Part shown: piece after piece, positions 1 through 64,000 of the stretch
How positions within the stretch are numbered: the stretch's first letter is position 1
Layout: each line of letters opens with the position of its first letter
NCBI RefSeq assembly: GCF_004135345.1
Contig: NZ_CP035495.1
Location: forward strand, 558,001-622,000
DNA length: 64,000 bases
DNA from: Xylanimonas allomyrinae
GTDB taxonomy: Bacteria; Actinomycetota; Actinomycetes; Actinomycetales; Cellulomonadaceae
Direction: 5' to 3'
Made by a program: the position numbers and the translations under genes
The notes under the pieces: generated by a model
Seen by the model: only the letters and a program-made list of their open reading frames with translations
Told to the model about the DNA's origin: nothing
Databases searched by the model: none

Positions 1-1
1 G

Positions 2-472
2 TTCCGCTCCACGCTCGAAGAGGTGGGCGACGCCGCACTGCTGCTGCACGTGGTCGACGCGTCGCACCCCGACCCCGAGGGGCAGATCACCGCGGTGCGT
101 GAGGTGCTCGCGGAGATCCCCGGCATCGACGACGTCCCCGAGGTCGTCGTGCTCAACAAGGCCGACGTCGCCGACCCCACCGTCGTCGGGCGCATTCAGC
201 GGCGCGAGCCGCGCACCGTCGTCGTCTCGGCCCACACCGGCGAAGGCATCGCCGAGCTGCGCGCCCTGATCGCAGGCGAGCTGCCGAGGCCCGACGTCGC
301 GATCGACGTCGTCGTGCCCTACTCGCGCGGCGACCTGGTCCACCGCGTCCACCAGTCGGGCGAGATCGACCACGAGGAACACCTCGCGGCCGGGACGCTG
401 CTGCGCGGGCGCGTCGACGAGGCGCTCGCGGCCGAGCTCGAACGGGTGAAGGTCGTCACGACTGCCGGGTGA
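2..472 (+). CDS. hflX: GTPase HflX, C-terminal part (gene enters from the left edge)
   Basis: This is the last 156 codons of an HflX-type ribosome-associated GTPase; the reading frame is open to the window edge, so the start lies outside. The visible part opens with FRSTLEEV and LLHVVDASHPD, typical of the HflX GTPase domain. It then has the G4 motif NKAD (LNKADVAD) and a G5-like stretch VVSAHTGEGI, followed by the short C-terminal domain. HflX proteins bind the 50S subunit and split stalled ribosomes using GTP. G1-G3 are not in the window. A hairpin follows the stop codon. Confidence 0.9.
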   Translation, partial: FRSTLEEVGDAALLLHVVDASHPDPEGQITAVREVLAEIPGIDDVPEVVVLNKADVADPTVVGRIQRREPRTVVVSAHTGEGIAELRALIAGELPRPDVAIDVVVPYSRGDLVHRVHQSGEIDHEEHLAAGTLLRGRVDEALAAELERVKVVTTAG

Positions 473-474
473 AC

Positions 475-496
475 GCCGCGACCGTTCGGTCGCGGC
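475..496 (+). terminator. Hairpin terminator after hflX
   Basis: A perfect 9-bp stem (GCCGCGACC with GGTCGCGGC) closes on a GTTC loop three bases after the hflX stop. There is no T tract, which is common for actinobacterial terminators. Confidence 0.6.
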
Positions 497-546
497 CTCC
501 TGTGGACGGCGGGCGTCGGGTGCGTGGCGCGGTGCCCCGGCGTGCC

Positions 547-552
547 TAGGAT
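547..552 (+). promoter_or_regulatory. -10 box for a leaderless dinG-like transcript
   Basis: TAGGAT lies 6 bases before the GTG start at 559, with no ribosome binding site between them. Transcription would begin at or next to the start codon. The same arrangement recurs at many genes in this window. Confidence 0.5.
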
Positions 553-558
553 CGTCTG

Positions 559-2622
559 GTGACCACCGCCCCCGACGCCGCCGAGAGCGCCGACGCCGAG
601 GTCGCCTCGGTCGAGGAGCTGCTCGATCTCGCCGTCGCGCGGCTGGGCGGCGGGCGACGCGAGGGCCAGCACCGCATGGCGGTCGAGGTCGACGCGGCCG
701 TCGAGGGTCGGCGCCACCTCCTGGTCCAGGCCGGCACGGGCACCGGCAAGTCGCTCGGCTACCTCGTGCCGGCGGTGCGGCACGCCGTCCTCGCCGACGA
801 GCGCGTCATCGTGTCCACGGCGACGCTCGCGCTCCAGCGACAGGTGGTCACCCGCGACCTGCCGCTCGTCGCCGACGCCGTCGCCCCGCTGCTGCCGCGC
901 ACCCCGAAGGTCGCGCTGCTCAAGGGCTGGCACAACTACCTGTGCCGGCACAAGACGAGCGGCGGGTACCCCGCCGACGACGCGACGCTGTTCGACCTGT
1001 CCGCGCTCGCACCCGGAGAAGGCGCTGCGGACCACCCCGCCGAGGCCGGCAGGACCCACCGCGACGACGGGACGGCGTCGCTCGCAGACCACGTGCGGCG
1101 GCTGCACGCCTGGGCGCGCGAGACGGACAGCGGCGACCGGGACGAGCTCGTTCCAGGCGTCCCGGACCGGGCCTGGCGTCAGGTCTCGGTCACCTCGCTC
1201 GAATGCCTCGGGCAGCGCTGCCCGCTGCTCGCCGAGTGCTTCCCCGAGCAGGCGCGCGCAGCGGCGCGCGAGGCCGACGTCGTCGTCACCAACCACGCCA
1301 TGCTCGGCATCGCCGTCTCGGGGAACCCGGGCGTGCTGCCCGAGCACGGCGTCGTGATCGTCGACGAGGCGCACGAGCTCGCCGACCGTGTCACCTCGGC
1401 GGCGACGGTCGACCTGTCGCTGACGACCATCGAGCACGCGGCGCGGCTCGCACGCCGCCACGCCGCCACCGAGACCACGCAGCTCGACGCAGCGGCGCAG
1501 GCGTTCGGCTCTCTCGTCGCCCAGGCACCCGCGGGCACCTTCCCGCTGGGCCTGCCCGACGACCTGCGTACCGCGGTCTCAGCCGTGCGAGACGCGGCAC
1601 GCGAGCTGCTGACACGCGTCAAGCCCGACGGCAAGGCCAAGGACACCCCGCCCAACGGGGGGTCCAAGATGGCGCAGTCCGCGGTGCTCCAGCTCTTCGA
1701 GGTCGCCGAGCGCATGGCCGCCGAGGACACGTCGGGCGACGTGCTGTGGTGCGCCCGCCCCGGCGAAGGGCCAGGATCGGGCTGGGGTGACGGCGTCTCC
1801 CGGCTGCACGCGGCGCCGCTCCACGTCGCCGGGCTCATCCGGGCAGGCCTGCTGGCGGAGTCGGCGGGTGTCTTCACGTCGGCGACGCTCACCCTGGGTG
1901 GCCGGTTCGACGCCGTCGCCGGGTCGCTCGGCCTCGGCCGCGACGGCGACGAGGGTGGGGACTGGACGGGCATCGACGTCGGCAGCCCGTTCGACTACCC
2001 CCGCCAGGGCATCCTCTATGTCGCCCGCCACCTGCCGGCACCGGGCCGCGAGCCCACCACCGAGGCCCAGTTCGACGAGATCGCCGGGCTCATCGAGGCC
2101 GCCGGCGGGCGCACGCTCGGGCTGTTCTCCTCGCGGCGCGCGGTCGACGCCGCCGCCGAGGCCATGCGTGCGCGGCTCGACGTCCCCGTGCTCGCGCAGG
2201 GTGACGACCAGCTCCCCACGCTCGTGCAGCAGTTCGCCGCGGACCCTGCCACGTGCCTGTTCGGGACGCTCTCGCTGTGGCAGGGCGTCGATGTCCCCGG
2301 GGCCTCGTGCCAGCTCGTGCTCATCGACCGCATCCCGTTCCCGCGCCCTGACGACCCCGTGCGCTCGGCGCGTGCGCGCGCCGTCGAGCAGTCCGGGGGC
2401 AACGGGTTCATGCAGGTCTCCGCGACGCATGCCGCGCTCCTGCTCGCCCAGGGTGCCGGGAGGCTGATCCGCACCACGGATGACCGTGGCGTCGTCGCGG
2501 TGCTCGATCCGCGCCTCGTGACCGCGCGCTACGGCACCTTCTTGACACGGTCGATGCCGGACTTCTGGCCCACGACCGACACTGCAGTCGTGCGTGCTGC
2601 GCTGCGCCGACTCGACACCTAG
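559..2622 (+). CDS. dinG: ATP-dependent DNA helicase, DinG/XPD-like (Fe-S superfamily 2)
   Basis: 687 aa. It has a Walker A motif QAGTGTGKS (about residues 57-65), a DEAH box in VIVDEAHEL (about 269), motif-like TSATLTLGG, and the C-terminal helicase motifs WQGVDVPG and QGAGRLIR. Four cysteines (132 in NYLC, then 216, 221 and 227) are spaced like the 4Fe-4S ligands of DinG/XPD helicases. The family unwinds DNA 5' to 3' and acts on D-loops, R-loops and G4 structures. The GTG start is chosen because a -10 box sits directly upstream and no upstream start fits. The gene stands alone between two hairpins. No SOS box was seen in front of it, so damage control as for E. coli dinG is not supported here. 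Confidence 0.9.
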   Translation: MTTAPDAAESADAEVASVEELLDLAVARLGGGRREGQHRMAVEVDAAVEGRRHLLVQAGTGTGKSLGYLVPAVRHAVLADERVIVSTATLALQRQVVTRDLPLVADAVAPLLPRTPKVALLKGWHNYLCRHKTSGGYPADDATLFDLSALAPGEGAADHPAEAGRTHRDDGTASLADHVRRLHAWARETDSGDRDELVPGVPDRAWRQVSVTSLECLGQRCPLLAECFPEQARAAAREADVVVTNHAMLGIAVSGNPGVLPEHGVVIVDEAHELADRVTSAATVDLSLTTIEHAARLARRHAATETTQLDAAAQAFGSLVAQAPAGTFPLGLPDDLRTAVSAVRDAARELLTRVKPDGKAKDTPPNGGSKMAQSAVLQLFEVAERMAAEDTSGDVLWCARPGEGPGSGWGDGVSRLHAAPLHVAGLIRAGLLAESAGVFTSATLTLGGRFDAVAGSLGLGRDGDEGGDWTGIDVGSPFDYPRQGILYVARHLPAPGREPTTEAQFDEIAGLIEAAGGRTLGLFSSRRAVDAAAEAMRARLDVPVLAQGDDQLPTLVQQFAADPATCLFGTLSLWQGVDVPGASCQLVLIDRIPFPRPDDPVRSARARAVEQSGGNGFMQVSATHAALLLAQGAGRLIRTTDDRGVVAVLDPRLVTARYGTFLTRSMPDFWPTTDTAVVRAALRRLDT

Positions 2623-2627
2623 TCTGG

Positions 2628-2661
2628 GCGGCGGCACGGTCCTCCGGGACCGGGCCGCCGC
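2628..2661 (+). terminator. Strong hairpin terminator between dinG and ldh
   Basis: An outer 8-bp stem (GCGGCGGC/GCCGCCGC), one A-G mismatch and an inner 6-bp stem (CGGTCC/GGACCG) close on a TCCG loop, starting 6 bases after the dinG stop. A TAGTCT that could be the ldh -10 box overlaps the stop codon at 2620-2625. Confidence 0.75.
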
Positions 2662-2682
2662 ACGCCACCCACGGAGGACCAC

Positions 2683-3651
2683 GTGACCGTTCCCGCTCTG
2701 CGGAGCACCACCACCAAGCTTGCGATCGTCGGCGCCGGCGCGGTGGGGTCGACCCTCGCCTATGCCGCGCTGATGCGCGGGACGGCGCGCACCGTCGCAC
2801 TGCTCGACGTGAACCGGCAGAAGGTGGAGGCCGAGGTCCTCGACCTCCAGCACGGCATGATGTTCATCCCGCCCGCCGAGATCGTCGGATCCGACGACGT
2901 CGAGGTGTGCCGCGGTGCGGACGTCGTCGTCATCACCGCGGGAGCCAAGCAGCAGCCGGGCCAGACGCGGCTCGACCTCGCAGAGGCCACCATCGGGCTG
3001 ACGAAGAAGATCCTCCCCGGCCTGCTCGACGTCGCGCCCGACGCGATCTACATCATGGTCACCAACCCCGTCGACATCGTCACCTATGCCGCGCAGAAGA
3101 TCTCCGGCCTCCCGCGCGAACGAGTCTTCGGCTCGGGAACCGTGCTCGACTCCTCGCGCCTGCGTGCCGCCCTCGCCCTTCACTGCGGCGTCGCAGTGGG
3201 CAACGTGCACGCCTACATCGCAGGCGAGCACGGCGACTCCGAGATCGTGCTGTGGAGCTCGGCGACCATCGGCGGCGTGCCCTTGCTCGAATGGAAGGCC
3301 CTGCCCGGGCGCGGCGAGCTCGGCGAGACCGAGCGCGCAGCCATCGCGCACGAGGTCGTCGACTCCGCCTACCGGATCATCGCCGGCAAGGGGGCGACCA
3401 ACTACGCCGTCGGCCTGGCATCGACCCGCATCATCGAGGCCGTGCTCAAGAACGAGCACCGCGTCCTGACCGTCTCCTCGCGTCTCGACGACTACTACGG
3501 CGTGACCGACGTATGCCTGTCGGTCCCGTCCGTCGTGGACCGTCGGGGGGTGCCGGAGGTGCTGCGGGTGCCGCTGTCCGATGCGGAGATCGCGGGGCTG
3601 ACGGCGTCGGCCGAGAGCATGAAGGCGGTCCAGAAGCGGTTCGGACTGTAG
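2683..3651 (+). CDS. ldh: L-lactate dehydrogenase
   Basis: 322 aa, the usual length. It reduces pyruvate to L-lactate with NADH in the cytoplasm. The N-terminal Rossmann motif is GAGAVGSTLAY (about residues 17-27). The active-site loop AKQQPGQTRLDL has Gln at the lactate/malate discriminating position and the catalytic Arg in TRLD. TNPVDIVTY follows, and the catalytic His is in GEHGDSE. A GGAGGA Shine-Dalgarno lies 6 bases before the GTG start. The gene is monocistronic, facing lexA across a repeat-rich gap. A run of six G near 3544-3549 is intact and in frame. Confidence 0.95.
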   Translation: MTVPALRSTTTKLAIVGAGAVGSTLAYAALMRGTARTVALLDVNRQKVEAEVLDLQHGMMFIPPAEIVGSDDVEVCRGADVVVITAGAKQQPGQTRLDLAEATIGLTKKILPGLLDVAPDAIYIMVTNPVDIVTYAAQKISGLPRERVFGSGTVLDSSRLRAALALHCGVAVGNVHAYIAGEHGDSEIVLWSSATIGGVPLLEWKALPGRGELGETERAAIAHEVVDSAYRIIAGKGATNYAVGLASTRIIEAVLKNEHRVLTVSSRLDDYYGVTDVCLSVPSVVDRRGVPEVLRVPLSDAEIAGLTASAESMKAVQKRFGL

Positions 3652-3742
3652 GTCGCAGCGTCGCCGGTGCGGCACGCGTGACCGACCGTCCTCGAGGACT
3701 GGCCGCGATCCTTCGGCGCTGGGGTTCACGGGGCGGCGGTGC

Positions 3743-3974
3743 CGATCTCGCGCGCCCCGTCTGAACGCGCCCTGTCTCATCGGCGCACCCGTCTCGACGC
3801 GCCCTGCCTCGGCGCGCTCGTTTCGGCGCACCAGTTTCGGCGCGCTCGTTTCGGCGCGCCCGTTTCGGCGCGCCCTGCCTCGGCGCGCTCGTTTCGGCGC
3901 GCCCGTTTCAGCGCGCCCGTTTCGGCGCGCCCGTTTCGGCGCACCCGTTTCAGCGCACCCTGTCTCTGCGCGCG
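3743..3974. repeat. 14-bp tandem repeat block (about 16 units)
   Basis: This fills most of the 389-base gap between the convergent ldh and lexA genes. The unit is GTTTCGGCGCGCCC with variants (GCCTCGGCGCGCTC, GTTTCAGCGCGCCC, GTTTCGGCGCACCC) and occasional 15-base units. About 16 copies lie head to tail, the central ones nearly identical. Each unit contains the palindrome GGCGCGCC or a one-base variant. The unit length is not a multiple of three, so reading frames through it rotate. I see no gene in 3652-4040. Confidence 0.85.
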
Positions 3975-4040
3975 CAGAGGGCGGGCGCGACGCGCCCTGG
4001 CTGGTGCGCGCGTCCGGTCACGCACGCTCGACGGTCTCCG

Positions 4041-4832
4041 TCAGAGTGCGCGCAGCACCGCGACGACACGGCCGAGAATCTGGGCCTCGTCTCCGGGGAT
4101 CGGCGCGTACGCCGGGTTCTGCGGCAACAGCCACAGGTGCCCGTGGTCCCGCTTGAATGTCTTCACCGTCGCCTCGCCGTCGATCATCGCGGCCACGACC
4201 TCGCCGTTCTCCGCGACGGGCTGTCGCCGCACCACGACCCAGTCGCCGTCGCAGATCGCGGCGTCGACCATGGAGTCGCCCTGCACCTTGAGCAAGAACA
4301 GGTCACCGTCGCCGACGAGCTGGCGGGGGAGTGGGAACACGTCCTCGACGAGCTGTTCGGCCAGAATCGGGCCACCGGCCGCGATGCGCCCGACGACGGG
4401 CACGTACGACGGTGCGGCGAGCTGCTCGTCGTCGAGGCCCACGTCGAGACCGGCGACGAGTCCTGCCGCCGGGTGTGCCTCGCGGCCGGCGGAGGGAGCG
4501 GCCGTCTGTGCACCGCCTGTGTCGTCGCTGTCGGCAGCGGACGGGTCGACGACCTCCATCGCACGCGGCCGGTTCGGGTCGCGGCGTAGGTAGCCCTTGC
4601 GCTCAAGGGTCATGAGCTGATGCTTGACCGACGAGGGGCTCGCCAGCCCGACGGCCTCGCCGATCTCACGCATCGTGGGCGGATACCCACGGGTCTCGAC
4701 CGAGGTGCGAATCGTCTCGAGGACGCGCTGCTGCCGCGGGGTCAGACCGCGCTTCGACCCCGGATCGGGAAGCGTGCTCACCGTCGCCAGCCCAGGGGCG
4801 CCCGTCCCCGTGCTCGTCGTGCGACCCGTCAT
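4041..4832 (-). CDS. lexA: SOS repressor LexA
   Basis: 263 aa. The N-terminal winged helix-turn-helix runs from about residue 30 ([10 protein letters not shown]) to 90 and includes the recognition helix [10 protein letters not shown] linker of about 50 residues follows, then the S24-type autoprotease domain. The cleavage site is Ala152-Gly153 in RIAAGGPI, the catalytic Ser is 187 (QGDSMVD) and the Lys is 224 (ATVKTFK). LexA represses DNA-damage genes until RecA filaments trigger self-cleavage. The ATG at 4832 is chosen because the homologous N-terminus begins near there; the frame is open further upstream through promoter sequence. Its own promoter holds an SOS box, so it should be autoregulated. 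Confidence 0.95.
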
Positions 4833-4944
4833 GACCTCTCCGTCCGTCGTCGTTCGCACACCCTTCGCGGGTGCGCGTCTGCCTCGTCGGTGGTGACCGT
4901 CCGGCGACCGTCTGACGACCTTTGTTTGTGCTGGTCGTAGGCCC

Positions 4945-4985
4945 AGCCTAGGGCACGAGTCCCGCGGGATCAAACACGTGTTCGA
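4945..4985 (-). promoter_or_regulatory. lexA promoter with SOS box over the -35
   Basis: On the minus strand an SOS box TCGAACACGTGTTTGA (4970-4985) overlaps a -35 TTGATC (4968-4973). After a 17-bp spacer comes a -10 TAGGCT (4945-4950). The predicted start near 4938 gives a leader of about 105 bases. Confidence 0.75.
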
Positions 4986-5035
4986 CGCGTGTCTCGACAT
5001 TGTCGGCGGGCCGTGTCATGCTACAGGTGTTCTAA

Positions 5036-5065
5036 CGAACGCCTGTTCTAACGAACCGGTGTTCG
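5036..5065 (+). promoter_or_regulatory. Two tandem SOS boxes upstream of the LysM gene
   Basis: CGAAC-GCCT-GTTCT (5036-5049) and the perfect CGAAC-CGGT-GTTCG (5052-5065) match the actinobacterial/Bacillus LexA site CGAAC-N4-GTTCG. They lie 28-58 bases before the LysM start, so LexA bound here would block that promoter. Confidence 0.8.
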
Positions 5066-5093
5066 AAGCCGAAGACCGACCCCGGAGGATCTC

Positions 5094-5471
5094 ATGGCCG
5101 CCATGACCGTCAGCCCTGCGGCTCGTACGTTCCCGTCCGCCCCGCGTGGGGTGTCGATGCCCCACGGCGCCTTCGGGCTGGGTGGCCTGCGGCTGACGGT
5201 GCGCGGACGGGTGGTGCTGATCGCCGTCGCCGTGCTGGTCTCGGGCGCGTTCCTCGGGCTGGGTGGGCGCGCCTTCGCGTCCGATCCGGGACGTCCGACC
5301 GAAGTCACGGTCCATACTGTCGCACCGGGGGAGACTCTGTGGGGCTACGCGCGGCAGGTCGCCGCGCCCGGTGAGGACGTGCGCGATGTCGTGGCACACC
5401 TGCTCGACCTCAACGAACTGAGCTCGGTGGCACTCACCGTCGGCCAGACCATCCTCCTTCCCGCCGCCTGA
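5094..5471 (+). CDS. SOS-controlled LysM membrane protein, ChiZ/YneA-like division suppressor
   Basis: 125 aa: a basic N-terminus, one membrane helix (about residues 40-62, VVLIAVAVLVSGAFLGLGG), then a LysM domain to the end (VHTVAPGETLWGYAR through LTVGQTILLP). LysM binds peptidoglycan. The position between lexA and nrdR equals that of mycobacterial Rv2719c (ChiZ), an SOS-induced inhibitor of division. Bacillus YneA has the same TM-LysM plan. Function as a damage-induced division suppressor is therefore inferred from context, domain plan and the two SOS boxes; no hydrolase domain is visible. GGAGGA lies 5 bases before the ATG. Confidence 0.8.
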   Translation: MAAMTVSPAARTFPSAPRGVSMPHGAFGLGGLRLTVRGRVVLIAVAVLVSGAFLGLGGRAFASDPGRPTEVTVHTVAPGETLWGYARQVAAPGEDVRDVVAHLLDLNELSSVALTVGQTILLPAA

Positions 5472-5518
5472 CCAGCGAATGTGCTGAGATGTGCGCACTC
5501 ACGGTGCGCCGCGCCCGG

Positions 5519-5524
5519 TAGTCT
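5519..5524 (+). promoter_or_regulatory. -10 box for leaderless nrdR
   Basis: TAGTCT lies 7 bases before the nrdR ATG (5532), with no Shine-Dalgarno. nrdR may thus be transcribed separately from the SOS-controlled gene upstream. Confidence 0.5.
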
Positions 5525-5531
5525 CACGGGC

Positions 5532-6032
5532 ATGCACTGCCCGTTCTGCCGTCACCCCGACTCACGTGTGGTCGATTCGCGAACCTCAGACGATGGCTCG
5601 GTGATCCGTCGTCGCCGCCAGTGCCCGTCATGCGGACGCCGGTTCACGACGCTCGAGACAGCGAGCCTGTCGGTGGTCAAGCGGTCCGGTGCAACAGAGC
5701 CCTTCAGCCGCGACAAGATCGTGCTGGGCGTGCGCAAGGCGTGCCAGGGTCGGCCGGTGAGCGAGGACGACCTGGCGATCCTCGCCCAGAAGGTCGAGGA
5801 GACCCTCCGCCAGCAGGGCAGCGCCGAGATCGACGCGTACGAGATCGGACTGGCGATCTTGGGCCCGCTGAGGGACCTCGACGAGGTCGCCTACCTGCGC
5901 TTCGCGAGCGTCTACCAGGCGTTCGAGTCCCTCGAGGACTTCGAGAGCGCGATCACGTCGCTGCGCGCCGAGCACGCCGACCGACTGACCGACGACGAGG
6001 CGACGACGTCGGAGCCGAACCGGAAGGGCTGA
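5532..6032 (+). CDS. nrdR: Transcriptional repressor NrdR
   Basis: 166 aa. The N-terminal zinc ribbon has CPFC and CPSC pairs (start [17 protein letters not shown]), followed by an ATP-cone domain ([16 protein letters not shown] through [14 protein letters not shown]). NrdR senses ATP/dATP and represses ribonucleotide reductase genes. The ATG at 5532 begins exactly at the conserved N-terminus; the frame extends upstream but without homology. It is convergent with serA, 4 bases apart. Confidence 0.95.
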
Positions 6033-6036
6033 GCCC

Positions 6037-7278
6037 TCAGGCCCCAGCGGCCGGGCCCGGAGGGAACTCGGGACGGTCGAATGCGTCCCGGATCCGCAGG
6101 CGCACCGTGGTCGCCATCTCCTGAAGCTTGGCCGAAGCCCCGCGCTGGGCGACGTCGGAGATGTCGGTGACGACGTAGCCGACGTCGCCGCGCGTGGCGA
6201 GAACCTGGCCCTCGATGTTGGCGCCGTGCTCGGCGAAGACCTGGTTGACTGCGGCCAGGACGCCAGGCACGTTGCGGTGCAGCACCATGATGCGGCCGAC
6301 GCCCGTGGGAGCGAGCTGGAGGTTGGGCAGGTTGACGCTCAGCATGGTCGAGCCCGTGGCGAGGTAGTCGCGCAGCTTGCCGGCGACGAACTCGCCGATC
6401 GCCTCCTGCGCCTCCTCGGTCGAGCCGCCCACATGGGGCGTCAGGATGACGTTCGGCAGCCCCCGCAGCGGCGAGTCGAACTCGTCGCCGCGCTTCTTCG
6501 GCTCGGTGGGGAACACGTCGACGGCGGCGCCCGCAAGGTGCCCCGACTCGATCGCGGCGCGCAACGCCTCGACGTCGACGACGAAACCCCGTGACAGGTT
6601 GAGGAAGATCGCCCCTGGCCGCATGCGCTCGAAGAGGTCCGAACCGAAGAAGCCGGCGTTGCCCGGCCTGCCGTCGACGTGGATGGTCACGGCGTCCGCG
6701 ACCTCGAGCAGCTCCTCGATGCTGCGCACCCGGCGTGCGTTGCCGAGCGAGAGCTTCTCCTGCACGTCGTAGAAGACCACGCGCATTCCCAGGTTCTCGG
6801 CGAGCACCGAGAGCTGTGAGCCGATGTTGCCGTAGCCGATGATGCCGAGCGTGCGGCCGCGCACCTCGTGGGCGCCGTCGGCCGTCTTGTCCCAGACGCC
6901 GTCGTGGAGCGCCTTGTCGCGCACCGACAGGCGTCGGGTCAGCGAGATGATCTCGGCGAGCGCGAGCTCGACGACCGAACGGGTGTTGGAGTACGGCGCG
7001 TTGAAGACCGCGACACCGTGAGACGTGGCCGCGGCCAGGTCGATCTGGTTGGTGCCGATCGAGAACGTGCCGACGGCCACGAGGCCGGGGGACGACTCGA
7101 GGACCTTGCGGGTGACCGTGGTCTTGGACCGGATCCCGAGGACGTGGACCCCGTCGAGCGCCTCGATCAGCTCGGCTTCGTCGAGTGCGCCGGAGCGCGT
7201 CTCGACCTCGAACCCCGCGTGACGCAGGATCTCGGTGGCGACGGGATGGACGTTCTCGAGGAGAAGGGCTCGCAACAC
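6037..7278 (-). CDS. serA: D-3-phosphoglycerate dehydrogenase, E. coli-type with C-terminal ACT domain
   Basis: 413 aa. It oxidises 3-phosphoglycerate, the first step of serine synthesis. The N-terminus is RALLLENVHP. The Rossmann motif is GRTLGIIGYGNIGSQL, the catalytic Arg is in NLSRGFVVD, the Glu in PTEPKKRG, and the His in LTPHVGGSTEEAQ. A C-terminal ACT domain (IMVLHRNVPGVLAAVN) suggests serine feedback. The length and PKKRGDEF segment fit the E. coli class, not the long 525-residue actinobacterial class. The GTG at 7278 is chosen at the family start; an ATG at 7356 would add 26 unrelated residues. Confidence 0.9.
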   Translation of the reverse strand: MLRALLLENVHPVATEILRHAGFEVETRSGALDEAELIEALDGVHVLGIRSKTTVTRKVLESSPGLVAVGTFSIGTNQIDLAAATSHGVAVFNAPYSNTRSVVELALAEIISLTRRLSVRDKALHDGVWDKTADGAHEVRGRTLGIIGYGNIGSQLSVLAENLGMRVVFYDVQEKLSLGNARRVRSIEELLEVADAVTIHVDGRPGNAGFFGSDLFERMRPGAIFLNLSRGFVVDVEALRAAIESGHLAGAAVDVFPTEPKKRGDEFDSPLRGLPNVILTPHVGGSTEEAQEAIGEFVAGKLRDYLATGSTMLSVNLPNLQLAPTGVGRIMVLHRNVPGVLAAVNQVFAEHGANIEGQVLATRGDVGYVVTDISDVAQRGASAKLQEMATTVRLRIRDAFDRPEFPPGPAAGA

Positions 7279-7383
7279 GCCCCCATGGTGCTCCCTGAGG
7301 CGAGCCGCGTCCAAACCCGTCTCACGCTGTCCCACTCCGGTGTCGCCGGGCGTCACCCCGCCGGATGGCCTCGAGGGACGGGA

Positions 7384-9678
7384 TCAGCCCGTGAAACCGG
7401 GCGGCAGAGCGCGCTCGTGCACGACAGTCAGGCGCTGTGTCGGGCGCGTCATGGCGACGTACAGGTCGGACCAGCCGCCCGGCCCGGCCGCGACGTCGAC
7501 GGGCTCGACCAGCACGACCGCGTCGTACTCCAGGCCCTTGACCTCTCGGGGCGCGAGCACGGTGACCTGCTGGTCCTCGGGCCGCTGCGCGGCGAGGCGC
7601 GCGAACTCGTCCGCGCCGAGGACGTCCGGGAGCGCGTCGTCGACGGCAGCACGCAGCGACGGGAGCGCCGAGGCGTCCGCGATCACGGCGACGCGTCCGC
7701 CGCCGTCGGCCCCGACGAACTCCCGTGCCAGCTCCGCGACCGCGTGGGCGACCGCGTCGGCGGTCCCACCCGCGCGCACCTCGACGTCGACGATGGCGCC
7801 CGGCACCTCACGTGCGGCCGTGAGGGGCGAGGCGGGCAGGCCCACGGCCTTGGCCACGCGTTGTGCGGCGTCGGCCACCGCGGCCGGGGTGCGGTAGCTG
7901 ACCGTGAGCTCCTCGAGCCGCCAACCGTCACGCAGCACGGGAGCCAGCGCGGCGGACCACGAGCGCGCACCTGCCGGCGAGGCAGTCTGGGCGACGTCGC
8001 CGACGATCGTCATGGAGCGCGTCGGGACGCGTCGTGCGAGCAGGCGCCACGCCATCGGCGACAGCTCCTGCGCCTCGTCGACGACGACGTGGCCGTAGGT
8101 CCACGCGCGGTCGGTCGCGGCCCGCTCTGCCGTCGTCAGGCGCGGACCTCCCGACGCGAACCGCTCGGCGAGCGTCTCGGCGTCGACGGGGATCATGGCG
8201 CCCGCCGCCGCTCCCGACGCCAGCACCGACCTGGCGTGCCGGAGCGCCTCGGCGCGCTCGGCGGCCAGCGCGCGCTCCTCGGCGCGCGAGACGTCGTCGT
8301 CGTCGCCCAGCAGCTCGGCCGCCTCGTCCAGGAGCGGGACGTCGGACTCGGTCCACGGCGCCCAGGGTGCGCGCAGCACTGCCGCGCGCTCGGCGTCGGT
8401 GAGCTCGGGGGCGGCCTCGGCGAGCCGGTGCGGCCGCGAGAGCAGGTCGTCGACCAGCTTCTTGGGCGAGATGGGGAACCACGCGAGATTGAGCGCTACC
8501 CGAACCTCGCGCATGCCGCGCAGGTCCTCGAGCACCATCGCGCGGTCCTCGGGCGTGTGCTCGCGACCTTCGGCCGCCTGGTACTGCTCGGCGAGACGAG
8601 CGAGCATGTCGCGCACGAAACCGGTGCGGGCCTCGTTGTGGGGCCTGTGGGTGCGGCGTGCCCGGGCGATCGCGTCGCGCACGTCACGGCGACGGATGAC
8701 GAGGTGGTGGCCGTCGAGCTGCACCCGCACGTCCCGCTCGGGTACACGCTCGCGCGCCCGCACGGCGCGGCGGACCACGTCGGCCCACAGCAGCCGGCCC
8801 TTGATCTCGGCGACGGCACCGTCCTCGACCACGGTCGCGGTGATGCCGGGAAGCAGCTCGCCGAGCGTGGTCGAGACGACACCCGTCTCGCCGAGCGAGG
8901 GGAGCACCTGATCGATGTAGCGCAGGAACGAGCGCGACGGACCCACGAGCAGCACACCGGACCGCTCCAGCTGGCGCCGGTGGGCATAGAGCAGGTAGGC
9001 GGCGCGGTGCAGGGCCACCGCGGTCTTGCCCGTGCCGGGCCCGCCCTGGACGACGAGCGCTCCGCCCAGGTCGGAACGGATGATGCGGTCCTGCTCCGAC
9101 TGGATGGTTGCGACGATGTCGCTCATGCGGCCGGTGCGACGCGTCGCGAGCGCCGCGAGCAGGGCGCCTTCGCCCGACAGCGACGCAGCGCCGAGCTGGC
9201 CCCCATCGTCGGTGGCGTGCTCGAGGTCGAGCAGCTCGTCCTCCACGCCCGTGACCCGGCGGCCCGAGGTCACCAGGTGGCGACGGCGGCGCACGCCCGC
9301 AGGCTGGAGCGACGTCGCACGGTAGAACGCCTCGGCGGCGGGGGCGCGCCAGTCGGTGAGCAGCGACCGCTGCTCGTCGTCGGTGAGGCCGATCCGGCCG
9401 ACATACCGGACGGCGGTCTCGCCGTCTGGCTCGGGCGCGGCGAGGTCGAGGCGGCCGAACGCGAGGCGGTCCTCGACCGCGTCGAGCTGGGCGGCGCGGT
9501 CCTCGTAGAGCGTCGCGAACGCGTCGCGTTCCGAGCGGTTCTGCGGCGAGCCCGAGGGTCCTTCGCGGCGCACGTCGCGCAGGCGACCACGTGCGCGCGC
9601 CCGCAACACGTCCAGGCGGGCGTAGAGCTCGTCGACGACTGCCTGCTCGTGCACGATCTCGTCCTGCCTGCCTGCCAC
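7384..9678 (-). CDS. helR: HelR/HelD-like RNA polymerase-recycling ATPase (UvrD-type helicase fold)
   Basis: 764 aa. It begins with a coiled-coil arm (DEIVHEQAVVDELYARLDVL). The superfamily 1 core is split by insertions: Walker A GGPGTGKTAVALHRA, VVDEAQELSPMAWRLL, EVKGLEYDAVVLVEP, and YVAMTRPTQRL near the C-terminus. The tail is short and the large DNA-binding domains of UvrD are absent, as in HelD/HelR factors that pull stalled RNA polymerase off DNA. In mycobacteria and Streptomyces such proteins also displace rifampicin. The GTG at 9678 has GGAGGA 3 bases upstream; an ATG at 9690 contains that Shine-Dalgarno inside its own frame and is the alternative start. Confidence 0.85.
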   Translation of the reverse strand: MAGRQDEIVHEQAVVDELYARLDVLRARARGRLRDVRREGPSGSPQNRSERDAFATLYEDRAAQLDAVEDRLAFGRLDLAAPEPDGETAVRYVGRIGLTDDEQRSLLTDWRAPAAEAFYRATSLQPAGVRRRRHLVTSGRRVTGVEDELLDLEHATDDGGQLGAASLSGEGALLAALATRRTGRMSDIVATIQSEQDRIIRSDLGGALVVQGGPGTGKTAVALHRAAYLLYAHRRQLERSGVLLVGPSRSFLRYIDQVLPSLGETGVVSTTLGELLPGITATVVEDGAVAEIKGRLLWADVVRRAVRARERVPERDVRVQLDGHHLVIRRRDVRDAIARARRTHRPHNEARTGFVRDMLARLAEQYQAAEGREHTPEDRAMVLEDLRGMREVRVALNLAWFPISPKKLVDDLLSRPHRLAEAAPELTDAERAAVLRAPWAPWTESDVPLLDEAAELLGDDDDVSRAEERALAAERAEALRHARSVLASGAAAGAMIPVDAETLAERFASGGPRLTTAERAATDRAWTYGHVVVDEAQELSPMAWRLLARRVPTRSMTIVGDVAQTASPAGARSWSAALAPVLRDGWRLEELTVSYRTPAAVADAAQRVAKAVGLPASPLTAAREVPGAIVDVEVRAGGTADAVAHAVAELAREFVGADGGGRVAVIADASALPSLRAAVDDALPDVLGADEFARLAAQRPEDQQVTVLAPREVKGLEYDAVVLVEPVDVAAGPGGWSDLYVAMTRPTQRLTVVHERALPPGFTG

Positions 9679-10000
9679 GAGTCCTCCCATCGCGCCGCGT
9701 CCGTGCGACCCGTCCGACGGGTCGGCCGTCCATTATTGCCGACGAGCGGTGCCGCGGTGTTCGCGTCCGAGCCGCGGACGCCGCTGCGGACGCCGCCGGG
9801 GGCGCCGTGCGGGTGTTCGCGGGCTCGTCCCCTGGGACCGTCCGGTGCGCCGCGCCGTCGGCGCGCAGGCGAGCCGCGCTGGTCCGCGATGGTCCGCGCT
9901 GGGCGAACATGCGGGCGGGAAGCATGGTGGTGTCCGGCTGGTTGACGTCGATGACGGCAAACGTCGCCGCACACAACGTCGCCGAATGGAAGGAGTGGAC
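9679..10000. other. Divergent intergenic region helR/PAC2
   Basis: These 322 bases separate the divergent helR and PAC2 genes and must hold both promoters. A TTGACG at 9942-9947 is a possible plus-strand -35, but I found no convincing -10 at the right distance. AAGGAG at 9990-9995 is the PAC2 Shine-Dalgarno. No conserved coding sequence was seen. Confidence 0.5.
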
Positions 10001-10935
10001 GTGCTCGATCCGCAAGGAGTCGTGACCGTCGACGAGGAGGCGGTCGCCGCGACGCTCGGCATGCGGAGCGCTCAGGGCACCCGGTCGGGACCGGTGATGC
10101 TGCACGCGCTGCGCGGGTTCGTCGACGCGGGAAGCGCCGGGGTGATCGGTGCCACGCACCTGGTCACCGAGCTCGAGTCGACGCGCGTGGCGACGTTCGA
10201 CATCGACCAGCTTCTGGACTACCGCTCGAAGCGGACCTTCATGACGTTCGACGCGGACCGATGGACGGCCTACGACGAGCCGTTCCTCGCGATCGACCAC
10301 CTGCGGGACGGTGACGGCACGGGATTCCTGCTCTTGCACGGAGCCGAGCCCGACCTGCAGTGGGAGCGCGTGATCGCGGCGGTGCGGCAGCTCACCGAGG
10401 AGTGGGGGTCTCGCTCATGGTGGGGTTCCACGGTGTGCCGATGGGAGTGCCCCACACACGCCCGCTCACGCTCACGGCGCACGGCACACGTCCGGGTCTG
10501 ACGGAGGACTACACCTCGTTCTTCGGGACCGTGAAGGTGCCCAGCTCGATGGGCGCGCTGCTCGAATACCGCATGGGCGAGGCGGGGCACGACGCGCTCG
10601 GGTTCGTCGTCCACGTGCCGCACTACCTGGCGTCCTCGCAGTACACGCCGGCAGCCGTGGTGGCGCTGCAGCACGTGGAGCGGGCGACCGGCCTGAACCT
10701 CGTCACGGGTCGCCTCGCCGCAGCTGCGGCCGACGCGACGGCGGAGGTCGAGCGGCAGGTGCGCGACTCGAGCGAGGTGCGTGCCGTCGTGACGGCCCTC
10801 GAGGAGCAGTACGACAGGCTTGCGCGCAGCCTCGGCAGGACGAGCCTCCTGGCGGAAGCCGCGCCCATCCCGACGGCAGACGAGCTTGCGGCGGAGTTCG
10901 AGCGGTTCCTCGCCCAGCAGGCCGACGACGAGTGA
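10001..10935 (+). pseudogene. PAC2 family protein, reading frame broken at a G run
   Basis: The N-terminal half (VLDPQGVVTVDEEA through VRQLTEEW) is in one frame and the rest (VSLMVGFHGVPMGVPHTRP through FLAQQADDE) in another. Joined, they give about 311 residues of a PAC2 (proteasome assembly chaperone 2) family protein, a widespread actinobacterial family of uncertain role. The break is at GGGGG, 10404-10408: one more G would give the continuous EEWGVSLMV. The GTG at 10001 has AAGGAG 5 bases upstream. The gene is probably intact in the cell, because other genes here show the same missing-G signature. Confidence 0.8.
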
Positions 10936-11039
10936 ACCGGCCTGTGGAGAACCCGTGACGCGGGGCGTGTGACGTGCAACACTGCATCGACGGTCGGCCA
11001 ACAGGCCCGCCGGAGGCAGCAGGAAGGTCGAGCACGAGC

Positions 11040-11243
11040 ATGGCGCAGGGTTCTGTGAAGTGGTTCAACGCGGAGAAGGGCTTCGGGTTCATCGCCCAGG
11101 ACGGCGGCGGTGCCGACGTCTTCGTCCACTACTCCGCCATCCAGACGAACGGCTACCGCACGCTGGAGGAGGCGCAGCGGGTCGAGTTCGAGATCACGCA
11201 GGGTCCGAAGGGCCCGCAGGCGGACCAAGTCGTCCCGCTCTGA
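11040..11243 (+). CDS. Cold-shock protein (CspA family)
   Basis: 67 aa, a single cold-shock domain. RNP1 is KGFGFIAQD and RNP2 is DVFVHYSAI; the start [10 protein letters not shown] and end [10 protein letters not shown] are typical. These proteins bind single-stranded RNA/DNA and melt structure at low temperature or in growth transitions. The ATG at 11040 is set by the family; AGGAAGG lies 12 bases upstream, a loose spacing. Confidence 0.95.
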
Positions 11244-11258
11244 CGACGCCGTCACGCC

Positions 11259-11274
11259 GGCCGTGGGCGCGGCC
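11259..11274 (+). terminator. Possible hairpin after the cold-shock gene
   Basis: A 5-bp stem GGCCG/CGGCC with a 6-base loop lies 15 bases after the stop, between convergent genes. It is short, so the call is tentative. Confidence 0.35.
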
Positions 11275-11352
11275 CGGTTCCCCGATGCGTTCGGGCGCCG
11301 GGTCGCACCCGCGGCCGCGTCGTGTGCGCGTCGTGGCGGCGGCGTTCGCCGC

Positions 11353-12372
11353 TCAGAGCGGGCGGGCCGTCGCGATGAAGCGTTCCAGCCCGGGGCCTGT
11401 GACCGGCTGGGCCGGGACCGGGAGGGCGCGCAGCGCGCGCGCCAGCGCCGGGACGCTCAGGTCGGGTGTCTCGGGTTCGATCGCTGGACCCTGGCTGGCG
11501 CTCAGTCCGGGTTCGGGTCCGGGCGCGGCCGGGAGGCCCGTGCCACCCCCGGCGCGTGAGTCCGTGGACGGCGACACGTCCGTCTGGGCGTGCTGCGCGC
11601 GAGCCGGTCGCGAGACTGACCGCACTGCGGCGAGGACCAGGTTGCCGTATCGGCGGCCCTTGAGGATGCCGGGCTCCGCGACGAGCGCGAGCCGTCCCTC
11701 GGCCACCGCGTCGGGTCCGAAGGCCGCGGCGAGCGTCGCCAGCTCGCGCCGGACGCGCGCGAGCGGCGGGCGGTCGGCACAGTTGACGAGATAGATCCCG
11801 CCGGGCCGCAACGCCTTGACGACGTGCTCGGCCGTCTCGCCCGTGACGAGGTGCTCGGGTGTGGCGTCGCCCGCGAACACGTCCCGGACGACGACGTCGT
11901 AGCTCCCCGGCGCCGCCGACGCGACGGCGCGGGCGGCGTCGTCGGCCCGCAGGCGCAGACGCGGGGCGCGCGGCAGGTCGAACCACTCGCGCACGAGCAC
12001 GACGAGTCGGGCGTCGATGTCGACCGCTACCTGGCGTGACCCCGGGCGCTCGGCGTCCCAGCACCGGGCGAGCGCGCACCCCGCGGCCCCCAGGTGCAGC
12101 GCGCGCAGCGGGCCCGAGGTCGTAGCGCAGACGACGGCGTTCATCTGCTGCATGTACTCGAAGGCGAGGAACCCGGGGTCGGCGAGGTCGAGGTAGGAGC
12201 TCGGGACTCCGTTGACCTGGAGGGTCATGCGTGCGGAGTGGTCGGGGTCGGGCAGGACTTCGGCGGTCCCCGTGTCGATCGGCACGGGCCCGGAGGGGAG
12301 CGCGCCGCGGGATGTCGGTGGCTCGGCGGACGATGGGGAGCGTCTCGAGGGACGCGCGCTGCGGCGGGCCAT
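11353..12372 (-). CDS. Spermidine synthase-like (PMT fold) protein
   Basis: 339 aa. The core (about residues 50-230) has a Rossmann-like nucleotide-binding segment LHLGAAGCALARCWDA, VDIDARLV, and VVRDVFAGDATPEHL in the place of the polyamine synthase catalytic loop. YLVNCADRP and LKGRRYGNLVLAA follow. This matches actinobacterial spermine/spermidine-synthase-domain proteins that lack the rest of a polyamine pathway nearby; the true substrate is unknown. Oddity: a Ser/Pro/Gly-rich stretch (about 245-290) splits the C-terminal part ([15 protein letters not shown] to end), lengthening it compared with usual relatives. The start has no good Shine-Dalgarno. Confidence 0.7.
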   Translation of the reverse strand: MARRSARPSRRSPSSAEPPTSRGALPSGPVPIDTGTAEVLPDPDHSARMTLQVNGVPSSYLDLADPGFLAFEYMQQMNAVVCATTSGPLRALHLGAAGCALARCWDAERPGSRQVAVDIDARLVVLVREWFDLPRAPRLRLRADDAARAVASAAPGSYDVVVRDVFAGDATPEHLVTGETAEHVVKALRPGGIYLVNCADRPPLARVRRELATLAAAFGPDAVAEGRLALVAEPGILKGRRYGNLVLAAVRSVSRPARAQHAQTDVSPSTDSRAGGGTGLPAAPGPEPGLSASQGPAIEPETPDLSVPALARALRALPVPAQPVTGPGLERFIATARPL

Positions 12373-12412
12373 AGGTCAAGTGTCCCAAGGGTTGTGAACC
12401 ACACGGTCACAG

Positions 12413-12442
12413 TTGACAAGTATCGAACAGGTGTTCGAGACT
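12413..12442 (+). promoter_or_regulatory. SOS promoter of the HEPN-dinB operon
   Basis: A consensus -35 TTGACA (12413-12418), an 18-bp spacer and GAGACT (12437-12442) as a possible -10. A perfect SOS box TCGAACAGGTGTTCGA (12423-12438) sits inside the spacer, so LexA would occlude RNA polymerase. Confidence 0.8.
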
Positions 12443-12479
12443 GGTGGGGCGGGGTGACCCGCCGGACGGGAGGTGCGAG

Positions 12480-12986
12480 ATGACCCTCAAGCACACGGCG
12501 CGGCGCCGGACGGCAGCATCGGCCGTCGGCGAGCGAACGGCCCCTTCTGCGCCGGCTCCCGTGGCGCCGCCGGTCGTGCCGGGTGCCGTCGCGCGTCTGC
12601 TCGTGCTGGCCGACGCCGAGCTCGCTGAGGCGGCCGACGCGAGCGACCCCGCCGACCGCTTCCTGCACGCACATCTGGCGGCACTGCGCAGTGCCGCGGC
12701 CGTGGTGGAGCTGCGGGGGCAGCCCGGGCCGCGTTCGGGGGTGCGCACGGTGTGGGAGATGCTGGCCAAGGTCGAGCCGTCGCTGGCCGCGTGGTCGGTG
12801 TACTTCGCTTCCGGCGCCCGGCTGCGAGCGAGCGTGGATGCCGGGCACGGGGAGGCGGTCAGCGCCGAGCGGGCGGCAGAGCTCGTCGCGTGCGCCGAGG
12901 ACTTCCGCGACGAGGCCGCGATGATCGTCGACCCCGCCGCCGGGTTCTCCCGTCCGCTGCGCTGGGCGGCGACGGCGGCCTCATGA
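12480..12986 (+). CDS. SAV_6107-type HEPN domain protein in the SOS operon
   Basis: 168 aa. A basic, Ala/Pro-rich leader of about 40 residues precedes an all-helical HEPN-like domain (VARLLVLADAELAEAA to the end). The segment DRFLHAHLAALRSAAAV contains R-x4-H, the catalytic signature of HEPN RNases. It resembles the SAV_6107 HEPN family found beside Y-family polymerases in actinobacteria; the function is not established. GGGAGG lies 6 bases before the ATG. Its stop overlaps the dinB start (ATGA), so the two are translationally coupled and both sit behind the SOS box. Confidence 0.7.
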   Translation: MTLKHTARRRTAASAVGERTAPSAPAPVAPPVVPGAVARLLVLADAELAEAADASDPADRFLHAHLAALRSAAAVVELRGQPGPRSGVRTVWEMLAKVEPSLAAWSVYFASGARLRASVDAGHGEAVSAERAAELVACAEDFRDEAAMIVDPAAGFSRPLRWAATAAS

Positions 12987-14275
12987 GCAAGGCCCCGCGG
13001 TCGGCGACCGCGAACCGCGACTGGGGCTCGGACGAGTCCCGCACCTCGATCATGCATGTCGACATGGATGCGTTCTTCGCAATGTGCGAGCTCGCGCGCC
13101 GGCCCGAGCTGCACGGCCTGCCCGTGATCGTCGGGGGACGTGAGCGCGGGGTCGTCCTGGCCGCGACCTACGAGGCGAGGGCGTTCGGAGTGCGGTCGGC
13201 AGTCCCGATGGCCTCAGCCCTGCGCTTGTGCCCGCAGGCCGTCGTCGTGCCGCCCGACCACCGTCGGTACACCGACGTCTCGCGCGCGATCATGGCGACG
13301 ATGGGGGAGATCACGCCGATCGTCGAGCAGATCAGCATCGACGAGGCGTTCCTCGACGTGTCGGGCGCGCGCCGTCGCCTCGGGCCGCCGACGGCGATCG
13401 GTGCGCGCCTGCGCGCCCACGTTCAGGCGGTGCACGGTGTGACCTGCTCTGTCGGCATCGCGAAGAACAAGTTCCTCGCCAAGCTGGCGTCGACCCATGC
13501 CAAACCCGACGGCATGCTGCTCGTGCCCGCGGAAGCCTCGGTGCCGTTCCTGCGCACGCTTCCCGTCGGGGCGCTGTGGGGTGTCGGGGAGAAGACAGAG
13601 GCGAGTCTTGCGAGGTGGGGGATCACCACGGTCGCGCAGGTCGCGGACACCGACGTCGCGACGCTGCAGGCTGCGGTGGGTCGCGTCCAGGGCGCGCACT
13701 TGCACGACCTCGCCTGGGGCCGTGACCCGCGGCCCGTGGTCCCGGTCAGCCACGAGCGCTCGATCGGCAACGAGACGACGTTCGGCGCGGACCAGAGCGA
13801 CCTGCGCGCGGTCGAGTCGCGAGTCCTCGAGCTGTGCGACAAGGTCGCGGCGCGGTTGCGCGAGCAGAGCGTGGTCACGCGCACCGTCGCGCTCAAGGTT
13901 CGCACGAGCGACTTCCGCACCCTGACCCGGTCCCGCACGCTCGACGGCCCGACAGACGTAGCGCGCGAGCTCTACCGCGTGGCGAGAGAGCTGCTCGCAG
14001 GGGTCGATCTCCAGGGGCTGCCCGTGCGGTTGGTGGGCGTGCGAGCCGAGAGCCTGCAACCGCGCGCCGGGCTGGCGGAGCAGCTCACGCTGGACGAGGC
14101 GAGCGCGGAGCGGCCTTCCGCGCAGCGCGACGCCGAGCTCGCTCTGGACGCCGTCCGGCTGCGGTTCGGCAAGTCCGCGATCGGGCTCGGACCAGGCGGA
14201 ATGGCGTCGGCGAGCAGGCGCGCGGTGGAGGATGGCGAGCGTCTCCGCGACTCCCGACACGCCCCGACCGGGTGA
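12983..14275 (+). CDS. dinB: DNA polymerase IV (Y-family, translesion)
   Basis: 430 aa. Catalytic acidic residues are in HVDMDAFFA (near residue 26) and SIDEAFLDV (about 120). GIAKNKFLAKLAS, the helix-hairpin-helix VGALWGVGEKTEASL, and a little-finger domain with SHERSIGNETTF follow. EQLTLDE near the C-terminus is a likely beta-clamp binding motif. It copies damaged DNA at low fidelity. The ATG overlaps the upstream HEPN gene by 4 bases; a frame continuing upstream inside that gene is a shadow. Damage induction is implied by the SOS box. Confidence 0.95.
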   Translation: MSKAPRSATANRDWGSDESRTSIMHVDMDAFFAMCELARRPELHGLPVIVGGRERGVVLAATYEARAFGVRSAVPMASALRLCPQAVVVPPDHRRYTDVSRAIMATMGEITPIVEQISIDEAFLDVSGARRRLGPPTAIGARLRAHVQAVHGVTCSVGIAKNKFLAKLASTHAKPDGMLLVPAEASVPFLRTLPVGALWGVGEKTEASLARWGITTVAQVADTDVATLQAAVGRVQGAHLHDLAWGRDPRPVVPVSHERSIGNETTFGADQSDLRAVESRVLELCDKVAARLREQSVVTRTVALKVRTSDFRTLTRSRTLDGPTDVARELYRVARELLAGVDLQGLPVRLVGVRAESLQPRAGLAEQLTLDEASAERPSAQRDAELALDAVRLRFGKSAIGLGPGGMASASRRAVEDGERLRDSRHAPTG

Positions 14276-14400
14276 AGTTGCTCCCGGAGCCGAGTCCGAG
14301 GTGCGTCGTGCGATCGGACGGTGTTCGCCTGATTACCCCAACGTCTCGCGGCGGGCCTATCCTGTTGTGAGGAAGAACTCCACCAGACGAGGGGGTCGCG

Positions 14401-14799
14401 ATGCCTCTGTCCGAGTACGAGCAGCGCGTGCTGGAACAGATGGAACGCGCCCTGACGAGCGACGATCCCCGCCTCGCCAATACCCTCCAGTCCTCAGGCC
14501 GTCGCCCCGTGGCGCGCTACGTGGTGGCCGCCATCGGACTGATCGTCGGCCTGCTCGTTCTCGTGCTCGGCGCGGCGAAATCGAACGTCATCGTCGGTGT
14601 CGTCGGATTCGCGGTGATGTTCGCCGCCGCGGCCTGGGCCTTCGCGTTCGTGCCGCGCTCCCGGGGCCCGGCCGGGGCCGTCCGTGACGACGGCAGTGTC
14701 GCAGCGCGACCAGCGCGAAAGCGCGGACGCCAGGGCAGGGCGGGCCTCATGGCGCGATTTGAGGCGCGCTGGGACCGTCGGCGCGACCTCGGGCGCTGA
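14401..14799 (+). CDS. DUF3040 membrane protein
   Basis: 132 aa. The N-terminal motif MPLSEYEQRVLEQMERALTSDDP is the DUF3040 signature. Two adjacent hydrophobic helices follow (about residues 41-60 and 63-82), then a basic tail. The family is actinobacterial, often found near the dcw cluster, and has no assigned function. GAGGGGG precedes the ATG. The 241 bases after it (14800-15040) hold only G+C-rich inverted repeats such as GGGCCG/CGGCCC around 14847-14860, facing the convergent transglutaminase gene. Confidence 0.85.
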   Translation: MPLSEYEQRVLEQMERALTSDDPRLANTLQSSGRRPVARYVVAAIGLIVGLLVLVLGAAKSNVIVGVVGFAVMFAAAAWAFAFVPRSRGPAGAVRDDGSVAARPARKRGRQGRAGLMARFEARWDRRRDLGR

Positions 14800-15040
14800 G
14801 GGCGCCCTACGTCCCGGAAGAACGAGCCGCAGTACCCGGGCACGAGGGGCCGAACGGCCCGAGCGGCCCGCGCGGAACGTGCCCGTGGAGTGACGTCGGC
14901 GGCGGAGTTGCGCACCCGTGGCGACGCGCTCCCGAGCAGCGCATGCGCCCCCACGGCGCGCGGCGAGTTCCGCGCGAACGGTTCGCGGCCCGCGAGGTCC
15001 GGCGCGTGGTGCCCGCGCGGTCCTCATGCTGCGCAGGTGC

Positions 15041-17332
15041 TCAGCGCCCGGCGCCGACCCGGGACCGACCGACTGCCGCGACTCCCGCGGTGACGTCGCG
15101 CGTGAGCTGGGCGAGCCGGTCCTTGCCGAGCGGATCGACCTGCGCGGCGTAGCGCTCGGCCTCCAGCGCGCCCGCGAGCGAGGTGAGCGCGTCCTGCACC
15201 GGGTCCGGGATCGCCTCGCCTGTGCGGGCAGCCCAGGCGCGCGCCACCTCCTGAGGCGCTTGGCGCGGGGTCGTCGCGGTCGGGAGAGTGATGCCCGCTC
15301 CGGCGAGCGCCGTCACGACGCGTACCCACGCGGACTCGGCGTCGAGCGGGGGACGCACGGACCGACGGCGCAACCACAGGACCACGATCGCCGCTCCGGC
15401 CGTGAGCGCGAGGCCCGCACCGACGAGCCAGCCGCGCGAGGACGACGTCCCCTCCACGACCTGCTCCTGGGCGCGCGGTGTGGCCGGGGAGGTGCCTGGT
15501 GCGGGCGCCTGGGCCGTCGCTGCGGTCGTGGGCGCCGTGCGCTCGTCGGCGGTGGGCGTCGGTGCGGGGCTCGCGCCGACGCTCGACGGGTCGGCGTAGG
15601 AGGGGACGGCGCCGGCCTGGATGGCGGGCGTCGGTTCGAAGCGGACCCAGCCGCTGCCGGGGAAGTAGAGCTCGGGCCAGGCGTGCGAGTCCTCGCCCGT
15701 CACGGTCCACCGGACGCCACCGTCGACGGGGGTGCCGGGTAGGTAGCCGACGCCCAGGCGGGCCGGGATGCCGAGCGTGCGGGCCAGCGTCACCATCGTC
15801 GTGGCGAACTGGACGCAGAAGCCCTGGCGCTGCTGGAGGAAGTCCCACACGGGGTCGCCGGTCTCCCCGCGCGGCACCTCGACGTCGTAGGTGAAGCGTG
15901 TGGCGTCGCGCAGGTACGACTGGAGGGCGACGGCGCGGTCGTAGTCGGTGGCGGCGTCGCCGACGATCTCGCGGGCGGTGCGCGCGATGTCGGCCTCATG
16001 GCTCGTCGTCGGCACGGAGAGGAACTCGTCGGAGACGACGTCGGCGCCTGCGGGCGCGTCCCGCAGGGCGTCGGCGGTCAACGAGCGCGGGTGGACGTCG
16101 AGCGTGAAGGTGTCGCCGTCATGCGTCGTGGGGCCTCCGACGACCTCGTCGCGGTCGGCGTCGTAGCGCCAGCCACCGTCGGCCGTGACGGCGCGCGGCT
16201 CGATCGACAAGGGCAGCCGGTCCTCGCGCATGGTGCCGACGGTGACGTCGACGCGTGTCGGCTCTTCGGCCGGGCGCGTCTCCTGAGGGAAGAGGAGATC
16301 GCCGGGTTCGAACTCGACGCCGTCGACGTCGGGACCGCCGGTCCAGTGACGGCCGTCGAACGACGACAGGGTCAGGAGCCTCAGCGGTCCGACGGTCGAG
16401 CCGGTCGAGGTCCGGTAGCTCAGCACCTCCGCGGTCGAACGCGTGCTGAGCGAGCGGGCCATGTCGAGGTCGTCGGCGAGCCGCACGGAGCGTGCCGTCG
16501 TCGTGAACAGGGATGTCCAGGATCCACCGGACCCGGTCGTCCCCCCGGCGGCCGCCGAGGCCGCGAGCGCAAGCGCGGTGACGCCGGCAGCCGTGACGGT
16601 CGTCCGCGCCGCCCGCCGCCACTCGGCTTGCCGTACCTGCGCTCCGACGCGCAGGTCGTGCGTGCGTCGTGTCGCGGGCGGCGCGTCGAGCGCGAGGCCG
16701 AGCAGGAGCGTGGCCGCGGTGACGGCGAAGGTCACGCGCGGCACGCCGCCCGTGAGCACGAGCTGGGGGAGCCACAGCACCAGCACGGCGGCGGCCGCGA
16801 GCAGCGGGTGTCGCAGGCCTGAGGCGAGCGCGTCCGCCGCGAGGAGCACCCCGAGCGCGCCGCCTACGCACAGCAGGGCGACGGGCGCGGTGGCGACGAC
16901 GGGAGCGACCTCGCCGCGGATGATCTCGCCGGCCGCCCCGAGCAGGTCGCCGAGGCGCGAGAACGACCCGGCGTCCGGGAGCCACTGCGTCGTCCCGCCG
17001 ACTCCCCCGAAGCGCGCAAGCAGGTACCAGGCCGCGACGAGCGTGCCCACCAGAGTGGGGACGCTCGAGGACGTGCCGCCGTCGTCGCGCGGGACACGCC
17101 CGATCTGCGCGCCGGCCCGGGCCGCGGCGGCGACCCGGGCCCGGCGCCCGCCGATCGCGGCGCGTGTCGCGGCGATCGCGGCCCCGACCAGCAGCACACC
17201 ACCGACGCCGACGGCAGGCCACGGTGGCAGCACGATCGTGCGCAGCCCGAGCATGGACGTCAGGACTGCGAGCATCACCAGCCCGGTCGAGACGGCGAGT
17301 CGCACGGTCGCCGGGGTCCTGGCCGGGATCAT
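15041..17332 (-). CDS. TgpA-like membrane transglutaminase-domain protein
   Basis: 763 aa. Several N-terminal membrane helices (to about residue 230) are followed by an extracytoplasmic region with a transglutaminase core: Cys in GFCVQFATTM, His in EDSHAWPELYF, and Asp-region WVRFEPTP. A Ser/Pro/Thr-rich linker, one membrane helix (WLVGAGLALTAGAAIVVLWL) and a cytoplasmic tail complete it. It is the third gene of the moxR-DUF58-transglutaminase operon and its ATG overlaps the DUF58 stop (ATGA). Homologues are thought to crosslink or process envelope proteins; the substrate is unknown. An intact G6 run encodes GlyGly in its N-terminal third. Confidence 0.85.
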   Translation of the reverse strand: MIPARTPATVRLAVSTGLVMLAVLTSMLGLRTIVLPPWPAVGVGGVLLVGAAIAATRAAIGGRRARVAAAARAGAQIGRVPRDDGGTSSSVPTLVGTLVAAWYLLARFGGVGGTTQWLPDAGSFSRLGDLLGAAGEIIRGEVAPVVATAPVALLCVGGALGVLLAADALASGLRHPLLAAAAVLVLWLPQLVLTGGVPRVTFAVTAATLLLGLALDAPPATRRTHDLRVGAQVRQAEWRRAARTTVTAAGVTALALAASAAAGGTTGSGGSWTSLFTTTARSVRLADDLDMARSLSTRSTAEVLSYRTSTGSTVGPLRLLTLSSFDGRHWTGGPDVDGVEFEPGDLLFPQETRPAEEPTRVDVTVGTMREDRLPLSIEPRAVTADGGWRYDADRDEVVGGPTTHDGDTFTLDVHPRSLTADALRDAPAGADVVSDEFLSVPTTSHEADIARTAREIVGDAATDYDRAVALQSYLRDATRFTYDVEVPRGETGDPVWDFLQQRQGFCVQFATTMVTLARTLGIPARLGVGYLPGTPVDGGVRWTVTGEDSHAWPELYFPGSGWVRFEPTPAIQAGAVPSYADPSSVGASPAPTPTADERTAPTTAATAQAPAPGTSPATPRAQEQVVEGTSSSRGWLVGAGLALTAGAAIVVLWLRRRSVRPPLDAESAWVRVVTALAGAGITLPTATTPRQAPQEVARAWAARTGEAIPDPVQDALTSLAGALEAERYAAQVDPLGKDRLAQLTRDVTAGVAAVGRSRVGAGR

Positions 17333-18627
17333 TCGGCACGCTCCGCGAGCGCCGACCATGCCCGGTCGTGCGACGTCCCCGGGGACGTCGTCGCGACCCG
17401 CCAGCCCGCGGACCGCAGGACGGCGACGGAAGTCGCGGCGTCGGTGGCACGCCGGGCGACGAGAAGCGCCCAGCACGAGGCCCCCTCGGTCGACAGCGCG
17501 GCCAGCTCGCCCAGCGCGTCCGTGGACTGGGGGTGGAGGACGGCGACCATGACCTCGCCGGGGGTGCGTCCGGCGCGCAGGGAGCGTGCGGTCTCGGCGA
17601 GCGCCGCGTCGGCGTCTGCCGCGGTGCGAGGACCGGCCAGGTCGACGGTCGCGTCGAGCAGGGCGGGCCGGCCGGTGCGTGCGCCGGTGACGAACCGAGG
17701 GGAGTCGCCCAGCGCCGCGCGTGCGGTCGGGACGAGCCGCACGGGGTGGCCGGCGTCGAGGAACGAGCACGCGAGCGACGCGACGAGCTCGACCGCCCAC
17801 TCGCCGTCGCCGTGCAGCGTCCCGGCGACCGACCGCTGCTCCCCGGGAGCGGGCAGGAGCGCGCGGTCGAGCACGACGGAGACGGGCCGCACCCCGGCGG
17901 CCTCGTCGGTGCGCACCATGAGGCGTCCCTGCCGGGCCGCGGTCGGCCAGTGCACGCGGCGCGGGTCGTCGCCGGCCACGTACTCGCGCAGCACCGCGTC
18001 GTCGGGTGCGGTGCGGCGTGCGCCTGTGCCCACGTTCTCGAGGTCGCCCAGCAGACCGGTGTGCACCGCCAGCTCGGTCGTGCGGGGCCACACGGTGACG
18101 ACGGTGGGTGCGCCGAGCGGCTGAGTGGTGCGGACGAGCCCGAACGCGTCGGTCCGCGTGGTCAGCAGCGGTCCCAGCGGCCAGTGCCCGCGCCGTGCGG
18201 GGTGGATCGCGTACCGGACCTGGATGCGGTCGGGTCGTGCGGACACGCGTGCGCGCACGCCCGAGGAGCCGGCGAGCTCGTGCGAGGCCTGCTCGGAGAG
18301 CCGGATGCGCGCGAGCCTCTCGAAGGCGGCCGCCGTCGGCCGCGCGGGGCCGACGAGCAGCTGTGTTGCGGCCTCCTGGCCACGCACGACGGGGTCGGGC
18401 GTCACCTGCCGTGTCACGGCCAGGGCGCCGCGCCCGGCGTCGAGGCGCTGCACCCCGTGGGTGATCCAGGCGACGGCCACGGCGCCGAGTGCGGCTGCGC
18501 CGAGGCCGACGGCGTCGGGCACGCGCAGCAGACCTCCGAGCACGGTGAGGACGACGCCGACCACGGCCAGCGTGACGCCGCGGCGTGTGGGGCGCACCCG
18601 CGCGATGCGGCGCAGCGTTCCCGTCAT
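17329..18627 (-). CDS. DUF58 domain protein
   Basis: 432 aa. Two N-terminal membrane helices (GVTLAVVGVVLTVLGGLL; VGLGAAALGAVAVAWI) precede a beta-rich region and the DUF58 signature VLREYVAGDDPRRVHWPTAARQGRLMVR, then a von Willebrand A-like fold (PVSVVLDRALLP). It is nearly always encoded between a MoxR ATPase and a transglutaminase protein, as here. Its ATG overlaps the moxR stop by one base. It probably works with MoxR in envelope protein maturation, inferred from context. Confidence 0.85.
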   Translation of the reverse strand: MTGTLRRIARVRPTRRGVTLAVVGVVLTVLGGLLRVPDAVGLGAAALGAVAVAWITHGVQRLDAGRGALAVTRQVTPDPVVRGQEAATQLLVGPARPTAAAFERLARIRLSEQASHELAGSSGVRARVSARPDRIQVRYAIHPARRGHWPLGPLLTTRTDAFGLVRTTQPLGAPTVVTVWPRTTELAVHTGLLGDLENVGTGARRTAPDDAVLREYVAGDDPRRVHWPTAARQGRLMVRTDEAAGVRPVSVVLDRALLPAPGEQRSVAGTLHGDGEWAVELVASLACSFLDAGHPVRLVPTARAALGDSPRFVTGARTGRPALLDATVDLAGPRTAADADAALAETARSLRAGRTPGEVMVAVLHPQSTDALGELAALSTEGASCWALLVARRATDAATSVAVLRSAGWRVATTSPGTSHDRAWSALAERAE

Positions 18628-19703
18628 CAGCGACGGCCTGGGGCAGGTGGCACCGGCGTGCGCTCGACGATCTGTGTCACGACGTCCTGCGGCGTCGTGC
18701 CCTGCAGGCGCGTCTCGGTCGTGAGGATGAGGCGGTGGGCGATGACGGGGACGGCCAGCGCCTGGACGTCGTCGGGCAGGACGTGCTCGCGCCCGGCCAT
18801 GGCGGCGCTGGCCTTGGCCGCCTTGAGCAGCTGGAGCGACGCGCGCGGTGACGCGCCGAGCCGCAGCGCGGTGTGCCCGCGCGTGGCGCCGACGAGCTCG
18901 AGGACGTACTGCTTGACGGCCGGTGCGGCGTACACGTGCCGCACGAGGTCCGCCAGCCGGAGCATCGTCGCGCCGGTGGTCACGGGCGCCAGGTGCGCGA
19001 GCGGCGAGGTTGCCTCCTGCCGGTCCAGCATGAGCATCTCGGCGTCGTGGTCCGGGTAGCCGACGGTCAGGCGGGCCATGAACCGGTCGCGCTGCGCCTC
19101 GGGCAGAGGGTAGGTGCCCTCCATCTCGACGGGGTTCTGCGTTGCGACGACGAGGAAGGGGCGCGGCAGCCGGTGCGTCGTGCCGTCGACCGTCGTCTGC
19201 CCTTCCTCCATGCACTCCAGGAGCGCCGACTGCGTCTTGGGCGACGCGCGGTTGATCTCGTCGCCGATCACGATGTTGCTGAAGACGGGTCCCGGGCGGA
19301 ACTCGAACTCGTGCGTCTGGGCGCGGAAGATGTTGACGCCCGTGAGGTCGCTCGGCAGCAGGTCGGGCGTGAACTGGATGCGGCCGACCTGGCAGTCGAT
19401 CGAGCGCGCGAGCGCCTTGGCCAGTGTGGTCTTGCCGACGCCGGGCACGTCCTCGACCAGGAGATGCCCCTCGGCGAGGAGCACGGCGACCGTGAGCCAG
19501 GCCAGGCTCGGCCGCCCCGTGGCGACGGACTCGATCGCGTCCCGGACGCGTGACGTCACGTCGACGAGCTCGTCCAGGCCGGCCCTCAGTGCACCCTGTT
19601 CCGACCCCAGGCCTGCCGACTGCTCGGCGCCCGGGGTGCCGGCGTCTGCGGGGCGGCGTGCGGGGGGTTCGGAGAGCGTCGGTGTGGCGGGCTCGGGGTG
19701 CAC
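18627..19703 (-). CDS. MoxR family AAA+ ATPase
   Basis: 358 aa. Walker A is EDVPGVGKTTLAKALA and Walker B is NIVIGDEINRASPKTQ; sensor/arginine regions are VVATQNPVEMEGTYPLPEAQRDRF, and the lid contains RLGASPRASLQLLKAAKA. MoxR proteins are chaperone-like ATPases that assemble metal-containing or envelope complexes. The GTG at 19703 is chosen because GGAGG sits 5 bases before it; the frame stays open far upstream without homology. First gene of the three-gene minus-strand operon, divergent from mraZ. Confidence 0.9.
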   Translation of the reverse strand: MHPEPATPTLSEPPARRPADAGTPGAEQSAGLGSEQGALRAGLDELVDVTSRVRDAIESVATGRPSLAWLTVAVLLAEGHLLVEDVPGVGKTTLAKALARSIDCQVGRIQFTPDLLPSDLTGVNIFRAQTHEFEFRPGPVFSNIVIGDEINRASPKTQSALLECMEEGQTTVDGTTHRLPRPFLVVATQNPVEMEGTYPLPEAQRDRFMARLTVGYPDHDAEMLMLDRQEATSPLAHLAPVTTGATMLRLADLVRHVYAAPAVKQYVLELVGATRGHTALRLGASPRASLQLLKAAKASAAMAGREHVLPDDVQALAVPVIAHRLILTTETRLQGTTPQDVVTQIVERTPVPPAPGRR

Positions 19704-19729
19704 GGGAACCTCCGCGTCGAGGGCGAGAA

Positions 19730-19779
19730 CCCCGTTCGGGGACACGGCCGAGCCTAATCGACCGACTCCCCGAACGGGG
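19730..19779 (-). promoter_or_regulatory. 12-bp inverted repeat at the moxR promoter
   Basis: CCCCGTTCGGGG (19730-19741) and its exact reverse complement CCCCGAACGGGG (19768-19779) are separated by 26 bases. Between them, on the minus strand, TAGGCT is a plausible -10. It sits 27-76 bases before the moxR GTG and could be an operator or an RNA hairpin. Confidence 0.45.
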
Positions 19780-19895
19780 CTCTCCCCGCGCCTCCCTGCG
19801 GCCCCCCGGGACCCCGCGGGGCCGCGCCACGGTGGGTCGCGCAGCTGGTTCCGGGCCGCCCGAGGCGCCCGGGGTGTCGCGGCATGTCCAAGTCC

Positions 19896-19911
19896 CTCCA
19901 CCGCTCTCCAC
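19896..19911 (-). promoter_or_regulatory. Inverted pair of TGGAG boxes, 10-bp period
   Basis: On the minus strand two GTGGAG copies begin exactly 10 bp apart. They are the same hexamer and period as the three copies in front of mraZ, but face the moxR side. This is a possible second MraZ site. Confidence 0.4.
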
Positions 19912-19992
19912 TGCGGCTTCGTGGCGCTGACCTGCACCGTCGCTCGCTGTCTGCGTCGTGGTGGGCCCCGCGCCGCCGAGTTGCCGGGTCTG

Positions 19993-20018
19993 GTGGAGGG
20001 AAGTGGAGTACGGTGGAG
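19993..20018 (+). promoter_or_regulatory. MraZ operator: three TGGAG-N5 direct repeats
   Basis: GTGGAG starts at 19993, 20003 and 20013, a strict 10-bp period. MraZ of E. coli binds three TGGG(A/G)-N5 repeats upstream of its own gene. The pattern and place match, 31 bases before the chosen mraZ start. The rest of 19704-20048 has no gene. Confidence 0.7.
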
Positions 20019-20048
20019 CCTGCGGGAGCGCTGAGGGAGGTGCAGGCC

Positions 20049-20516
20049 GTGGCAGGAGTGGAGTCGTTCGTCGGCACGGGCCTGCTGCTGGGCACGTACA
20101 CCCCGAAGCTCGACGAGAAGGGCCGGCTGATCCTCCCCGCGAAGTTCCGGGCCCGACTCGCTCCCGGACTGGTCATGACGCGAGGGCAGGAGCGCTGCCT
20201 CTTCCTCTTGCCGATGGACGAGTTCGGCCGCATGTACGAGCAGGTCCGGCAGGCTCCCGTGACCTCCCGTCAGGCGCGCGACTACCTGCGCGTGCTCCTG
20301 TCGGGGGCGAGCGACGAGGTGCCGGACAAGCAGGGCAGGGTCTCGATCCCGCCCGTGCTGCGCGAGTACGCAGGGCTCGACCGGGAGGTCGCCGTGATCG
20401 GCGCCGGCACCCGTGTCGAGGTCTGGGACCGCGTGGCGTGGGAGAGCTACCTGGCCGCACAGGAGTCGGCGTACTCCGAGACGGCCGAGCAGATCTTCCC
20501 GGACCTCGCCTTCTGA
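20049..20516 (+). CDS. mraZ: Transcriptional regulator MraZ
   Basis: 155 aa. It has two SpoVT/AbrB-like repeats: [22 protein letters not shown] and [21 protein letters not shown]. MraZ binds direct repeats upstream of the dcw cluster and controls it. Family members usually start at M-LGTY; here no ATG is available there, so the GTG at 20049, 8 bases after GGGAGG, is the best start and gives about a dozen extra residues. GTG codons at 20040 and 20058 are alternatives. Confidence 0.9.
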
Positions 20517-20689
20517 CCGACAACTCCACAGCACGACCTCGGGGCCCCGCCCCGCGAGGCCTCCTCCCGCGAGGGGCTGACGCCACTTCCCCGGCGCCAG
20601 CAGGACGCGGAGGGAGACCTGGCCGGACGGGGTCCCGCTCGCCCCGGGTCCCTCCCGGGGCTCAGGCCGATCGAGACGAAGGAGGAGCC

Positions 20690-21712
20690 TTGGCCGACGA
20701 CGAGCGCAGCACCGCGGACCGCCACCAGCCGGTGCTCCTCCAGCGTTGCGTCGACCTGCTCGCTCCGGCGCTCGCCGAGCCCGGCAGCGTGCTGGTGGAC
20801 TGCACGCTCGGCATGGGTGGTCACACCGAGGCGGTGCTGGAGCAGGTGCCCGGTGCGCGAGTCGTGGGCATCGACCGCGACCCGCAGGCGCTGCGTCTGG
20901 CAGGCGAACGGCTCGCGCGCTTCGGCGACAGGTTCACCGCGGTGCACGCGGTCTACGACGAGATCGGCGACGTCGTCGCGCGTCTGGGGCTCGACGGCGT
21001 CCAGGGCGTGCTCATGGACCTCGGGGTCAGCTCGCTACAGCTCGACGAGGCCGGGCGCGGCTTCGCGTACGCCCAGGACGCGCCGCTCGACATGCGCATG
21101 GACCAGACGACCGGCATCACGGCGGCCGAGGTGCTCAACACCTACGACGAGCGCGAGCTCACGCGGGTCCTGCGCGAGTACGGCGAGGAACGCTTCGCCG
21201 CGAAGATCGCCCGTTCCGTCGTCCGACGACGCGTCGAGCGTCCCTGGGCACGCACGCACGAGCTCGCCGACCTGGTGCGCGCGTGCATCCCGGCCGCGAC
21301 CCGCAAGACGGGCGGCAACCCGTCGAAGCGCACGTTCCAGGCGTTGCGGATCGAGGTCAACGGAGAGCTCGAGGTGCTCGAGCGGGCCGTTCCGGCCGCG
21401 ATCGAGGCACTGGCCCTGGGTGGGCGCATCGTCGTCGAGTCGTACCACTCGCTCGAGGACCGCATCGTCAAGCGCGCCATCGCGCGCGGGACGACGTCGT
21501 CGGCGCCGCCTGGGCTGCCCGTCGAGCCCGAGACGCACCGGCCCTACCTCGAGGCGCTGACGCGCGGTGCCGAGGAGGCCGACGCCGACGAGCTCGTGCG
21601 CAACCCCCGCTCGGCCTCCGTACGGCTGCGTGCGGCGACCCGGACGCGGCCCACGCCCGCACACCTGAAGACAGGCACCCCCAGCATCACCCGCAAGGAG
21701 GAACGTCGATGA
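20690..21712 (+). CDS. rsmH: 16S rRNA (cytosine(1402)-N4)-methyltransferase RsmH
   Basis: 340 aa. The SAM-binding motif is [52 protein letters not shown], and the C-terminal [15 protein letters not shown] follow. It methylates C1402 in the decoding centre. The start is a TTG at 20690 placed 4 bases after GGAGGA; no ATG or GTG fits the conserved RHQPVLL N-terminus. The 173 bases separating it from mraZ are G+C-rich and empty of genes. The stop overlaps ftsL (ATGA). Confidence 0.93.
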
Positions 21713-22137
21713 GCGCACTTCGAGCCCCGGCCGCAGTTCCGAGCCGCCCGGTCGCGCCGTCGCGACGCACCCGCCTGACCGCGCTGCCCGGAGGCCGCGC
21801 CGAACGGGGGCGGCGGTTCGCCGCCGTGCGCGCGCCGCTCCAGGCGCGCTCGGGCGTGCCGTTCCTGGTGATGTGCGGGTCGGTGCTGGCCGCGGCGCTG
21901 CTGGCCGTGCTCGTGCTCAACACCACGATGGCGCGGGGCTCCTACGAGATGACCCGGCTGCAGTCCGACGGCGTTCGTGCGGCGCAGGACGTCGAGTCGA
22001 CGCAGGAGAGCCTGCGCGCGGCCGAGGCCTCGCTCGAGCAGCGGGCGACGCGCCTGGGCATGGTGCCGAGCGAGGGTGCGGCGTTCCTCGACGTCACGGC
22101 CGCGGCGGCCGCCGCCGTGCCCGAGGCCGGGCAGTGA
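21709..22137 (+). CDS. ftsL: Cell division protein FtsL-like
   Basis: 142 aa: a basic cytoplasmic N-terminus of about 45 residues, one membrane helix ([22 protein letters not shown]), then a short coiled coil ([32 protein letters not shown]). This bitopic plan and the position between rsmH and ftsI identify FtsL, which bridges FtsQ/FtsB to the FtsWI septal synthase. Sequence conservation is low in this family, so the call rests on topology and position. Both ends overlap their neighbours by 4 bases. Confidence 0.8.
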
Positions 22138-24215
22138 CGCGGCGCGAGGTTCCCGCGACACGCGCGGGCGCCTCGCGCCCTCCAACGGGCTCGACCGCGC
22201 AGAATCGGGACGTGACCGGGAGCCGGGGCGGTGCCCGCCAGCAGCCGAACGCGGCGCGCACGACGCGCGGTGCGGCGTCGGCCCGTACGCCGGCAACCGC
22301 GCGCGCGGGCAAGCCGGCCGTCGGCGCGGCCGCGAGGCCCGCGGCGGGGCGTGCCGCCCGGCCTGCTCGTACGACGCCGCGTGCCCAGGCCCGCCCCACG
22401 GCCGTTGCGCGCTCGTCGGGCACGGTCCAGCGCCGCGTCGTGCCACCTCGCCCGCCGCGCGCGGCGTCGCCCGAGAAGCGGCAGCGCTGGCTGACGGTGA
22501 TCGCGGCGCTCGTCGTCGCCGTGTTCATCGGCCGGCTCGTCCAGGTCCAGGTCTTCATGGCGCCGGACCTGGCCGCGGAGGCGCGCAGCCTGCGCACCAC
22601 GACCGTCGTCGAGCCCGCGCACCGCGGGGAGATCACCGACCGCAACGGCGTCGTGCTCGCGACGTCGGTCGACCGGTACACGGTGTCGGCCGACCCCAAG
22701 GCCGTCCAGAGCTTCCGCGCGTACGGCCGCACCGACGCCGACGACCACCCGGTCGCGGACGGGGCGCTCGGCGTGGCACAGCTGCTGGCACCCGTGCTGG
22801 GCACGAACAAGGCCGAGCTCGCCGCGAAGATCAACGGCACGTCGCGGTACGTGCTGCTCGCGCGCAACGTCGAGCCGGAGAAGCAGCGTGAGATCCGCGC
22901 GCTCAACCTCCAGGCGTACATCCGCACCGAGCTGGTCTCCAAGCGCGTCTACCCCGCGGGTTCGGTGGCGGGGACGCTGGTCGGCTTCGTCGACGACGAG
23001 CAGAAGGGGCAGGGCGGCCTCGAGAAGGCGTACGACGCCGTGCTCGCGGGAACGGCGGGCAAGGTCACCTACGAACGCTCGCTCGACGGCGTGCGCATCC
23101 CCGGCGCCGAGCAGGACTCGACGCTCGCCGTGCCGGGCGGCGACGTCGTGCTGACGATCGACCACGACGTCCAGTGGAAGGCCGAGTCGGCGATCAACGA
23201 CATGGTGAGCAAGTCGGGTGCGGCCTACGGCATCGTGCTCGTCGAGGACGCGAAGACGGGGGAGATGCTCGCCATCGCCGACTCGGGTTCGGCCGACCCC
23301 AACGACCGCTCGACCGCGAGCGTCGCCAAGGGATCGCGTGCCGTTCAGGACGTGTTCGAGCCAGGCTCGACCGGCAAGGTCGTCACGATGGCAGCCGCGC
23401 TCGAGTCGGGGGCGTGGACGCCCGGCAGCCAGTTCACGGTGCCGTACATGTTCACCACGCCCAACGGGCAGACGTTCCGGGACTCCCACGACCATCCCGT
23501 CGAGCAGCTCACGCTCGCCGGGGTGCTCGCGCAGTCGTCGAACTCGGGCACGGTGCAGATCGCGGAGAAGATCCCGCCGCAGGTCCAGTACGACTACATG
23601 CACAAGTTCGGGTTCGGCCAGACGACCGGACTGGGCCTGCCGGGCGAGTCGCGCGGCATCCTGCACCCCGCCGACCAGTGGGACGGGCGCACCCGCTACA
23701 CCGTGGCGTTCGGCCAGGGCGTCTCGGTCAACGCCATGCAGGCGACCGGCGTGTTCACGACGGTCGCCAACGGGGGAGTCAGCGTGCCTCCGACGCTGGT
23801 CAAGGGCACGCGTACCCCGGGCGGCGACCTGGAGCCCACCTCGACCGCCGCAGGGTCGCGCGTCATCTCCGAGGAGACCGCCGCGACGCTCCTGCACATG
23901 CTGGAGGAGGTCACCGGTGAGGACGGCACCGCTCAGGCGGCGCAGATCCCCGGGTACCGCGTCGCCGGCAAGACGGGCACGGCGCAGATCTTCCTGCCGA
24001 GCGGCGGCTACACCTACATGGCGTCGTTCATCGGCGTCGCCCCGGCGGACAACCCGCGCTACACCGTGTCGGTGTTCCTCAAGAGCCCGCACAGCTCGAT
24101 CTTCGGCGGCGTCGTGGCGGCGCCGGTGTTCCGGGACGTCATGAGCTTCGTGCTCCAGAAGGAGGCCGTACCGCCGAGCGAGCCCGCGCCCGAGCCGCTT
24201 CCGCTGACCTGGTGA
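22134..24215 (+). CDS. ftsI: Penicillin-binding protein 2/3 (FtsI), septal transpeptidase
   Basis: 693 aa. A long basic Ala/Arg/Pro cytoplasmic tail (about 120 residues) precedes the membrane anchor RWLTVIAALVVAVFIGRLVQV, the pedestal (AHRGEITDRNGVVLATS) and the transpeptidase domain. Active-site motifs are SxxK in EPGSTGKVVTM, SSN in QSSNSGTVQ, and KTGT in VAGKTGTAQIF. It crosslinks septal peptidoglycan with FtsW. The GTG at 22134 overlaps the ftsL stop (GTGA) and is preferred; a GTG near 22212 would remove part of the low-complexity tail. Confidence 0.93.
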   Translation: MTRREVPATRAGASRPPTGSTAQNRDVTGSRGGARQQPNAARTTRGAASARTPATARAGKPAVGAAARPAAGRAARPARTTPRAQARPTAVARSSGTVQRRVVPPRPPRAASPEKRQRWLTVIAALVVAVFIGRLVQVQVFMAPDLAAEARSLRTTTVVEPAHRGEITDRNGVVLATSVDRYTVSADPKAVQSFRAYGRTDADDHPVADGALGVAQLLAPVLGTNKAELAAKINGTSRYVLLARNVEPEKQREIRALNLQAYIRTELVSKRVYPAGSVAGTLVGFVDDEQKGQGGLEKAYDAVLAGTAGKVTYERSLDGVRIPGAEQDSTLAVPGGDVVLTIDHDVQWKAESAINDMVSKSGAAYGIVLVEDAKTGEMLAIADSGSADPNDRSTASVAKGSRAVQDVFEPGSTGKVVTMAAALESGAWTPGSQFTVPYMFTTPNGQTFRDSHDHPVEQLTLAGVLAQSSNSGTVQIAEKIPPQVQYDYMHKFGFGQTTGLGLPGESRGILHPADQWDGRTRYTVAFGQGVSVNAMQATGVFTTVANGGVSVPPTLVKGTRTPGGDLEPTSTAAGSRVISEETAATLLHMLEEVTGEDGTAQAAQIPGYRVAGKTGTAQIFLPSGGYTYMASFIGVAPADNPRYTVSVFLKSPHSSIFGGVVAAPVFRDVMSFVLQKEAVPPSEPAPEPLPLTW

Positions 24216-24254
24216 GCGCCGACCGACGGGTGCCGTGCCGGTACCGGTGTCCAG

Positions 24255-24273
24255 CCGCCGCGAACAGCGGCGG
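24255..24273 (+). terminator. Hairpin between ftsI and murE
   Basis: A 7-bp stem CCGCCGC/GCGGCGG with a GAACA loop lies 40 bases after the ftsI stop. It precedes a separate murE promoter and may end or attenuate the first transcript. Confidence 0.5.
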
Positions 24274-24312
24274 AGCGCGTCCGTCCCGGCCGGTTCCGGG
24301 CGTGGCACGGGC

Positions 24313-24318
24313 TAGGGT
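24313..24318 (+). promoter_or_regulatory. -10 box for leaderless murE
   Basis: TAGGGT lies 6 bases before the murE GTG. No Shine-Dalgarno is present. Confidence 0.5.
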
Positions 24319-24324
24319 CTACTC

Positions 24325-26022
24325 GTGACATCCCCGTTCGACCGGATCCGGCCCGAGGCCACCACGCCACGCCGGGTGCGGGACCTGGCCCACACGTTCG
24401 ACCTGAGCGTCGCCGCAGGTCTGCCGCCCGGTGACGGAGGGCCGACGGTCACCTCGGTCGCCTCGGACAACCGAGTGGTCGCCGACGGCGACCTGTTCGT
24501 CGCGCTGCCCGGCGCTCACGCCCACGGTGCCCGGTTCGCCGCCGACGCCGTCGCCCGAGGGGCGCGCGCGATCATCACCGATGGAGCAGGAGCGGCGATG
24601 CTCGGGGCGGCCACGGGTGTGCCGGTGCTCGTCGCGGCCGACCCCCGCACGGTGCTCGGCCCGGTCGCCGCGTGGGTCTACGGGGCGCCCGGAGAGCACC
24701 TGACGACGTTCGCCGTCACCGGCACCAACGGCAAGACGACGACGACCTACCAGCTCGACCACCTGCTGCGCGCGCTGGGCTTCACCTCAGGGCTCGTCGG
24801 CACCGTCGAGATGCGTTCGGGCGACCGCGTCCTGCCGTCGCGTCTGACGACGCCCGAGGCCGCCGACCTCCAGGCGCTGCTGGCGGCGATGCGCGAGGAC
24901 GGCGTGCGCACGCTGGCCATGGAGGTCAGCTCGCACGCGCTCGCGCTGCACCGCGTCGACGGCGTGCGCTACGGCGTCGCCGGGTTCACCAACCTCAGCC
25001 AGGATCACCTCGACTTCCACGGCGACCTGCAGTCGTACTTCGCGGCCAAGGCACTGCTCTTCACACCCGAGCACGCGCGCTGCGGCGTCGTGGTCGTGGA
25101 CGACGCCTGGGGCGAGCGCATGGCGGAGGTCGCGACCATCCCCGTCGCGACGCTGCGCACCACGCCGGCGCGTGACGACGGCGGCCACGCCGCCGACTGG
25201 GTCGTGACCGACGTCGAGCCGCACGGCACCGGGTCGGCGTTCACCGTGACGCACCGCGACGGCCGGTCGCTGCGCACCTCGACGACGCTGCCGGGCGGCT
25301 TCAACGTCGCCAACGCGGCGCTCGCACTGGTCATGGTGCTCGAAGGCGGGGCACACCTGGAGGACGTCGCCGAGGCGCTCGACGCGTCGGGCGGGCTCGC
25401 CGCCGTCGTCCCGGGGCGGATGGAGGTCGTGGGTGCCGGTGGAGCGGACGCGCCGCGGGTCGTCGTGGACTTCGCGCACAACACCGAGGCGCTCGAGCTC
25501 GCGCTGGGCGCGTTGCGGCCCACCACGCCCGGACGCCTGATCGTCGTGTTCGGCGCGACGGGAGACCGGGACGCGGGCAAGCGGCCGGCGATGGGCGCGG
25601 CCGCGGTCGCCGGCGCGGACGTCGTCGTGGTGACGGACGACGACCCGCACGGCGAGGACGCGGCCGCGGTGCGGGCCCAGGTCATGGCCGGAGCGCGTGC
25701 GGCGCGGGCCGTCGCCGCGCAGGCTGGACCCACGCACACCGGGTCCGTCCCGTCGGCTCCGGCGTCCGTACCGACCCCATCCGCGCGGCATCCTCAGGCC
25801 CGTACGGTTGCCGTGCACGAGATCGCGCCGCGGTCCGAGGCGATCCGCGTGGCCATCGCCCAGGCAGCCGAGGGGGACACGGTGCTCGTGGCCGGCCGCG
25901 GGCACGAGACCATCCAGGACGTCGCGGGGGTCGACGTCCTGCTCGACGACCGGGTCGAGGCCCGGGCCGCACTCGCGGCCCGGCCGGGCACCGGCAGGAA
26001 CGAAGGGACCACCACCCCATGA
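24325..26022 (+). CDS. murE: UDP-MurNAc-tripeptide synthetase MurE, probably Lys/Orn-type
   Basis: 565 aa. The ATP-grasping motif is TGTNGKTTTTYQL (about residue 134), with EVSSHAL, NLSQDHLDFHG, and the C-terminal GRGHETIQD. It adds the third amino acid of the stem peptide to UDP-MurNAc-L-Ala-D-Glu. At the substrate-specifying position it reads TDDDPHGED, where diaminopimelate-adding enzymes have DNPR with an Arg that grips the extra carboxylate. His there argues for L-Lys or L-Orn. A low-complexity insert (about residues 463-492) follows this motif. The stop overlaps murF (ATGA). Confidence 0.92.
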   Translation: MTSPFDRIRPEATTPRRVRDLAHTFDLSVAAGLPPGDGGPTVTSVASDNRVVADGDLFVALPGAHAHGARFAADAVARGARAIITDGAGAAMLGAATGVPVLVAADPRTVLGPVAAWVYGAPGEHLTTFAVTGTNGKTTTTYQLDHLLRALGFTSGLVGTVEMRSGDRVLPSRLTTPEAADLQALLAAMREDGVRTLAMEVSSHALALHRVDGVRYGVAGFTNLSQDHLDFHGDLQSYFAAKALLFTPEHARCGVVVVDDAWGERMAEVATIPVATLRTTPARDDGGHAADWVVTDVEPHGTGSAFTVTHRDGRSLRTSTTLPGGFNVANAALALVMVLEGGAHLEDVAEALDASGGLAAVVPGRMEVVGAGGADAPRVVVDFAHNTEALELALGALRPTTPGRLIVVFGATGDRDAGKRPAMGAAAVAGADVVVVTDDDPHGEDAAAVRAQVMAGARAARAVAAQAGPTHTGSVPSAPASVPTPSARHPQARTVAVHEIAPRSEAIRVAIAQAAEGDTVLVAGRGHETIQDVAGVDVLLDDRVEARAALAARPGTGRNEGTTTP

Positions 26023-27508
26023 TCGAGCTGACCGCGTCCGAGGTCGCGCAGGCGACAGGAGGCCGGCTCGCGGCCGACCCGCAGGTGCGGGTCACCGGCC
26101 CGGTGGTCGCGGACTCGCGGCTCGTGGAGCCGGGGTCGCTGTTCGTCGCCCTGCCGGGAGAGCGCGTCGACGGCGCCGACTTCGCTTCCGGTGCCGTCGC
26201 TGACGGTGCCACGCTCGTGCTGACCGAGCGCGAGCTCGACGTGCCCGCCGTCGTCGTCGCCGACGTGCGCAGGGCGCTGGGCGACCTCGCACGGGCCGTG
26301 CTCGAACGGCTGCGCGCGCAGAACCCCGACGTCCACGTCTTCGGCATCACGGGATCGGTCGGCAAGACGACGACCAAGGACCTGCTGGGTCTGCTCGTCC
26401 AGGGGGAGGACCCGCGTGACACCATCGCGCCGCGCGGCTCGTTCAACAGCGAGGTGGGCCTGCCGCTCACGGTGCTGCGCGCGTCGGCCCGGACGCGGCA
26501 CTTCGTCATGGAGATGGGCGCGGACCGCCCCGGCGACATCGCCTACCTGGCCACGATCGCGCCGCCGCAGATCGCGATCGTGCTCGCGGTCGGCACGGCG
26601 CACATCGCCAACTTCGGCAGCATCGAGGCCATCGCCAACACCAAGGCCGAGGTCATCACCGGCCTGCGCCCGAGCTCCGTCGCCGTGCTCAACGCCGACG
26701 ACGAGCGCGTGCTCGGGCTCGCGCCGCGCGCGACCGGGCTGGGCCACCGCGTGGTGACGTTCGGCCGCGTTCCGTCGGCGGACGTGCGCGCCGAGGACGT
26801 GCGTATCGACGCGACGGGCCGGGCGTCGTTCACGCTGCGCGTCAGCGGCCGGCTTGCCGCCGCGGGCGAAACCGCCGAGGACGTGCGTGTCCCGGTGACG
26901 CTGCGCCTGGTGGGCGAGCACCACGTGTCGAACGCGCTCGCTGCCGCGACGGCCGCGATCCTCGCGGGGCAGGCGCCGGCCGTCGTGGCCGAGCGGCTCG
27001 GGCGGGCCGAGCCGGGCAGCCCGCACCGGATGGCCGTGACCGAGCGCCCCGACGGGATCACGGTCGTCGACGACGCCTACAACGCGAACCCCGAGTCGAT
27101 GCGCGCCGCGCTCCGGTCCTTGGCCGTCATGGCGGGGCGTGAGCGGCGCTCGGTGGCCGTGCTCGGGGAGATGCTCGAACTGGGCGAGGGGTCGCGCGTG
27201 GCACACCACGAGATCGGCCTGCTCGTGGTGCGATTGAACGTCAAGCTCCTCGTCGTCGTCGGTGACGGGGCGTACCACATTCACGAGGGAGCGCTCCAGG
27301 AGGGCTCCTGGGGGAGGAGAGCGTGTTCGTGCCCGACCTCGACGCCGCGCGTGCCGTGCTCGACGAGCGCCTGCGCCCCGGAGACGTCGTGCTGGTCAAG
27401 GCATCCAACGGCTCGGGACTGTGGCGTCTCGGTGACGAGCTCGCCGCGGGCGAGGTCGGCGGGCGCGCCGCTGCCGGCGAACCCGGGGATCGGAGTGCCG
27501 CGCGGTGA
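26019..27508 (+). pseudogene. murF: UDP-MurNAc-tripeptide--D-Ala-D-Ala ligase MurF, frame broken at a G run
   Basis: About 496 residues when joined. The main part has the P-loop GITGSVGKTTTKDLL, NSEVGLPLTVL, MEMGADRPGDIAYL and DDAYNANPESMRAAL. The frame fails at GGGGG, 27310-27314; one more G continues it as EESVFVPDLDAARAVL to [14 protein letters not shown], the expected C-terminus, with a stop that overlaps mraY (GTGA). Uncorrected, the frame runs on without a stop into murD. MurF adds D-Ala-D-Ala and should be essential, so the lesion is almost certainly a sequencing error. Confidence 0.9.
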
Positions 27509-28587
27509 TCGCGATCCTCGTCGCCTCGGGCGTCTCCCTGCTCGTGGCGTTGTTCGGCACGCCGCTGTTCATCCGCTTCCTGGTGCGTCGCAACTACGGT
27601 CAGTTCGTCCGTCAGGACGGCCCGACGGCGCACTTCACCAAGCGTGGGACGCCGACCATGGGCGGCGTCGTCATCATCGGGGCGACGCTCATCGGTGTCG
27701 CGGCCTCGATGGCGGTGGCCGAACGCCTGCCGAGCGCTACCGCGTGGCTCGCCCTGTACCTCATGGTGGGACTGGGCGTCGTCGGGTTCGCCGACGACTT
27801 CACCAAGATCCGCAAGCAGCGTTCGCTCGGGCTGACCCCGCGCGCCAAGATCATCGGCCAGGGATTCGTCGGGATCACGTTCGCCGCGCTCGCGCTGCAG
27901 TTCCCGAACGCGAACTGGCGCACGCCCGCCTCGACCCGCATCTCGTTCTTGCGCGACACCAACCTCGACCTCGCGTTCGCGGGGACGACGGTGGGCCTGA
28001 TCCTCTTCGTCATCTGGGCGAACTTCCTCATCACGGCGTGGTCGAACGCGGTCAACCTCACCGACGGCCTCGACGGCCTGGCGACGGGTGTCTCGCTCGT
28101 GGTCTTCCTCGGGTACGTGCTGGTGGGCATCTGGCAGCTCAACCAGTCGTGCCAGCGTTTCGCCGTCGCCGGGCCACGGTGCTACGAGGTGCGCGACCCG
28201 CAGGACATCGCGATCGTCGCTGCGGCCATCGTGGGCGCGTGCTTCGGGTTCCTGTGGTGGAACGCGAGCCCCGCCAAGATCTTCATGGGCGACACCGGTG
28301 CGCTCGCGCTGGGCGGCGCGCTGGCAGCGCTGTCCATCCTGTCGCGCACGCAGATCCTCGCGGCGATCATCGGTGGCATGTTCGTCATCATCGTGATGAG
28401 CGACGTCATCCAGATCGGGTTCTTCAAGATGACCCGCAGACGGGTGTTCAAGATGGCACCGCTGCACCACCACTTCGAGCTGTCGGGGTGGGGCGAGGTC
28501 ACGATCGTCATCCGGTTCTGGCTCATCGCCGGGCTGTTCGCGGCGCTGGGCATGGGCATCTTCTACGCGGAGTGGGTGGTGTCGTAG
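27505..28587 (+). CDS. mraY: Phospho-MurNAc-pentapeptide-transferase MraY
   Basis: 360 aa, about ten membrane helices. Family motifs are [13 protein letters not shown], the Asp pair in [36 protein letters not shown], and [13 protein letters not shown]. It transfers phospho-MurNAc-pentapeptide to undecaprenyl phosphate, forming lipid I. The GTG start overlaps the murF stop (GTGA), and its TAG stop shares one base with the murD GTG. Confidence 0.95.
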
Positions 28588-30056
28588 TGGGCTTGCGGGA
28601 TCACGGGCCCGTCGAGCCTCGGGTCCCTCTGGCGCAGGCACGCGTGCTGGTCGCCGGGCTCGGGGTCACGGGCCGTGCCGTCGCCGGTGCGCTGCCCGGG
28701 CGGGTGGCGTCGGTCGTGACGGTCGCGCCGGACGACGACGCCGACGTGGCGACGCCGTCCGACGACGCGGGCCGCGCTGCGCTGCTCGCTCGCGCCGACG
28801 TCGTCGTGACCTCGCCCGGGCTGCGTCCCGCGGACCCGCTGCTGGTCGCCGCGCGCGCGGCGGGGGTGCCGGTGTGGAGCGAGGTCGAGCTCGCATGGCG
28901 GCTGCGCGTCGCGCGGAGCGGGGGGCGCGGGCCTGCTCCGTGGCTGGCCGTCACGGGCACCAACGGCAAGACGACCACGGTCGAGATGCTTGCCTCGATC
29001 CTGGCCGCCGCAGGTCTGCGCACGCGTGCGGTGGGCAACGTGGGCACACCGCTCGTCGAGGCGGCGCTCGACCCGGACCTCGACGTGCTGGCCGTCGAGC
29101 TGTCGAGCTTTCAGCTCCACTTCGCGCACACGCAGCAGGTCCAGGCGGGGGCGGTCCTCAACATCGCCGACGACCACCTCGACTGGCACGGCTCGTCCGA
29201 GGCGTATGCCGCCGACAAGGGGCGCATCTTCGAGCGCGCCGAGGTCGCATGCGTCTACAACGCCGGCGACGCGCGCACCGAGGGCCTCGTGCGCGAGGCC
29301 GACGTCACCGAGGGCGCTCGCGCCGTCGGGTTCGCCGTCGGCGTCCCTGGTCCCGGCATGCTCGGGCTCGTGGAGGACGTCCTGGTGGACCGGGCGTTCC
29401 ACGCTCCGGACGACGCCGTCGACCGGCTGACGACCGCGGCCGAGCTCGGCACGCTGACCGACCTCGCGCATCTCGCTCCGGGCGACGGCCCGACGCCGCC
29501 GCACGTCGTGGCCAACGCGCTCGCCGCGGCCGCGCTCGCGCGCGCGCACGGCGTGCCGGCCCGCGCGGTGCGCGACGGCCTGCGGGCCTTCCGCCCGGGC
29601 GGCCACCGCATCCAGCAGGTCGGGGCGCTCGACGGCGTCGCCTACGTCGACGACTCGAAGGCGACCAACGCGCACGCGGCAGCCGCATCGCTCGCCGGGT
29701 TCGCGCCCGGCAGCGTCGTGTGGGTCGCGGGTGGTCTGGCCAAGGGTGCGCGCTTCGACGACCTTGTCGCGCGACGCGCGGACCGGCTGCGCGCCGTCGT
29801 CGTCATCGGTGTCGATCCCGAGCCGTTCACGACGGCGCTTGCCCGACACGCGCCGAAGATCCCCGTCCTCGTGGTCGACCCCGGCGAGACTGACACGGTG
29901 ATGCGCCGTGCCGTCGACGCCGCACGTTCGTTCGCCCGGGCGGGCGACACCGTGCTGCTGGCCCCGGCGGGTGCCTCCCAGGACCAGTTCCGCTCGTACG
30001 CGCAGCGGGGCGAGGCCTTCGCCGACGCGGTGGGGGCGATCGTCGCCGGCGCGTGA
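28587..30056 (+). CDS. murD: UDP-MurNAc-L-alanine--D-glutamate ligase MurD
   Basis: 489 aa. The N-terminal nucleotide fold begins VLVAGLGVTGRAVAGAL; the central ATPase has VTGTNGKTTTVEML; ELSSFQLHF and NIADDHLDWHGS bind substrate; YVDDSKATNAHAAAASL and LLAPAGASQDQF are the C-terminal signatures. It adds D-Glu to UDP-MurNAc-L-Ala. The GTG overlaps mraY by one base. The frame upstream is open only because the murF frame is broken. Confidence 0.94.
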   Translation: MGLRDHGPVEPRVPLAQARVLVAGLGVTGRAVAGALPGRVASVVTVAPDDDADVATPSDDAGRAALLARADVVVTSPGLRPADPLLVAARAAGVPVWSEVELAWRLRVARSGGRGPAPWLAVTGTNGKTTTVEMLASILAAAGLRTRAVGNVGTPLVEAALDPDLDVLAVELSSFQLHFAHTQQVQAGAVLNIADDHLDWHGSSEAYAADKGRIFERAEVACVYNAGDARTEGLVREADVTEGARAVGFAVGVPGPGMLGLVEDVLVDRAFHAPDDAVDRLTTAAELGTLTDLAHLAPGDGPTPPHVVANALAAAALARAHGVPARAVRDGLRAFRPGGHRIQQVGALDGVAYVDDSKATNAHAAAASLAGFAPGSVVWVAGGLAKGARFDDLVARRADRLRAVVVIGVDPEPFTTALARHAPKIPVLVVDPGETDTVMRRAVDAARSFARAGDTVLLAPAGASQDQFRSYAQRGEAFADAVGAIVAGA

Positions 30057-30081
30057 GGGCGGCTCACGCGGAAGGTGCGGC

Positions 30082-31401
30082 ATGGCGGTGGCAACGACGG
30101 AGGAGCGGCCCTGGCTCGGCCAGTGGAACTCGGCCGTCACGTCCTATTACACCTTGGTCGGAACCACGAGCCTGCTGCTCGTGCTCGGACTGGTCATGGT
30201 GCTGTCCAGCTCGGCGGTGACGTCGATCGCCGGTGGGGCTTCGCCGTACGCGGCGTTCTTCAACCAGGCGAAGTTCGCCATCATGGGCCTGCCGGTCATG
30301 CTGATCGCGACGCGCATTCCGGTGCGCTGGTACAAGCGTGTGGCGTGGCCTGCCCTGCTGGTCGTGCTCGCGCTGCTGGTCGCGGTCATGTTCGTCGGCA
30401 TCGAGGTCAAGGGCAACAGGAACTGGCTCGGGCACGGGTCGTTGCGGTTCCAGCCGTCGGAGGTCGCCAAGGTCGGGCTCTCGTTGTGGCTCGGTGCGGT
30501 GCTGGGCCGCAAGCAGCGCCTGCTGGGCAAGTGGAGCCAGGTGATCGTGCCGGCGGTGCCCGGCGTCTTCCTCGTTCTCGCGCTGGTGCTCGCGGGGCAC
30601 GACCTGGGGACCGCGCTCATCCTCATCGCGCTCGCGCTGGGTGCCTTCTGGGTCTCGGGTGCCCCGGCCCGGCTGCTCGGCCTCGGCGCGGGGCTCGCCG
30701 CCGCCATCGTCGGGTACGTGTTCATCTACGCGCAGACGGGCAGCGACCGCCTCAACCGCATCCTCGCCACCTACGGTCCCTGCACCGACACGCAGGGCGA
30801 GTGCTATCAGTCGCTCCACGGCCTGTACGCGCTCGGCAGCGGTGGCGTGCTGGGGCTGGGCCTCGGGGCGAGCCGCGAGAAGTGGCGCTACCTGCCCGAG
30901 GCGCACAACGACTTCATCTACGCCGTCATCGGTGAGGAGCTCGGGCTGCTCGGCACGCTGACGGTGCTGGGCCTGTTCGTCGCCCTGGGCATCGCGATGA
31001 GCCGTGTGGTGCGACGCCATCCGGACCCGTTCGTCAAGGTCGCCACGGCCGCCGTGGCGTGCTGGGTCGTGGGCCAGGCCTTCGTCAACATCGGCGTGGT
31101 CATCGGCGTGCTGCCCGTCATCGGCGTGCCGCTGCCTCTGGTCTCCGCGGGCGGCTCGGCTCTCGTGACGACGATGGCGGCTCTCGGCATGGTCATCTCC
31201 TTCGCGAGAGACGAGCCTGGAGCCGCCGAGGCCCTGGCCGCCCGGGGGAGCGTCGTACGCCGGTCGCTCGCCGTCATCGGCGTGCAGCGGCCGGGCGGGC
31301 TCAGCGACCGCGCGGGCCGCGCGGGCTGGCGGGGACGTCTCGGGGAGCGACGGCGTTCACGCGGGCGCCAGAACCGCGCGCGTGGCGGGCGGGGGCGTTG
31401 A
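30082..31401 (+). CDS. ftsW: Septal peptidoglycan polymerase FtsW (SEDS family)
   Basis: 439 aa, about ten membrane helices. SEDS signatures include RFQPSEVAKVGL, GHDLGTALILIALALGAF, LPEAHNDFIYAVIGEELG, and GVPLPLVSAGGSALVTTMAALG. The catalytic Asp of the family falls in the GHDLGTA segment. FtsW makes glycan strands from lipid II together with FtsI. GGAAGG lies 6 bases before the ATG. A long basic tail (last 60 residues, many Arg) faces the cytoplasm. Confidence 0.94.
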   Translation: MAVATTEERPWLGQWNSAVTSYYTLVGTTSLLLVLGLVMVLSSSAVTSIAGGASPYAAFFNQAKFAIMGLPVMLIATRIPVRWYKRVAWPALLVVLALLVAVMFVGIEVKGNRNWLGHGSLRFQPSEVAKVGLSLWLGAVLGRKQRLLGKWSQVIVPAVPGVFLVLALVLAGHDLGTALILIALALGAFWVSGAPARLLGLGAGLAAAIVGYVFIYAQTGSDRLNRILATYGPCTDTQGECYQSLHGLYALGSGGVLGLGLGASREKWRYLPEAHNDFIYAVIGEELGLLGTLTVLGLFVALGIAMSRVVRRHPDPFVKVATAAVACWVVGQAFVNIGVVIGVLPVIGVPLPLVSAGGSALVTTMAALGMVISFARDEPGAAEALAARGSVVRRSLAVIGVQRPGGLSDRAGRAGWRGRLGERRRSRGRQNRARGGRGR

Positions 31402-31418
31402 GTCGCTGCGCATCCCGG

Positions 31419-31424
31419 TAGGGT
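31419..31424 (+). promoter_or_regulatory. -10 box for leaderless murG
   Basis: TAGGGT lies 7 bases before the murG GTG at 31432, suggesting an internal promoter for murG-murC. Confidence 0.45.
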
Positions 31425-31431
31425 CGCGTGT

Positions 31432-32577
31432 GTGAGTGACAGCAAGGTCGAGTCCGTCGTGCTTGCCGGCGGTGGCACCGCCGGCCACGTCAATCCCCTT
31501 CTCGCGGTTGCCGACGAGCTGCGCGCGCGCGAGCCCGACGTCAGGGTGCTGGTGCTCGGCACCACGACGGGGCTGGAGGCAGAGCTCGTGCCCGCGCGTG
31601 GCTACGACCTGCGGCCCGTGCCGCGCGTGCCGCTGCCCCGGCGCCCTTCGGTCGACCTGTTGACGCTCCCCGGCAAGCTCAACGCCGCGGTCCGTGCGGC
31701 CGAGGCGGCGATCGAGGAGGTCGGAGCGCGCGTCGTGGTCGGTTTTGGCGGCTACGTCTCGACGCCCGCCTATCTCGCGGCACGCCGTCACGGCGTGCCC
31801 GTGGTGATCCACGAGCAGAACGCGCGCCCGGGCCTGGCCAACAAGCTCGGAGCCCGTTGGGCCGCGCGCGTGGGGCTGACGTTCGCGGGCACGCCGTTGC
31901 GCGGCGGCGTCGTCACCGGCCTGCCGCTGCGACGCGAGATCGCCGCGCTGGTCAGCGCGCGCGAGGCCGACGGCGCGGGCACGCGGGTCGCGGCCGCCGA
32001 CGCGCTCGGCCTGGACCCCACGCGTCCGACCGTGGTCGTCACCGGCGGATCGTCGGGTGCGCTCAACCTGAACGCCGCGGTCGCAGGAGCGGCCGGCGCG
32101 CTGCTCGCGTCGGGAGCCCAGGTGCTGCACCTGACGGGCAAGGGCAAGGACGGACCGGTCCGTGAGGCTGTCGCCCTGCTCGGCTCGGCGGTCGAGGCCG
32201 GTCGTTACCAGGTGCGCGAGTACCTGTCCGAGATGCACCTCGCGCTCGCCGTGGCGGATCTCGTCGTCGCACGCTCGGGCGCCGGGACCGTCTGCGAGCT
32301 TGCGGCCCTGGGCATCCCCGCCGTGTACGTGCCGTTGCCCGTCGGCAACGGGGAGCAGCGGCTCAACGCCGCCCCGCTGGTGCGTGCGGGTGGCGGCGTG
32401 CTCGTCGACGACGCCGACCTGACCCCGAAGTGGGTGGCCGCCGAGGTTCCGGCGCTCCTGGGCGACTCGCCGCGACTGGCCGCGATGGCCGAGGCCGCGC
32501 TGCGCACCGGGGTGCGCGACGGTGCGGCCCGGGTCGCCGATCTCGTCGGCCAGGCGGCAGCCGGAGGTGCCGCGTGA
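31432..32577 (+). CDS. murG: Lipid I N-acetylglucosaminyltransferase MurG
   Basis: 381 aa. The GT28 motif GGGTAGHVNPLLAVA is at the N-terminus; GFGGYVSTPAYLAA, IHEQNARPGLANKLG, VTGGSSGALNLN, and VVARSGAGTVCELAALG follow. It adds GlcNAc to lipid I, completing lipid II at the inner membrane face. The stop overlaps the murC GTG (GTGA). Confidence 0.95.
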   Translation: MSDSKVESVVLAGGGTAGHVNPLLAVADELRAREPDVRVLVLGTTTGLEAELVPARGYDLRPVPRVPLPRRPSVDLLTLPGKLNAAVRAAEAAIEEVGARVVVGFGGYVSTPAYLAARRHGVPVVIHEQNARPGLANKLGARWAARVGLTFAGTPLRGGVVTGLPLRREIAALVSAREADGAGTRVAAADALGLDPTRPTVVVTGGSSGALNLNAAVAGAAGALLASGAQVLHLTGKGKDGPVREAVALLGSAVEAGRYQVREYLSEMHLALAVADLVVARSGAGTVCELAALGIPAVYVPLPVGNGEQRLNAAPLVRAGGGVLVDDADLTPKWVAAEVPALLGDSPRLAAMAEAALRTGVRDGAARVADLVGQAAAGGAA

Positions 32578-34034
32578 GCGAGGTGCTCGCCCCTGACCGG
32601 CTGGGCCGGGTGCACCTGATCGGTGTCGGCGGGGCGGGCGTGAGCGTCGTCGCCCGCCTGCTCGCCGCGCGTGGCGTGCCCGTCCAGGGTTCGGATGCGG
32701 TCGCGGGTCCCGCTCTCGACGCGTTGCGTGCCGATGGCGTGCGCGTCTGGGTCGGGCACGACGCCGCCCACGTCGTCGCGCCTGACGGCAGCCCGCGGGC
32801 CGACACTGTCGTCGTCTCGACCGCGGTGCGTGAGTCGAACCCCGAGCTGGCCGCGGCGCGCGCTGCCGGGATCCGGGTGCTGCACCGCTCGCAGGCCCTC
32901 GCCTCGCTGATGCTCGGCCGGAGGGCCGTCGCGGTCGCGGGAGCGCACGGCAAGACGACGACGTCGGCCATGGTTGCGACGGTGCTGCGGGCCGCAGGGA
33001 CGGACGCTTCGTTCGCCATCGGCGGCACCGTGCGCGTGCGCGGCGAGGACGGCACGGTGACCACCGTGCCCGGCGGCCACCTGGGCGACTCGGACGTGCT
33101 GGTGGCCGAGGCCGACGAGTCCGACGGGTCGTTCCTCAACTACGCCCCGACCGTCGCCGTCGTCACCAACGTCGAGCCCGACCACCTCGACCACTACGGC
33201 ACGCGCGAGGCGTTCGACGCCGCGTTCGTCGCGTTCGCCGCGCGCCTTCGGCCCGGCGGCGTGCTCGTCGCGTGCGCCGACGACGCCGGCGCCGCCGCGC
33301 TCGCGGCGACGCACCGAGCGGGTGGGGGTGCCGCCGTGACCTACGGGACGGCGGAGGGTGCCGACGTCCGCGTCCGTGACGTCGTCTCGGCGCCCGACGG
33401 TGCGTACGCGACCGTCGGTGGCGGGCCCCTCGGGGACGTGTCGCACGAGCTGCGGCTCGCGGTCACCGGGGCGCACAACGTGCTCAACGCGACGGCGGCG
33501 GTCGTGGCCGCGGCCCTCCTGGGCACCGATGCCGCGGACGCCGTCGCGGGGGCTGCGGCCTTCGTCGGCACCGGGCGCCGCTTCGAGGCGCGCGGCGAGG
33601 CGGGCGGCGTGCGTGTGGTGGACGACTACGCGCACCATCCGACCGAGATCGAGGCGCTCCTGCGTGCGGCGCGGCCGGTGGCCGGTGCGGGGCGGGTGCT
33701 CGCGCTGTTCCAGCCGCACCTGTACTCGCGGACGCGCCTGTTCGCCGACCGCTTCGCGGACGCGCTCGCGCTGGCCGACGAGGTCGTCGTGACGGGGGTC
33801 TATCGGGCGCGCGAGGACGTGGACCCGGACGTGACGGCCCGCACGATCACCGATCTGCTTCCGGCGACCGCGTCGGGTGGCCAGGTGAGAGCGGTCGAGG
33901 ACCGCCTGGCGGCGGCGCACGCCGTCGCGGCACTCGCACGGCCTGGCGACCTCGTGCTGACGGTCGGAGCCGGGGACGTGACGGAGCTGGGGCAGGTGAT
34001 CCTGGACGATCTGGGGCGGGCCCCTGCGCCGTGA
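32574..34034 (+). CDS. murC: UDP-N-acetylmuramate--L-alanine ligase MurC
   Basis: 486 aa. The N-terminal fold has LIGVGGAGVSVVARLL; the ATP motif is VAGAHGKTTTSAMV; EADESDGSFLNYAPT and NVEPDHLDHYG bind substrate; DDYAHHPTEIEALL and ALFQPHLYSRTRLF mark the C-terminal domain. It joins L-Ala to UDP-MurNAc, the first peptide step. The start overlaps murG by 4 bases. Confidence 0.95.
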   Translation: MSEVLAPDRLGRVHLIGVGGAGVSVVARLLAARGVPVQGSDAVAGPALDALRADGVRVWVGHDAAHVVAPDGSPRADTVVVSTAVRESNPELAAARAAGIRVLHRSQALASLMLGRRAVAVAGAHGKTTTSAMVATVLRAAGTDASFAIGGTVRVRGEDGTVTTVPGGHLGDSDVLVAEADESDGSFLNYAPTVAVVTNVEPDHLDHYGTREAFDAAFVAFAARLRPGGVLVACADDAGAAALAATHRAGGGAAVTYGTAEGADVRVRDVVSAPDGAYATVGGGPLGDVSHELRLAVTGAHNVLNATAAVVAAALLGTDAADAVAGAAAFVGTGRRFEARGEAGGVRVVDDYAHHPTEIEALLRAARPVAGAGRVLALFQPHLYSRTRLFADRFADALALADEVVVTGVYRAREDVDPDVTARTITDLLPATASGGQVRAVEDRLAAAHAVAALARPGDLVLTVGAGDVTELGQVILDDLGRAPAP

Positions 34035-34090
34035 GCGGCCGCGCCGCCGTGCGGGTGATCCCTAGGTCGGCGCTGATGGGCGGGTGCTGT

Positions 34091-34113
34091 CGCGTGGTGG
34101 GGCGCCACCCGCG
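34091..34113 (+). terminator. Hairpin after murC
   Basis: CGCG-t-GGTGG pairs with CCACC-CGCG around a GGCG loop (9 bp with one bulged T), 57 bases after murC. The 276-base gap before ftsQ shows nothing else clear. Confidence 0.45.
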
Positions 34114-34310
34114 TGCTGCCGCCTGAGCCGAGGCACGTCCGGAACGCGGCCGCGGCACGGACGGCGGTCCCCCGGGCGCCACGGAGCCGGGCGCGCGGGA
34201 TCGCCGACGGCCTGGCTCGTGCACGTATCCGCGACGGAGGTTGCGTGGATCACGTCCGCCGACGGCGGTGCCTGCCCCGGTTCGGTGGCCGCGCGCGGCA
34301 GGATGGCGAT

Positions 34311-35264
34311 GTGCGCCCTCCTGCCCGTCCCCGCGTGCCGCCCAAGCCGCCCGTCGCGAAGAGCGCGATGCCGGCGCCGACGGCCCCGGTGTCGCGCGCC
34401 GCGCGGGCCGACGCGGGTGCGCGGACCGAGGTGGTCCCGCAAGTGCCCGTGCAGGCGCCTCGCACCCCGGCGCCCCGCACCCCGGCGCCTCCCACGCAGG
34501 CGCTCCGCACCGCTGCGCGTGGACGCCCGGCGGTCTCGACGGCCATGACGCGTCGCCTGGACGAGAAGCGCGCGATGGCGCGTCACCGTCTGGTGCGGCG
34601 GGTTGCCCTGTGGGCGTCGGGGGCAGCGGTACTCGCCGCCGTGGTGTGGGGGGCGTTCTTCTCGCCCCTGCTGGCGCTCGACGCGCGCCAGGTGGAGATC
34701 TCGGGGCAGGGAACGACTGTCGACGTGGCACAGGTGCAGGCCGTGATCGCCCAGAACGTGGGCGTCCCGCTGCCGCGTCTGGACACCGTCGGCCTGCGCG
34801 ACCGCTTGCTCGAGCTCGGCGGAGTCAAGGACGCGCGCATCCTGCGTGCGTGGCCGCACGGCTTGGACGTCGCGCTCACCGCGCGCGAGCCTGCGGCCGC
34901 GGTGCCGGTCGCCGAGGGGTTCGCGCTGGTCGACACGGAAGGGGTCCGGGTCGGCTCGGCACCGGAGCCGCCTGCCGGGCTGCCGATCGTCGAGGCGAGC
35001 CTCGAGCCCGACGGCGCGCCGGCGCTCCTGGCCGCGCTGCGCGTGCTGGCCGGGCTGCCGCCAGACCTTGCGGGCGAGGTGACGCACGTGTCCGCGGCGT
35101 CGCGTGACGACGTGCGGACGACTCTGGCATCGGGCCAGGAGGTGCGGTGGGGGAGCGACGACCGCGTGCCGCTCAAGGTGGCGGTCGTCCAGACGTTGCG
35201 GCAGGCCGACCCCGGGGCGCGGGTGTACGACGTGGGCTCGCCCGACCTTCCGGTGACGCGCTGA
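34311..35264 (+). CDS. ftsQ: Cell division protein FtsQ
   Basis: 317 aa. A Pro/Ala/Arg-rich cytoplasmic tail (about 90 residues) precedes the membrane helix VALWASGAAVLAAVVWGAFF and the POTRA domain (LDARQVEISGQ through ILRAWPHGLDVALTAREP). The FtsQ C-terminal domain follows. FtsQ links FtsL and other divisome proteins at the septum. The GTG at 34311 has AGGA 7 bases upstream; the frame is open for 66 more codons without similarity, so the start is moderately certain. Confidence 0.88.
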   Translation: MRPPARPRVPPKPPVAKSAMPAPTAPVSRAARADAGARTEVVPQVPVQAPRTPAPRTPAPPTQALRTAARGRPAVSTAMTRRLDEKRAMARHRLVRRVALWASGAAVLAAVVWGAFFSPLLALDARQVEISGQGTTVDVAQVQAVIAQNVGVPLPRLDTVGLRDRLLELGGVKDARILRAWPHGLDVALTAREPAAAVPVAEGFALVDTEGVRVGSAPEPPAGLPIVEASLEPDGAPALLAALRVLAGLPPDLAGEVTHVSAASRDDVRTTLASGQEVRWGSDDRVPLKVAVVQTLRQADPGARVYDVGSPDLPVTR

Positions 35265-35355
35265 GCGGATGCGTTCTCGTGCGCGGGGGCGACACGCCGG
35301 TGCGTGGTCCCCGTGAGGTCGCGCTGCGCCGCATACCGTCAGGGACAGCAGCAAC

Positions 35356-35392
35356 CTGACATAACTCTGACCCTCAAGTCGAACCTTAGGGT
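35356..35392 (+). promoter_or_regulatory. ftsZ promoter region
   Basis: An A/T-richer island in the ftsQ-ftsZ gap holds CTGACATAACT (35356-35366) and a -10 TAGGGT (35387-35392), with the near-inverted repeat CTGACCCT/AGGGTTCAG around it. The predicted start near 35399 gives a leader of about 40 bases. Confidence 0.45.
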
Positions 35393-35439
35393 TCAGAGCG
35401 CGGGCGTCGGGGACAAGGATCGACCCGAGAGGCATCGAC

Positions 35440-36738
35440 GTGGCAACTCCGCAGAACTACCTGGCCGTCATCAAGGTGGTGGGCATCGGCGGCGGCGGCG
35501 TGAACGCTGTGAACCGCATGATCGAGGTCGGGCTCAAGGGCGTCGAGTTCATCGCGATCAACACCGACGCCCAGGCGCTGCTGATGTCGGACGCCGACGT
35601 CAAGCTCGACGTCGGCCGCGACCTGACGCGCGGCCTCGGTGCCGGCGCCGACCCCGAGGTCGGCCGCAAGGCCGCCGAGGATCATCAGGAGGAGATCGAG
35701 GAGGTCCTGCGCGGGGCCGACATGGTCTTCGTGACCGCAGGCGAGGGCGGCGGCACGGGCACGGGCGGCGCGCCCGTGGTCGCGCGGATCGCCCGCGCGC
35801 TCGGCGCGCTGACGGTGGGGGTCGTGACCCGGCCGTTCACCTTCGAGGGGCGTCGTCGCTCGGTCCAGGCCGAGCAGGGCATCGAGAACCTCCGCGAGGA
35901 GGTCGACACGCTCATCGTCATCCCCAACGACCGGCTGCTGCAGATGTCGGACCGCAACGTCTCGGCGATCGCGGCGTTCCATTCGGCCGACCAGGTGCTG
36001 CACTCGGGCGTCCAGGGCATCACCGACCTCATCACGACCCCGGGCCTCATCAACCTCGACTTCGCGGACGTCAAGTCGGTCATGCAGGGCGCCGGTTCTG
36101 CGCTCATGGGCATCGGCTCGGCCCGCGGCGAGGACCGCGCGGTCCAGGCCGCCGAGCTGGCGATCTCGAGCCCGCTGCTCGAGGCCAGCATCGACGGCGC
36201 CCACGGCGTGCTGCTCTCGATCCAGGGCGGCAGCGACCTCGGGCTGTTCGAGGTGCACGAGGCCGCTCGCCTCGTGCAGGAGGCCGCCCACCCCGAGGCC
36301 AACATCATCTTCGGCACCGTGATCGACGACGCCCTGGGCGACGAGGTGCGCGTCACCGTCATCGCCGCGGGCTTCGACGGCGGCGTGCCGCAGGCCCGCA
36401 AGGACGGGCGCGGACTGGGCCAGATCGCCGGCCAGCCGGCCCGGCCCGCCGTCACGACCTCGGCCACCGGCCAGGTCGCGGTCAGCTCCGCGGGTCCCGC
36501 CACGGTGCCGGTCCCGCAGCCTCCGGTCTCGGGCGCGCACACGCAGCCCCGGCCCATCCCGGCAGACCCGGACGACGTGCCGGCCAGCCTTCAGCCCGCG
36601 GCCCAGGGCAGGCAGGTCCCTGCCGCGGTGGTCGAGGAGGCCAACGGCGTGACCGTCGAGCGACCGGTCGAGGTGCCGCGCATCTGGGACGCCGCTCCTC
36701 CGCACGAGGAGCTCGACGTTCCCGACTTCCTCAAGTGA
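35440..36738 (+). CDS. ftsZ: Cell division GTPase FtsZ
   Basis: 432 aa. Tubulin-like signatures are [15 protein letters not shown], the GTP loop [28 protein letters not shown], and the T7 loop [22 protein letters not shown] variable Pro/Ala linker (about residues 325-420) leads to the conserved tip ELDVPDFLK, which binds SepF and other partners. It polymerises into the Z-ring. The GTG at 35440 begins at the family start [17 protein letters not shown] with GAGAGG upstream. Confidence 0.97.
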
Positions 36739-36760
36739 GCCGCGGCACGCGCCCGCGCGT

Positions 36761-37602
36761 GTGCGAGTCGTGACGGCCCAGCCGGCCGACGCACCGGCGC
36801 CGTCCGGGTGGTCGCAGGACTCCCTGCTGCCGGACGGCGTCGGCGCGGGCCTGTTGCGCGTCGAGCTTGGCGAGGGGGTCGTCGCGGGCTTCACCACCCG
36901 GCACGGCGGAGTCTCCCCGGCGCCATGGTCCTCGCTCGACCTCGGGCTCGGCACGGGGGACGACCCCGTGCGCGTGCGCGCGAACCGCGCACGGGTCAGC
37001 GCGTGGCTCGGCGCGCCGGTCGCGTACGCCGCACAGGTGCACGGCGACGACGTCTTGCTTCTTGGCGAGGCCGAGCGCGCGGAATGGGCGTCCGAGGCCC
37101 CGCCTGTCGCCGCGGGACAGGCCGACGCCGTCGTCACGACGGCCGGCGGACTGGGCCTGGGCGTGCTCGTCGCCGACTGCGTGCCCGTGCTGCTGGCCGA
37201 TCCCGTGGCCCGCGTCGTCGGCGTCGTCCATGCAGGGCGAGCGGGTGTGCGGCTCGGCGTCGTGCACCGTGCCGTCGACGCGATGATGGCCGCCGGTGCG
37301 ACGGCGTCACGGCTGCGCGCCGCCGTCGGACCAGCCGTGTGCGGGCGGTGCTACGAGGTGCCCGCGGACCTGCGCGAGGACGTCGCGGCCGTCGTGCCGG
37401 CCGCGCACGCCACGACCCGTGCCGGCACGCCGTCTCTGGACCTGCCTGCGGCCGTGCTCGCGCAGCTTGCCGAGCGCGGCCTCGCGGAGTGCACGCACGT
37501 CGACCGGTGCACGCTCGAGGACCCCGACCTGTTCTCCCACCGGCGGGCGACCGCCGCCGGGGGACCACCGGACGACAGGCAGGGGTGGTCGTGCTGGCGT
37601 GA
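36761..37602 (+). pseudogene. pgeF: Polyphenol oxidase/purine nucleoside phosphorylase family protein (YfiH/PgeF), frame broken at a G run
   Basis: About 280 residues when joined. It carries [67 protein letters not shown] and a C-terminal [11 protein letters not shown]. Metal-binding Cys and His residues are present. The frame breaks at GGGGG (37559-37563); a sixth G restores [12 protein letters not shown] and a stop at 37602. Uncorrected, the frame runs into the sepF leader. The family removes misincorporated L-Ser from MurNAc peptides in E. coli (PgeF) and acts on purine nucleosides. The start is either GTG 36761 or 36770. Confidence 0.85.
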
Positions 37603-37703
37603 CCCGGCCGCGCCGACGCATCGGCGTGTCGCGTGCTCCTCAGCGTGTCGGCGTGGTTACCGTCAAGACACCGACCGCAGGGGCGACGAACGGAGTAGGA
37701 GCG

Positions 37704-38192
37704 ATGGCCGGAGCGCTTCGCAAGACGATGCTCTATCTGGGGCTTGCCGATGATCAAGGGCAGCCGGACAACTACGCCGAGGAGTACGGCGATGAATTCG
37801 GGGATGAGCTGGAGGCACCCGTGCGCGAGCGCGACGACTACCCAGCCGAGGTGACGCCGTTGCGCCGACCCGCGCTGAGGGAAGTGGCGACGTCGTCCGA
37901 GCTGCGGCGGATCACCACGATCCACCCGCGGTCCTACAACGACGCCCGCCTCATCGGCGAGGCGTTCCGCGGCGGCACGCCCGTGATCATGAACCTGTCC
38001 GACATGGACGACGCCGACGCCAAGCGCCTCGTCGACTTCTCGGCTGGCCTGATCTTCGGCCTGCATGGCGCGATTGAGCGTGTGACGAACAAGGTCTTCC
38101 TCCTGTCGCCCGAGCACGTCGAGATCCTCGGCGAGGAGGACGTCGACGGCCCGCCGGCCAAGGGCCCCGGGCATTTCTACAACCAGAGCTGA
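37704..38192 (+). CDS. sepF: Cell division protein SepF
   Basis: 162 aa. The N-terminal amphipathic membrane-binding helix is [17 protein letters not shown]; an acidic linker follows (residues 18-60, rich in Glu/Asp/Tyr); the SepF core [47 protein letters not shown] ends with [12 protein letters not shown]. SepF ties FtsZ to the membrane in Gram-positives lacking FtsA. AGGAG precedes the ATG by 4 bases. The usual yggS gene is missing between pgeF and sepF. Confidence 0.95.
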
Positions 38193-38265
38193 CCGGCTCC
38201 ACGCCCCGTTCCGAACGTGGCGGCGGGTTCCGGCCCGGATGCCCGCCGCCATCGTCGTCAGCCCG

Positions 38266-38271
38266 TAGGGT
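38266..38271 (+). promoter_or_regulatory. -10 box before a leaderless uORF and yggT
   Basis: TAGGGT lies 6 bases before a GTG at 38278 that opens a 19-codon reading frame ending on the yggT start. Confidence 0.4.
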
Positions 38272-38277
38272 GGTTGC

Positions 38278-38337
38278 GTGAATCTCACCCACGGTGTTGC
38301 TTGCCGATGCCACGGCCGCGCGGCGGTCTCCCGATGA
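38278..38337 (+). CDS. Short upstream ORF coupled to yggT (19 codons)
   Basis: GTG at 38278 opens VNLTHGVACRC...SR, 19 residues, with its TGA at 38335-38337 overlapping the yggT ATG (ATGA). A -10 box lies 6 bases before the GTG, as for other leaderless genes here. No Shine-Dalgarno was seen for yggT itself, so translation of this uORF may deliver ribosomes to yggT. It has no recognisable homology; the two Cys in CRC are notable only because cysteine-rich leaderless uORFs act as attenuators in mycobacteria. Confidence 0.35.
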   Translation: MNLTHGVACRCHGRAAVSR

Positions 38338-38621
38338 TCGCCCAGATCCTGCACGTCATCGGTCTTGTCCTATGGATCTACCTGGTGTGCCTGGTCGTCC
38401 GCATGGTGCTCGACTGGGTCCAGTACTTCGCCCGCGACTGGCGGCCCACCGGCGCCGTCCTCGTGCTCGCAGAGGTGGTGTACACGTTGACGGACCCGCC
38501 CCTGCGCGCCGTGCGACGCGTCATCCCGCCACTGCGCATCGGCAGCGTTGCCCTCGACCTCGGGTTCATGCTGGTGTTCCTCGTCGTGCTGATCGCGTCG
38601 CGGACACTGTCGCTGGCCTGA
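38334..38621 (+). CDS. YggT family membrane protein
   Basis: 95 aa, two membrane helices (LHVIGLVLWIYLVCLVVRMVLDWV and ALDLGFMLVFLVVLIASRTL) around the loop LTDPPLRAVRRVIPPLRIG, the YggT family motif. It always sits between sepF and divIVA in Gram-positives and is linked to division or osmotic shock by context only. The ATG overlaps a short upstream ORF. Confidence 0.9.
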   Translation: MIAQILHVIGLVLWIYLVCLVVRMVLDWVQYFARDWRPTGAVLVLAEVVYTLTDPPLRAVRRVIPPLRIGSVALDLGFMLVFLVVLIASRTLSLA

Positions 38622-38687
38622 GACCCAGGCGGGGACGCGCGAGAAGATGCCCGCGAATCGGTGCAGGAACCGTGAGCGGGCGGCGAC

Positions 38688-38704
38688 GTCACCATGCTGG
38701 TGAC
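38688..38704. promoter_or_regulatory. Inverted repeat in the divIVA promoter region
   Basis: GTCACC-ATGCT-GGTGAC lies 65-81 bases before divIVA, just upstream of TACCGT (38717-38722), which may be the -10. Possibly an operator; weak evidence. Confidence 0.3.
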
Positions 38705-38768
38705 TGGCACGTCGGCTACCGTGGTCGTTCGACGGCGGGACGAACCAACTGAAGCGTGAGGTGAAAAG

Positions 38769-39380
38769 ATGGCGCTGCTGACCGCAGAAGACATCCTCAA
38801 CAAGAAGTTCGCGGCGACGAAGTTCCGTGAGGGCTACGACGTGGAGGAGGTCGACGACTTCCTCGACGAGGTCGTGCGCACACTCTCCGCGGTCCAGGAG
38901 GAGAACGAGGAGCTGCGGTCGAAGCTGACGGCGGCTGAGCGGCGTGTCGCCGAGCTGTCCCGTTCCGACGCCGCGGCCGCCGCCGCCGTGCAGGCCCCCG
39001 TCGCTGCCCCGGTGGTCCACGCGCCTCCGGCGCCGAAGGCCGCCGAGCCGGAGTCCGCGACGGGCATGCTCCAGCTCGCGCAGAAGCTGCACGACGACTA
39101 CGTGCGCTCCGGCCAGGAGGAGGGCGACCGCCTGATCTCCGAGGCCAAGGCCGAGGGGTCGCGCATCGTGCGCGAGGCCGAGGAGACCAGCCACCGCACG
39201 CTGTCCCAGCTTGAGCAGGAGCGCTCGCTCCTGGAGCGCAAGATCGACGAGCTGCGGCTGTTCGAGCGTGACTACCGCACGCGTCTGAAGAGCTTCCTGC
39301 AGAACCTGCTCGGCGAGCTCGACGCGCGTGGCTCGGCGCTCCCGGCGCGCAACAACCAGGCGTCGGCGCCGCAGCTCTGA
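38769..39380 (+). CDS. divIVA: Polar growth/septum placement protein DivIVA (Wag31)
   Basis: 203 aa. The N-terminal membrane-curvature domain is LLTAEDILNKKFAATKFREGYDVEEVDDFLDEVV; a coiled coil follows, then an Ala/Pro spacer (about residues 72-98) and a second long coiled coil (SATGMLQLAQKLHDDYV through LKSFLQNLLGELD). It oligomerises at poles and septa and directs wall growth in actinobacteria. GTGAGGTG lies before the ATG. It closes the dcw-sepF-yggT group. Confidence 0.95.
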   Translation: MALLTAEDILNKKFAATKFREGYDVEEVDDFLDEVVRTLSAVQEENEELRSKLTAAERRVAELSRSDAAAAAAVQAPVAAPVVHAPPAPKAAEPESATGMLQLAQKLHDDYVRSGQEEGDRLISEAKAEGSRIVREAEETSHRTLSQLEQERSLLERKIDELRLFERDYRTRLKSFLQNLLGELDARGSALPARNNQASAPQL

Positions 39381-39500
39381 CGCTGGATCCCGAGGTCACA
39401 GGACCGGCTCGCACCCATCCTCGCGCCGCCCGGCGTGGCGCGGGTTGTGCGGGCCGGTTCGCACCTCTACGCTGCGGTGACTTCGACCAAAGGGGATGCG

Positions 39501-39974
39501 ATGAGCAAGGCAACTCCCGCAGCCGAGCCGACGGTGGCAGACGTGGTGCAGGAGACGTTCCCCGACCTCACGCGGGACGTCTCGACCTTCCCGGTGCGCG
39601 AAGGTGAGCAACCGTGGACCCTCGCGGAGATCCGCGAGCTCGCCGCGGGGCTGCTCGCCGACCGTGACCGGCTCGAGGCCGAGCTGGCAGCCGCAGACCG
39701 AGACCTGAGCGACCTGCTGCGCAACTCCGGCGACGGCGCCGGAGACGACCAGGCCGACTACGGGTCGAGTGCGCTCGAGCGCGAGCAGGAGCTCACCCTC
39801 GTGAACAACATGCGCGATCTGCTGGCGCAGACCAAGCACGCGATCGAACGCATCAAGGCCGGGACGTACGCGACGTGCGAGGCGACGGGGCTGCCGATCG
39901 GCAAGGCCCGCCTGCAGGCGTTTCCCCGGGCGACACTCTCGGTCGAGGCCAAGGCGCGCGAGGAACGGCGCTGA
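39501..39974 (+). CDS. TraR/DksA-like protein with degenerate zinc finger
   Basis: 158 aa. An N-terminal helical pair (WTLAEIRELAAGLLADRDRLEAELAAADRDLSDLL) and the C-terminal block ERIKAGTYATCEATGLPIGKARLQAFPRATLSVEAK match actinobacterial DksA/TraR proteins. These bind RNA polymerase through its secondary channel. Only one of the four zinc-ligand cysteines remains (Cys in TYATCEATG), so zinc binding is unlikely. Located just before lspA. AGGGGA precedes the ATG. Confidence 0.82.
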   Translation: MSKATPAAEPTVADVVQETFPDLTRDVSTFPVREGEQPWTLAEIRELAAGLLADRDRLEAELAAADRDLSDLLRNSGDGAGDDQADYGSSALEREQELTLVNNMRDLLAQTKHAIERIKAGTYATCEATGLPIGKARLQAFPRATLSVEAKAREERR

Positions 39975-40002
39975 CCGGCGCTCGTCACGTGACGGCGCGC
40001 CC

Positions 40003-40008
40003 TAGACT
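40003..40008 (+). promoter_or_regulatory. -10 box for leaderless lspA
   Basis: TAGACT lies 8 bases before the lspA ATG, with no Shine-Dalgarno. Confidence 0.5.
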
Positions 40009-40016
40009 GGCGCGCG

Positions 40017-40688
40017 ATGTCTACCGAACCCGACGCCACGCCCGTCGCACCTGAGTCCACGTCGGCGCCCTCCGGGAGCCGCCGACTCGCGGTCGCCACA
40101 TTCGTGCTCGCGGCGGCCGTGCTCGCCGTCGACCAGCTCACGAAGTGGTGGGCGCTGACGGCCCTCGAACGGGGTGCGCCCCAGCGGCAGGTGATCGGGG
40201 ACTTCATCACGTTCCGGCTCGTGCTCAACCCGGGCGCGGCCCTCAGCATCGGGTACTCCTACACCTGGGTGCTGACCATCGTGGTGATCGCGGTCGTCGT
40301 CGTCATCGTGCGCATGATCGGGCGCATCCGCTCGCGTGCCTGGGCCGTGACGCTCGGGATGCTGCTCGGCGGCGCCGTCGGCAACCTCGCCGACCGGCTG
40401 TTCCGCGAGCCTGGCTTCGCGCACGGGAAGGTGGTCGACTTCATCGGGTACGCGGACTGGTTCACCGGGAATGTCGCCGACATCGCCATCGTGGCCGCTG
40501 CCGTGCTGCTCGCGCTGCTGTCCATCCTGGGGATCGGCCTCGACGGGCGCCGCGAGGGACACGGCGCGGCCGGCAAGAAGGCCGACGACCGCGACGCCCA
40601 CGAGGCGGACGGCGCAGAAGGCGCCGCCGAGGCCCGGGGCGCTGACACGACCGAGACGACGACCTCCGACGCGGAACCCGAGGCCTGA
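40017..40688 (+). CDS. lspA: Lipoprotein signal peptidase (signal peptidase II)
   Basis: 223 aa, four membrane helices. Motifs are [22 protein letters not shown], and the two catalytic Asp in [10 protein letters not shown] and [11 protein letters not shown]. It cleaves prolipoproteins after lipidation of the +1 Cys; candidate substrates in this window are the Rieske protein and the serine protease. The acidic, charged tail (about residues 178-223) goes beyond the usual length near 165. The stop overlaps the next ATG by one base. Confidence 0.94.
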
Positions 40689-41619
40689 TGACGCTGCGGA
40701 CCCTCCCGGTCCCCGACGGGCTCGCGGGCGAACGCGTCGACGCCGCGCTCGCCCGCATGCTCGGCTTCTCGCGCACGCAGGCCGCGGAGCTCGCGTCCGC
40801 CGGTGCGGTGACGCTCGACGGGCGTCCGGTCGGCAAGTCCGACCGCCTGCAGGCCGGGGGTGGCTCGAGGTCGACGTGCCCGACCCGTCGCAGGCGCCAT
40901 CCCCGGAACCCGAGCCGGTCCCCGGCATGGGCGTCGCGTACGAGGACGACGACGTCGTGGTGGTGGACAAGCCGGTCGGCGTCGCGGCGCATCCCTCGCC
41001 CGGCTGGACCGGGCCGACGGTCGTCGGGGCCCTCGCGGCCGCGGGGTACCGCGTCTCGACATCGGGTGCCGCCGAGCGCCAGGGCATCGTGCACCGGCTC
41101 GACGTCGGCACGTCGGGGCTCATGGTGGTCGCCAAGAGCGAGGCCGCCTACTCGGGGCTCAAGCGAGCCTTCAAGGAGCGAACCGTCGAGAAGGTCTACC
41201 ACGCGCTCGCCCAGGGACACCCCGAACCGACGGTCGGCACGATCGACGCGCCCATCGGCCGCCACCCGAGCAACGACTGGAGGTTCGCCGTCGTCGCCGA
41301 CGGCAAACCGTCGGTGACGCACTACGAGGTGCTGGAGATGCTGCCCGCGGCCTCGCTCGTCGAGGTTCACCTCGAGACCGGTCGCACGCACCAGATCCGC
41401 GTGCACTTCTCGGCGGTGCGTCACCCCCTCGTGGGTGACCTCACCTACGGCGCCGACCCCGTGCTGGCCTCGCAGACGGGGCTCACGCGCCAGTGGCTGC
41501 ACGCCGTCCGGCTGGGCTTCGAGCAGCCGGTGACGGGCGAGTGGGTCGAGGCGACGTCTGCGTACCCGGACGACCTCGCGCACGCACTCGAGTCGATCCG
41601 GGGCGCCTACGGTGGCTGA
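40688..41619 (+). pseudogene. RluA-family 23S rRNA pseudouridine synthase (RluD-like), frame broken at a G run
   Basis: About 310 residues when joined. The N-terminal S4 domain ([29 protein letters not shown]) is in one frame and the catalytic domain in another, beginning WLEVDVPDP. The catalytic Asp is in [18 protein letters not shown]; the family motif [20 protein letters not shown] follows. The break is at GGGGG, 40856-40860; a sixth G gives the continuous QAGGWLEV. The gene overlaps lspA by one base and the GNAT gene by 8, as expected for an intact operon member. Confidence 0.88.
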
Positions 41620-42079
41620 CGTCGAGATCGAGCGCGTGGCGACGCCCGCTCAGCTCGACGAGGCGTTCGCGGTGCGGCTGGACGTCTTCGTCGACGAGCA
41701 GCGGGTGCCGCGCGAGCTCGAGCTCGACGACCTCGACCACGCGCCGACGACGACGCACGTGCTCGCCCGGCACCCCGGTGGGGTGGCGGTCGGCACGGCG
41801 CGGCTGCTGGTCGATGCGCGCCACCCTGACGTGGTCCACATCGGGCGCGTGGCCGTGCGTGCGCAGGCGCGCGGTACGGGCGCGGGCCGGGCGCTGATGG
41901 GAGCGCTCGAAGAGATCGCGCTCGCCGAGCACGGTGCGCGCGGCAGCGTGACGGTGCAGCTGAGCGCCCAGGTCCAGGCCATCGGCTTCTACGAGCGTCT
42001 CGGCTATCAGGTGTCCGGGCCCGTCTACCTCGATGCGGGGATCGACCACCGGGACGCCGAGAAGGTGCTCACGGCGTAG
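41612..42079 (+). CDS. GNAT family N-acetyltransferase (ElaA-like)
   Basis: 155 aa. The GNAT core has [15 protein letters not shown] at the N-terminus, [27 protein letters not shown] (acetyl-CoA loop RGTGAG) and [26 protein letters not shown]. The DEQ...E start and the GPVYLDAGI end resemble ElaA-type acetyltransferases. Substrate unknown. The GTG start lies inside the last codons of the synthase gene (8-base overlap). Confidence 0.85.
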
Positions 42080-42130
42080 CCCGCGTGGCGCGCGCCGGGC
42101 AGCGAGTCGGGTCCTGTCGGTGCCCGCTCA

Positions 42131-42136
42131 TAGACT
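42131..42136 (+). promoter_or_regulatory. -10 box for leaderless dnaE
   Basis: TAGACT lies 7 bases before the dnaE ATG at 42144, with no Shine-Dalgarno. Confidence 0.5.
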
Positions 42137-42143
42137 CGGCCCC

Positions 42144-45100
42144 ATGCCCGCGGCGACCGACGACTTCGTCCACCTCCACGTCCACACCGAGTACTCGATG
42201 CTCGACGGCGCGTCGCTGCTCGACGGGCTGTTCGAGCGAGTGACCGACCAGGGCATGTCGGCCATCGCGATGACGGACCACGGCAACATGCACGGCGCCT
42301 ACGACTTCTACTCCAAGGCCAAGCGCAGCGGCGTCAAGCCGATCATCGGGATCGAGGCGTACCTGACGCCGGGGACCGCGCGGGGAGACCGCACCCGTGT
42401 GCGCTGGGGCAAGGGCGAGACCGCTGAGGAGGGCGGCGACGACGTCTCGGGCGGCGGTGCTTACACGCACCTGACGATGTGGTCGGAGACAACCGAGGGC
42501 ATGCACAACCTCTTCCGGCTCTCGTCGCTCGCGAGCCTGGAGGGCTACTACTTCAAGCCCCGGATGGACAAGGAGCTGCTCCAGCGGTACAGCAAGGGCC
42601 TCATCGTCTCCACGGGCTGCCCCAGCGGCGCCGTCCAGACGCGGCTGCGCCTGGGCCAGTACGAGGAGGCCGTCCGCGAGGCCGCCGACCTGCAGGACAT
42701 CTTCGGGCGCGACAACGTCTACCTCGAGCTGATGGACCACGGCATCTCGATCGAGAAGAGGGTCCGGGACGACCTGCTGCGGCTCGGCCGCGAGCTCGGC
42801 CTGAAGCCCGTGGCGACCAACGACTCGCACTACAACAACCCTGAGGACGCCAGCGCTCAGGAGGCGTTGCTGTGCGTCAACTCGGGCAGCAGGCTCTCCG
42901 AGCCCACGTACGCGCAGGGCGGCAAGCGGTTCGCCTTCGACGGGAACGGCTACTACATCAAGTCCGCCCGCGAGATGCGTGACCTGTGGGACGGACAGGG
43001 CCTGCTGGAGGCCTGCGACACGACCCTCGAGATCGCCGAGCGGTGCGACGTCGCGTTCGTCGAGTCGACCGGCGGGTACATGGCCCGGGCCGACATCCCG
43101 GCCGGCGAGACCGAGGAGAGCTGGTTCCGCAAGGAGGTCTGGCGCGGTATCGAGTCGCGCTACCCGGGCGACGCGCTCACGCAGGAGGTGCGCGACCGTG
43201 TCGAGATGGAGCTCGGCGTCGTCGCCCAGAAGGGCTACTGCGGCTACTACCTCGTGGTGGCCGACTTCATCCAGTGGTCCAAGCGCAACGGCATCCGGGT
43301 CGGGCCGGGCCGTGGCTCGGGCGCCGGCTCGATCGCGGCCTACGCGCTGCGGATCACGGACCTGGACCCGCTCGAGCACGGGCTGTTCTTCGAGCGCTTC
43401 CTCAACCCGGAGCGCCCGTCGATGCCCGACTTCGACATCGACTTCGACGACCACCGCCGCGGCGAGGTCATCGCCTACGTGACCGAGAAGTACGGCACGG
43501 AGCGCGTCGCCCAGATCGCCACGTTCGGACGGATCAAGGCCAAGGCCGCGATCAAGGACGCTGCGCGCATCCTCGACTACGACTTCGCCACCGGCGACCG
43601 GATCACCAAGGCACTGCCGCCCGACGTGATGGGCAAGTCCATCAAGCTCAAGGCCGTCTTCGACGAGAAGGACCCGCGGTACGCCGAGGCGGGCGAGTTC
43701 CGCGCGCTGCACGACAGCGACCCCAACGTCCAGAAGATCTACAAGACCGCGCTCGGCCTCGAAGGCCAGATCCGGCAGACGGGCGTGCACGCCGCCGGCG
43801 TCATCATGTCGAGCGAGCCGATCATCGACGTCGTCCCGATCATGGACCCCAAGGGCGACGGTCAGGTCATCACCCAGTTCGAGTACCCGATGGCCGAGGC
43901 GCTCGGGCTGGTCAAGATGGACTTCCTCGGCCTGTCCAACCTGCACACGATCGAGGACGCCCTGGAGAACATCCGGGCGAACCTCGGCGAGGACCTGGTG
44001 CTCGAGGACGTCCCGTTCGACGACCGGGCGACGTATGAGCTCATGGGCCGTGGCGAGACGCTGGGCGTGTTCCAGCTCGATGGCAGTGGCATGCGCGCGC
44101 TGCTGCGCTCGATGCAGCCGGACGTCTTCGCCGACATCACCGCCGTCTCCGCGCTCTACCGGCCCGGGCCGATGGGTGCCGACTCGCACAACAAGTACGC
44201 GCACCGCAAGAACGGGCGCCAGCCGATCGAGCCGATCCACCCCGAGCTTGCCGAGGCGCTCGAACCGGTGCTGGGGGAGACCTACGGCCTGATCGTGTAC
44301 CAGGAGCAGGTCATGGCGATCGCCCAGGTGCTCGCCGGGTACTCGCTCGGCGCCGCAGACAACATGCGCCGCGTCATGGGCAAGAAGAAGAAGGCCGAGC
44401 TCGACAAGCAGTTCGACGGCTTCCAGGCGGGCATGCTCGAGCGCGGGTTCTCGAAGGCCGCGGTCAAGACGCTGTGGGACATCCTCGTCCCGTTCGCCGA
44501 CTACGCGTTCAACAAGTCGCACTCGGCGGCGTACGGCGTCGTCACCTACTGGACGGCCTACCTCAAGGCGAACTACCCGTCCGAGTACATGGCCGCGCTC
44601 CTGCAGTCCGTCAAGGACGACAAGGACAAGATGGCGCTCTACCTCAACGAGTGCCGCCGCATGCACATCACCGTCCTGCCCCCGGACGTCAACGACTCCG
44701 CGGCGAAGTTCACGGCGGTCGGCACGGACATCCGCTTCGGCCTGGGCGCGGTGCGCAACGTCGGCGCCAACGTCGTGGCCGCGATCGTCGAGGCGCGCGA
44801 GGCGGCCGGACGGTTCACGTCCTTTACCGACTTCCTCGACAAGGTCCCGGCCGTGGTCTGCAACAAGCGCACCATCGAGTCGCTCATCAAGGCGGGGGCG
44901 TTCGACTCGCTCGAGCGCTCGCGCCGGGCGCTGCTCGTCGTGCACGAGCAGGCCGTCGACGCCGTCATCGCGGTCAAGCGCAAGGAGGCCGAGGGCCAGT
45001 TCGACCTGTTCGCCGGGTTCGGAGGCGACGACGACGATGACGGCTTGAGCTTCGCCGTCGACGTGCCGGACCTGCCCGACTGGGACAAGAAGCAGAAGCT

Positions 45101-45716
45101 TGCCTTCGAGCGCGAGATGCTCGGCCTCTACGTCTCCGACCACCCGCTCTCGGGCCTCGAGCACGTGCTGGCGCGCGCCGCCGACACGTCGATCGCCGCG
45201 CTCGTTGGCGACGAGGGGCGCGCGGAGAACTCGACGGTCACGGTTGCGGGGCTGATCACCAGCCTGCAGCGCAAGATGAGCAAGAACGGCAACCCGTGGG
45301 CGGCCGTCACCGTCGAGGACCTCGAGGGCTCGGTCGAGGTCATGTTCTTCGGCGAGACCTACCTCGCCTATTCGACGGCGCTCGCCGAGGACCAGGTGGT
45401 CGCCGTCCGTGGTCGTGTGCGGCGCCGCGACGACCAGCTCTCGCTGCAGGCGATGGAGGTCGCGCTCCCTGACACGTCGGCCGTCGCGGACGCGCCCGTG
45501 CACGTCGCCGTGCCGCACACGCGGTGCGTCGAGCCCGTCATGGTCAGGCTGCGCGAGGTCCTCTCGTCGCATCCCGGGTCGGCCGAGGTGCACGTCACCG
45601 TCGCAGAGCCCGGCAAGCGCACCGTGGTGCGGGCCGCGGACTCGCTGCGCGTCGAGAAGTCGCCCGCGCTCTTCGGCGACCTCAAGGCGCTGCTCGGCCC
45701 GGCGTGCCTGGGATGA
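42144..45716 (+). CDS. dnaE: DNA polymerase III alpha subunit DnaE1
   Basis: 1190 aa. An N-terminal PHP domain (FVHLHVHTEYSMLDGAS, MTDHGNMHGAYDFY) is followed by the C-family polymerase core. Catalytic Asp residues lie in MPDFDIDFDDHRRGEVI. RQTGVHAAGVIMSS, the fingers, and SAVYR-like ALYRPGPMGADSHNKYAHRKNG follow. The C-terminal part has helix-hairpin-helix and OB-fold segments (VTVAGLITSLQRKMSKNGNPWAAVTVED). It is the replicative polymerase. The leaderless ATG is set by the -10 box and the family N-terminus. The stop overlaps the NUDIX start (ATGA). Confidence 0.97.
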   Translation: MPAATDDFVHLHVHTEYSMLDGASLLDGLFERVTDQGMSAIAMTDHGNMHGAYDFYSKAKRSGVKPIIGIEAYLTPGTARGDRTRVRWGKGETAEEGGDDVSGGGAYTHLTMWSETTEGMHNLFRLSSLASLEGYYFKPRMDKELLQRYSKGLIVSTGCPSGAVQTRLRLGQYEEAVREAADLQDIFGRDNVYLELMDHGISIEKRVRDDLLRLGRELGLKPVATNDSHYNNPEDASAQEALLCVNSGSRLSEPTYAQGGKRFAFDGNGYYIKSAREMRDLWDGQGLLEACDTTLEIAERCDVAFVESTGGYMARADIPAGETEESWFRKEVWRGIESRYPGDALTQEVRDRVEMELGVVAQKGYCGYYLVVADFIQWSKRNGIRVGPGRGSGAGSIAAYALRITDLDPLEHGLFFERFLNPERPSMPDFDIDFDDHRRGEVIAYVTEKYGTERVAQIATFGRIKAKAAIKDAARILDYDFATGDRITKALPPDVMGKSIKLKAVFDEKDPRYAEAGEFRALHDSDPNVQKIYKTALGLEGQIRQTGVHAAGVIMSSEPIIDVVPIMDPKGDGQVITQFEYPMAEALGLVKMDFLGLSNLHTIEDALENIRANLGEDLVLEDVPFDDRATYELMGRGETLGVFQLDGSGMRALLRSMQPDVFADITAVSALYRPGPMGADSHNKYAHRKNGRQPIEPIHPELAEALEPVLGETYGLIVYQEQVMAIAQVLAGYSLGAADNMRRVMGKKKKAELDKQFDGFQAGMLERGFSKAAVKTLWDILVPFADYAFNKSHSAAYGVVTYWTAYLKANYPSEYMAALLQSVKDDKDKMALYLNECRRMHITVLPPDVNDSAAKFTAVGTDIRFGLGAVRNVGANVVAAIVEAREAAGRFTSFTDFLDKVPAVVCNKRTIESLIKAGAFDSLERSRRALLVVHEQAVDAVIAVKRKEAEGQFDLFAGFGGDDDDDGLSFAVDVPDLPDWDKKQKLAFEREMLGLYVSDHPLSGLEHVLARAADTSIAALVGDEGRAENSTVTVAGLITSLQRKMSKNGNPWAAVTVEDLEGSVEVMFFGETYLAYSTALAEDQVVAVRGRVRRRDDQLSLQAMEVALPDTSAVADAPVHVAVPHTRCVEPVMVRLREVLSSHPGSAEVHVTVAEPGKRTVVRAADSLRVEKSPALFGDLKALLGPACLG

Positions 45717-46300
45717 CCGGGGCTGAGCCCGCCGCACAGGACGGACCGAGCCCTGCGCGGGCGGTCGTGAGGCCTCGGACGCCGGGCCGCGCGCCCGACG
45801 TCTCGACGGCCTGGACCGACGACGGCTCCGCGGACCACCGGTTCCGTGTCGTCCCAGCCGCGTACGTCTTCCTGCGCCGACGCGTCGGTGACGGCCCTGG
45901 GGAGGTGCTGCTCCAGCTCCGCGAGGGCACGGGTTTCATGGACGGCCACTGGGCCGCCGGTGCGGCCGGCCACGTGGAGGCGGGCGAGTCGGTCGTCGCG
46001 GCCGCCGTACGTGAGGCCCGCGAGGAGCTCGGCATCGCGATCGACCCCCGGGACCTGCGCCCCGTCACCGCGATGCACCGCGGTCAGCCGGGCGGGCCCG
46101 CGCTCGAGCAGCGGATCGACGTGTTCTTCGAGGCGTACCGCTGGACGGGCGACCCGAGGCGTGCCGAGGCGGCCAAGGCCGCCGACCTGCGCTGGTTCGC
46201 CGCCGACGGGTTGCCGGAGCCGGTGGTGCCGCACGAGCTTCGCGTGCTGCGGGCTCTCGCCGCAGGCGACGTGCCGAGGCTCATGGTCGAGGGCTTCTGA
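45713..46300 (+). CDS. NUDIX hydrolase
   Basis: 195 aa. The NUDIX box GHVEAGESVVAAAVREAREELGI fits G-x5-E-x7-REUxEExGU (about residues 85-107). It is preceded by VPAAYVFLRRRV and GTGFMDGHWAAGAAGH. Such enzymes hydrolyse nucleoside diphosphate derivatives; the substrate cannot be told. It overlaps dnaE by 4 bases and the next gene by one, so it is co-translated with the polymerase; nucleotide-pool cleaning is a natural but unproven reading. Confidence 0.9.
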   Translation: MTGAEPAAQDGPSPARAVVRPRTPGRAPDVSTAWTDDGSADHRFRVVPAAYVFLRRRVGDGPGEVLLQLREGTGFMDGHWAAGAAGHVEAGESVVAAAVREAREELGIAIDPRDLRPVTAMHRGQPGGPALEQRIDVFFEAYRWTGDPRRAEAAKAADLRWFAADGLPEPVVPHELRVLRALAAGDVPRLMVEGF

Positions 46301-46704
46301 TGCTGCGCCTCAACCCCGAACAGCTCGTCTTCGTCACCGAACGCCACCTCGCGACGCTGACGACGCTGCGCGCCGACGGCTCGCCCCACGTCACGCCGGT
46401 GGCCTTCATGTGGGACGCCGCGACGGGTGCCGCCGTCATGACGACCGAACGAGGGTCCGCCAAGGCCGTCAACGCGCGCCGCCGCGACCCGTCGGGGCGA
46501 GCCCCGCGCGCCGCGCTGTGCCAGGTCGACGGGGGCCGCTGGCTCACGATCGAAGGCACCATCGAGGCGGTCGACGACGAGGCCGCGGTCGCGGACGCCG
46601 TCGCCCGCCACGCACGGCGCTACCACGCACTCGAACCGGACGCGGCGCGCATCGTGCTGCGTCTGACGGCCGACCGTGTGCTCGCGAGCGACTACATGGC
46701 GTGA
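46300..46704 (+). CDS. PPOX-class F420/FMN-dependent flavin-binding protein
   Basis: 134 aa, a split-barrel fold: LVFVTERHLATLTTLRADGSPHVTPVAFMWDA and GRWLTIEGTIEAVDDEAAV are the PPOX class signatures. Members bind F420 or FMN and reduce varied substrates or quench the cofactor. The exact cofactor is not determinable here. ATG overlaps the NUDIX stop by one base. Confidence 0.85.
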   Translation: MLRLNPEQLVFVTERHLATLTTLRADGSPHVTPVAFMWDAATGAAVMTTERGSAKAVNARRRDPSGRAPRAALCQVDGGRWLTIEGTIEAVDDEAAVADAVARHARRYHALEPDAARIVLRLTADRVLASDYMA

Positions 46705-46756
46705 CGGGCGACCGGGGGCCGTGGCGGCGGACCGACGACCGTGACGGGCCGACGGC

Positions 46757-46990
46757 CTACGCGACGACGGCGCTGCGCTCGCCCTGGGGGCTCGCGACCG
46801 ACACGACGTCCCCACGGCCGAGCTGCCGCCCACGACGAGTCTCGACCTGGCCGTTGACGCGAACCTCGCCGTCGGCCACCAGGTCGCGGGCCTCGTTCCC
46901 TGTGTCGGCGAGGCCGGCGAGCTTGAGGAACTGGCCGAGCCGGATCATGTCGTCGCGGATCGGGACCGCTTGGGGACTCATGCGTGCCAT
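46757..46990 (-). CDS. Small S4-domain RNA-binding protein
   Basis: 77 aa, nearly all S4 domain: IRLGQFLKLAGLADTGNEARDLVADGEVRVNGQVETRRGRQLGRGDVV. It resembles YbcJ/YaaA-type free S4 proteins that bind structured RNA or ribosomal subunits. Two ATG starts are possible, 46990 or 46981 (MSPQ...); the first has GGGGAA immediately before it. Divergent from hisD with 42 bases between. Confidence 0.85.
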   Translation of the reverse strand: MARMSPQAVPIRDDMIRLGQFLKLAGLADTGNEARDLVADGEVRVNGQVETRRGRQLGRGDVVSVASPQGERSAVVA

Positions 46991-47020
46991 TTTCCCCGGA
47001 CTCGTGGTGTGCTCGGCACC

Positions 47021-47026
47021 TAGACT
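47021..47026 (+). promoter_or_regulatory. -10 box for leaderless hisD
   Basis: TAGACT lies 6 bases before the hisD GTG in the 42-base divergent gap. Confidence 0.5.
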
Positions 47027-47032
47027 GGCGCC

Positions 47033-48358
47033 GTGATCCAGCGCATCGACCTCCGCGGCCGCACGCTCACGCGCCGCGACCTGCTCGCCGTCCTCCCGCG
47101 CGCCGAGGTGGGGGTGGACGAGGCGATCGAGTCCGTCGCCCCGATCGTGGCCGACGTCCGCGCGCGCGGCGCTGCGGCGCTGCGCGACATCGCCGAGCGT
47201 TTCGACGGCGTCCGTCCCGCCGACCTGCGGGTTCCCGCCCCTGCGCTCGCCGAGGCGCTGGCGAGCCTGACGGGTCCCGTCCGCGCGGGGCTCGAGGAGG
47301 CGATCGTGCGGGTGCGCGCCGTCCACACGGCGCAGGTGCCGCCCGAGCACAGCACGCAGCTTGCCGAAGGTGCCGTCGTGCGTCAGCGCTACGTGCCCGT
47401 GGAGCGCGTCGGCCTGTATGCGCCGGGCGGCCTGGCCGTGTACCCGTCGAGCGTGATCATGAACGTCGTCGCGGCCCAGGCCGCGGGCGTCGAGGGCATC
47501 GCGCTGGCGTCCCCTCCGCAGAAGGACCACGGCGGGCTCCCGCACCCGACCATCCTCGCCGCGTGCGCGCTGCTCGGCGTCGACGAGGTCTACGCCGTCG
47601 GCGGCGCGCAGGCCGTGGCCATGTTCGCCTACGGTGCCGCAGGCAGCGAACCGCAGGACGGTGCCGTGCTGTGCGAGCCGGTCGACGTCGTCACGGGCCC
47701 GGGGAACGTGTACGTCGCGGCGGCGAAGCGTCTCGTGCGCGGCGTCGTCGGCATCGACGCCGAGGCCGGGCCGACGGAGATCGCCGTCCTCGCCGACGAC
47801 ACGGCCGACGCCACGCACGTCGCGCTCGACCTCATCAGCCAGGCCGAGCACGACCCGATGGCGGCGTCGGTGCTGGTGACCCCGTCGGAGCGGCTCGCCG
47901 CGGCCGTCGAGGAAAAGCTGACCGAGCTCGCGGTCGCGACCAAGCACGCGGGCCGGGTCGCGATCGCCCTCGGTGGCCCGCAGTCGGCGATCGTCATGGT
48001 CGACGACGTCGAGCAGGGCGTGCAGGTGGTTGACGCGTACGGCGCCGAGCACCTTGAGCTGCACACCGCCGACGCCGCAGCGCTGGCCGACCGGATCCGC
48101 AGCGCGGGCGCGATCTTCGTCGGGCCGTGGGCGCCGGTGTCGCTGGGCGACTACATGGCCGGCTCGAACCACGTGCTGCCCACGGGCGGCACCGCCCGGT
48201 ACGCGAGCGCGCTGAGCGTGCTCTCGTTCCTCAAGTCGGTGCAGGTCGTCGAGTACACGCGCGACGCGCTCGCCGAGCTCGCGGACCGGATCGTCGCCGT
48301 CGCCGACGACGAGGACCTGCCCGCGCACGGCGAGGCGGTGCGCGGGCGATTCCGGTAG
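47033..48358 (+). CDS. hisD: Histidinol dehydrogenase
   Basis: 441 aa, full length. Signatures include [77 protein letters not shown], the catalytic Glu-His in YGAEHLEL, and [21 protein letters not shown]. It performs the last two steps of histidine synthesis with NAD and zinc. Unlike the other his genes here it stands apart, 4.7 kb upstream of hisC. Confidence 0.97.
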
Positions 48359-48364
48359 CAGGCC

Positions 48365-48922
48365 GTGGGCGCGGGGTCGCAGGGCGTGACGGCGCCGCGC
48401 GTCGTGGTGCTGCTCACCGGGATGTCGGGTGCGGGCAAGACCGAGGCGCTGCGTGGTCTCGCCGCGCGCGGGCATGCGATCCGGGACCTCGACTATGACG
48501 GGTACTCCGTGCTGAGGCGCGCGCCCGATGCGCCGGTCGGCTGGGAACAGCTCTGGGACCTGCCCAAGGTCGAGGCGCTGATCGACGCCCACACCTCCGG
48601 GGCGCTGTTCCTGGCCGGGACCGTGCGCAACCAGGGCGTGCTCCGTGACCGGTTCGACGCGGTCGTGCTGCTCACCGCGCCCCGCGACGTGCTGCTCGCA
48701 CGCGTCGCGGCCCGCAGCGACAACCCGTACGGCAAGGACGCGGCTGGTCGCGCCCAGATCGAGCACGACATCGACGCTGTCGAGCCGTTGCTGCGGCGGG
48801 GGGCGAGCCACGTCGTGCCGACGGATCGCCCGGTGGGCGAGGTGGTCGCCGATGTCGAGCGCATCGCCACGTGTGCCGGCGGAACCGGGAGGAAGGACGG
48901 TCCGCGCCCGACGCAGCCGTGA
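48365..48922 (+). CDS. P-loop NTPase resembling small-molecule kinases
   Basis: 185 aa. Walker A is LLTGMSGAGKTEALRGLA near residue 20; DLDYDGYSVL follows like a kinase substrate region. TAPRDVLLARVAARSDNPYGKD resembles the lid of adenylate/shikimate kinase-like folds. Substrate unknown. It begins 7 bases after hisD, so it is probably cotranscribed. GTG 48365 or 48386 could be the start. The 129 bases after it, facing the hydrolase gene, are empty. Confidence 0.7.
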   Translation: MGAGSQGVTAPRVVVLLTGMSGAGKTEALRGLAARGHAIRDLDYDGYSVLRRAPDAPVGWEQLWDLPKVEALIDAHTSGALFLAGTVRNQGVLRDRFDAVVLLTAPRDVLLARVAARSDNPYGKDAAGRAQIEHDIDAVEPLLRRGASHVVPTDRPVGEVVADVERIATCAGGTGRKDGPRPTQP

Positions 48923-49051
48923 GTGCTTCGGGCCCGCCCGCGTCGCGCCCGGGAGGCGCGGCCGTCGCGCGTAGACCGCCGCCTGGGGCCGCTCCGTCAC
49001 CCGGCCGCAACCGCGCTTCGGTCGACGACTGCGTTGCCCGGCGCCGACGTG

Positions 49052-50016
49052 TCACCCGGCCGCGACCGCGTCGCCCAGACGCTCGACCGCGTCGGCGACC
49101 GTCGGGCCGAGCCAGAGCGCGTCGTTGTGCCGGGCGCCCTCGACGACGAGGTGCTCGAAGAGGTTGCGCGCCGCTGCCGCGACGGCGTCGCTCTGCCCGG
49201 GTGGGACCACCTCGTCGGCCGATCCGTGGATCACCGTGACCGGGACATCGCTCGCGGCCACCTGTTCGGCGACGGGGTAGATGTTGCGGTCGATGATGAA
49301 CCGCACGAGCGGGCGTGGCAGCGGCACGAGGCTGCGCGCGACGTCCTCGAACGAGGTGAAGGGCGAGCGCAGCACGAGCCCGGCCGGCGGTACCTGGGCC
49401 GCGAGTCCCGACACCACACCGGTGCCGATCGACTCGCCGAGGTAGATCGTGCGCTCGGGCGGGAACCCGCGTGCGGCCAGCTCGTTCTGCCCGGCGAGCG
49501 CATCGAGCACCAGACCGTCCTCCGACGGCGTCCCGGGGTTCCCCGAGTAGCCTCGGTAGCCGAGCATCAGCACGGCGAACCCGCGGTCGGCGAGCTCGGC
49601 GCCGAGCCGGGCACGCCCCGAGAGGGCACCGCCGTTGCCGTGCGCGAACAGCACCGCCTGGTCGCGTGCCGGGGACCCGGGGCTGGGCGGGACGAACCAG
49701 GCGCGCAGCGCGAGCCCGTCGTGCGTGGTCAGGGTGACGTCGTCGGCGCCCGGCAGGACGGACGCGGCGGCGGCGAGCGGGGTACGTGACGGGTGGTAGG
49801 CGAGGGTGTGCTGCATGGCTCGCGCTGCGAAGGTGAGGCCCACGGCAACCGCGATCGTGACCACGGCTGCGACGGCCACGCGCCGGACTCTCGCCCACCT
49901 GGGCCGTGCACTCCCCGGCCGTGCACTCCCCGGCCGTGCACTCGGTGGCCGTGCACTCCCTGACCGCGCGCCCACGGGCCGCCCGCTCGTCGCGGGCCGT
50001 CCCGGCGGAGGCGAGC

Positions 50017-50020
<4 letters not shown>
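49052..50020 (-). CDS. Membrane-anchored alpha/beta hydrolase
   Basis: 322 aa. A Ser/Ala/Arg/Pro repeat tail (about residues 10-45) and one membrane helix (VAVAAVVTIAVAVGLTFAA) precede the hydrolase domain. The oxyanion segment is FAHGNGGALSGRA, the nucleophile elbow is YLGESIGTGVVSGL (Ser in G-E-S-I-G), Asp in HGSADEVVPP, and His in GARHNDALW. This resembles ABHD17-like/YpfH-like serine hydrolases. The GTG overlaps the recQ stop (GTGA), so the two are coupled. Confidence 0.85.
49902..49961. repeat. 15-bp tandem repeat, four units, inside the hydrolase gene
   Basis: Four adjacent copies of GGCCGTGCACTCCCC (last three bases vary). Because 15 is a multiple of three, the frame is kept and encodes repeating GSARP/PSARP residues in the cytoplasmic tail. 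Copy number may vary between strains. Confidence 0.8.
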
Positions 50021-52410
<2,390 letters not shown>

Positions 52411-52534
52411 CCCGCGATCGTAGGCGGGGGCACCCACGCCCCGGTGCGGGGGGCGCCGCCCTGTGGACGACGCCGTCGCGCTGCGGTGCGACGGCCGGCT
52501 GGACCGTCACGGCGCACGTGGCCAAGATGGCGCC

Positions 52535-52963
52535 ATGACCGACCTCTCTCGCCGCCAGGTCCTGGGCGTGGCAGGCGCCACCGTGGCGGGCACCTGCCTG
52601 CTGTCGGCGTGCGCCGCACCGCGCGCCACCCCCCAGGACGACGCCTCGGCGGTCGCGGCACGCGGCGCGGGCACGCGCGTGGCGGGCCTGGCCGACGTCG
52701 CGGTCGGTGGCGCGCTCGCGGTCGACGTCGACGGGCACGCGCTGCTCCTGACCCGGCCGGCCGAGCGCGAGGTGCACCTGTTCAGCTCGATCTGCCCGCA
52801 CGCGGGCTGCAAGGTGGCGCCCGCCGGCGACGAGCTGGACTGCCCGTGCCACGGCTCGCGCTTCGCGCCGACCGACGGCGCCGTGCTCGGCGGACCCGCA
52901 GGGGCGCCGCTCGCGCAGATCCCGGTCGAGATCCAGGGCTCCGACGTCGTGCTGGCCGGGTGA
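52535..52963 (+). CDS. Rieske [2Fe-2S] lipoprotein exported by Tat
   Basis: 142 aa. The twin-arginine signal LSRRQVLGVAGATVAGTCLL ends in the lipobox LSAC, so the protein is folded with its cluster, exported and anchored by a lipid on that Cys. The Rieske ligands are C-x-H in CPHAGC and CPCHGSRF near the C-terminus. The small size and lack of a cytochrome partner set it apart from QcrA of the bc1 complex. An electron-transfer role is inferred; its redox partner is not visible here. No Shine-Dalgarno is obvious. Confidence 0.9.
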   Translation: MTDLSRRQVLGVAGATVAGTCLLSACAAPRATPQDDASAVAARGAGTRVAGLADVAVGGALAVDVDGHALLLTRPAEREVHLFSSICPHAGCKVAPAGDELDCPCHGSRFAPTDGAVLGGPAGAPLAQIPVEIQGSDVVLAG

Positions 52964-53030
52964 GGCCCGCCCGGGGCGGGCGTCCCGCTCGCCCTGTGAA
53001 CCGGCGTCCGGCCCTCCCGCGTGCCTTCCG

Positions 53031-53036
53031 TAGACT
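53031..53036 (+). promoter_or_regulatory. -10 box for leaderless hisC
   Basis: TAGACT lies 6 bases before the hisC GTG; promoter of the hisC-hisB-hisH-priA operon. Confidence 0.5.
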
Positions 53037-53042
53037 GACCCG

Positions 53043-54229
53043 GTGACGACCCACACCGCCGCGGCGACCCCCCGGGTCACCGCGCTGCCCCTGCGGCCCG
53101 AGCTCGCCGACGAGGAGCCCTACGGCGCCCCGCAGCTCGACGTCCCGGTGCTGCTCAACGTCAACGAGAACCCGTACGCGCCATCCGACGAGGTCGTCGC
53201 GACGATCGCCGCCGACGTCGCCGCCGCGGCCCGCGGCCTCAACCGGTACCCGGACCGCGACTTCCTGGGCCTGCGCGGCGACCTCGCCGCCTACCTGCGC
53301 CGCGAGTCGGGTGTCACCCTGCGCGCCGAGCAGGTGTGGGCCGCCAACGGTTCCAACGAGGTCATGCTGCACCTGCTGCAGGCCTTCGGCGGGCCCGGCC
53401 GCACCGTCGTCTCGTTCGCCCCGACGTACTCGATGTACCCCGAGTACGCGCGGGACACGCACACGCGCTGGGTCGCCGGTCGCCGCAACGAGGACTTCAC
53501 GCTCGACGCGGCCCACGCCGTCGAGACGATCGAGCGCGAGCAGCCCGCGGTCGTCCTGCTGACCAGCCCCAACAACCCGACCGGCACCACGCTGCCGCTG
53601 GACGTCGTGGAGGCCGTGCTCGATGCCGCGGCGCGCGTGCGCATCGCCGACGCTCCCGACGGCGCGGGGGCGGTCGTCGTCGTCGACGAGGCGTACGCCG
53701 AGTTCCGGCGTGCTGGGACGCCGTCCGCGCTCGCGCTGCTGGACGCCCACCCGAACCTCGCCGTCACGCGCACCATGTCCAAGGCGTTCGCCGCGGCCGG
53801 GCTGCGGCTGGGCTACCTGGCCGCGAGCACCGCGCTCGTGGACGCGCTGCGCGTCGTGCGCCTGCCGTACCACCTGTCGGCGATCACGCAGGCGGCGGCA
53901 CGGGCCGCCCTCAAGCACACCGAGTCGCTGCTCGCCCAGGTCGACGCGTTGCGCGCCGAGCGCGACGGGCTCGTCGCCTGGCTCCGGGCGCAGACCGGGA
54001 CCGGGGGCAGCCGCTCGTCGTCGCCGAGACCGACGCCAACTTCGTCCTCTTCGGCCGGTTCGCCGACCGCCACGCCGTCTGGCAGGGCCTGCTCGACCGC
54101 GGGGTGCTCATCCGCGAGGTCGGCCCGGCCGGATGGCTGCGCGTGTCCGTCGGCACCCCCGAGGAGACCGCGCGATTCAAGGACGCCCTGAACGACGTCG
54201 TCACCGCCATCACCGAGCAGGAGGCCTGA
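53043..54229 (+). pseudogene. hisC: Histidinol-phosphate aminotransferase, frame broken at a G run
   Basis: About 395 residues when joined. PLP-enzyme signatures are [49 protein letters not shown], and the PLP-lysine in [18 protein letters not shown]. The frame breaks at GGGGG, 54003-54007; a sixth G continues it as [18 protein letters not shown] to the end, and the stop then overlaps hisB by one base. It converts imidazole acetol phosphate to histidinol phosphate. The pathway around it is intact, which argues for a sequencing error. Confidence 0.9.
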
Positions 54230-54831
54230 TGGGTACCCGCACCGCCCGCATCGAGCGGTCCACCAGCGAGTCCAGCGTCGTCGTCGAGGTCGACCTCGAC
54301 GGCACGGGCCGCACGGACATCTCGACGTCCGTGCCGTTCTACGACCACATGCTCACCGCACTGGGCAAGCACTCGCTCATCGACCTCACGGTCAAGGCCA
54401 CGGGCGACACCCACATCGACGCCCACCACACGGTCGAGGACACCGCGATCGTGCTCGGCCAGGCGCTGCGCCAGGCCCTCGGCGACAAGCAGGGCATCGC
54501 ACGCTTCGGCGACGCGACCGTGCCGCTCGACGAGGCGCTGGCCCTCGCCGTCGTCGACGTGTCGGGGCGCCCCTACCTCGTGCACGAGGGCGAGCCCGCC
54601 GGGCAGGAGTACCACCTCATCGGCGGTCACTTCACCGGGTCGCTGACCCGGCACGTCCTGGAGTCGATCGCGCACCACGCCGGCATCTGCCTGCACGTGC
54701 GGGTGCTCGCCGGGCGCGACCCGCACCACATCGTCGAGGCCCAGTTCAAGGCACTGGCGCGCGCGCTGCGTGCCGCCGTCGCCCTCGACCCGCGCGTCGA
54801 GGGCGTCCCGTCGACCAAGGGAGCGCTGTGA
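54229..54831 (+). CDS. hisB: Imidazoleglycerol-phosphate dehydratase
   Basis: 200 aa, the single-function form. The manganese-binding signatures are [29 protein letters not shown], and [16 protein letters not shown]...[17 protein letters not shown]. It dehydrates imidazole glycerol phosphate. The ATG overlaps hisC by one base; the stop overlaps the next GTG (GTGA). Confidence 0.97.
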
Positions 54832-55328
54832 GCCAGGACCTGCCCGAGGACTTCGAGGTCCCCGACGACCTGTCCGCGCTCACCGCGCCGAGCGAGCGCG
54901 AGCTCGCCGTCCTGCTGACCCAGATCGCGGACGCCGAGGCGCTCGCGGCCGCCTGTGCGCTCGGCGAGCTCGACGTCGACGCGGCCCCGTCGCCCGTCGG
55001 CGCGCTGGCGGTGCTGCGCGACGCGTCGGGCGAGGCGCCCGAGCGGGCCGCCGCGGCGGTCTCCCAGCTCGTCGCCGGGGTGCCGCTCGTCCTGGTCACG
55101 CGCGCCGAGGGGCAGCTCACCGCGGTGCGCTACCAGGACGGCAAGCCTGCCGGGGAGCTGCCGCCCGGGCTGGTGCTGTCAGGGGCCCCCGAGGCGCTCG
55201 AGGACCTGCTCACGGGCCAGCTCGCGGTCCGCGACCTGCCGGGCGTGATCGCCTCGGCGGGCATCGGCCGGTTCAAGGCCATGCGGATGCTGACCGGCGT
55301 CGCGCGCAAGGCCAGGAAGAACAAGTGA
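54828..55328 (+). CDS. Uncharacterised protein within the his operon
   Basis: 166 aa, acidic N-terminus ([15 protein letters not shown]), Ala-rich middle, basic C-terminus ([19 protein letters not shown]). I recognise no domain. It overlaps hisB and hisH by 4 bases on each side, so it is translated with them. A role in the histidine pathway or its regulation is suggested only by position. Confidence 0.75.
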
Positions 55329-56065
55329 GCCTCCCACCGCTGCTGCCGCACGACGGCGTCGCGGCCGAGCTCAACCCGCGCGCCGCGGCCTCGCGAGGCG
55401 CCGGGTCGCGCGCGCCCCGGGTGGTCGTGCTCGACTACGGGTTCGGCAACGTCCGCTCGGCCGTGCGCGCGCTCGAACGCGTGGGCGCACAGGTCGAGCT
55501 CACCGCAGACAACGACGCCGCGCTGGCCGCCGACGGCCTGGTCGTCCCCGGCGTGGGCGCGTTCGCGGCGTGCATGGCAGGGCTGCGTGCGGTGCGCGGC
55601 GACCAGGTGGTCGACCGCCGCCTGGCCGGGGGCCGACCCGTGCTGGGCATCTGCGTGGGCATGCAGGTCATGTTCGACCGCGGCGTCGAGCACGGCGTCG
55701 AGTCCGACGGCCTGGGGGAGTGGCGCGGCGTCGTCGAGCGCCTGGACGCTCCCGTCGTGCCGCACATGGGCTGGTCCACGGTCGAGGTGCCCGCCGGTTC
55801 GCGGATCTTCGCCGGCGTCGAGCACGAGCGGTTCTACTTCGTGCACTCCTACGCCGCCCAGGCCTTCACCCAGGGGCACGACGACGCCGCCGACCCGCGC
55901 TTCACGCCCCCGCTCGTGACGTGGGCGCACCACGGCACGGCGACCCGCGGGGCGCGCTTCGTCGCGGCCGTCGAGGACGGCCCGCTCGCCGCCACCCAGT
56001 TCCACCCCGAGAAGTCGGGCGACGCCGGGGCGACCCTCCTCGAGAACTGGGTCACGTCCCTCTAG
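55325..56065 (+). CDS. hisH: Imidazole glycerol phosphate synthase, glutamine amidotransferase subunit
   Basis: 246 aa. The nucleophile Cys is in [11 protein letters not shown] and the catalytic His-Glu in [29 protein letters not shown] and GWSTVEVP are family signatures. It supplies ammonia to HisF, which is not in this window. The GTG start overlaps the preceding gene (GTGA) and adds about 30 residues before the usual N-terminus. Confidence 0.95.
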
Positions 56066-56113
56066 CACCAGCCGGTGGCCACTGCCGGGCCGCTGGGAAC
56101 GAACGGAGAACTC

Positions 56114-56844
56114 ATGACCGACCGCCTCGTGCTCCTGCCCGCCGTCGACGTCGCGGACGGCCAGGCCGTCCGCCTCGTCCAGGGCGAGGCCGGCTCTGAG
56201 ACGTCCTACGGCGACCCGCTGGCCGCGGCGCTCGACTGGCAGTCGGGGGCGCCGAGTGGATCCACCTCGTGGACCTCGACGCGGCGTTCGGTCGCGGCTC
56301 CAACGCGGATCTGCTCGCCGACGTCGTCGCCCGTCTCGACGTGCAGGTCGAGCTCTCGGGCGGCATCCGTGACGACGCCTCGCTCGAGCGCGCCCTGGCG
56401 ACCGGGGCGCGGCGCGTCAACATCGGCACGGCCGCGCTCGAGGACCCGGAGTGGACCGCGCGCGTCATCGACCGGTACGGCGACCAGGTCGCCGTGGGCC
56501 TCGACGTGCGCGGCACGACGCTCGCCGCGCGCGGCTGGACCCAGGAGGGCGGTGACCTGTGGGAGGTGCTCGCGCGCCTCGACGCCGCCGGCTGCTCGCG
56601 CTACGTGGTCACCGACGTCACCAAGGACGGCACGCTGCGCGGCCCCAACGTCGACCTGCTGCGCGAGGTCGCCTCGCGCACCCCGGCCGCCGTCGTCGCG
56701 TCGGGCGGCATCTCGTCGCTCGACGACCTGCGGGCGCTGCGTGCGCTGGTCCCCGGCGGGGTCGAGGGCGCCGTCGTGGGCAAGGCGCTGTATGCCGGGG
56801 CGTTCACGCTGCCCGAGGCCCTCGACGTCGCGGGCCGGCCGTGA
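56114..56844 (+). pseudogene. priA: Phosphoribosyl isomerase A (HisA/PriA), frame broken at a G run
   Basis: About 243 residues when joined. The N-terminus is [24 protein letters not shown], and after the break come [65 protein letters not shown] and [15 protein letters not shown]. The break is at GGGGG, 56245-56249; a sixth G gives [16 protein letters not shown]. Actinobacteria without trpF use this barrel for both histidine and tryptophan synthesis (PriA). The stop overlaps the next GTG, as in an intact operon. Confidence 0.9.
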
Positions 56845-57620
56845 CCGGACCCGACGGGGTGCTCCCCGGTCACCTGCGGTCCATCCAGCCGACGTCGCAG
56901 TTCGCGGACGACGACGGCTCGGCCGACGCCGAGCTCGCGGCGCTGCTCGCGGGCCACGCGGAGGGGACGGTGCCGCTGCGCGACGTCGTCGCCCGGCTCG
57001 CGGTCGCGCGCGTGCTCGTGCCGGTCCTCGCCGAGCTCGAGGTCGGTGCGGCGGTCGCACACCCCGACCGGCCCGGGCAGGACCTGCACGTCGAGAAGGA
57101 GGCGTCGTCGGGCGTCGTCGCGCTGGAGGCTCCCGACGGCCGCCGGGCCCTGCCCGTGTTCACGTGCGTGGACTCCATGCGGGCGTGGCGGGCGTCGGCC
57201 CGGCCGGTCCCGGTCGAGGCGGCTCGGGCCGCGTTGTCGGCCGTGGGCGAGGACTGGGCGCTGCTCGTGGTGGACCCGGCAGGTCCGGTCCCGGTGACGG
57301 TGCCGCGCCCCGCGGTGTGGGCGCTGGCCCAGGGCACGACGTGGCGGCCCGCGCTGGTGACGACGGCTGACGGCCTCGCCGTCGACGACGAGGTGCGGGC
57401 GGCCGTGCGGTTGGCCGCCGAGCCGGTGCAGCACGTCGTGCGGGTCGACGCCGAGCCGGGGCGTTCGGCCGAGGTCGCCGTCGTGCTCGGCATCGACGCC
57501 GGGCTCGACCGTGCCGGCCTGGACGTGGTGCTGCGCCAGGTCAACGCGCGGCTCGGCGCGTCGGACGTCGTCGCCGAGCGTGTCGACTCGCTCGAGCTGC
57601 GCGTCGGCGCCGTCCGCTGA
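56841..57620 (+). CDS. SseB family protein
   Basis: 259 aa. A start [26 protein letters not shown] and the segment [23 protein letters not shown] match SseB N-terminal domain proteins; [11 protein letters not shown] is the typical inner motif. The family is widespread next to hisA/priA and infC in actinobacteria and its role is unclear. GTG overlaps priA by 4 bases. Confidence 0.85.
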
Positions 57621-57669
57621 GCGCCCCGACCGGGCCGCGCGCCCCGCGCGGGGGCGGAGCCGCGGTGCG

Positions 57670-58455
57670 CTACGAGCAGGGCGTGACGGGCGTGAACGCT
57701 CCGGTGTCGGTCAGCAGCATGCGCAAGGTCGAGACGGGAACGAGCAGGGACCGCTCGTCGTCAGTCTTCGCGTAGACGACGCCGACGACCCGGCCCGCCT
57801 CGTCGAGCGCGGCCGACCCGGACGACCCCGGCTCCACCGGGGCGTCGGTGAGGAGCACCTCGCCGAGGTTCTCGTGCAGCGGGTCGCTCGTGGGCCCCAG
57901 CACGCGACCCTCGGTGACGGTCAGCGCTCCGCCCTCGGGGTAGCCGACGACGGTCACGTGATCGCCCGCGACGGGGTCGGCATCGCCGAGCTGAGGGGCC
58001 GAGGGCAGCGCGTCCTTGGTGCGGACGACGGCGAGGTCCGCGAGCGCGGCGGTGCTCGCCGTCGCGACGTCGAGGTCACGACCGTCGTACGTGCTGACCT
58101 GGAGCGATGCCGCGTCGGCGACGACGTGCCGGTTGGTGATGAGCGTGTGGTCGTCGATCGCGAAGCCCGAACCCGTCGAGATCCGCCCGCAGCCGACGTT
58201 GCGGATGCGCACCGCCATCCGCTGGACGGCGCCGAAGCCGTCCGGGGACAGCGCGGCCGCGTCGGACGGGGCGATCGACGGCGCGACGGGGGCGCTCGGG
58301 ACGAGATCGCGCGCGGCGATATCGGAGGGCGCCGCCGTGGGCAGGGTGGGGAACGGCGGCAGGGCGCCGCACGCGGCGAGCGTGGCCGTGATGGTGAGCG
58401 CCGCCGCGGCGCCGCGCAGGGCGCGTCCTGTCTGCCACGAGGCATGTCCTGTCAC
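57670..58455 (-). CDS. Secreted lipoprotein serine protease (trypsin-like)
   Basis: 261 aa. The signal peptide RALRGAAAALTITATLAAC ends in a lipobox Cys, then a Pro/Ala-rich spacer. The chymotrypsin-fold protease has His in LITNRHVVAD, Asp in ADLAVVRT and Ser in EPGSSGSAALD. There is no PDZ domain, unlike DegP/HtrA. The GTG is 8 bases after AGGAG and overlaps the stop of the upstream gene (GTGA). Substrate unknown. Confidence 0.88.
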   Translation of the reverse strand: MTGHASWQTGRALRGAAAALTITATLAACGALPPFPTLPTAAPSDIAARDLVPSAPVAPSIAPSDAAALSPDGFGAVQRMAVRIRNVGCGRISTGSGFAIDDHTLITNRHVVADAASLQVSTYDGRDLDVATASTAALADLAVVRTKDALPSAPQLGDADPVAGDHVTVVGYPEGGALTVTEGRVLGPTSDPLHENLGEVLLTDAPVEPGSSGSAALDEAGRVVGVVYAKTDDERSLLVPVSTLRMLLTDTGAFTPVTPCS

Positions 58456-59078
58456 CGCTGGAGCTCCTGCTGCAGCTGGCTGTTGGCCTCCGAGGCCTGC
58501 TGGCACAGCGTGTCGACCTCGTTCGCGTAGCGCTCGAGGTCCGCGGCGTCGTACTGGTCCGGCGTGCGCAGGTAGGTGATGAGCTGCGCCTGCCCGTCGG
58601 TGCAGCGGTCGAGCGCGTCGGCGACGACGCCGGCCGCGGCGCTGACGCGCTTCTGGTAGTCGACGTACTGCTGTGCGGCGGCGTTCGCGTCTCCGAGCTG
58701 CGCCTTCTCGTTCGCGAGCGTGGTGATGCGGGTGGTGGCCGTGGCGAGCTGGTCGCGTGCGGAGGTCAGCTCGTGGTTCGCGGCCTCGAGGTCGTTCTGC
58801 AGCTCACCGACACGCTGGGCCTGGGCGTGGGCCTGGGACTGCCAGGCGTTCGAGGCGGAGCGCCAGCGGTCCGCGGCGAGCCACAGGTATGCGCCGAGCC
58901 CGAGCGCGGCGACCAGCAGGACGCTCAGCGTGAGGACGGCGACTGCGCCGCTGCGGCGACGGCGTGGCGCCGGCGGGGCCGTGCGGTCGGCAGGGCCGGG
59001 CCAGGACGGACCCGCGGCCCCCGAGCCCGGGGCGACGGAAGGGGGGAGCGGTGGGCCGCCGGGTCGCTCGTCGCTCAC
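58452..59078 (-). CDS. Membrane protein with extracytoplasmic coiled coil
   Basis: 208 aa: a Pro/Gly-rich cytoplasmic tail, one membrane helix (AVAVLTLSVLLVAALGLGAYLWLA), then a long coiled coil (RVGELQNDLEAANHELTSARDQLATATTRITTLANE) and a C-terminal helical part with two Cys (DRCTDG and TLCQQA). I do not recognise a family. The GTG at 59078 has GGAGG 4 bases upstream; an ATG at 59144 would overlap the DUF1844 gene by 53 bases and is rejected. It is coupled to the protease gene. Confidence 0.8.
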   Translation of the reverse strand: MSDERPGGPPLPPSVAPGSGAAGPSWPGPADRTAPPAPRRRRSGAVAVLTLSVLLVAALGLGAYLWLAADRWRSASNAWQSQAHAQAQRVGELQNDLEAANHELTSARDQLATATTRITTLANEKAQLGDANAAAQQYVDYQKRVSAAAGVVADALDRCTDGQAQLITYLRTPDQYDAADLERYANEVDTLCQQASEANSQLQQELQR

Positions 59079-59091
59079 GGGTCCTCCAGCG

Positions 59092-59457
59092 TCAGGCGTC
59101 GCCGGTGGGGGCGACGTAACCGGTGTACTTCTCTCCTGGGCCATCGCCCGGGGCGTCGGGGATGACGGACGCCTCGCGGAATGCGAGCTGGAGCGTGCGC
59201 AGCCCGTCGCGCAGCGAGCGCGCGTGCACGTTTCCGACGTCGGGCGCCGACGCGGTCACGAGCGCAGCGAGCGCGGTGATGAGCTTGCGTGCCTCGTCCA
59301 GGTCGAGGTGGCCCTGCTCCTCGGCGTCTTCGGCGAGCCCGCACTTGACGGCGGCGGCGCTCATGAGGTGGACGGCCGCGGCGGTGATGACCTCGACGGC
59401 AGGGACGTCGGCGATGTCGCGCGCGGCCTGCTCGGCGGCGTCGGGGGAGGTGCTCAT
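59092..59457 (-). CDS. DUF1844 domain protein
   Basis: 121 aa, almost all helical: VEVITAAAVHLMSAAAVKCGLAE and HLDLDEARKLITALAALVTA are DUF1844 signatures. It is encoded divergently from infC in many actinobacteria; function unknown. The start is leaderless, with TATGAT 6 bases before the ATG. First gene of a three-gene minus-strand operon. Confidence 0.9.
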   Translation of the reverse strand: MSTSPDAAEQAARDIADVPAVEVITAAAVHLMSAAAVKCGLAEDAEEQGHLDLDEARKLITALAALVTASAPDVGNVHARSLRDGLRTLQLAFREASVIPDAPGDGPGEKYTGYVAPTGDA

Positions 59458-59463
59458 GGGGGG

Positions 59464-59469
59464 ATCATA
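59464..59469 (-). promoter_or_regulatory. -10 box for leaderless DUF1844 gene
   Basis: On the minus strand TATGAT lies 6 bases (CCCCCC) before the ATG at 59457. It is the closest match to the consensus TATAAT among the leaderless promoters here. Confidence 0.6.
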
Positions 59470-59582
59470 GGTGGCGGCTCCTGCCGGGATGCCTCGCCGG
59501 ACGCCTCGCCGGGCGCCCGCCTGCCATGGGCCGGGACGCTGGTCGGCCACGGGCCGGTTACGAGGAACGGGCTCGTGCGTGC

Positions 59583-59588
59583 TAGTCT
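59583..59588 (+). promoter_or_regulatory. -10 box for the infC transcript
   Basis: TAGTCT, with a predicted start near 59595, gives a leader of about 265 bases before infC. Confidence 0.4.
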
Positions 59589-59594
59589 TGGCGG

Positions 59595-59858
59595 CTGACC
59601 CACCCAGCCTGCCTTCCGAGGTCCGGCCGGGTGCATCAAGTGGAGAACCTCCCACCCGAGTTCCGACTGGCGGCAGCCGACAGGGGCCGGGTCCGGTCGG
59701 ACGGCGGTGCCCTCGCCAGAGGGTCGTCGTCCATCCCGTTCGCGGGTGCGGCGTCGCCGCACCGTCGTCGGGTGTGCCGAAGGCCTCCATCCTGATGCTC
59801 AGGGCGGGGGCCTTTCCTCGTTCCTGATGGTCCACCGACGACTTCTAGGAGCATCACC
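59595..59858 (+). ncRNA. Structured infC mRNA leader
   Basis: No gene lies in the 400 bases between the DUF1844 and infC starts; the infC side holds hairpins. One is GTGCGGC-GTC-GCCGCAC (59746-59762). The other is a long stem (59780-59814) pairing AAGGCCTCC with GGGGGCCTT, with an inner CCTGA-TGC-TCAGG hairpin. The latter ends 32 bases before the infC Shine-Dalgarno AGGAG (59847-59851) and could stop transcription or act as a ribosomal-protein or IF3 control site. infC-rpmI-rplT operons in other phyla have autoregulatory leaders; identity with those is not shown. Confidence 0.5.
59780..59814 (+). terminator. Attenuator-like hairpin in the infC leader
   Basis: A 9-bp outer stem with one G-T pair, a 5-bp perfect inner stem with a TGC loop, and a pyrimidine-rich tail (TTCCTCGTTCC). 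It resembles an intrinsic terminator placed inside a leader. Confidence 0.5.
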
Positions 59859-60827
59859 ATCAGCGAGCCTCGCATCAACGACCGGATCCGCGTCCCCGAG
59901 GTCCGGCTCATCGGTCCTGGCGGAGAGCAGGTCGGCGTTGTCGCCACGGCAGTCGCCCTGAAGCTCGCCCAGGACGCCGACCTCGACCTCGTCGAGGTCG
60001 CCCCGGACGCCCGGCCGCCGGTCGCCAAGCTCATGGACTTCGGCAAGTTCAAGTACGAGTCCGACATGAAGGCGCGCGAGGCGCGCCGCAACCAGGCGAA
60101 CACGGTCCTCAAGGAGATCCGCTTCCGCCTGAAGATCGACCCGCACGACTACGAGACCAAGAAGGGCCACGTCGTCCGGTTCCTCGAAGGCGGCGACAAG
60201 GTCAAGGTCATGATCATGTTCCGCGGCCGTGAGCAGTCGCGCCCCGAGATGGGCGTGCGTCTGCTGACGCGTCTGGCGGAGGAGGTCGCCGACCTGGGCA
60301 ACGTCGAGTCGATGCCGAAGCAGGACGGTCGCAACATGACCATGGTCCTCGGCCCGCTCAAGAAGAAGGCCGACGCCAAGGCCGAGCAGCGTCGTCGTGC
60401 CTCGGAGGTCAACGCCCAGCGCGTGACCAAGTCGGAGGCTCGCCGCGCGGCGACCGCCCCCGACGACCTGGTCGAGGAGCCGGAGAGCAGGCAGGAGCCG
60501 GAGCAGGACGTGACCGAGGAGGTCGCCGAGGTGTCGTTCGCGGACGCGGTCGCGGCCGCGACCGCGGAAGCCGTGGCGGCCCCCGCCGCGCCGGCCGCCC
60601 CCGCCGCAGCGCCGGCCCCGGCGCCGGAGCCCGTAGCGAAGGCTCCCGCCGCGAACGCTCCCGCCGCGCCGCGCCCCGTCACGCCGCGCCCCGCGCCCAA
60701 GCCGGCGACCGCACGGCCTGCCGCACCGCGACCGGCTGCCCCGACGTCTGCCGCCCCGAAGGCGGCGGTCCCCAAGCCGGCCGCGCCCAAGCCGGCACCG
60801 AAGCCCAGCCCGCGCGCCCCGCGCTGA
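59859..60827 (+). CDS. infC: Translation initiation factor IF-3, with ATC start
   Basis: 322 aa. The N-domain starts [27 protein letters not shown], the linker is [15 protein letters not shown], and the C-domain is [24 protein letters not shown] through MVLGPLKKK. Family proteins begin right at the first of these, and the only in-frame codon there, 7 bases after AGGAG, is ATC; no ATG, GTG or TTG fits. E. coli infC uses AUU for autoregulation by discrimination, so a rare start codon fits. After about residue 180 comes a long Ala/Pro/Lys-rich tail not present in short IF3s. Confidence 0.9.
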
Positions 60828-60929
60828 CGGGTGACCAGCAACCGATGAACCCGGGCGACGGCAACCCGTCGCCCGCACCACGTCCCCGCCGAACCTGACG
60901 GGCGACCGACACGAGGAGAGACGGCAGTC

Positions 60930-61124
60930 ATGCCGAAGAACAAGACGCACTCCGGCGCCAAGAAGCGCTTCCGGATCACCGGGAGCGGCAAGGTCATGCG
61001 TGAGCAGGCGAACGCCCGCCACCTGTTCGAGCACAAGCCGAGCACCCGCACGCGCCGTCTGGCCCAGGACCAGGTCGTCGCGCCCGCCGACGTCAAGAAG
61101 ATCAAGAAGCTGCTCGGTAAGTGA
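60930..61124 (+). CDS. rpmI: 50S ribosomal protein L35
   Basis: 64 aa, very basic. [23 protein letters not shown] and the end [22 protein letters not shown] are the L35 signatures. Located between infC and rplT as in most bacteria. GAGGAGAG precedes the ATG. The 102-base gap from infC is A/C-rich and holds no gene. Confidence 0.98.
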
Positions 61125-61188
61125 CCTCCCGCCGCGGCCGTCCGGCCGCGCGGAGCAACTCGAGCCCCGATAACGCAAGGAGCATCAC

Positions 61189-61572
61189 GTGGCACGCGTG
61201 AAGCGGGCGGTCAACGCCCAGAAGAAGCGCCGTACGACCCTCGAGCGCGCCAGCGGTTACCGCGGCCAGCGCTCGCGCCTCTACCGCAAGGCGAAGGAGC
61301 AGGTCACCCACTCCCTCGTCTACGCCTACCGTGACCGCAAGGTCAAGAAGGGCGACTTCCGCAAGCTGTGGATCCAGCGCATCAACGCTGCGGCCCGCGC
61401 CCAGGGTCTGACCTACAACCGCTTCATCCAGGGTCTCGGCCTCGCGGGTGTCGAGGTCGACCGCCGCATGCTCGCGGAGCTCGCGGTCAACGACATCGCG
61501 GCGTTCAACGCCCTCGTCGAGGTGGCCAAGGCCGCTCTCCCCGAGGACGTCAACGCGCCCAAGGCCGCCTGA
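61189..61572 (+). CDS. rplT: 50S ribosomal protein L20
   Basis: 127 aa. [37 protein letters not shown] and [21 protein letters not shown] are family signatures. L20 binds 23S rRNA early in 50S assembly and, in some bacteria, represses its own mRNA. AAGGAG precedes the GTG by 6 bases. Confidence 0.98.
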
Positions 61573-61595
61573 GGCTCGCGCCCAGAGCGTCTGTT

Positions 61596-62555
61596 GTGAG
61601 CACGCCGGACGCCCGGACAGGTCCCACCGCCGACGAGTCGGCGCCCCCCGAGTCCCCCCGCCGCACGGCGGGGGCGACGGGGGCGCCGCCCGTGTCGCTC
61701 GCCAACCCGCGAGCCGACCGCGTCAGGCAGGTGCGGGCGCTGTCCGGGCGTTCGGCGCGTCAGCGTCACGGGCGGTTCCTCGTCGAGGGGCCGCAGGGCG
61801 TGCGCGAGGTCGTGCGCTGCGCGCCCGACGCCGTCCGGGACGTCTACCTGACCCCTGCGGCGGCCGAGCGGTACGACGAGATCGTCAGCGAGGCGCGCGC
61901 CGCCGGGCTCTTCGTCCACCGCGGCACCCCCGAGGTGCTGACCGCGATGAGCCCCGACGCGCAGGGGATCCTCGCCGTGGTCGACGCCCGCCCGCGCGGG
62001 CTGACCGAGGCGCTTGCCGCGCTCGCCGACCCGGACGGTGGGCGGCGTCGCGCGCTGCTGGTCGTCGTGCTCGCCACCGTGCGCGACCCCGGCAACGCCG
62101 GCACGGTCATCCGAGCCGCCGACGCCGCCGGTGCCGACCTCGTCGTGCTCGCGGGCGACAGCGTCGACCTGCACAACCCCAAGGTCGTCCGGGCGACCGC
62201 CGGGTCGCTGTTCCATGTGCCCGTCGTCGCGGGCGTGCCGCTGCCCGACGTCGTCGACACGCTGCACGCGGCGGGGCTTGCCGTGCTGGCGGCCGACGGC
62301 GCGGGCGACCACGACCTGGACGACCTGCTCGACGTCGCCGGGCCGGCGGGGCGCGGTGCGCGAGCGGCCGGCACCCCCGACCTCGCGGCATCGACCGCCT
62401 GGGTCTTCGGGAACGAGGCGTGGGGCCTGCCGCACGCCGACCGCGCGCTCGCCGACGCCGTCGTCCGCGTGCCGATCCGCGGGCGGGCCGAGTCGCTCAA
62501 CCTCGCGACGGCGGCCACGGTGTGCCTGTACGCGTCGAGCCGCGCTCAGCGCTGA
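61596..62555 (+). CDS. RNA 2'-O-methyltransferase, SpoU (TrmH/TsnR) family
   Basis: 319 aa. An unstructured Pro-rich start of about 45 residues is followed by a substrate-binding domain (GRFLVEGPQGVREVVR) and the SPOUT knot: VRDPGNAGTVIRAADAAGADLVVL, STAWVFGNEAWGLP, and VRVPIRGRAESLNLATAATVCLYA. It methylates a ribose 2'-OH, most likely in 23S rRNA; the placement next to rplT is that of TsnR-like enzymes. GTG start 24 bases after rplT. Confidence 0.88.
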   Translation: MSTPDARTGPTADESAPPESPRRTAGATGAPPVSLANPRADRVRQVRALSGRSARQRHGRFLVEGPQGVREVVRCAPDAVRDVYLTPAAAERYDEIVSEARAAGLFVHRGTPEVLTAMSPDAQGILAVVDARPRGLTEALAALADPDGGRRRALLVVVLATVRDPGNAGTVIRAADAAGADLVVLAGDSVDLHNPKVVRATAGSLFHVPVVAGVPLPDVVDTLHAAGLAVLAADGAGDHDLDDLLDVAGPAGRGARAAGTPDLAASTAWVFGNEAWGLPHADRALADAVVRVPIRGRAESLNLATAATVCLYASSRAQR

Positions 62556-62628
62556 GCGCAGCGACCGCCCGGCCCGGGCAGGGCCGCGTCCCGCGACGGG
62601 GCAGGCGGGAACCTGCCACGATCGGGGC

Positions 62629-63255
62629 ATGCGCCTGTTCACCGCGGTCTACCCGTCGGCAGCCGCCTCCGCCCACCTCGACCTCGCGCTCGGCGGCATC
62701 GGCGGTGCGACCGTCGCCGATCCTGGCGCAGGGCTGCGCTGGGTCCCCAAGGAGCAACGACACGTGACCGTGGCGTTCCACGGCGAGGTGCCCGACGGCG
62801 CGGTGCCCGGCTACGTCGCCGCGCTCACCGGCGCGCTCGCGCAGGTCGCGGCGTTCGACCTCGAGTTCGCGGGTGGTGGGTCGTTCGGCGGGCGCACGCT
62901 GTGGGTGGGGGTCGCCGAGGGCACGGGCGGCCTGCGCGCCCTCGCAGCCGCAGCCGAGGAGGCCGCCGCCGAGGCAGGGCTGCGCGCCGACGAACGAACG
63001 GGGCGCCCGCACCTGACGCTTGCCCGCGCCTCCGGGGCGCGGGGCGCCACCCGCGGTGGACCGCGAGGAGGGTCGCGCCGCCCGCGCGGGCGGTCCGACG
63101 ACGGCGGTGTGCTCGCCTCCTGGGCGCGGGCGCTGGCCGTCTACCGCGGCCCGGCGTTCCGCGTCGAGGCGGTCCACGTCGTCTCGTCGCGCCTCGGCGA
63201 GGGCCGCTCGGGTGGCCCGCTGCACCGCGACGTGGCGGTGCTCGCGCTCGGGTGA
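62629..63255 (+). CDS. thpR: RNA 2',3'-cyclic phosphodiesterase (2H family)
   Basis: 208 aa. Both HxTx motifs are present: HVTVAFHG (about residue 45) and HLTLARASG (about residue 128). The N-terminal MRLFTAVYPS and a C-terminal VEAVHVVSSRL fit the ThpR/LigT family, which opens 2',3'-cyclic phosphates at RNA ends. A Gly/Arg-rich insert (about 138-160) after the second motif is unusual. The 175 bases after it hold the pheS promoter and leader. Confidence 0.88.
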   Translation: MRLFTAVYPSAAASAHLDLALGGIGGATVADPGAGLRWVPKEQRHVTVAFHGEVPDGAVPGYVAALTGALAQVAAFDLEFAGGGSFGGRTLWVGVAEGTGGLRALAAAAEEAAAEAGLRADERTGRPHLTLARASGARGATRGGPRGGSRRPRGRSDDGGVLASWARALAVYRGPAFRVEAVHVVSSRLGEGRSGGPLHRDVAVLALG

Positions 63256-63351
63256 GCGGCGATCCGCCAGGATGCGGCGGCGCGACCACGCGACGCCCGC
63301 CGACGGCGGCGCGACCGTGCCCCGAGTGCACGGCGCCTGCGGGCGGCCACC

Positions 63352-63357
63352 TAGACT
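63352..63357 (+). promoter_or_regulatory. -10 box for pheS
   Basis: TAGACT, with a predicted start near 63364, gives a leader of about 67 bases. No Phe-rich leader peptide was found in it. Confidence 0.45.
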
Positions 63358-63430
63358 GGTCTCGGCCTTGGCCCGGGCATGCACGTGCGCCTCGCGGGGC
63401 CGTGACCCGTCCCGACCTGCGGAAGGCACC

Positions 63431-64000
63431 ATGTCTGCTCCTGCCGAGCCCCTGCCCGAGGGCCCGAGCCCCCTCGACGTCGCCGCGCTCGACGCCGTCG
63501 TCGCCAAGGCCCTCGCCGACATCGCGGCGGCGGGTGACCTCGACGCCCTCAAGGCCGCGCGCACGCTGCACACCGGCGACCGCAGCGCGCTCGCGCTGGC
63601 GAACCGCGCGATCGGCGCGCTGCCCGGCCCCGACAAGGCGGCCGCGGGCAAGAACCTCGGGCCGCGCCGCGGGAAGGTGGCCCAGGCGATCACGGCCCGG
63701 CAGGCCGAGCTCGAGGCCGAGCGCGACGAGCGGGTGCTGCTGGAGGAGGCCGTGGACGTCACGCTGCCGACCGGTCGCAGGCCCGCGGGGGCACGGCACC
63801 CGATCGAGGCGATCCAGGAGCGCATCGCGGACTTCTTCCTCGGCATGGGCTGGGAGATCGCCGACGGCCCCGAGGTCGAGGCCGAGTGGTTCAACTTCGA
63901 CGCCCTGAACTTCGGCCCCGACCACCCAGCCCGGCAGATGCAGGACACGTTCTACGTGTCGCCGACGGACCAGGGCGTCGACAGCAACCTCGTGCTCCGC
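63431..64000 (+). CDS. pheS: Phenylalanyl-tRNA synthetase alpha subunit, N-terminal part (runs off the right edge)
   Basis: 190 codons are visible with no stop. The N-terminal coiled-coil region is followed by GKNLGPRRGKVAQAITARQAELEAER and the catalytic domain start RHPIEAIQERIADFFLGMGWEIADGPEVE, FNFDALNFGPDHPARQMQDTFYV (class II motif 2 region). The enzyme charges tRNA-Phe with PheT. GGAAGG precedes the ATG by 5 bases. Confidence 0.95.
   Translation, partial: MSAPAEPLPEGPSPLDVAALDAVVAKALADIAAAGDLDALKAARTLHTGDRSALALANRAIGALPGPDKAAAGKNLGPRRGKVAQAITARQAELEAERDERVLLEEAVDVTLPTGRRPAGARHPIEAIQERIADFFLGMGWEIADGPEVEAEWFNFDALNFGPDHPARQMQDTFYVSPTDQGVDSNLVLR

What the first reader, a model, noticed from the sequence alone, without database searches (positions are those of the whole stretch)
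10404..56249. Seven genes broken by a missing G in a G run: shared lesion points to sequence error
Reading frames break at GGGGG in PAC2 (10404-10408), murF (27310-27314), pgeF (37559-37563), the RluD-like synthase (40856-40860), hisC (54003-54007) and priA (56245-56249). In each, adding exactly one G restores a continuous family-typical protein and the expected stop overlap with the next gene. recQ (-) has two similar one-base losses (51831-51833, 50408-50412) plus a third of unclear place. murF should be essential and the his operon is otherwise intact, so decay is unlikely. Many other G5 runs and some G6 runs (ldh 3544-3549) are in frame, so neither motif alone is the cause.
Basis: partly seen in the sequence, partly recalled or inferred. 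Interest (0 to 1): 0.75.

Follow-up and report, generated by a model that had tools for sequence, protein, structure and literature searches.

The report
Sequencing errors mimicking broken genes
The seven genes that look broken in this soil bacterium's genome are almost certainly intact in the living cell: the sequence on file drops one letter in some runs of repeated G or C, here and elsewhere in the genome, including the gene for its only RNA polymerase beta' subunit.

Summary
All seven genes (PAC2, murF, pgeF, the RluA/RluD-like synthase, recQ, hisC, priA) lose their frame in the window while syntenic same-genus relatives keep it. The lesion is not confined to these genes. In 623,004 bases aligned to the closest relative, clear calls for the window's genome were 39 single-base losses and no single-base gain; conserved coding DNA of the same alignments held 1 nonsense codon in 49,926. 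Loss frequency climbs with run length: 7 of 1846 runs of four, 18 of 422 of five, 12 of 41 of six. The hits include rpoC and tyrS, both single copy and split. The same loss is in untranslated RNA: one of three 23S rRNA copies lacks one G at four G runs that the other two keep. Four relatives show no lesion backed by two or more partners in the window region; a fifth (G003) shows two. Best explanation: homopolymer under-calling left in the consensus, as in unpolished long-read assemblies. The platform could not be checked. It is a warning about this record, not biology.

The parts
10404..10408 (+). Frame break inside the PAC2-family gene (about 10001-10935)
   Evidence: One base short relative to relatives; Pfam PAC2 split 1-100 / 97-215 over two frames
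27310..27314 (+). Frame break near the 3' end of murF (about 26019-27508)
   Evidence: All five relatives hold a run of six here, the window five; the murF match ends at profile position 371 of 418 and it is the only one of 6 matches over the cut-off in the genome; the short downstream piece alone had no Pfam match
37559..37563 (+). Frame break near the 3' end of pgeF (Cu-oxidase_4 family, about 36761-37602)
   Evidence: Pfam match 1-228 of 238 in the upstream frame, none for the downstream piece
40856..40860 (+). Frame break in the RluA/RluD-family pseudouridine synthase (about 40688-41619)
   Evidence: S4 domain and PseudoU_synth_2 domain fall in different frames
51831..51833 (-). First frame break in recQ: run of three where all five relatives have four or five
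   Evidence: 5 of 5 relatives; DEAD and Helicase_C domains in different frames
50400..50480 (-). recQ linker in which the frame seems to step twice more before the phosphoribosyltransferase domain; exact places not resolved
   Evidence: Codon-usage frame profile; tblastn frame change with 5 relatives; Pribosyltran domain in a third piece
54003..54007 (+). Frame break near the 3' end of hisC (about 53043-54229)
   Evidence: Aminotran_1_2 matched in the upstream frame, no match for the downstream piece
56245..56249 (+). Frame break in priA (HisA/TrpF bifunctional isomerase, about 56075-56844)
   Evidence: His_biosynth split 2-40 / 42-228; relatives in frame

Best explanation
The breaks are errors of the deposited assembly. 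The consensus dropped one base in some runs of G or C, mostly of four to six, as long-read sequencing does when homopolymer length is under-called and the assembly is not polished with accurate reads. The genes are inferred to be intact in the organism. Shown here: the losses, their dependence on run length, their presence in two chromosome parts, in essential genes and in one rRNA copy. Inferred: the platform and the true sequence.
For: 39 single-base losses and no single-base gain among clear calls for the window's genome over 623,004 aligned bases (26 in 178001-742510, 13 in 3400012-3680000); 5 calls on the G010 side. Loss frequency 0.4%, 4.3% and 29% for runs of 4, 5 and 6. One nonsense codon in 49,926. 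NCBIfam matches of the intact G010 orthologues of hit genes name rpoC, pheT, tyrS, murA, murF, glmM, NAD kinase, methionine aminopeptidase, smc, ftsK and pcrA twice. In the window's genome rpoC and tyrS are single copy and split (tyrS has one other match, weak and far below the cut-off), and one murF passes the cut-off. One 23S rRNA copy lacks a G at four G runs kept by its two sister copies; at two of these sites all nine copies of three relatives also keep it. G001, matched by size to X. cellulosilytica, finished with Sanger plus 454 and a stated error below 1 in 100,000 (PMC3035249, whole text), and G010 have no lesion with two or more supporters in the window region. Passages of PMC12007338 describe the same kind of profile in a long-read assembly: most indels are false deletions, most often after runs of four to five.
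Against: Raw reads and assembly method were not available, so the error is inferred. Losses fall more on coding-strand G than expected (28 of 37 against 21.4, z = 2.37). Runs of six are not clearly depleted in G000 against G010 (G6 60 in 544 kb against 62 in 601 kb; C6 31 against 51), although 29% of them seem to be shortened. That rate is rough, since intact runs near any frame-changing indel were left out. The four 23S losses sit in one copy, so errors cluster. In PMC12007338 A and T runs gave more errors than G and C runs, unlike here.
Confidence: 0.97

Rival explanations
1. Real recent mutations: a strain with high slippage in G/C runs (a mutator or a relaxed lineage) has truly lost these genes.
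For: Replication slippage also rises steeply with run length (recalled), and flanks of the lesions still show third-position bias, so the events would have to be recent.
Against: rpoC and tyrS are essential (recalled) and have no second copy. Slippage should also give gains, and decay should give nonsense codons: no single-base gain among clear calls and 1 nonsense codon against 39 losses.
Confidence: 0.015
2. Real short runs that are read correctly through transcriptional or ribosomal slippage, so that proteins are whole although the genes are out of frame.
For: The excess of coding-strand G over C would fit relaxed selection at runs on which RNA polymerase could stutter.
Against: Ten of 39 lesions are assigned to coding-strand C, and nearly all remaining runs are 3-5 bases. 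In E. coli and Buchnera all transcription insertions in runs were in A or T runs (PMC5574713, passages); programmed realignment sites often appear to be runs of eight or more, or two shorter runs combined (PMC3711429, passages). Relatives are in frame without a slip, and losses also occur in a 23S copy.
Confidence: 0.01
3. Phase-variable homopolymer tracts.
For: A single-base change of a G run switches the frame.
Against: Runs are short and mostly not kept as tracts: 5 of 21 sites keep a pure run in the nearest relative (my reading), near the 13-34% found for intact runs. Named targets are largely housekeeping genes.
Confidence: 0.005

Closest known systems
Homopolymer deletion errors in long-read bacterial assemblies (as in Kastor, PMC12007338, passages seen)
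   Same: Deletions dominate, are tied to short homopolymers and fragment genes
   Different: There A and T runs gave more errors than G and C runs at 59% G+C; here all 39 clear losses were assigned to G or C runs in a genome of about 73% G+C; platform of this assembly not known
Singleton frameshift genes of prokaryotic genomes (GeneTack study, PMC3711429, passages seen)
   Same: Frameshift in one genome, intact homologous protein elsewhere: the class those authors expect to be sequencing errors
   Different: Tested here also with rRNA copies, run-length dependence and nonsense counts

Membership tests
Homopolymer under-call artefact | Losses far exceed gains | tested here: met
   39 single-base losses and 0 single-base gains among clear calls; among the 104 unclear single-base losses and 26 single-base gains
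Homopolymer under-call artefact | Probability rises with run length | tested here: met
   7 of 1846, 18 of 422, 12 of 41 for pre-loss runs of 4, 5, 6; 2 of 39 losses were assigned to shorter runs; none of 12 C6 runs was hit
Homopolymer under-call artefact | Blind to gene importance and to coding status | tested here: met
   rpoC, tyrS, pheT and others hit; one 23S rRNA copy hit
Homopolymer under-call artefact | No strand preference | tested here: inconclusive
   Coding-strand G 28 of 37 against 21.4 expected, z = 2.37
Homopolymer under-call artefact | Reads disagree with the consensus | not testable with these tools
   No raw reads held
Pseudogene decay | Nonsense and other inactivating changes accompany frameshifts | tested here: not met
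   1 nonsense codon in 49,926 aligned codons, counted away from frame-changing indels
Programmed or tolerated transcriptional slippage | Slip site conserved among relatives | tested here: not met
   Relatives are in frame without a slip
Phase variation | Repeat tract kept at the site in relatives | tested here: not met
   At most sites relatives have interrupted runs; murF and recQ at 51831 keep pure runs

The most novel reading that the evidence does not exclude
The short runs are real and this lineage tolerates hundreds of -1 losses in G runs, rpoC included, because its RNA polymerase or ribosome routinely puts the frame back at G runs; the excess of coding-strand G losses would be its trace.
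Probability: 0.008. Interest if true: 0.95.

Novelty: not a real feature. Interest (0 to 1): 0.06.

Why it matters
It does not bear on biology but on the record: a user of this genome would wrongly conclude that it lacks intact rpoC, tyrS, murF, hisC and probably hundreds of other genes (extrapolated: 39 clear losses in 623 kb of 3.85 Mb scale to about 240). Pseudogene counts, pathway calls and marker-gene trees built on it would be off. Comparing rRNA copies, and losses against nonsense codons, is a quick general check for such records.

Tried and rejected
Loss of a C between G blocks (relatives often read GGGCGG where the window reads GGGGG) was considered instead of loss of a G. It is not needed: 5 of 21 lesions keep a pure run in G010 (my reading), against 34%, 21% and 13% for intact runs of 4, 5 and 6.

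A depletion of long runs in the window's genome was looked for. G runs show none; C6 runs are fewer than in G010.

A three-way comparison with looser matching (about 58 kb covered in both partners) gave 11 events for G000 (10 single-base losses, 1 gain), 1 for G010 and 7 for G001, some of them in rRNA or spacers. It was replaced by the phase test. One search was a first pass on 306,684 bases (22 against 2), replaced.

A first gene-caller for coding strand mis-assigned strands, and I discarded its 33 in-frame stops; it was replaced by a codon-usage strand call and a stricter stop count. The frame scan on stop-to-stop ORFs was noisy outside the confirmed sites.

G010 2420001-2640000 was not syntenic and not used. 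G000 742601-922000 had few matches and was dropped. One search set aside 104 unclear indels; one 4-base and one 2-base insertion called in G000 are not in the 39. Rfam found nothing in the window at gathering scores.

Full report
What the window is. The window is G000:C1:558001-622000 of a 3.85 Mb genome in two contigs, about 73% G+C in the parts examined. Ten other same-genus genomes were searched and all matched the murF region. One, G001, has the chromosome length that follows from the published figures for Xylanimonas cellulosilytica (PMC3035249), so the genus is Xylanimonas by inference. Five relatives (G010, G006, G001, G003, G002) are syntenic with the window at 72-89% DNA identity per long block.

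The observation. All six GGGGG sites and the recQ site are as described. In a scan of all six genomes the window carries seven frame breaks supported by three to five of five relatives: PAC2, murF, pgeF, the RluD-like synthase, recQ, hisC and priA. G010, G006, G001 and G002 have none with two or more supporters; G003 has two (one-supporter calls were printed for the window only). A six-way alignment, counting only clean sites, gave single-base losses: window 6, G003 3, G006 1, others 0; single-base gains: G010 1; G006 also had a two-base loss and a two-base gain. I take the G006 and G010 events to be non-coding but did not test that; indels near other gaps were tallied but not inspected.

The lesion is not confined to these genes. 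I compared 430,617 and 192,387 aligned bases from two parts of the chromosome with the closest relative, G010. Clear calls, made where third-position mismatches keep phase in one genome and jump in the other, were 39 single-base losses in G000 (26 and 13), plus one 4-base and one 2-base insertion. On the G010 side there were 5 calls, which I read as weak or at gene edges and did not pursue. Another 104 indels were unclear. By longest G or C run touching the gap, 37 of 39 losses fall in runs that would have been four or longer. Loss frequency by run length before loss was 7 of 1846 (four), 18 of 422 (five) and 12 of 41 (six); intact runs near other frame-changing indels were left out, so the rates are rough. 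In conserved coding DNA of the same alignments, away from frame-changing indels, G000 had one nonsense codon and G010 none in 49,926.

The genes hit include functions that a cell cannot lose (essentiality recalled). NCBIfam matches of the intact G010 orthologues name rpoC, pheT, tyrS, murA, murF, glmM, NAD kinase, methionine aminopeptidase, smc, ftsK, nuoF, rlmN and pcrA (two lesions), among others; 5 of 39 pieces had no match at 1e-10. In the window's own genome rpoC is one gene in two frames, tyrS likewise with one further weak match far below the cut-off, and only one murF passes the family cut-off. Copy number of the other genes was not checked.

A test outside proteins. Each of four genomes searched has three 23S rRNA genes. 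In G000 two copies have equal length and the third lacks one G at four G runs; at two of these sites all nine copies of the three relatives keep the base, at the other two one or two G003 copies also lack it. The 1500 bases upstream show two further single-G losses in G runs, one in each of two copies, and a few other small differences. G003 shows the same kind of loss between its copies; G010 copies show no run loss, only a dinucleotide-repeat difference and one substitution; G001 copies differ in their flanks, in part at a G run amid substitutions, and by one T and one substitution in the 23S. No reading-frame argument applies to rRNA, so decay of genes or rescue of a frame is a poor common cause.

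Explanation. A consensus that under-calls homopolymers accounts for the direction of change, the run-length dependence, the near lack of nonsense codons, the disregard for essentiality and the rRNA result. PMC12007338 (passages) describes this kind of profile in a long-read assembly, though with A and T runs hit more than G and C. Transcriptional slippage as a rescue is not supported: in the E. coli and Buchnera transcriptomes all insertions in runs were in A or T runs (PMC5574713, passages).

What does not fit fully. Coding-strand G is lost more often than expected (28 of 37 against 21.4, z = 2.37). By my count of that listing the part 178001-742510 drives it (22 G to 4 C), the other part is even (7 to 6). 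It may be chance or sequence context; it was not pursued. G6 runs are not visibly depleted. Platform and reads remain unchecked, so the last step is inference.

Noticed in passing
L186, L191, L196 (G003 23S loci) and the G003 region fetched: A second same-genus genome, G003, carries the same kind of single-base run losses (two supported in coding DNA of the window region, several between its rRNA copies), so its record probably shares the problem.
   Followed up: partly
L194 (G000:C1:1710467-1713568, minus strand): All four 23S run losses of G000 sit in one of three copies, which suggests uneven consensus quality between repeats.
   Followed up: partly
window 50020-52485, minus strand: The recQ-like gene carries a C-terminal phosphoribosyltransferase domain (PF00156) after a poorly conserved linker.
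   Followed up: partly
G000:C1:178001-742510 and 3400012-3680000: Losses fall on coding-strand G more often than the supply of runs predicts (z = 2.37); unexplained.
   Followed up: partly
   Followed up: yes
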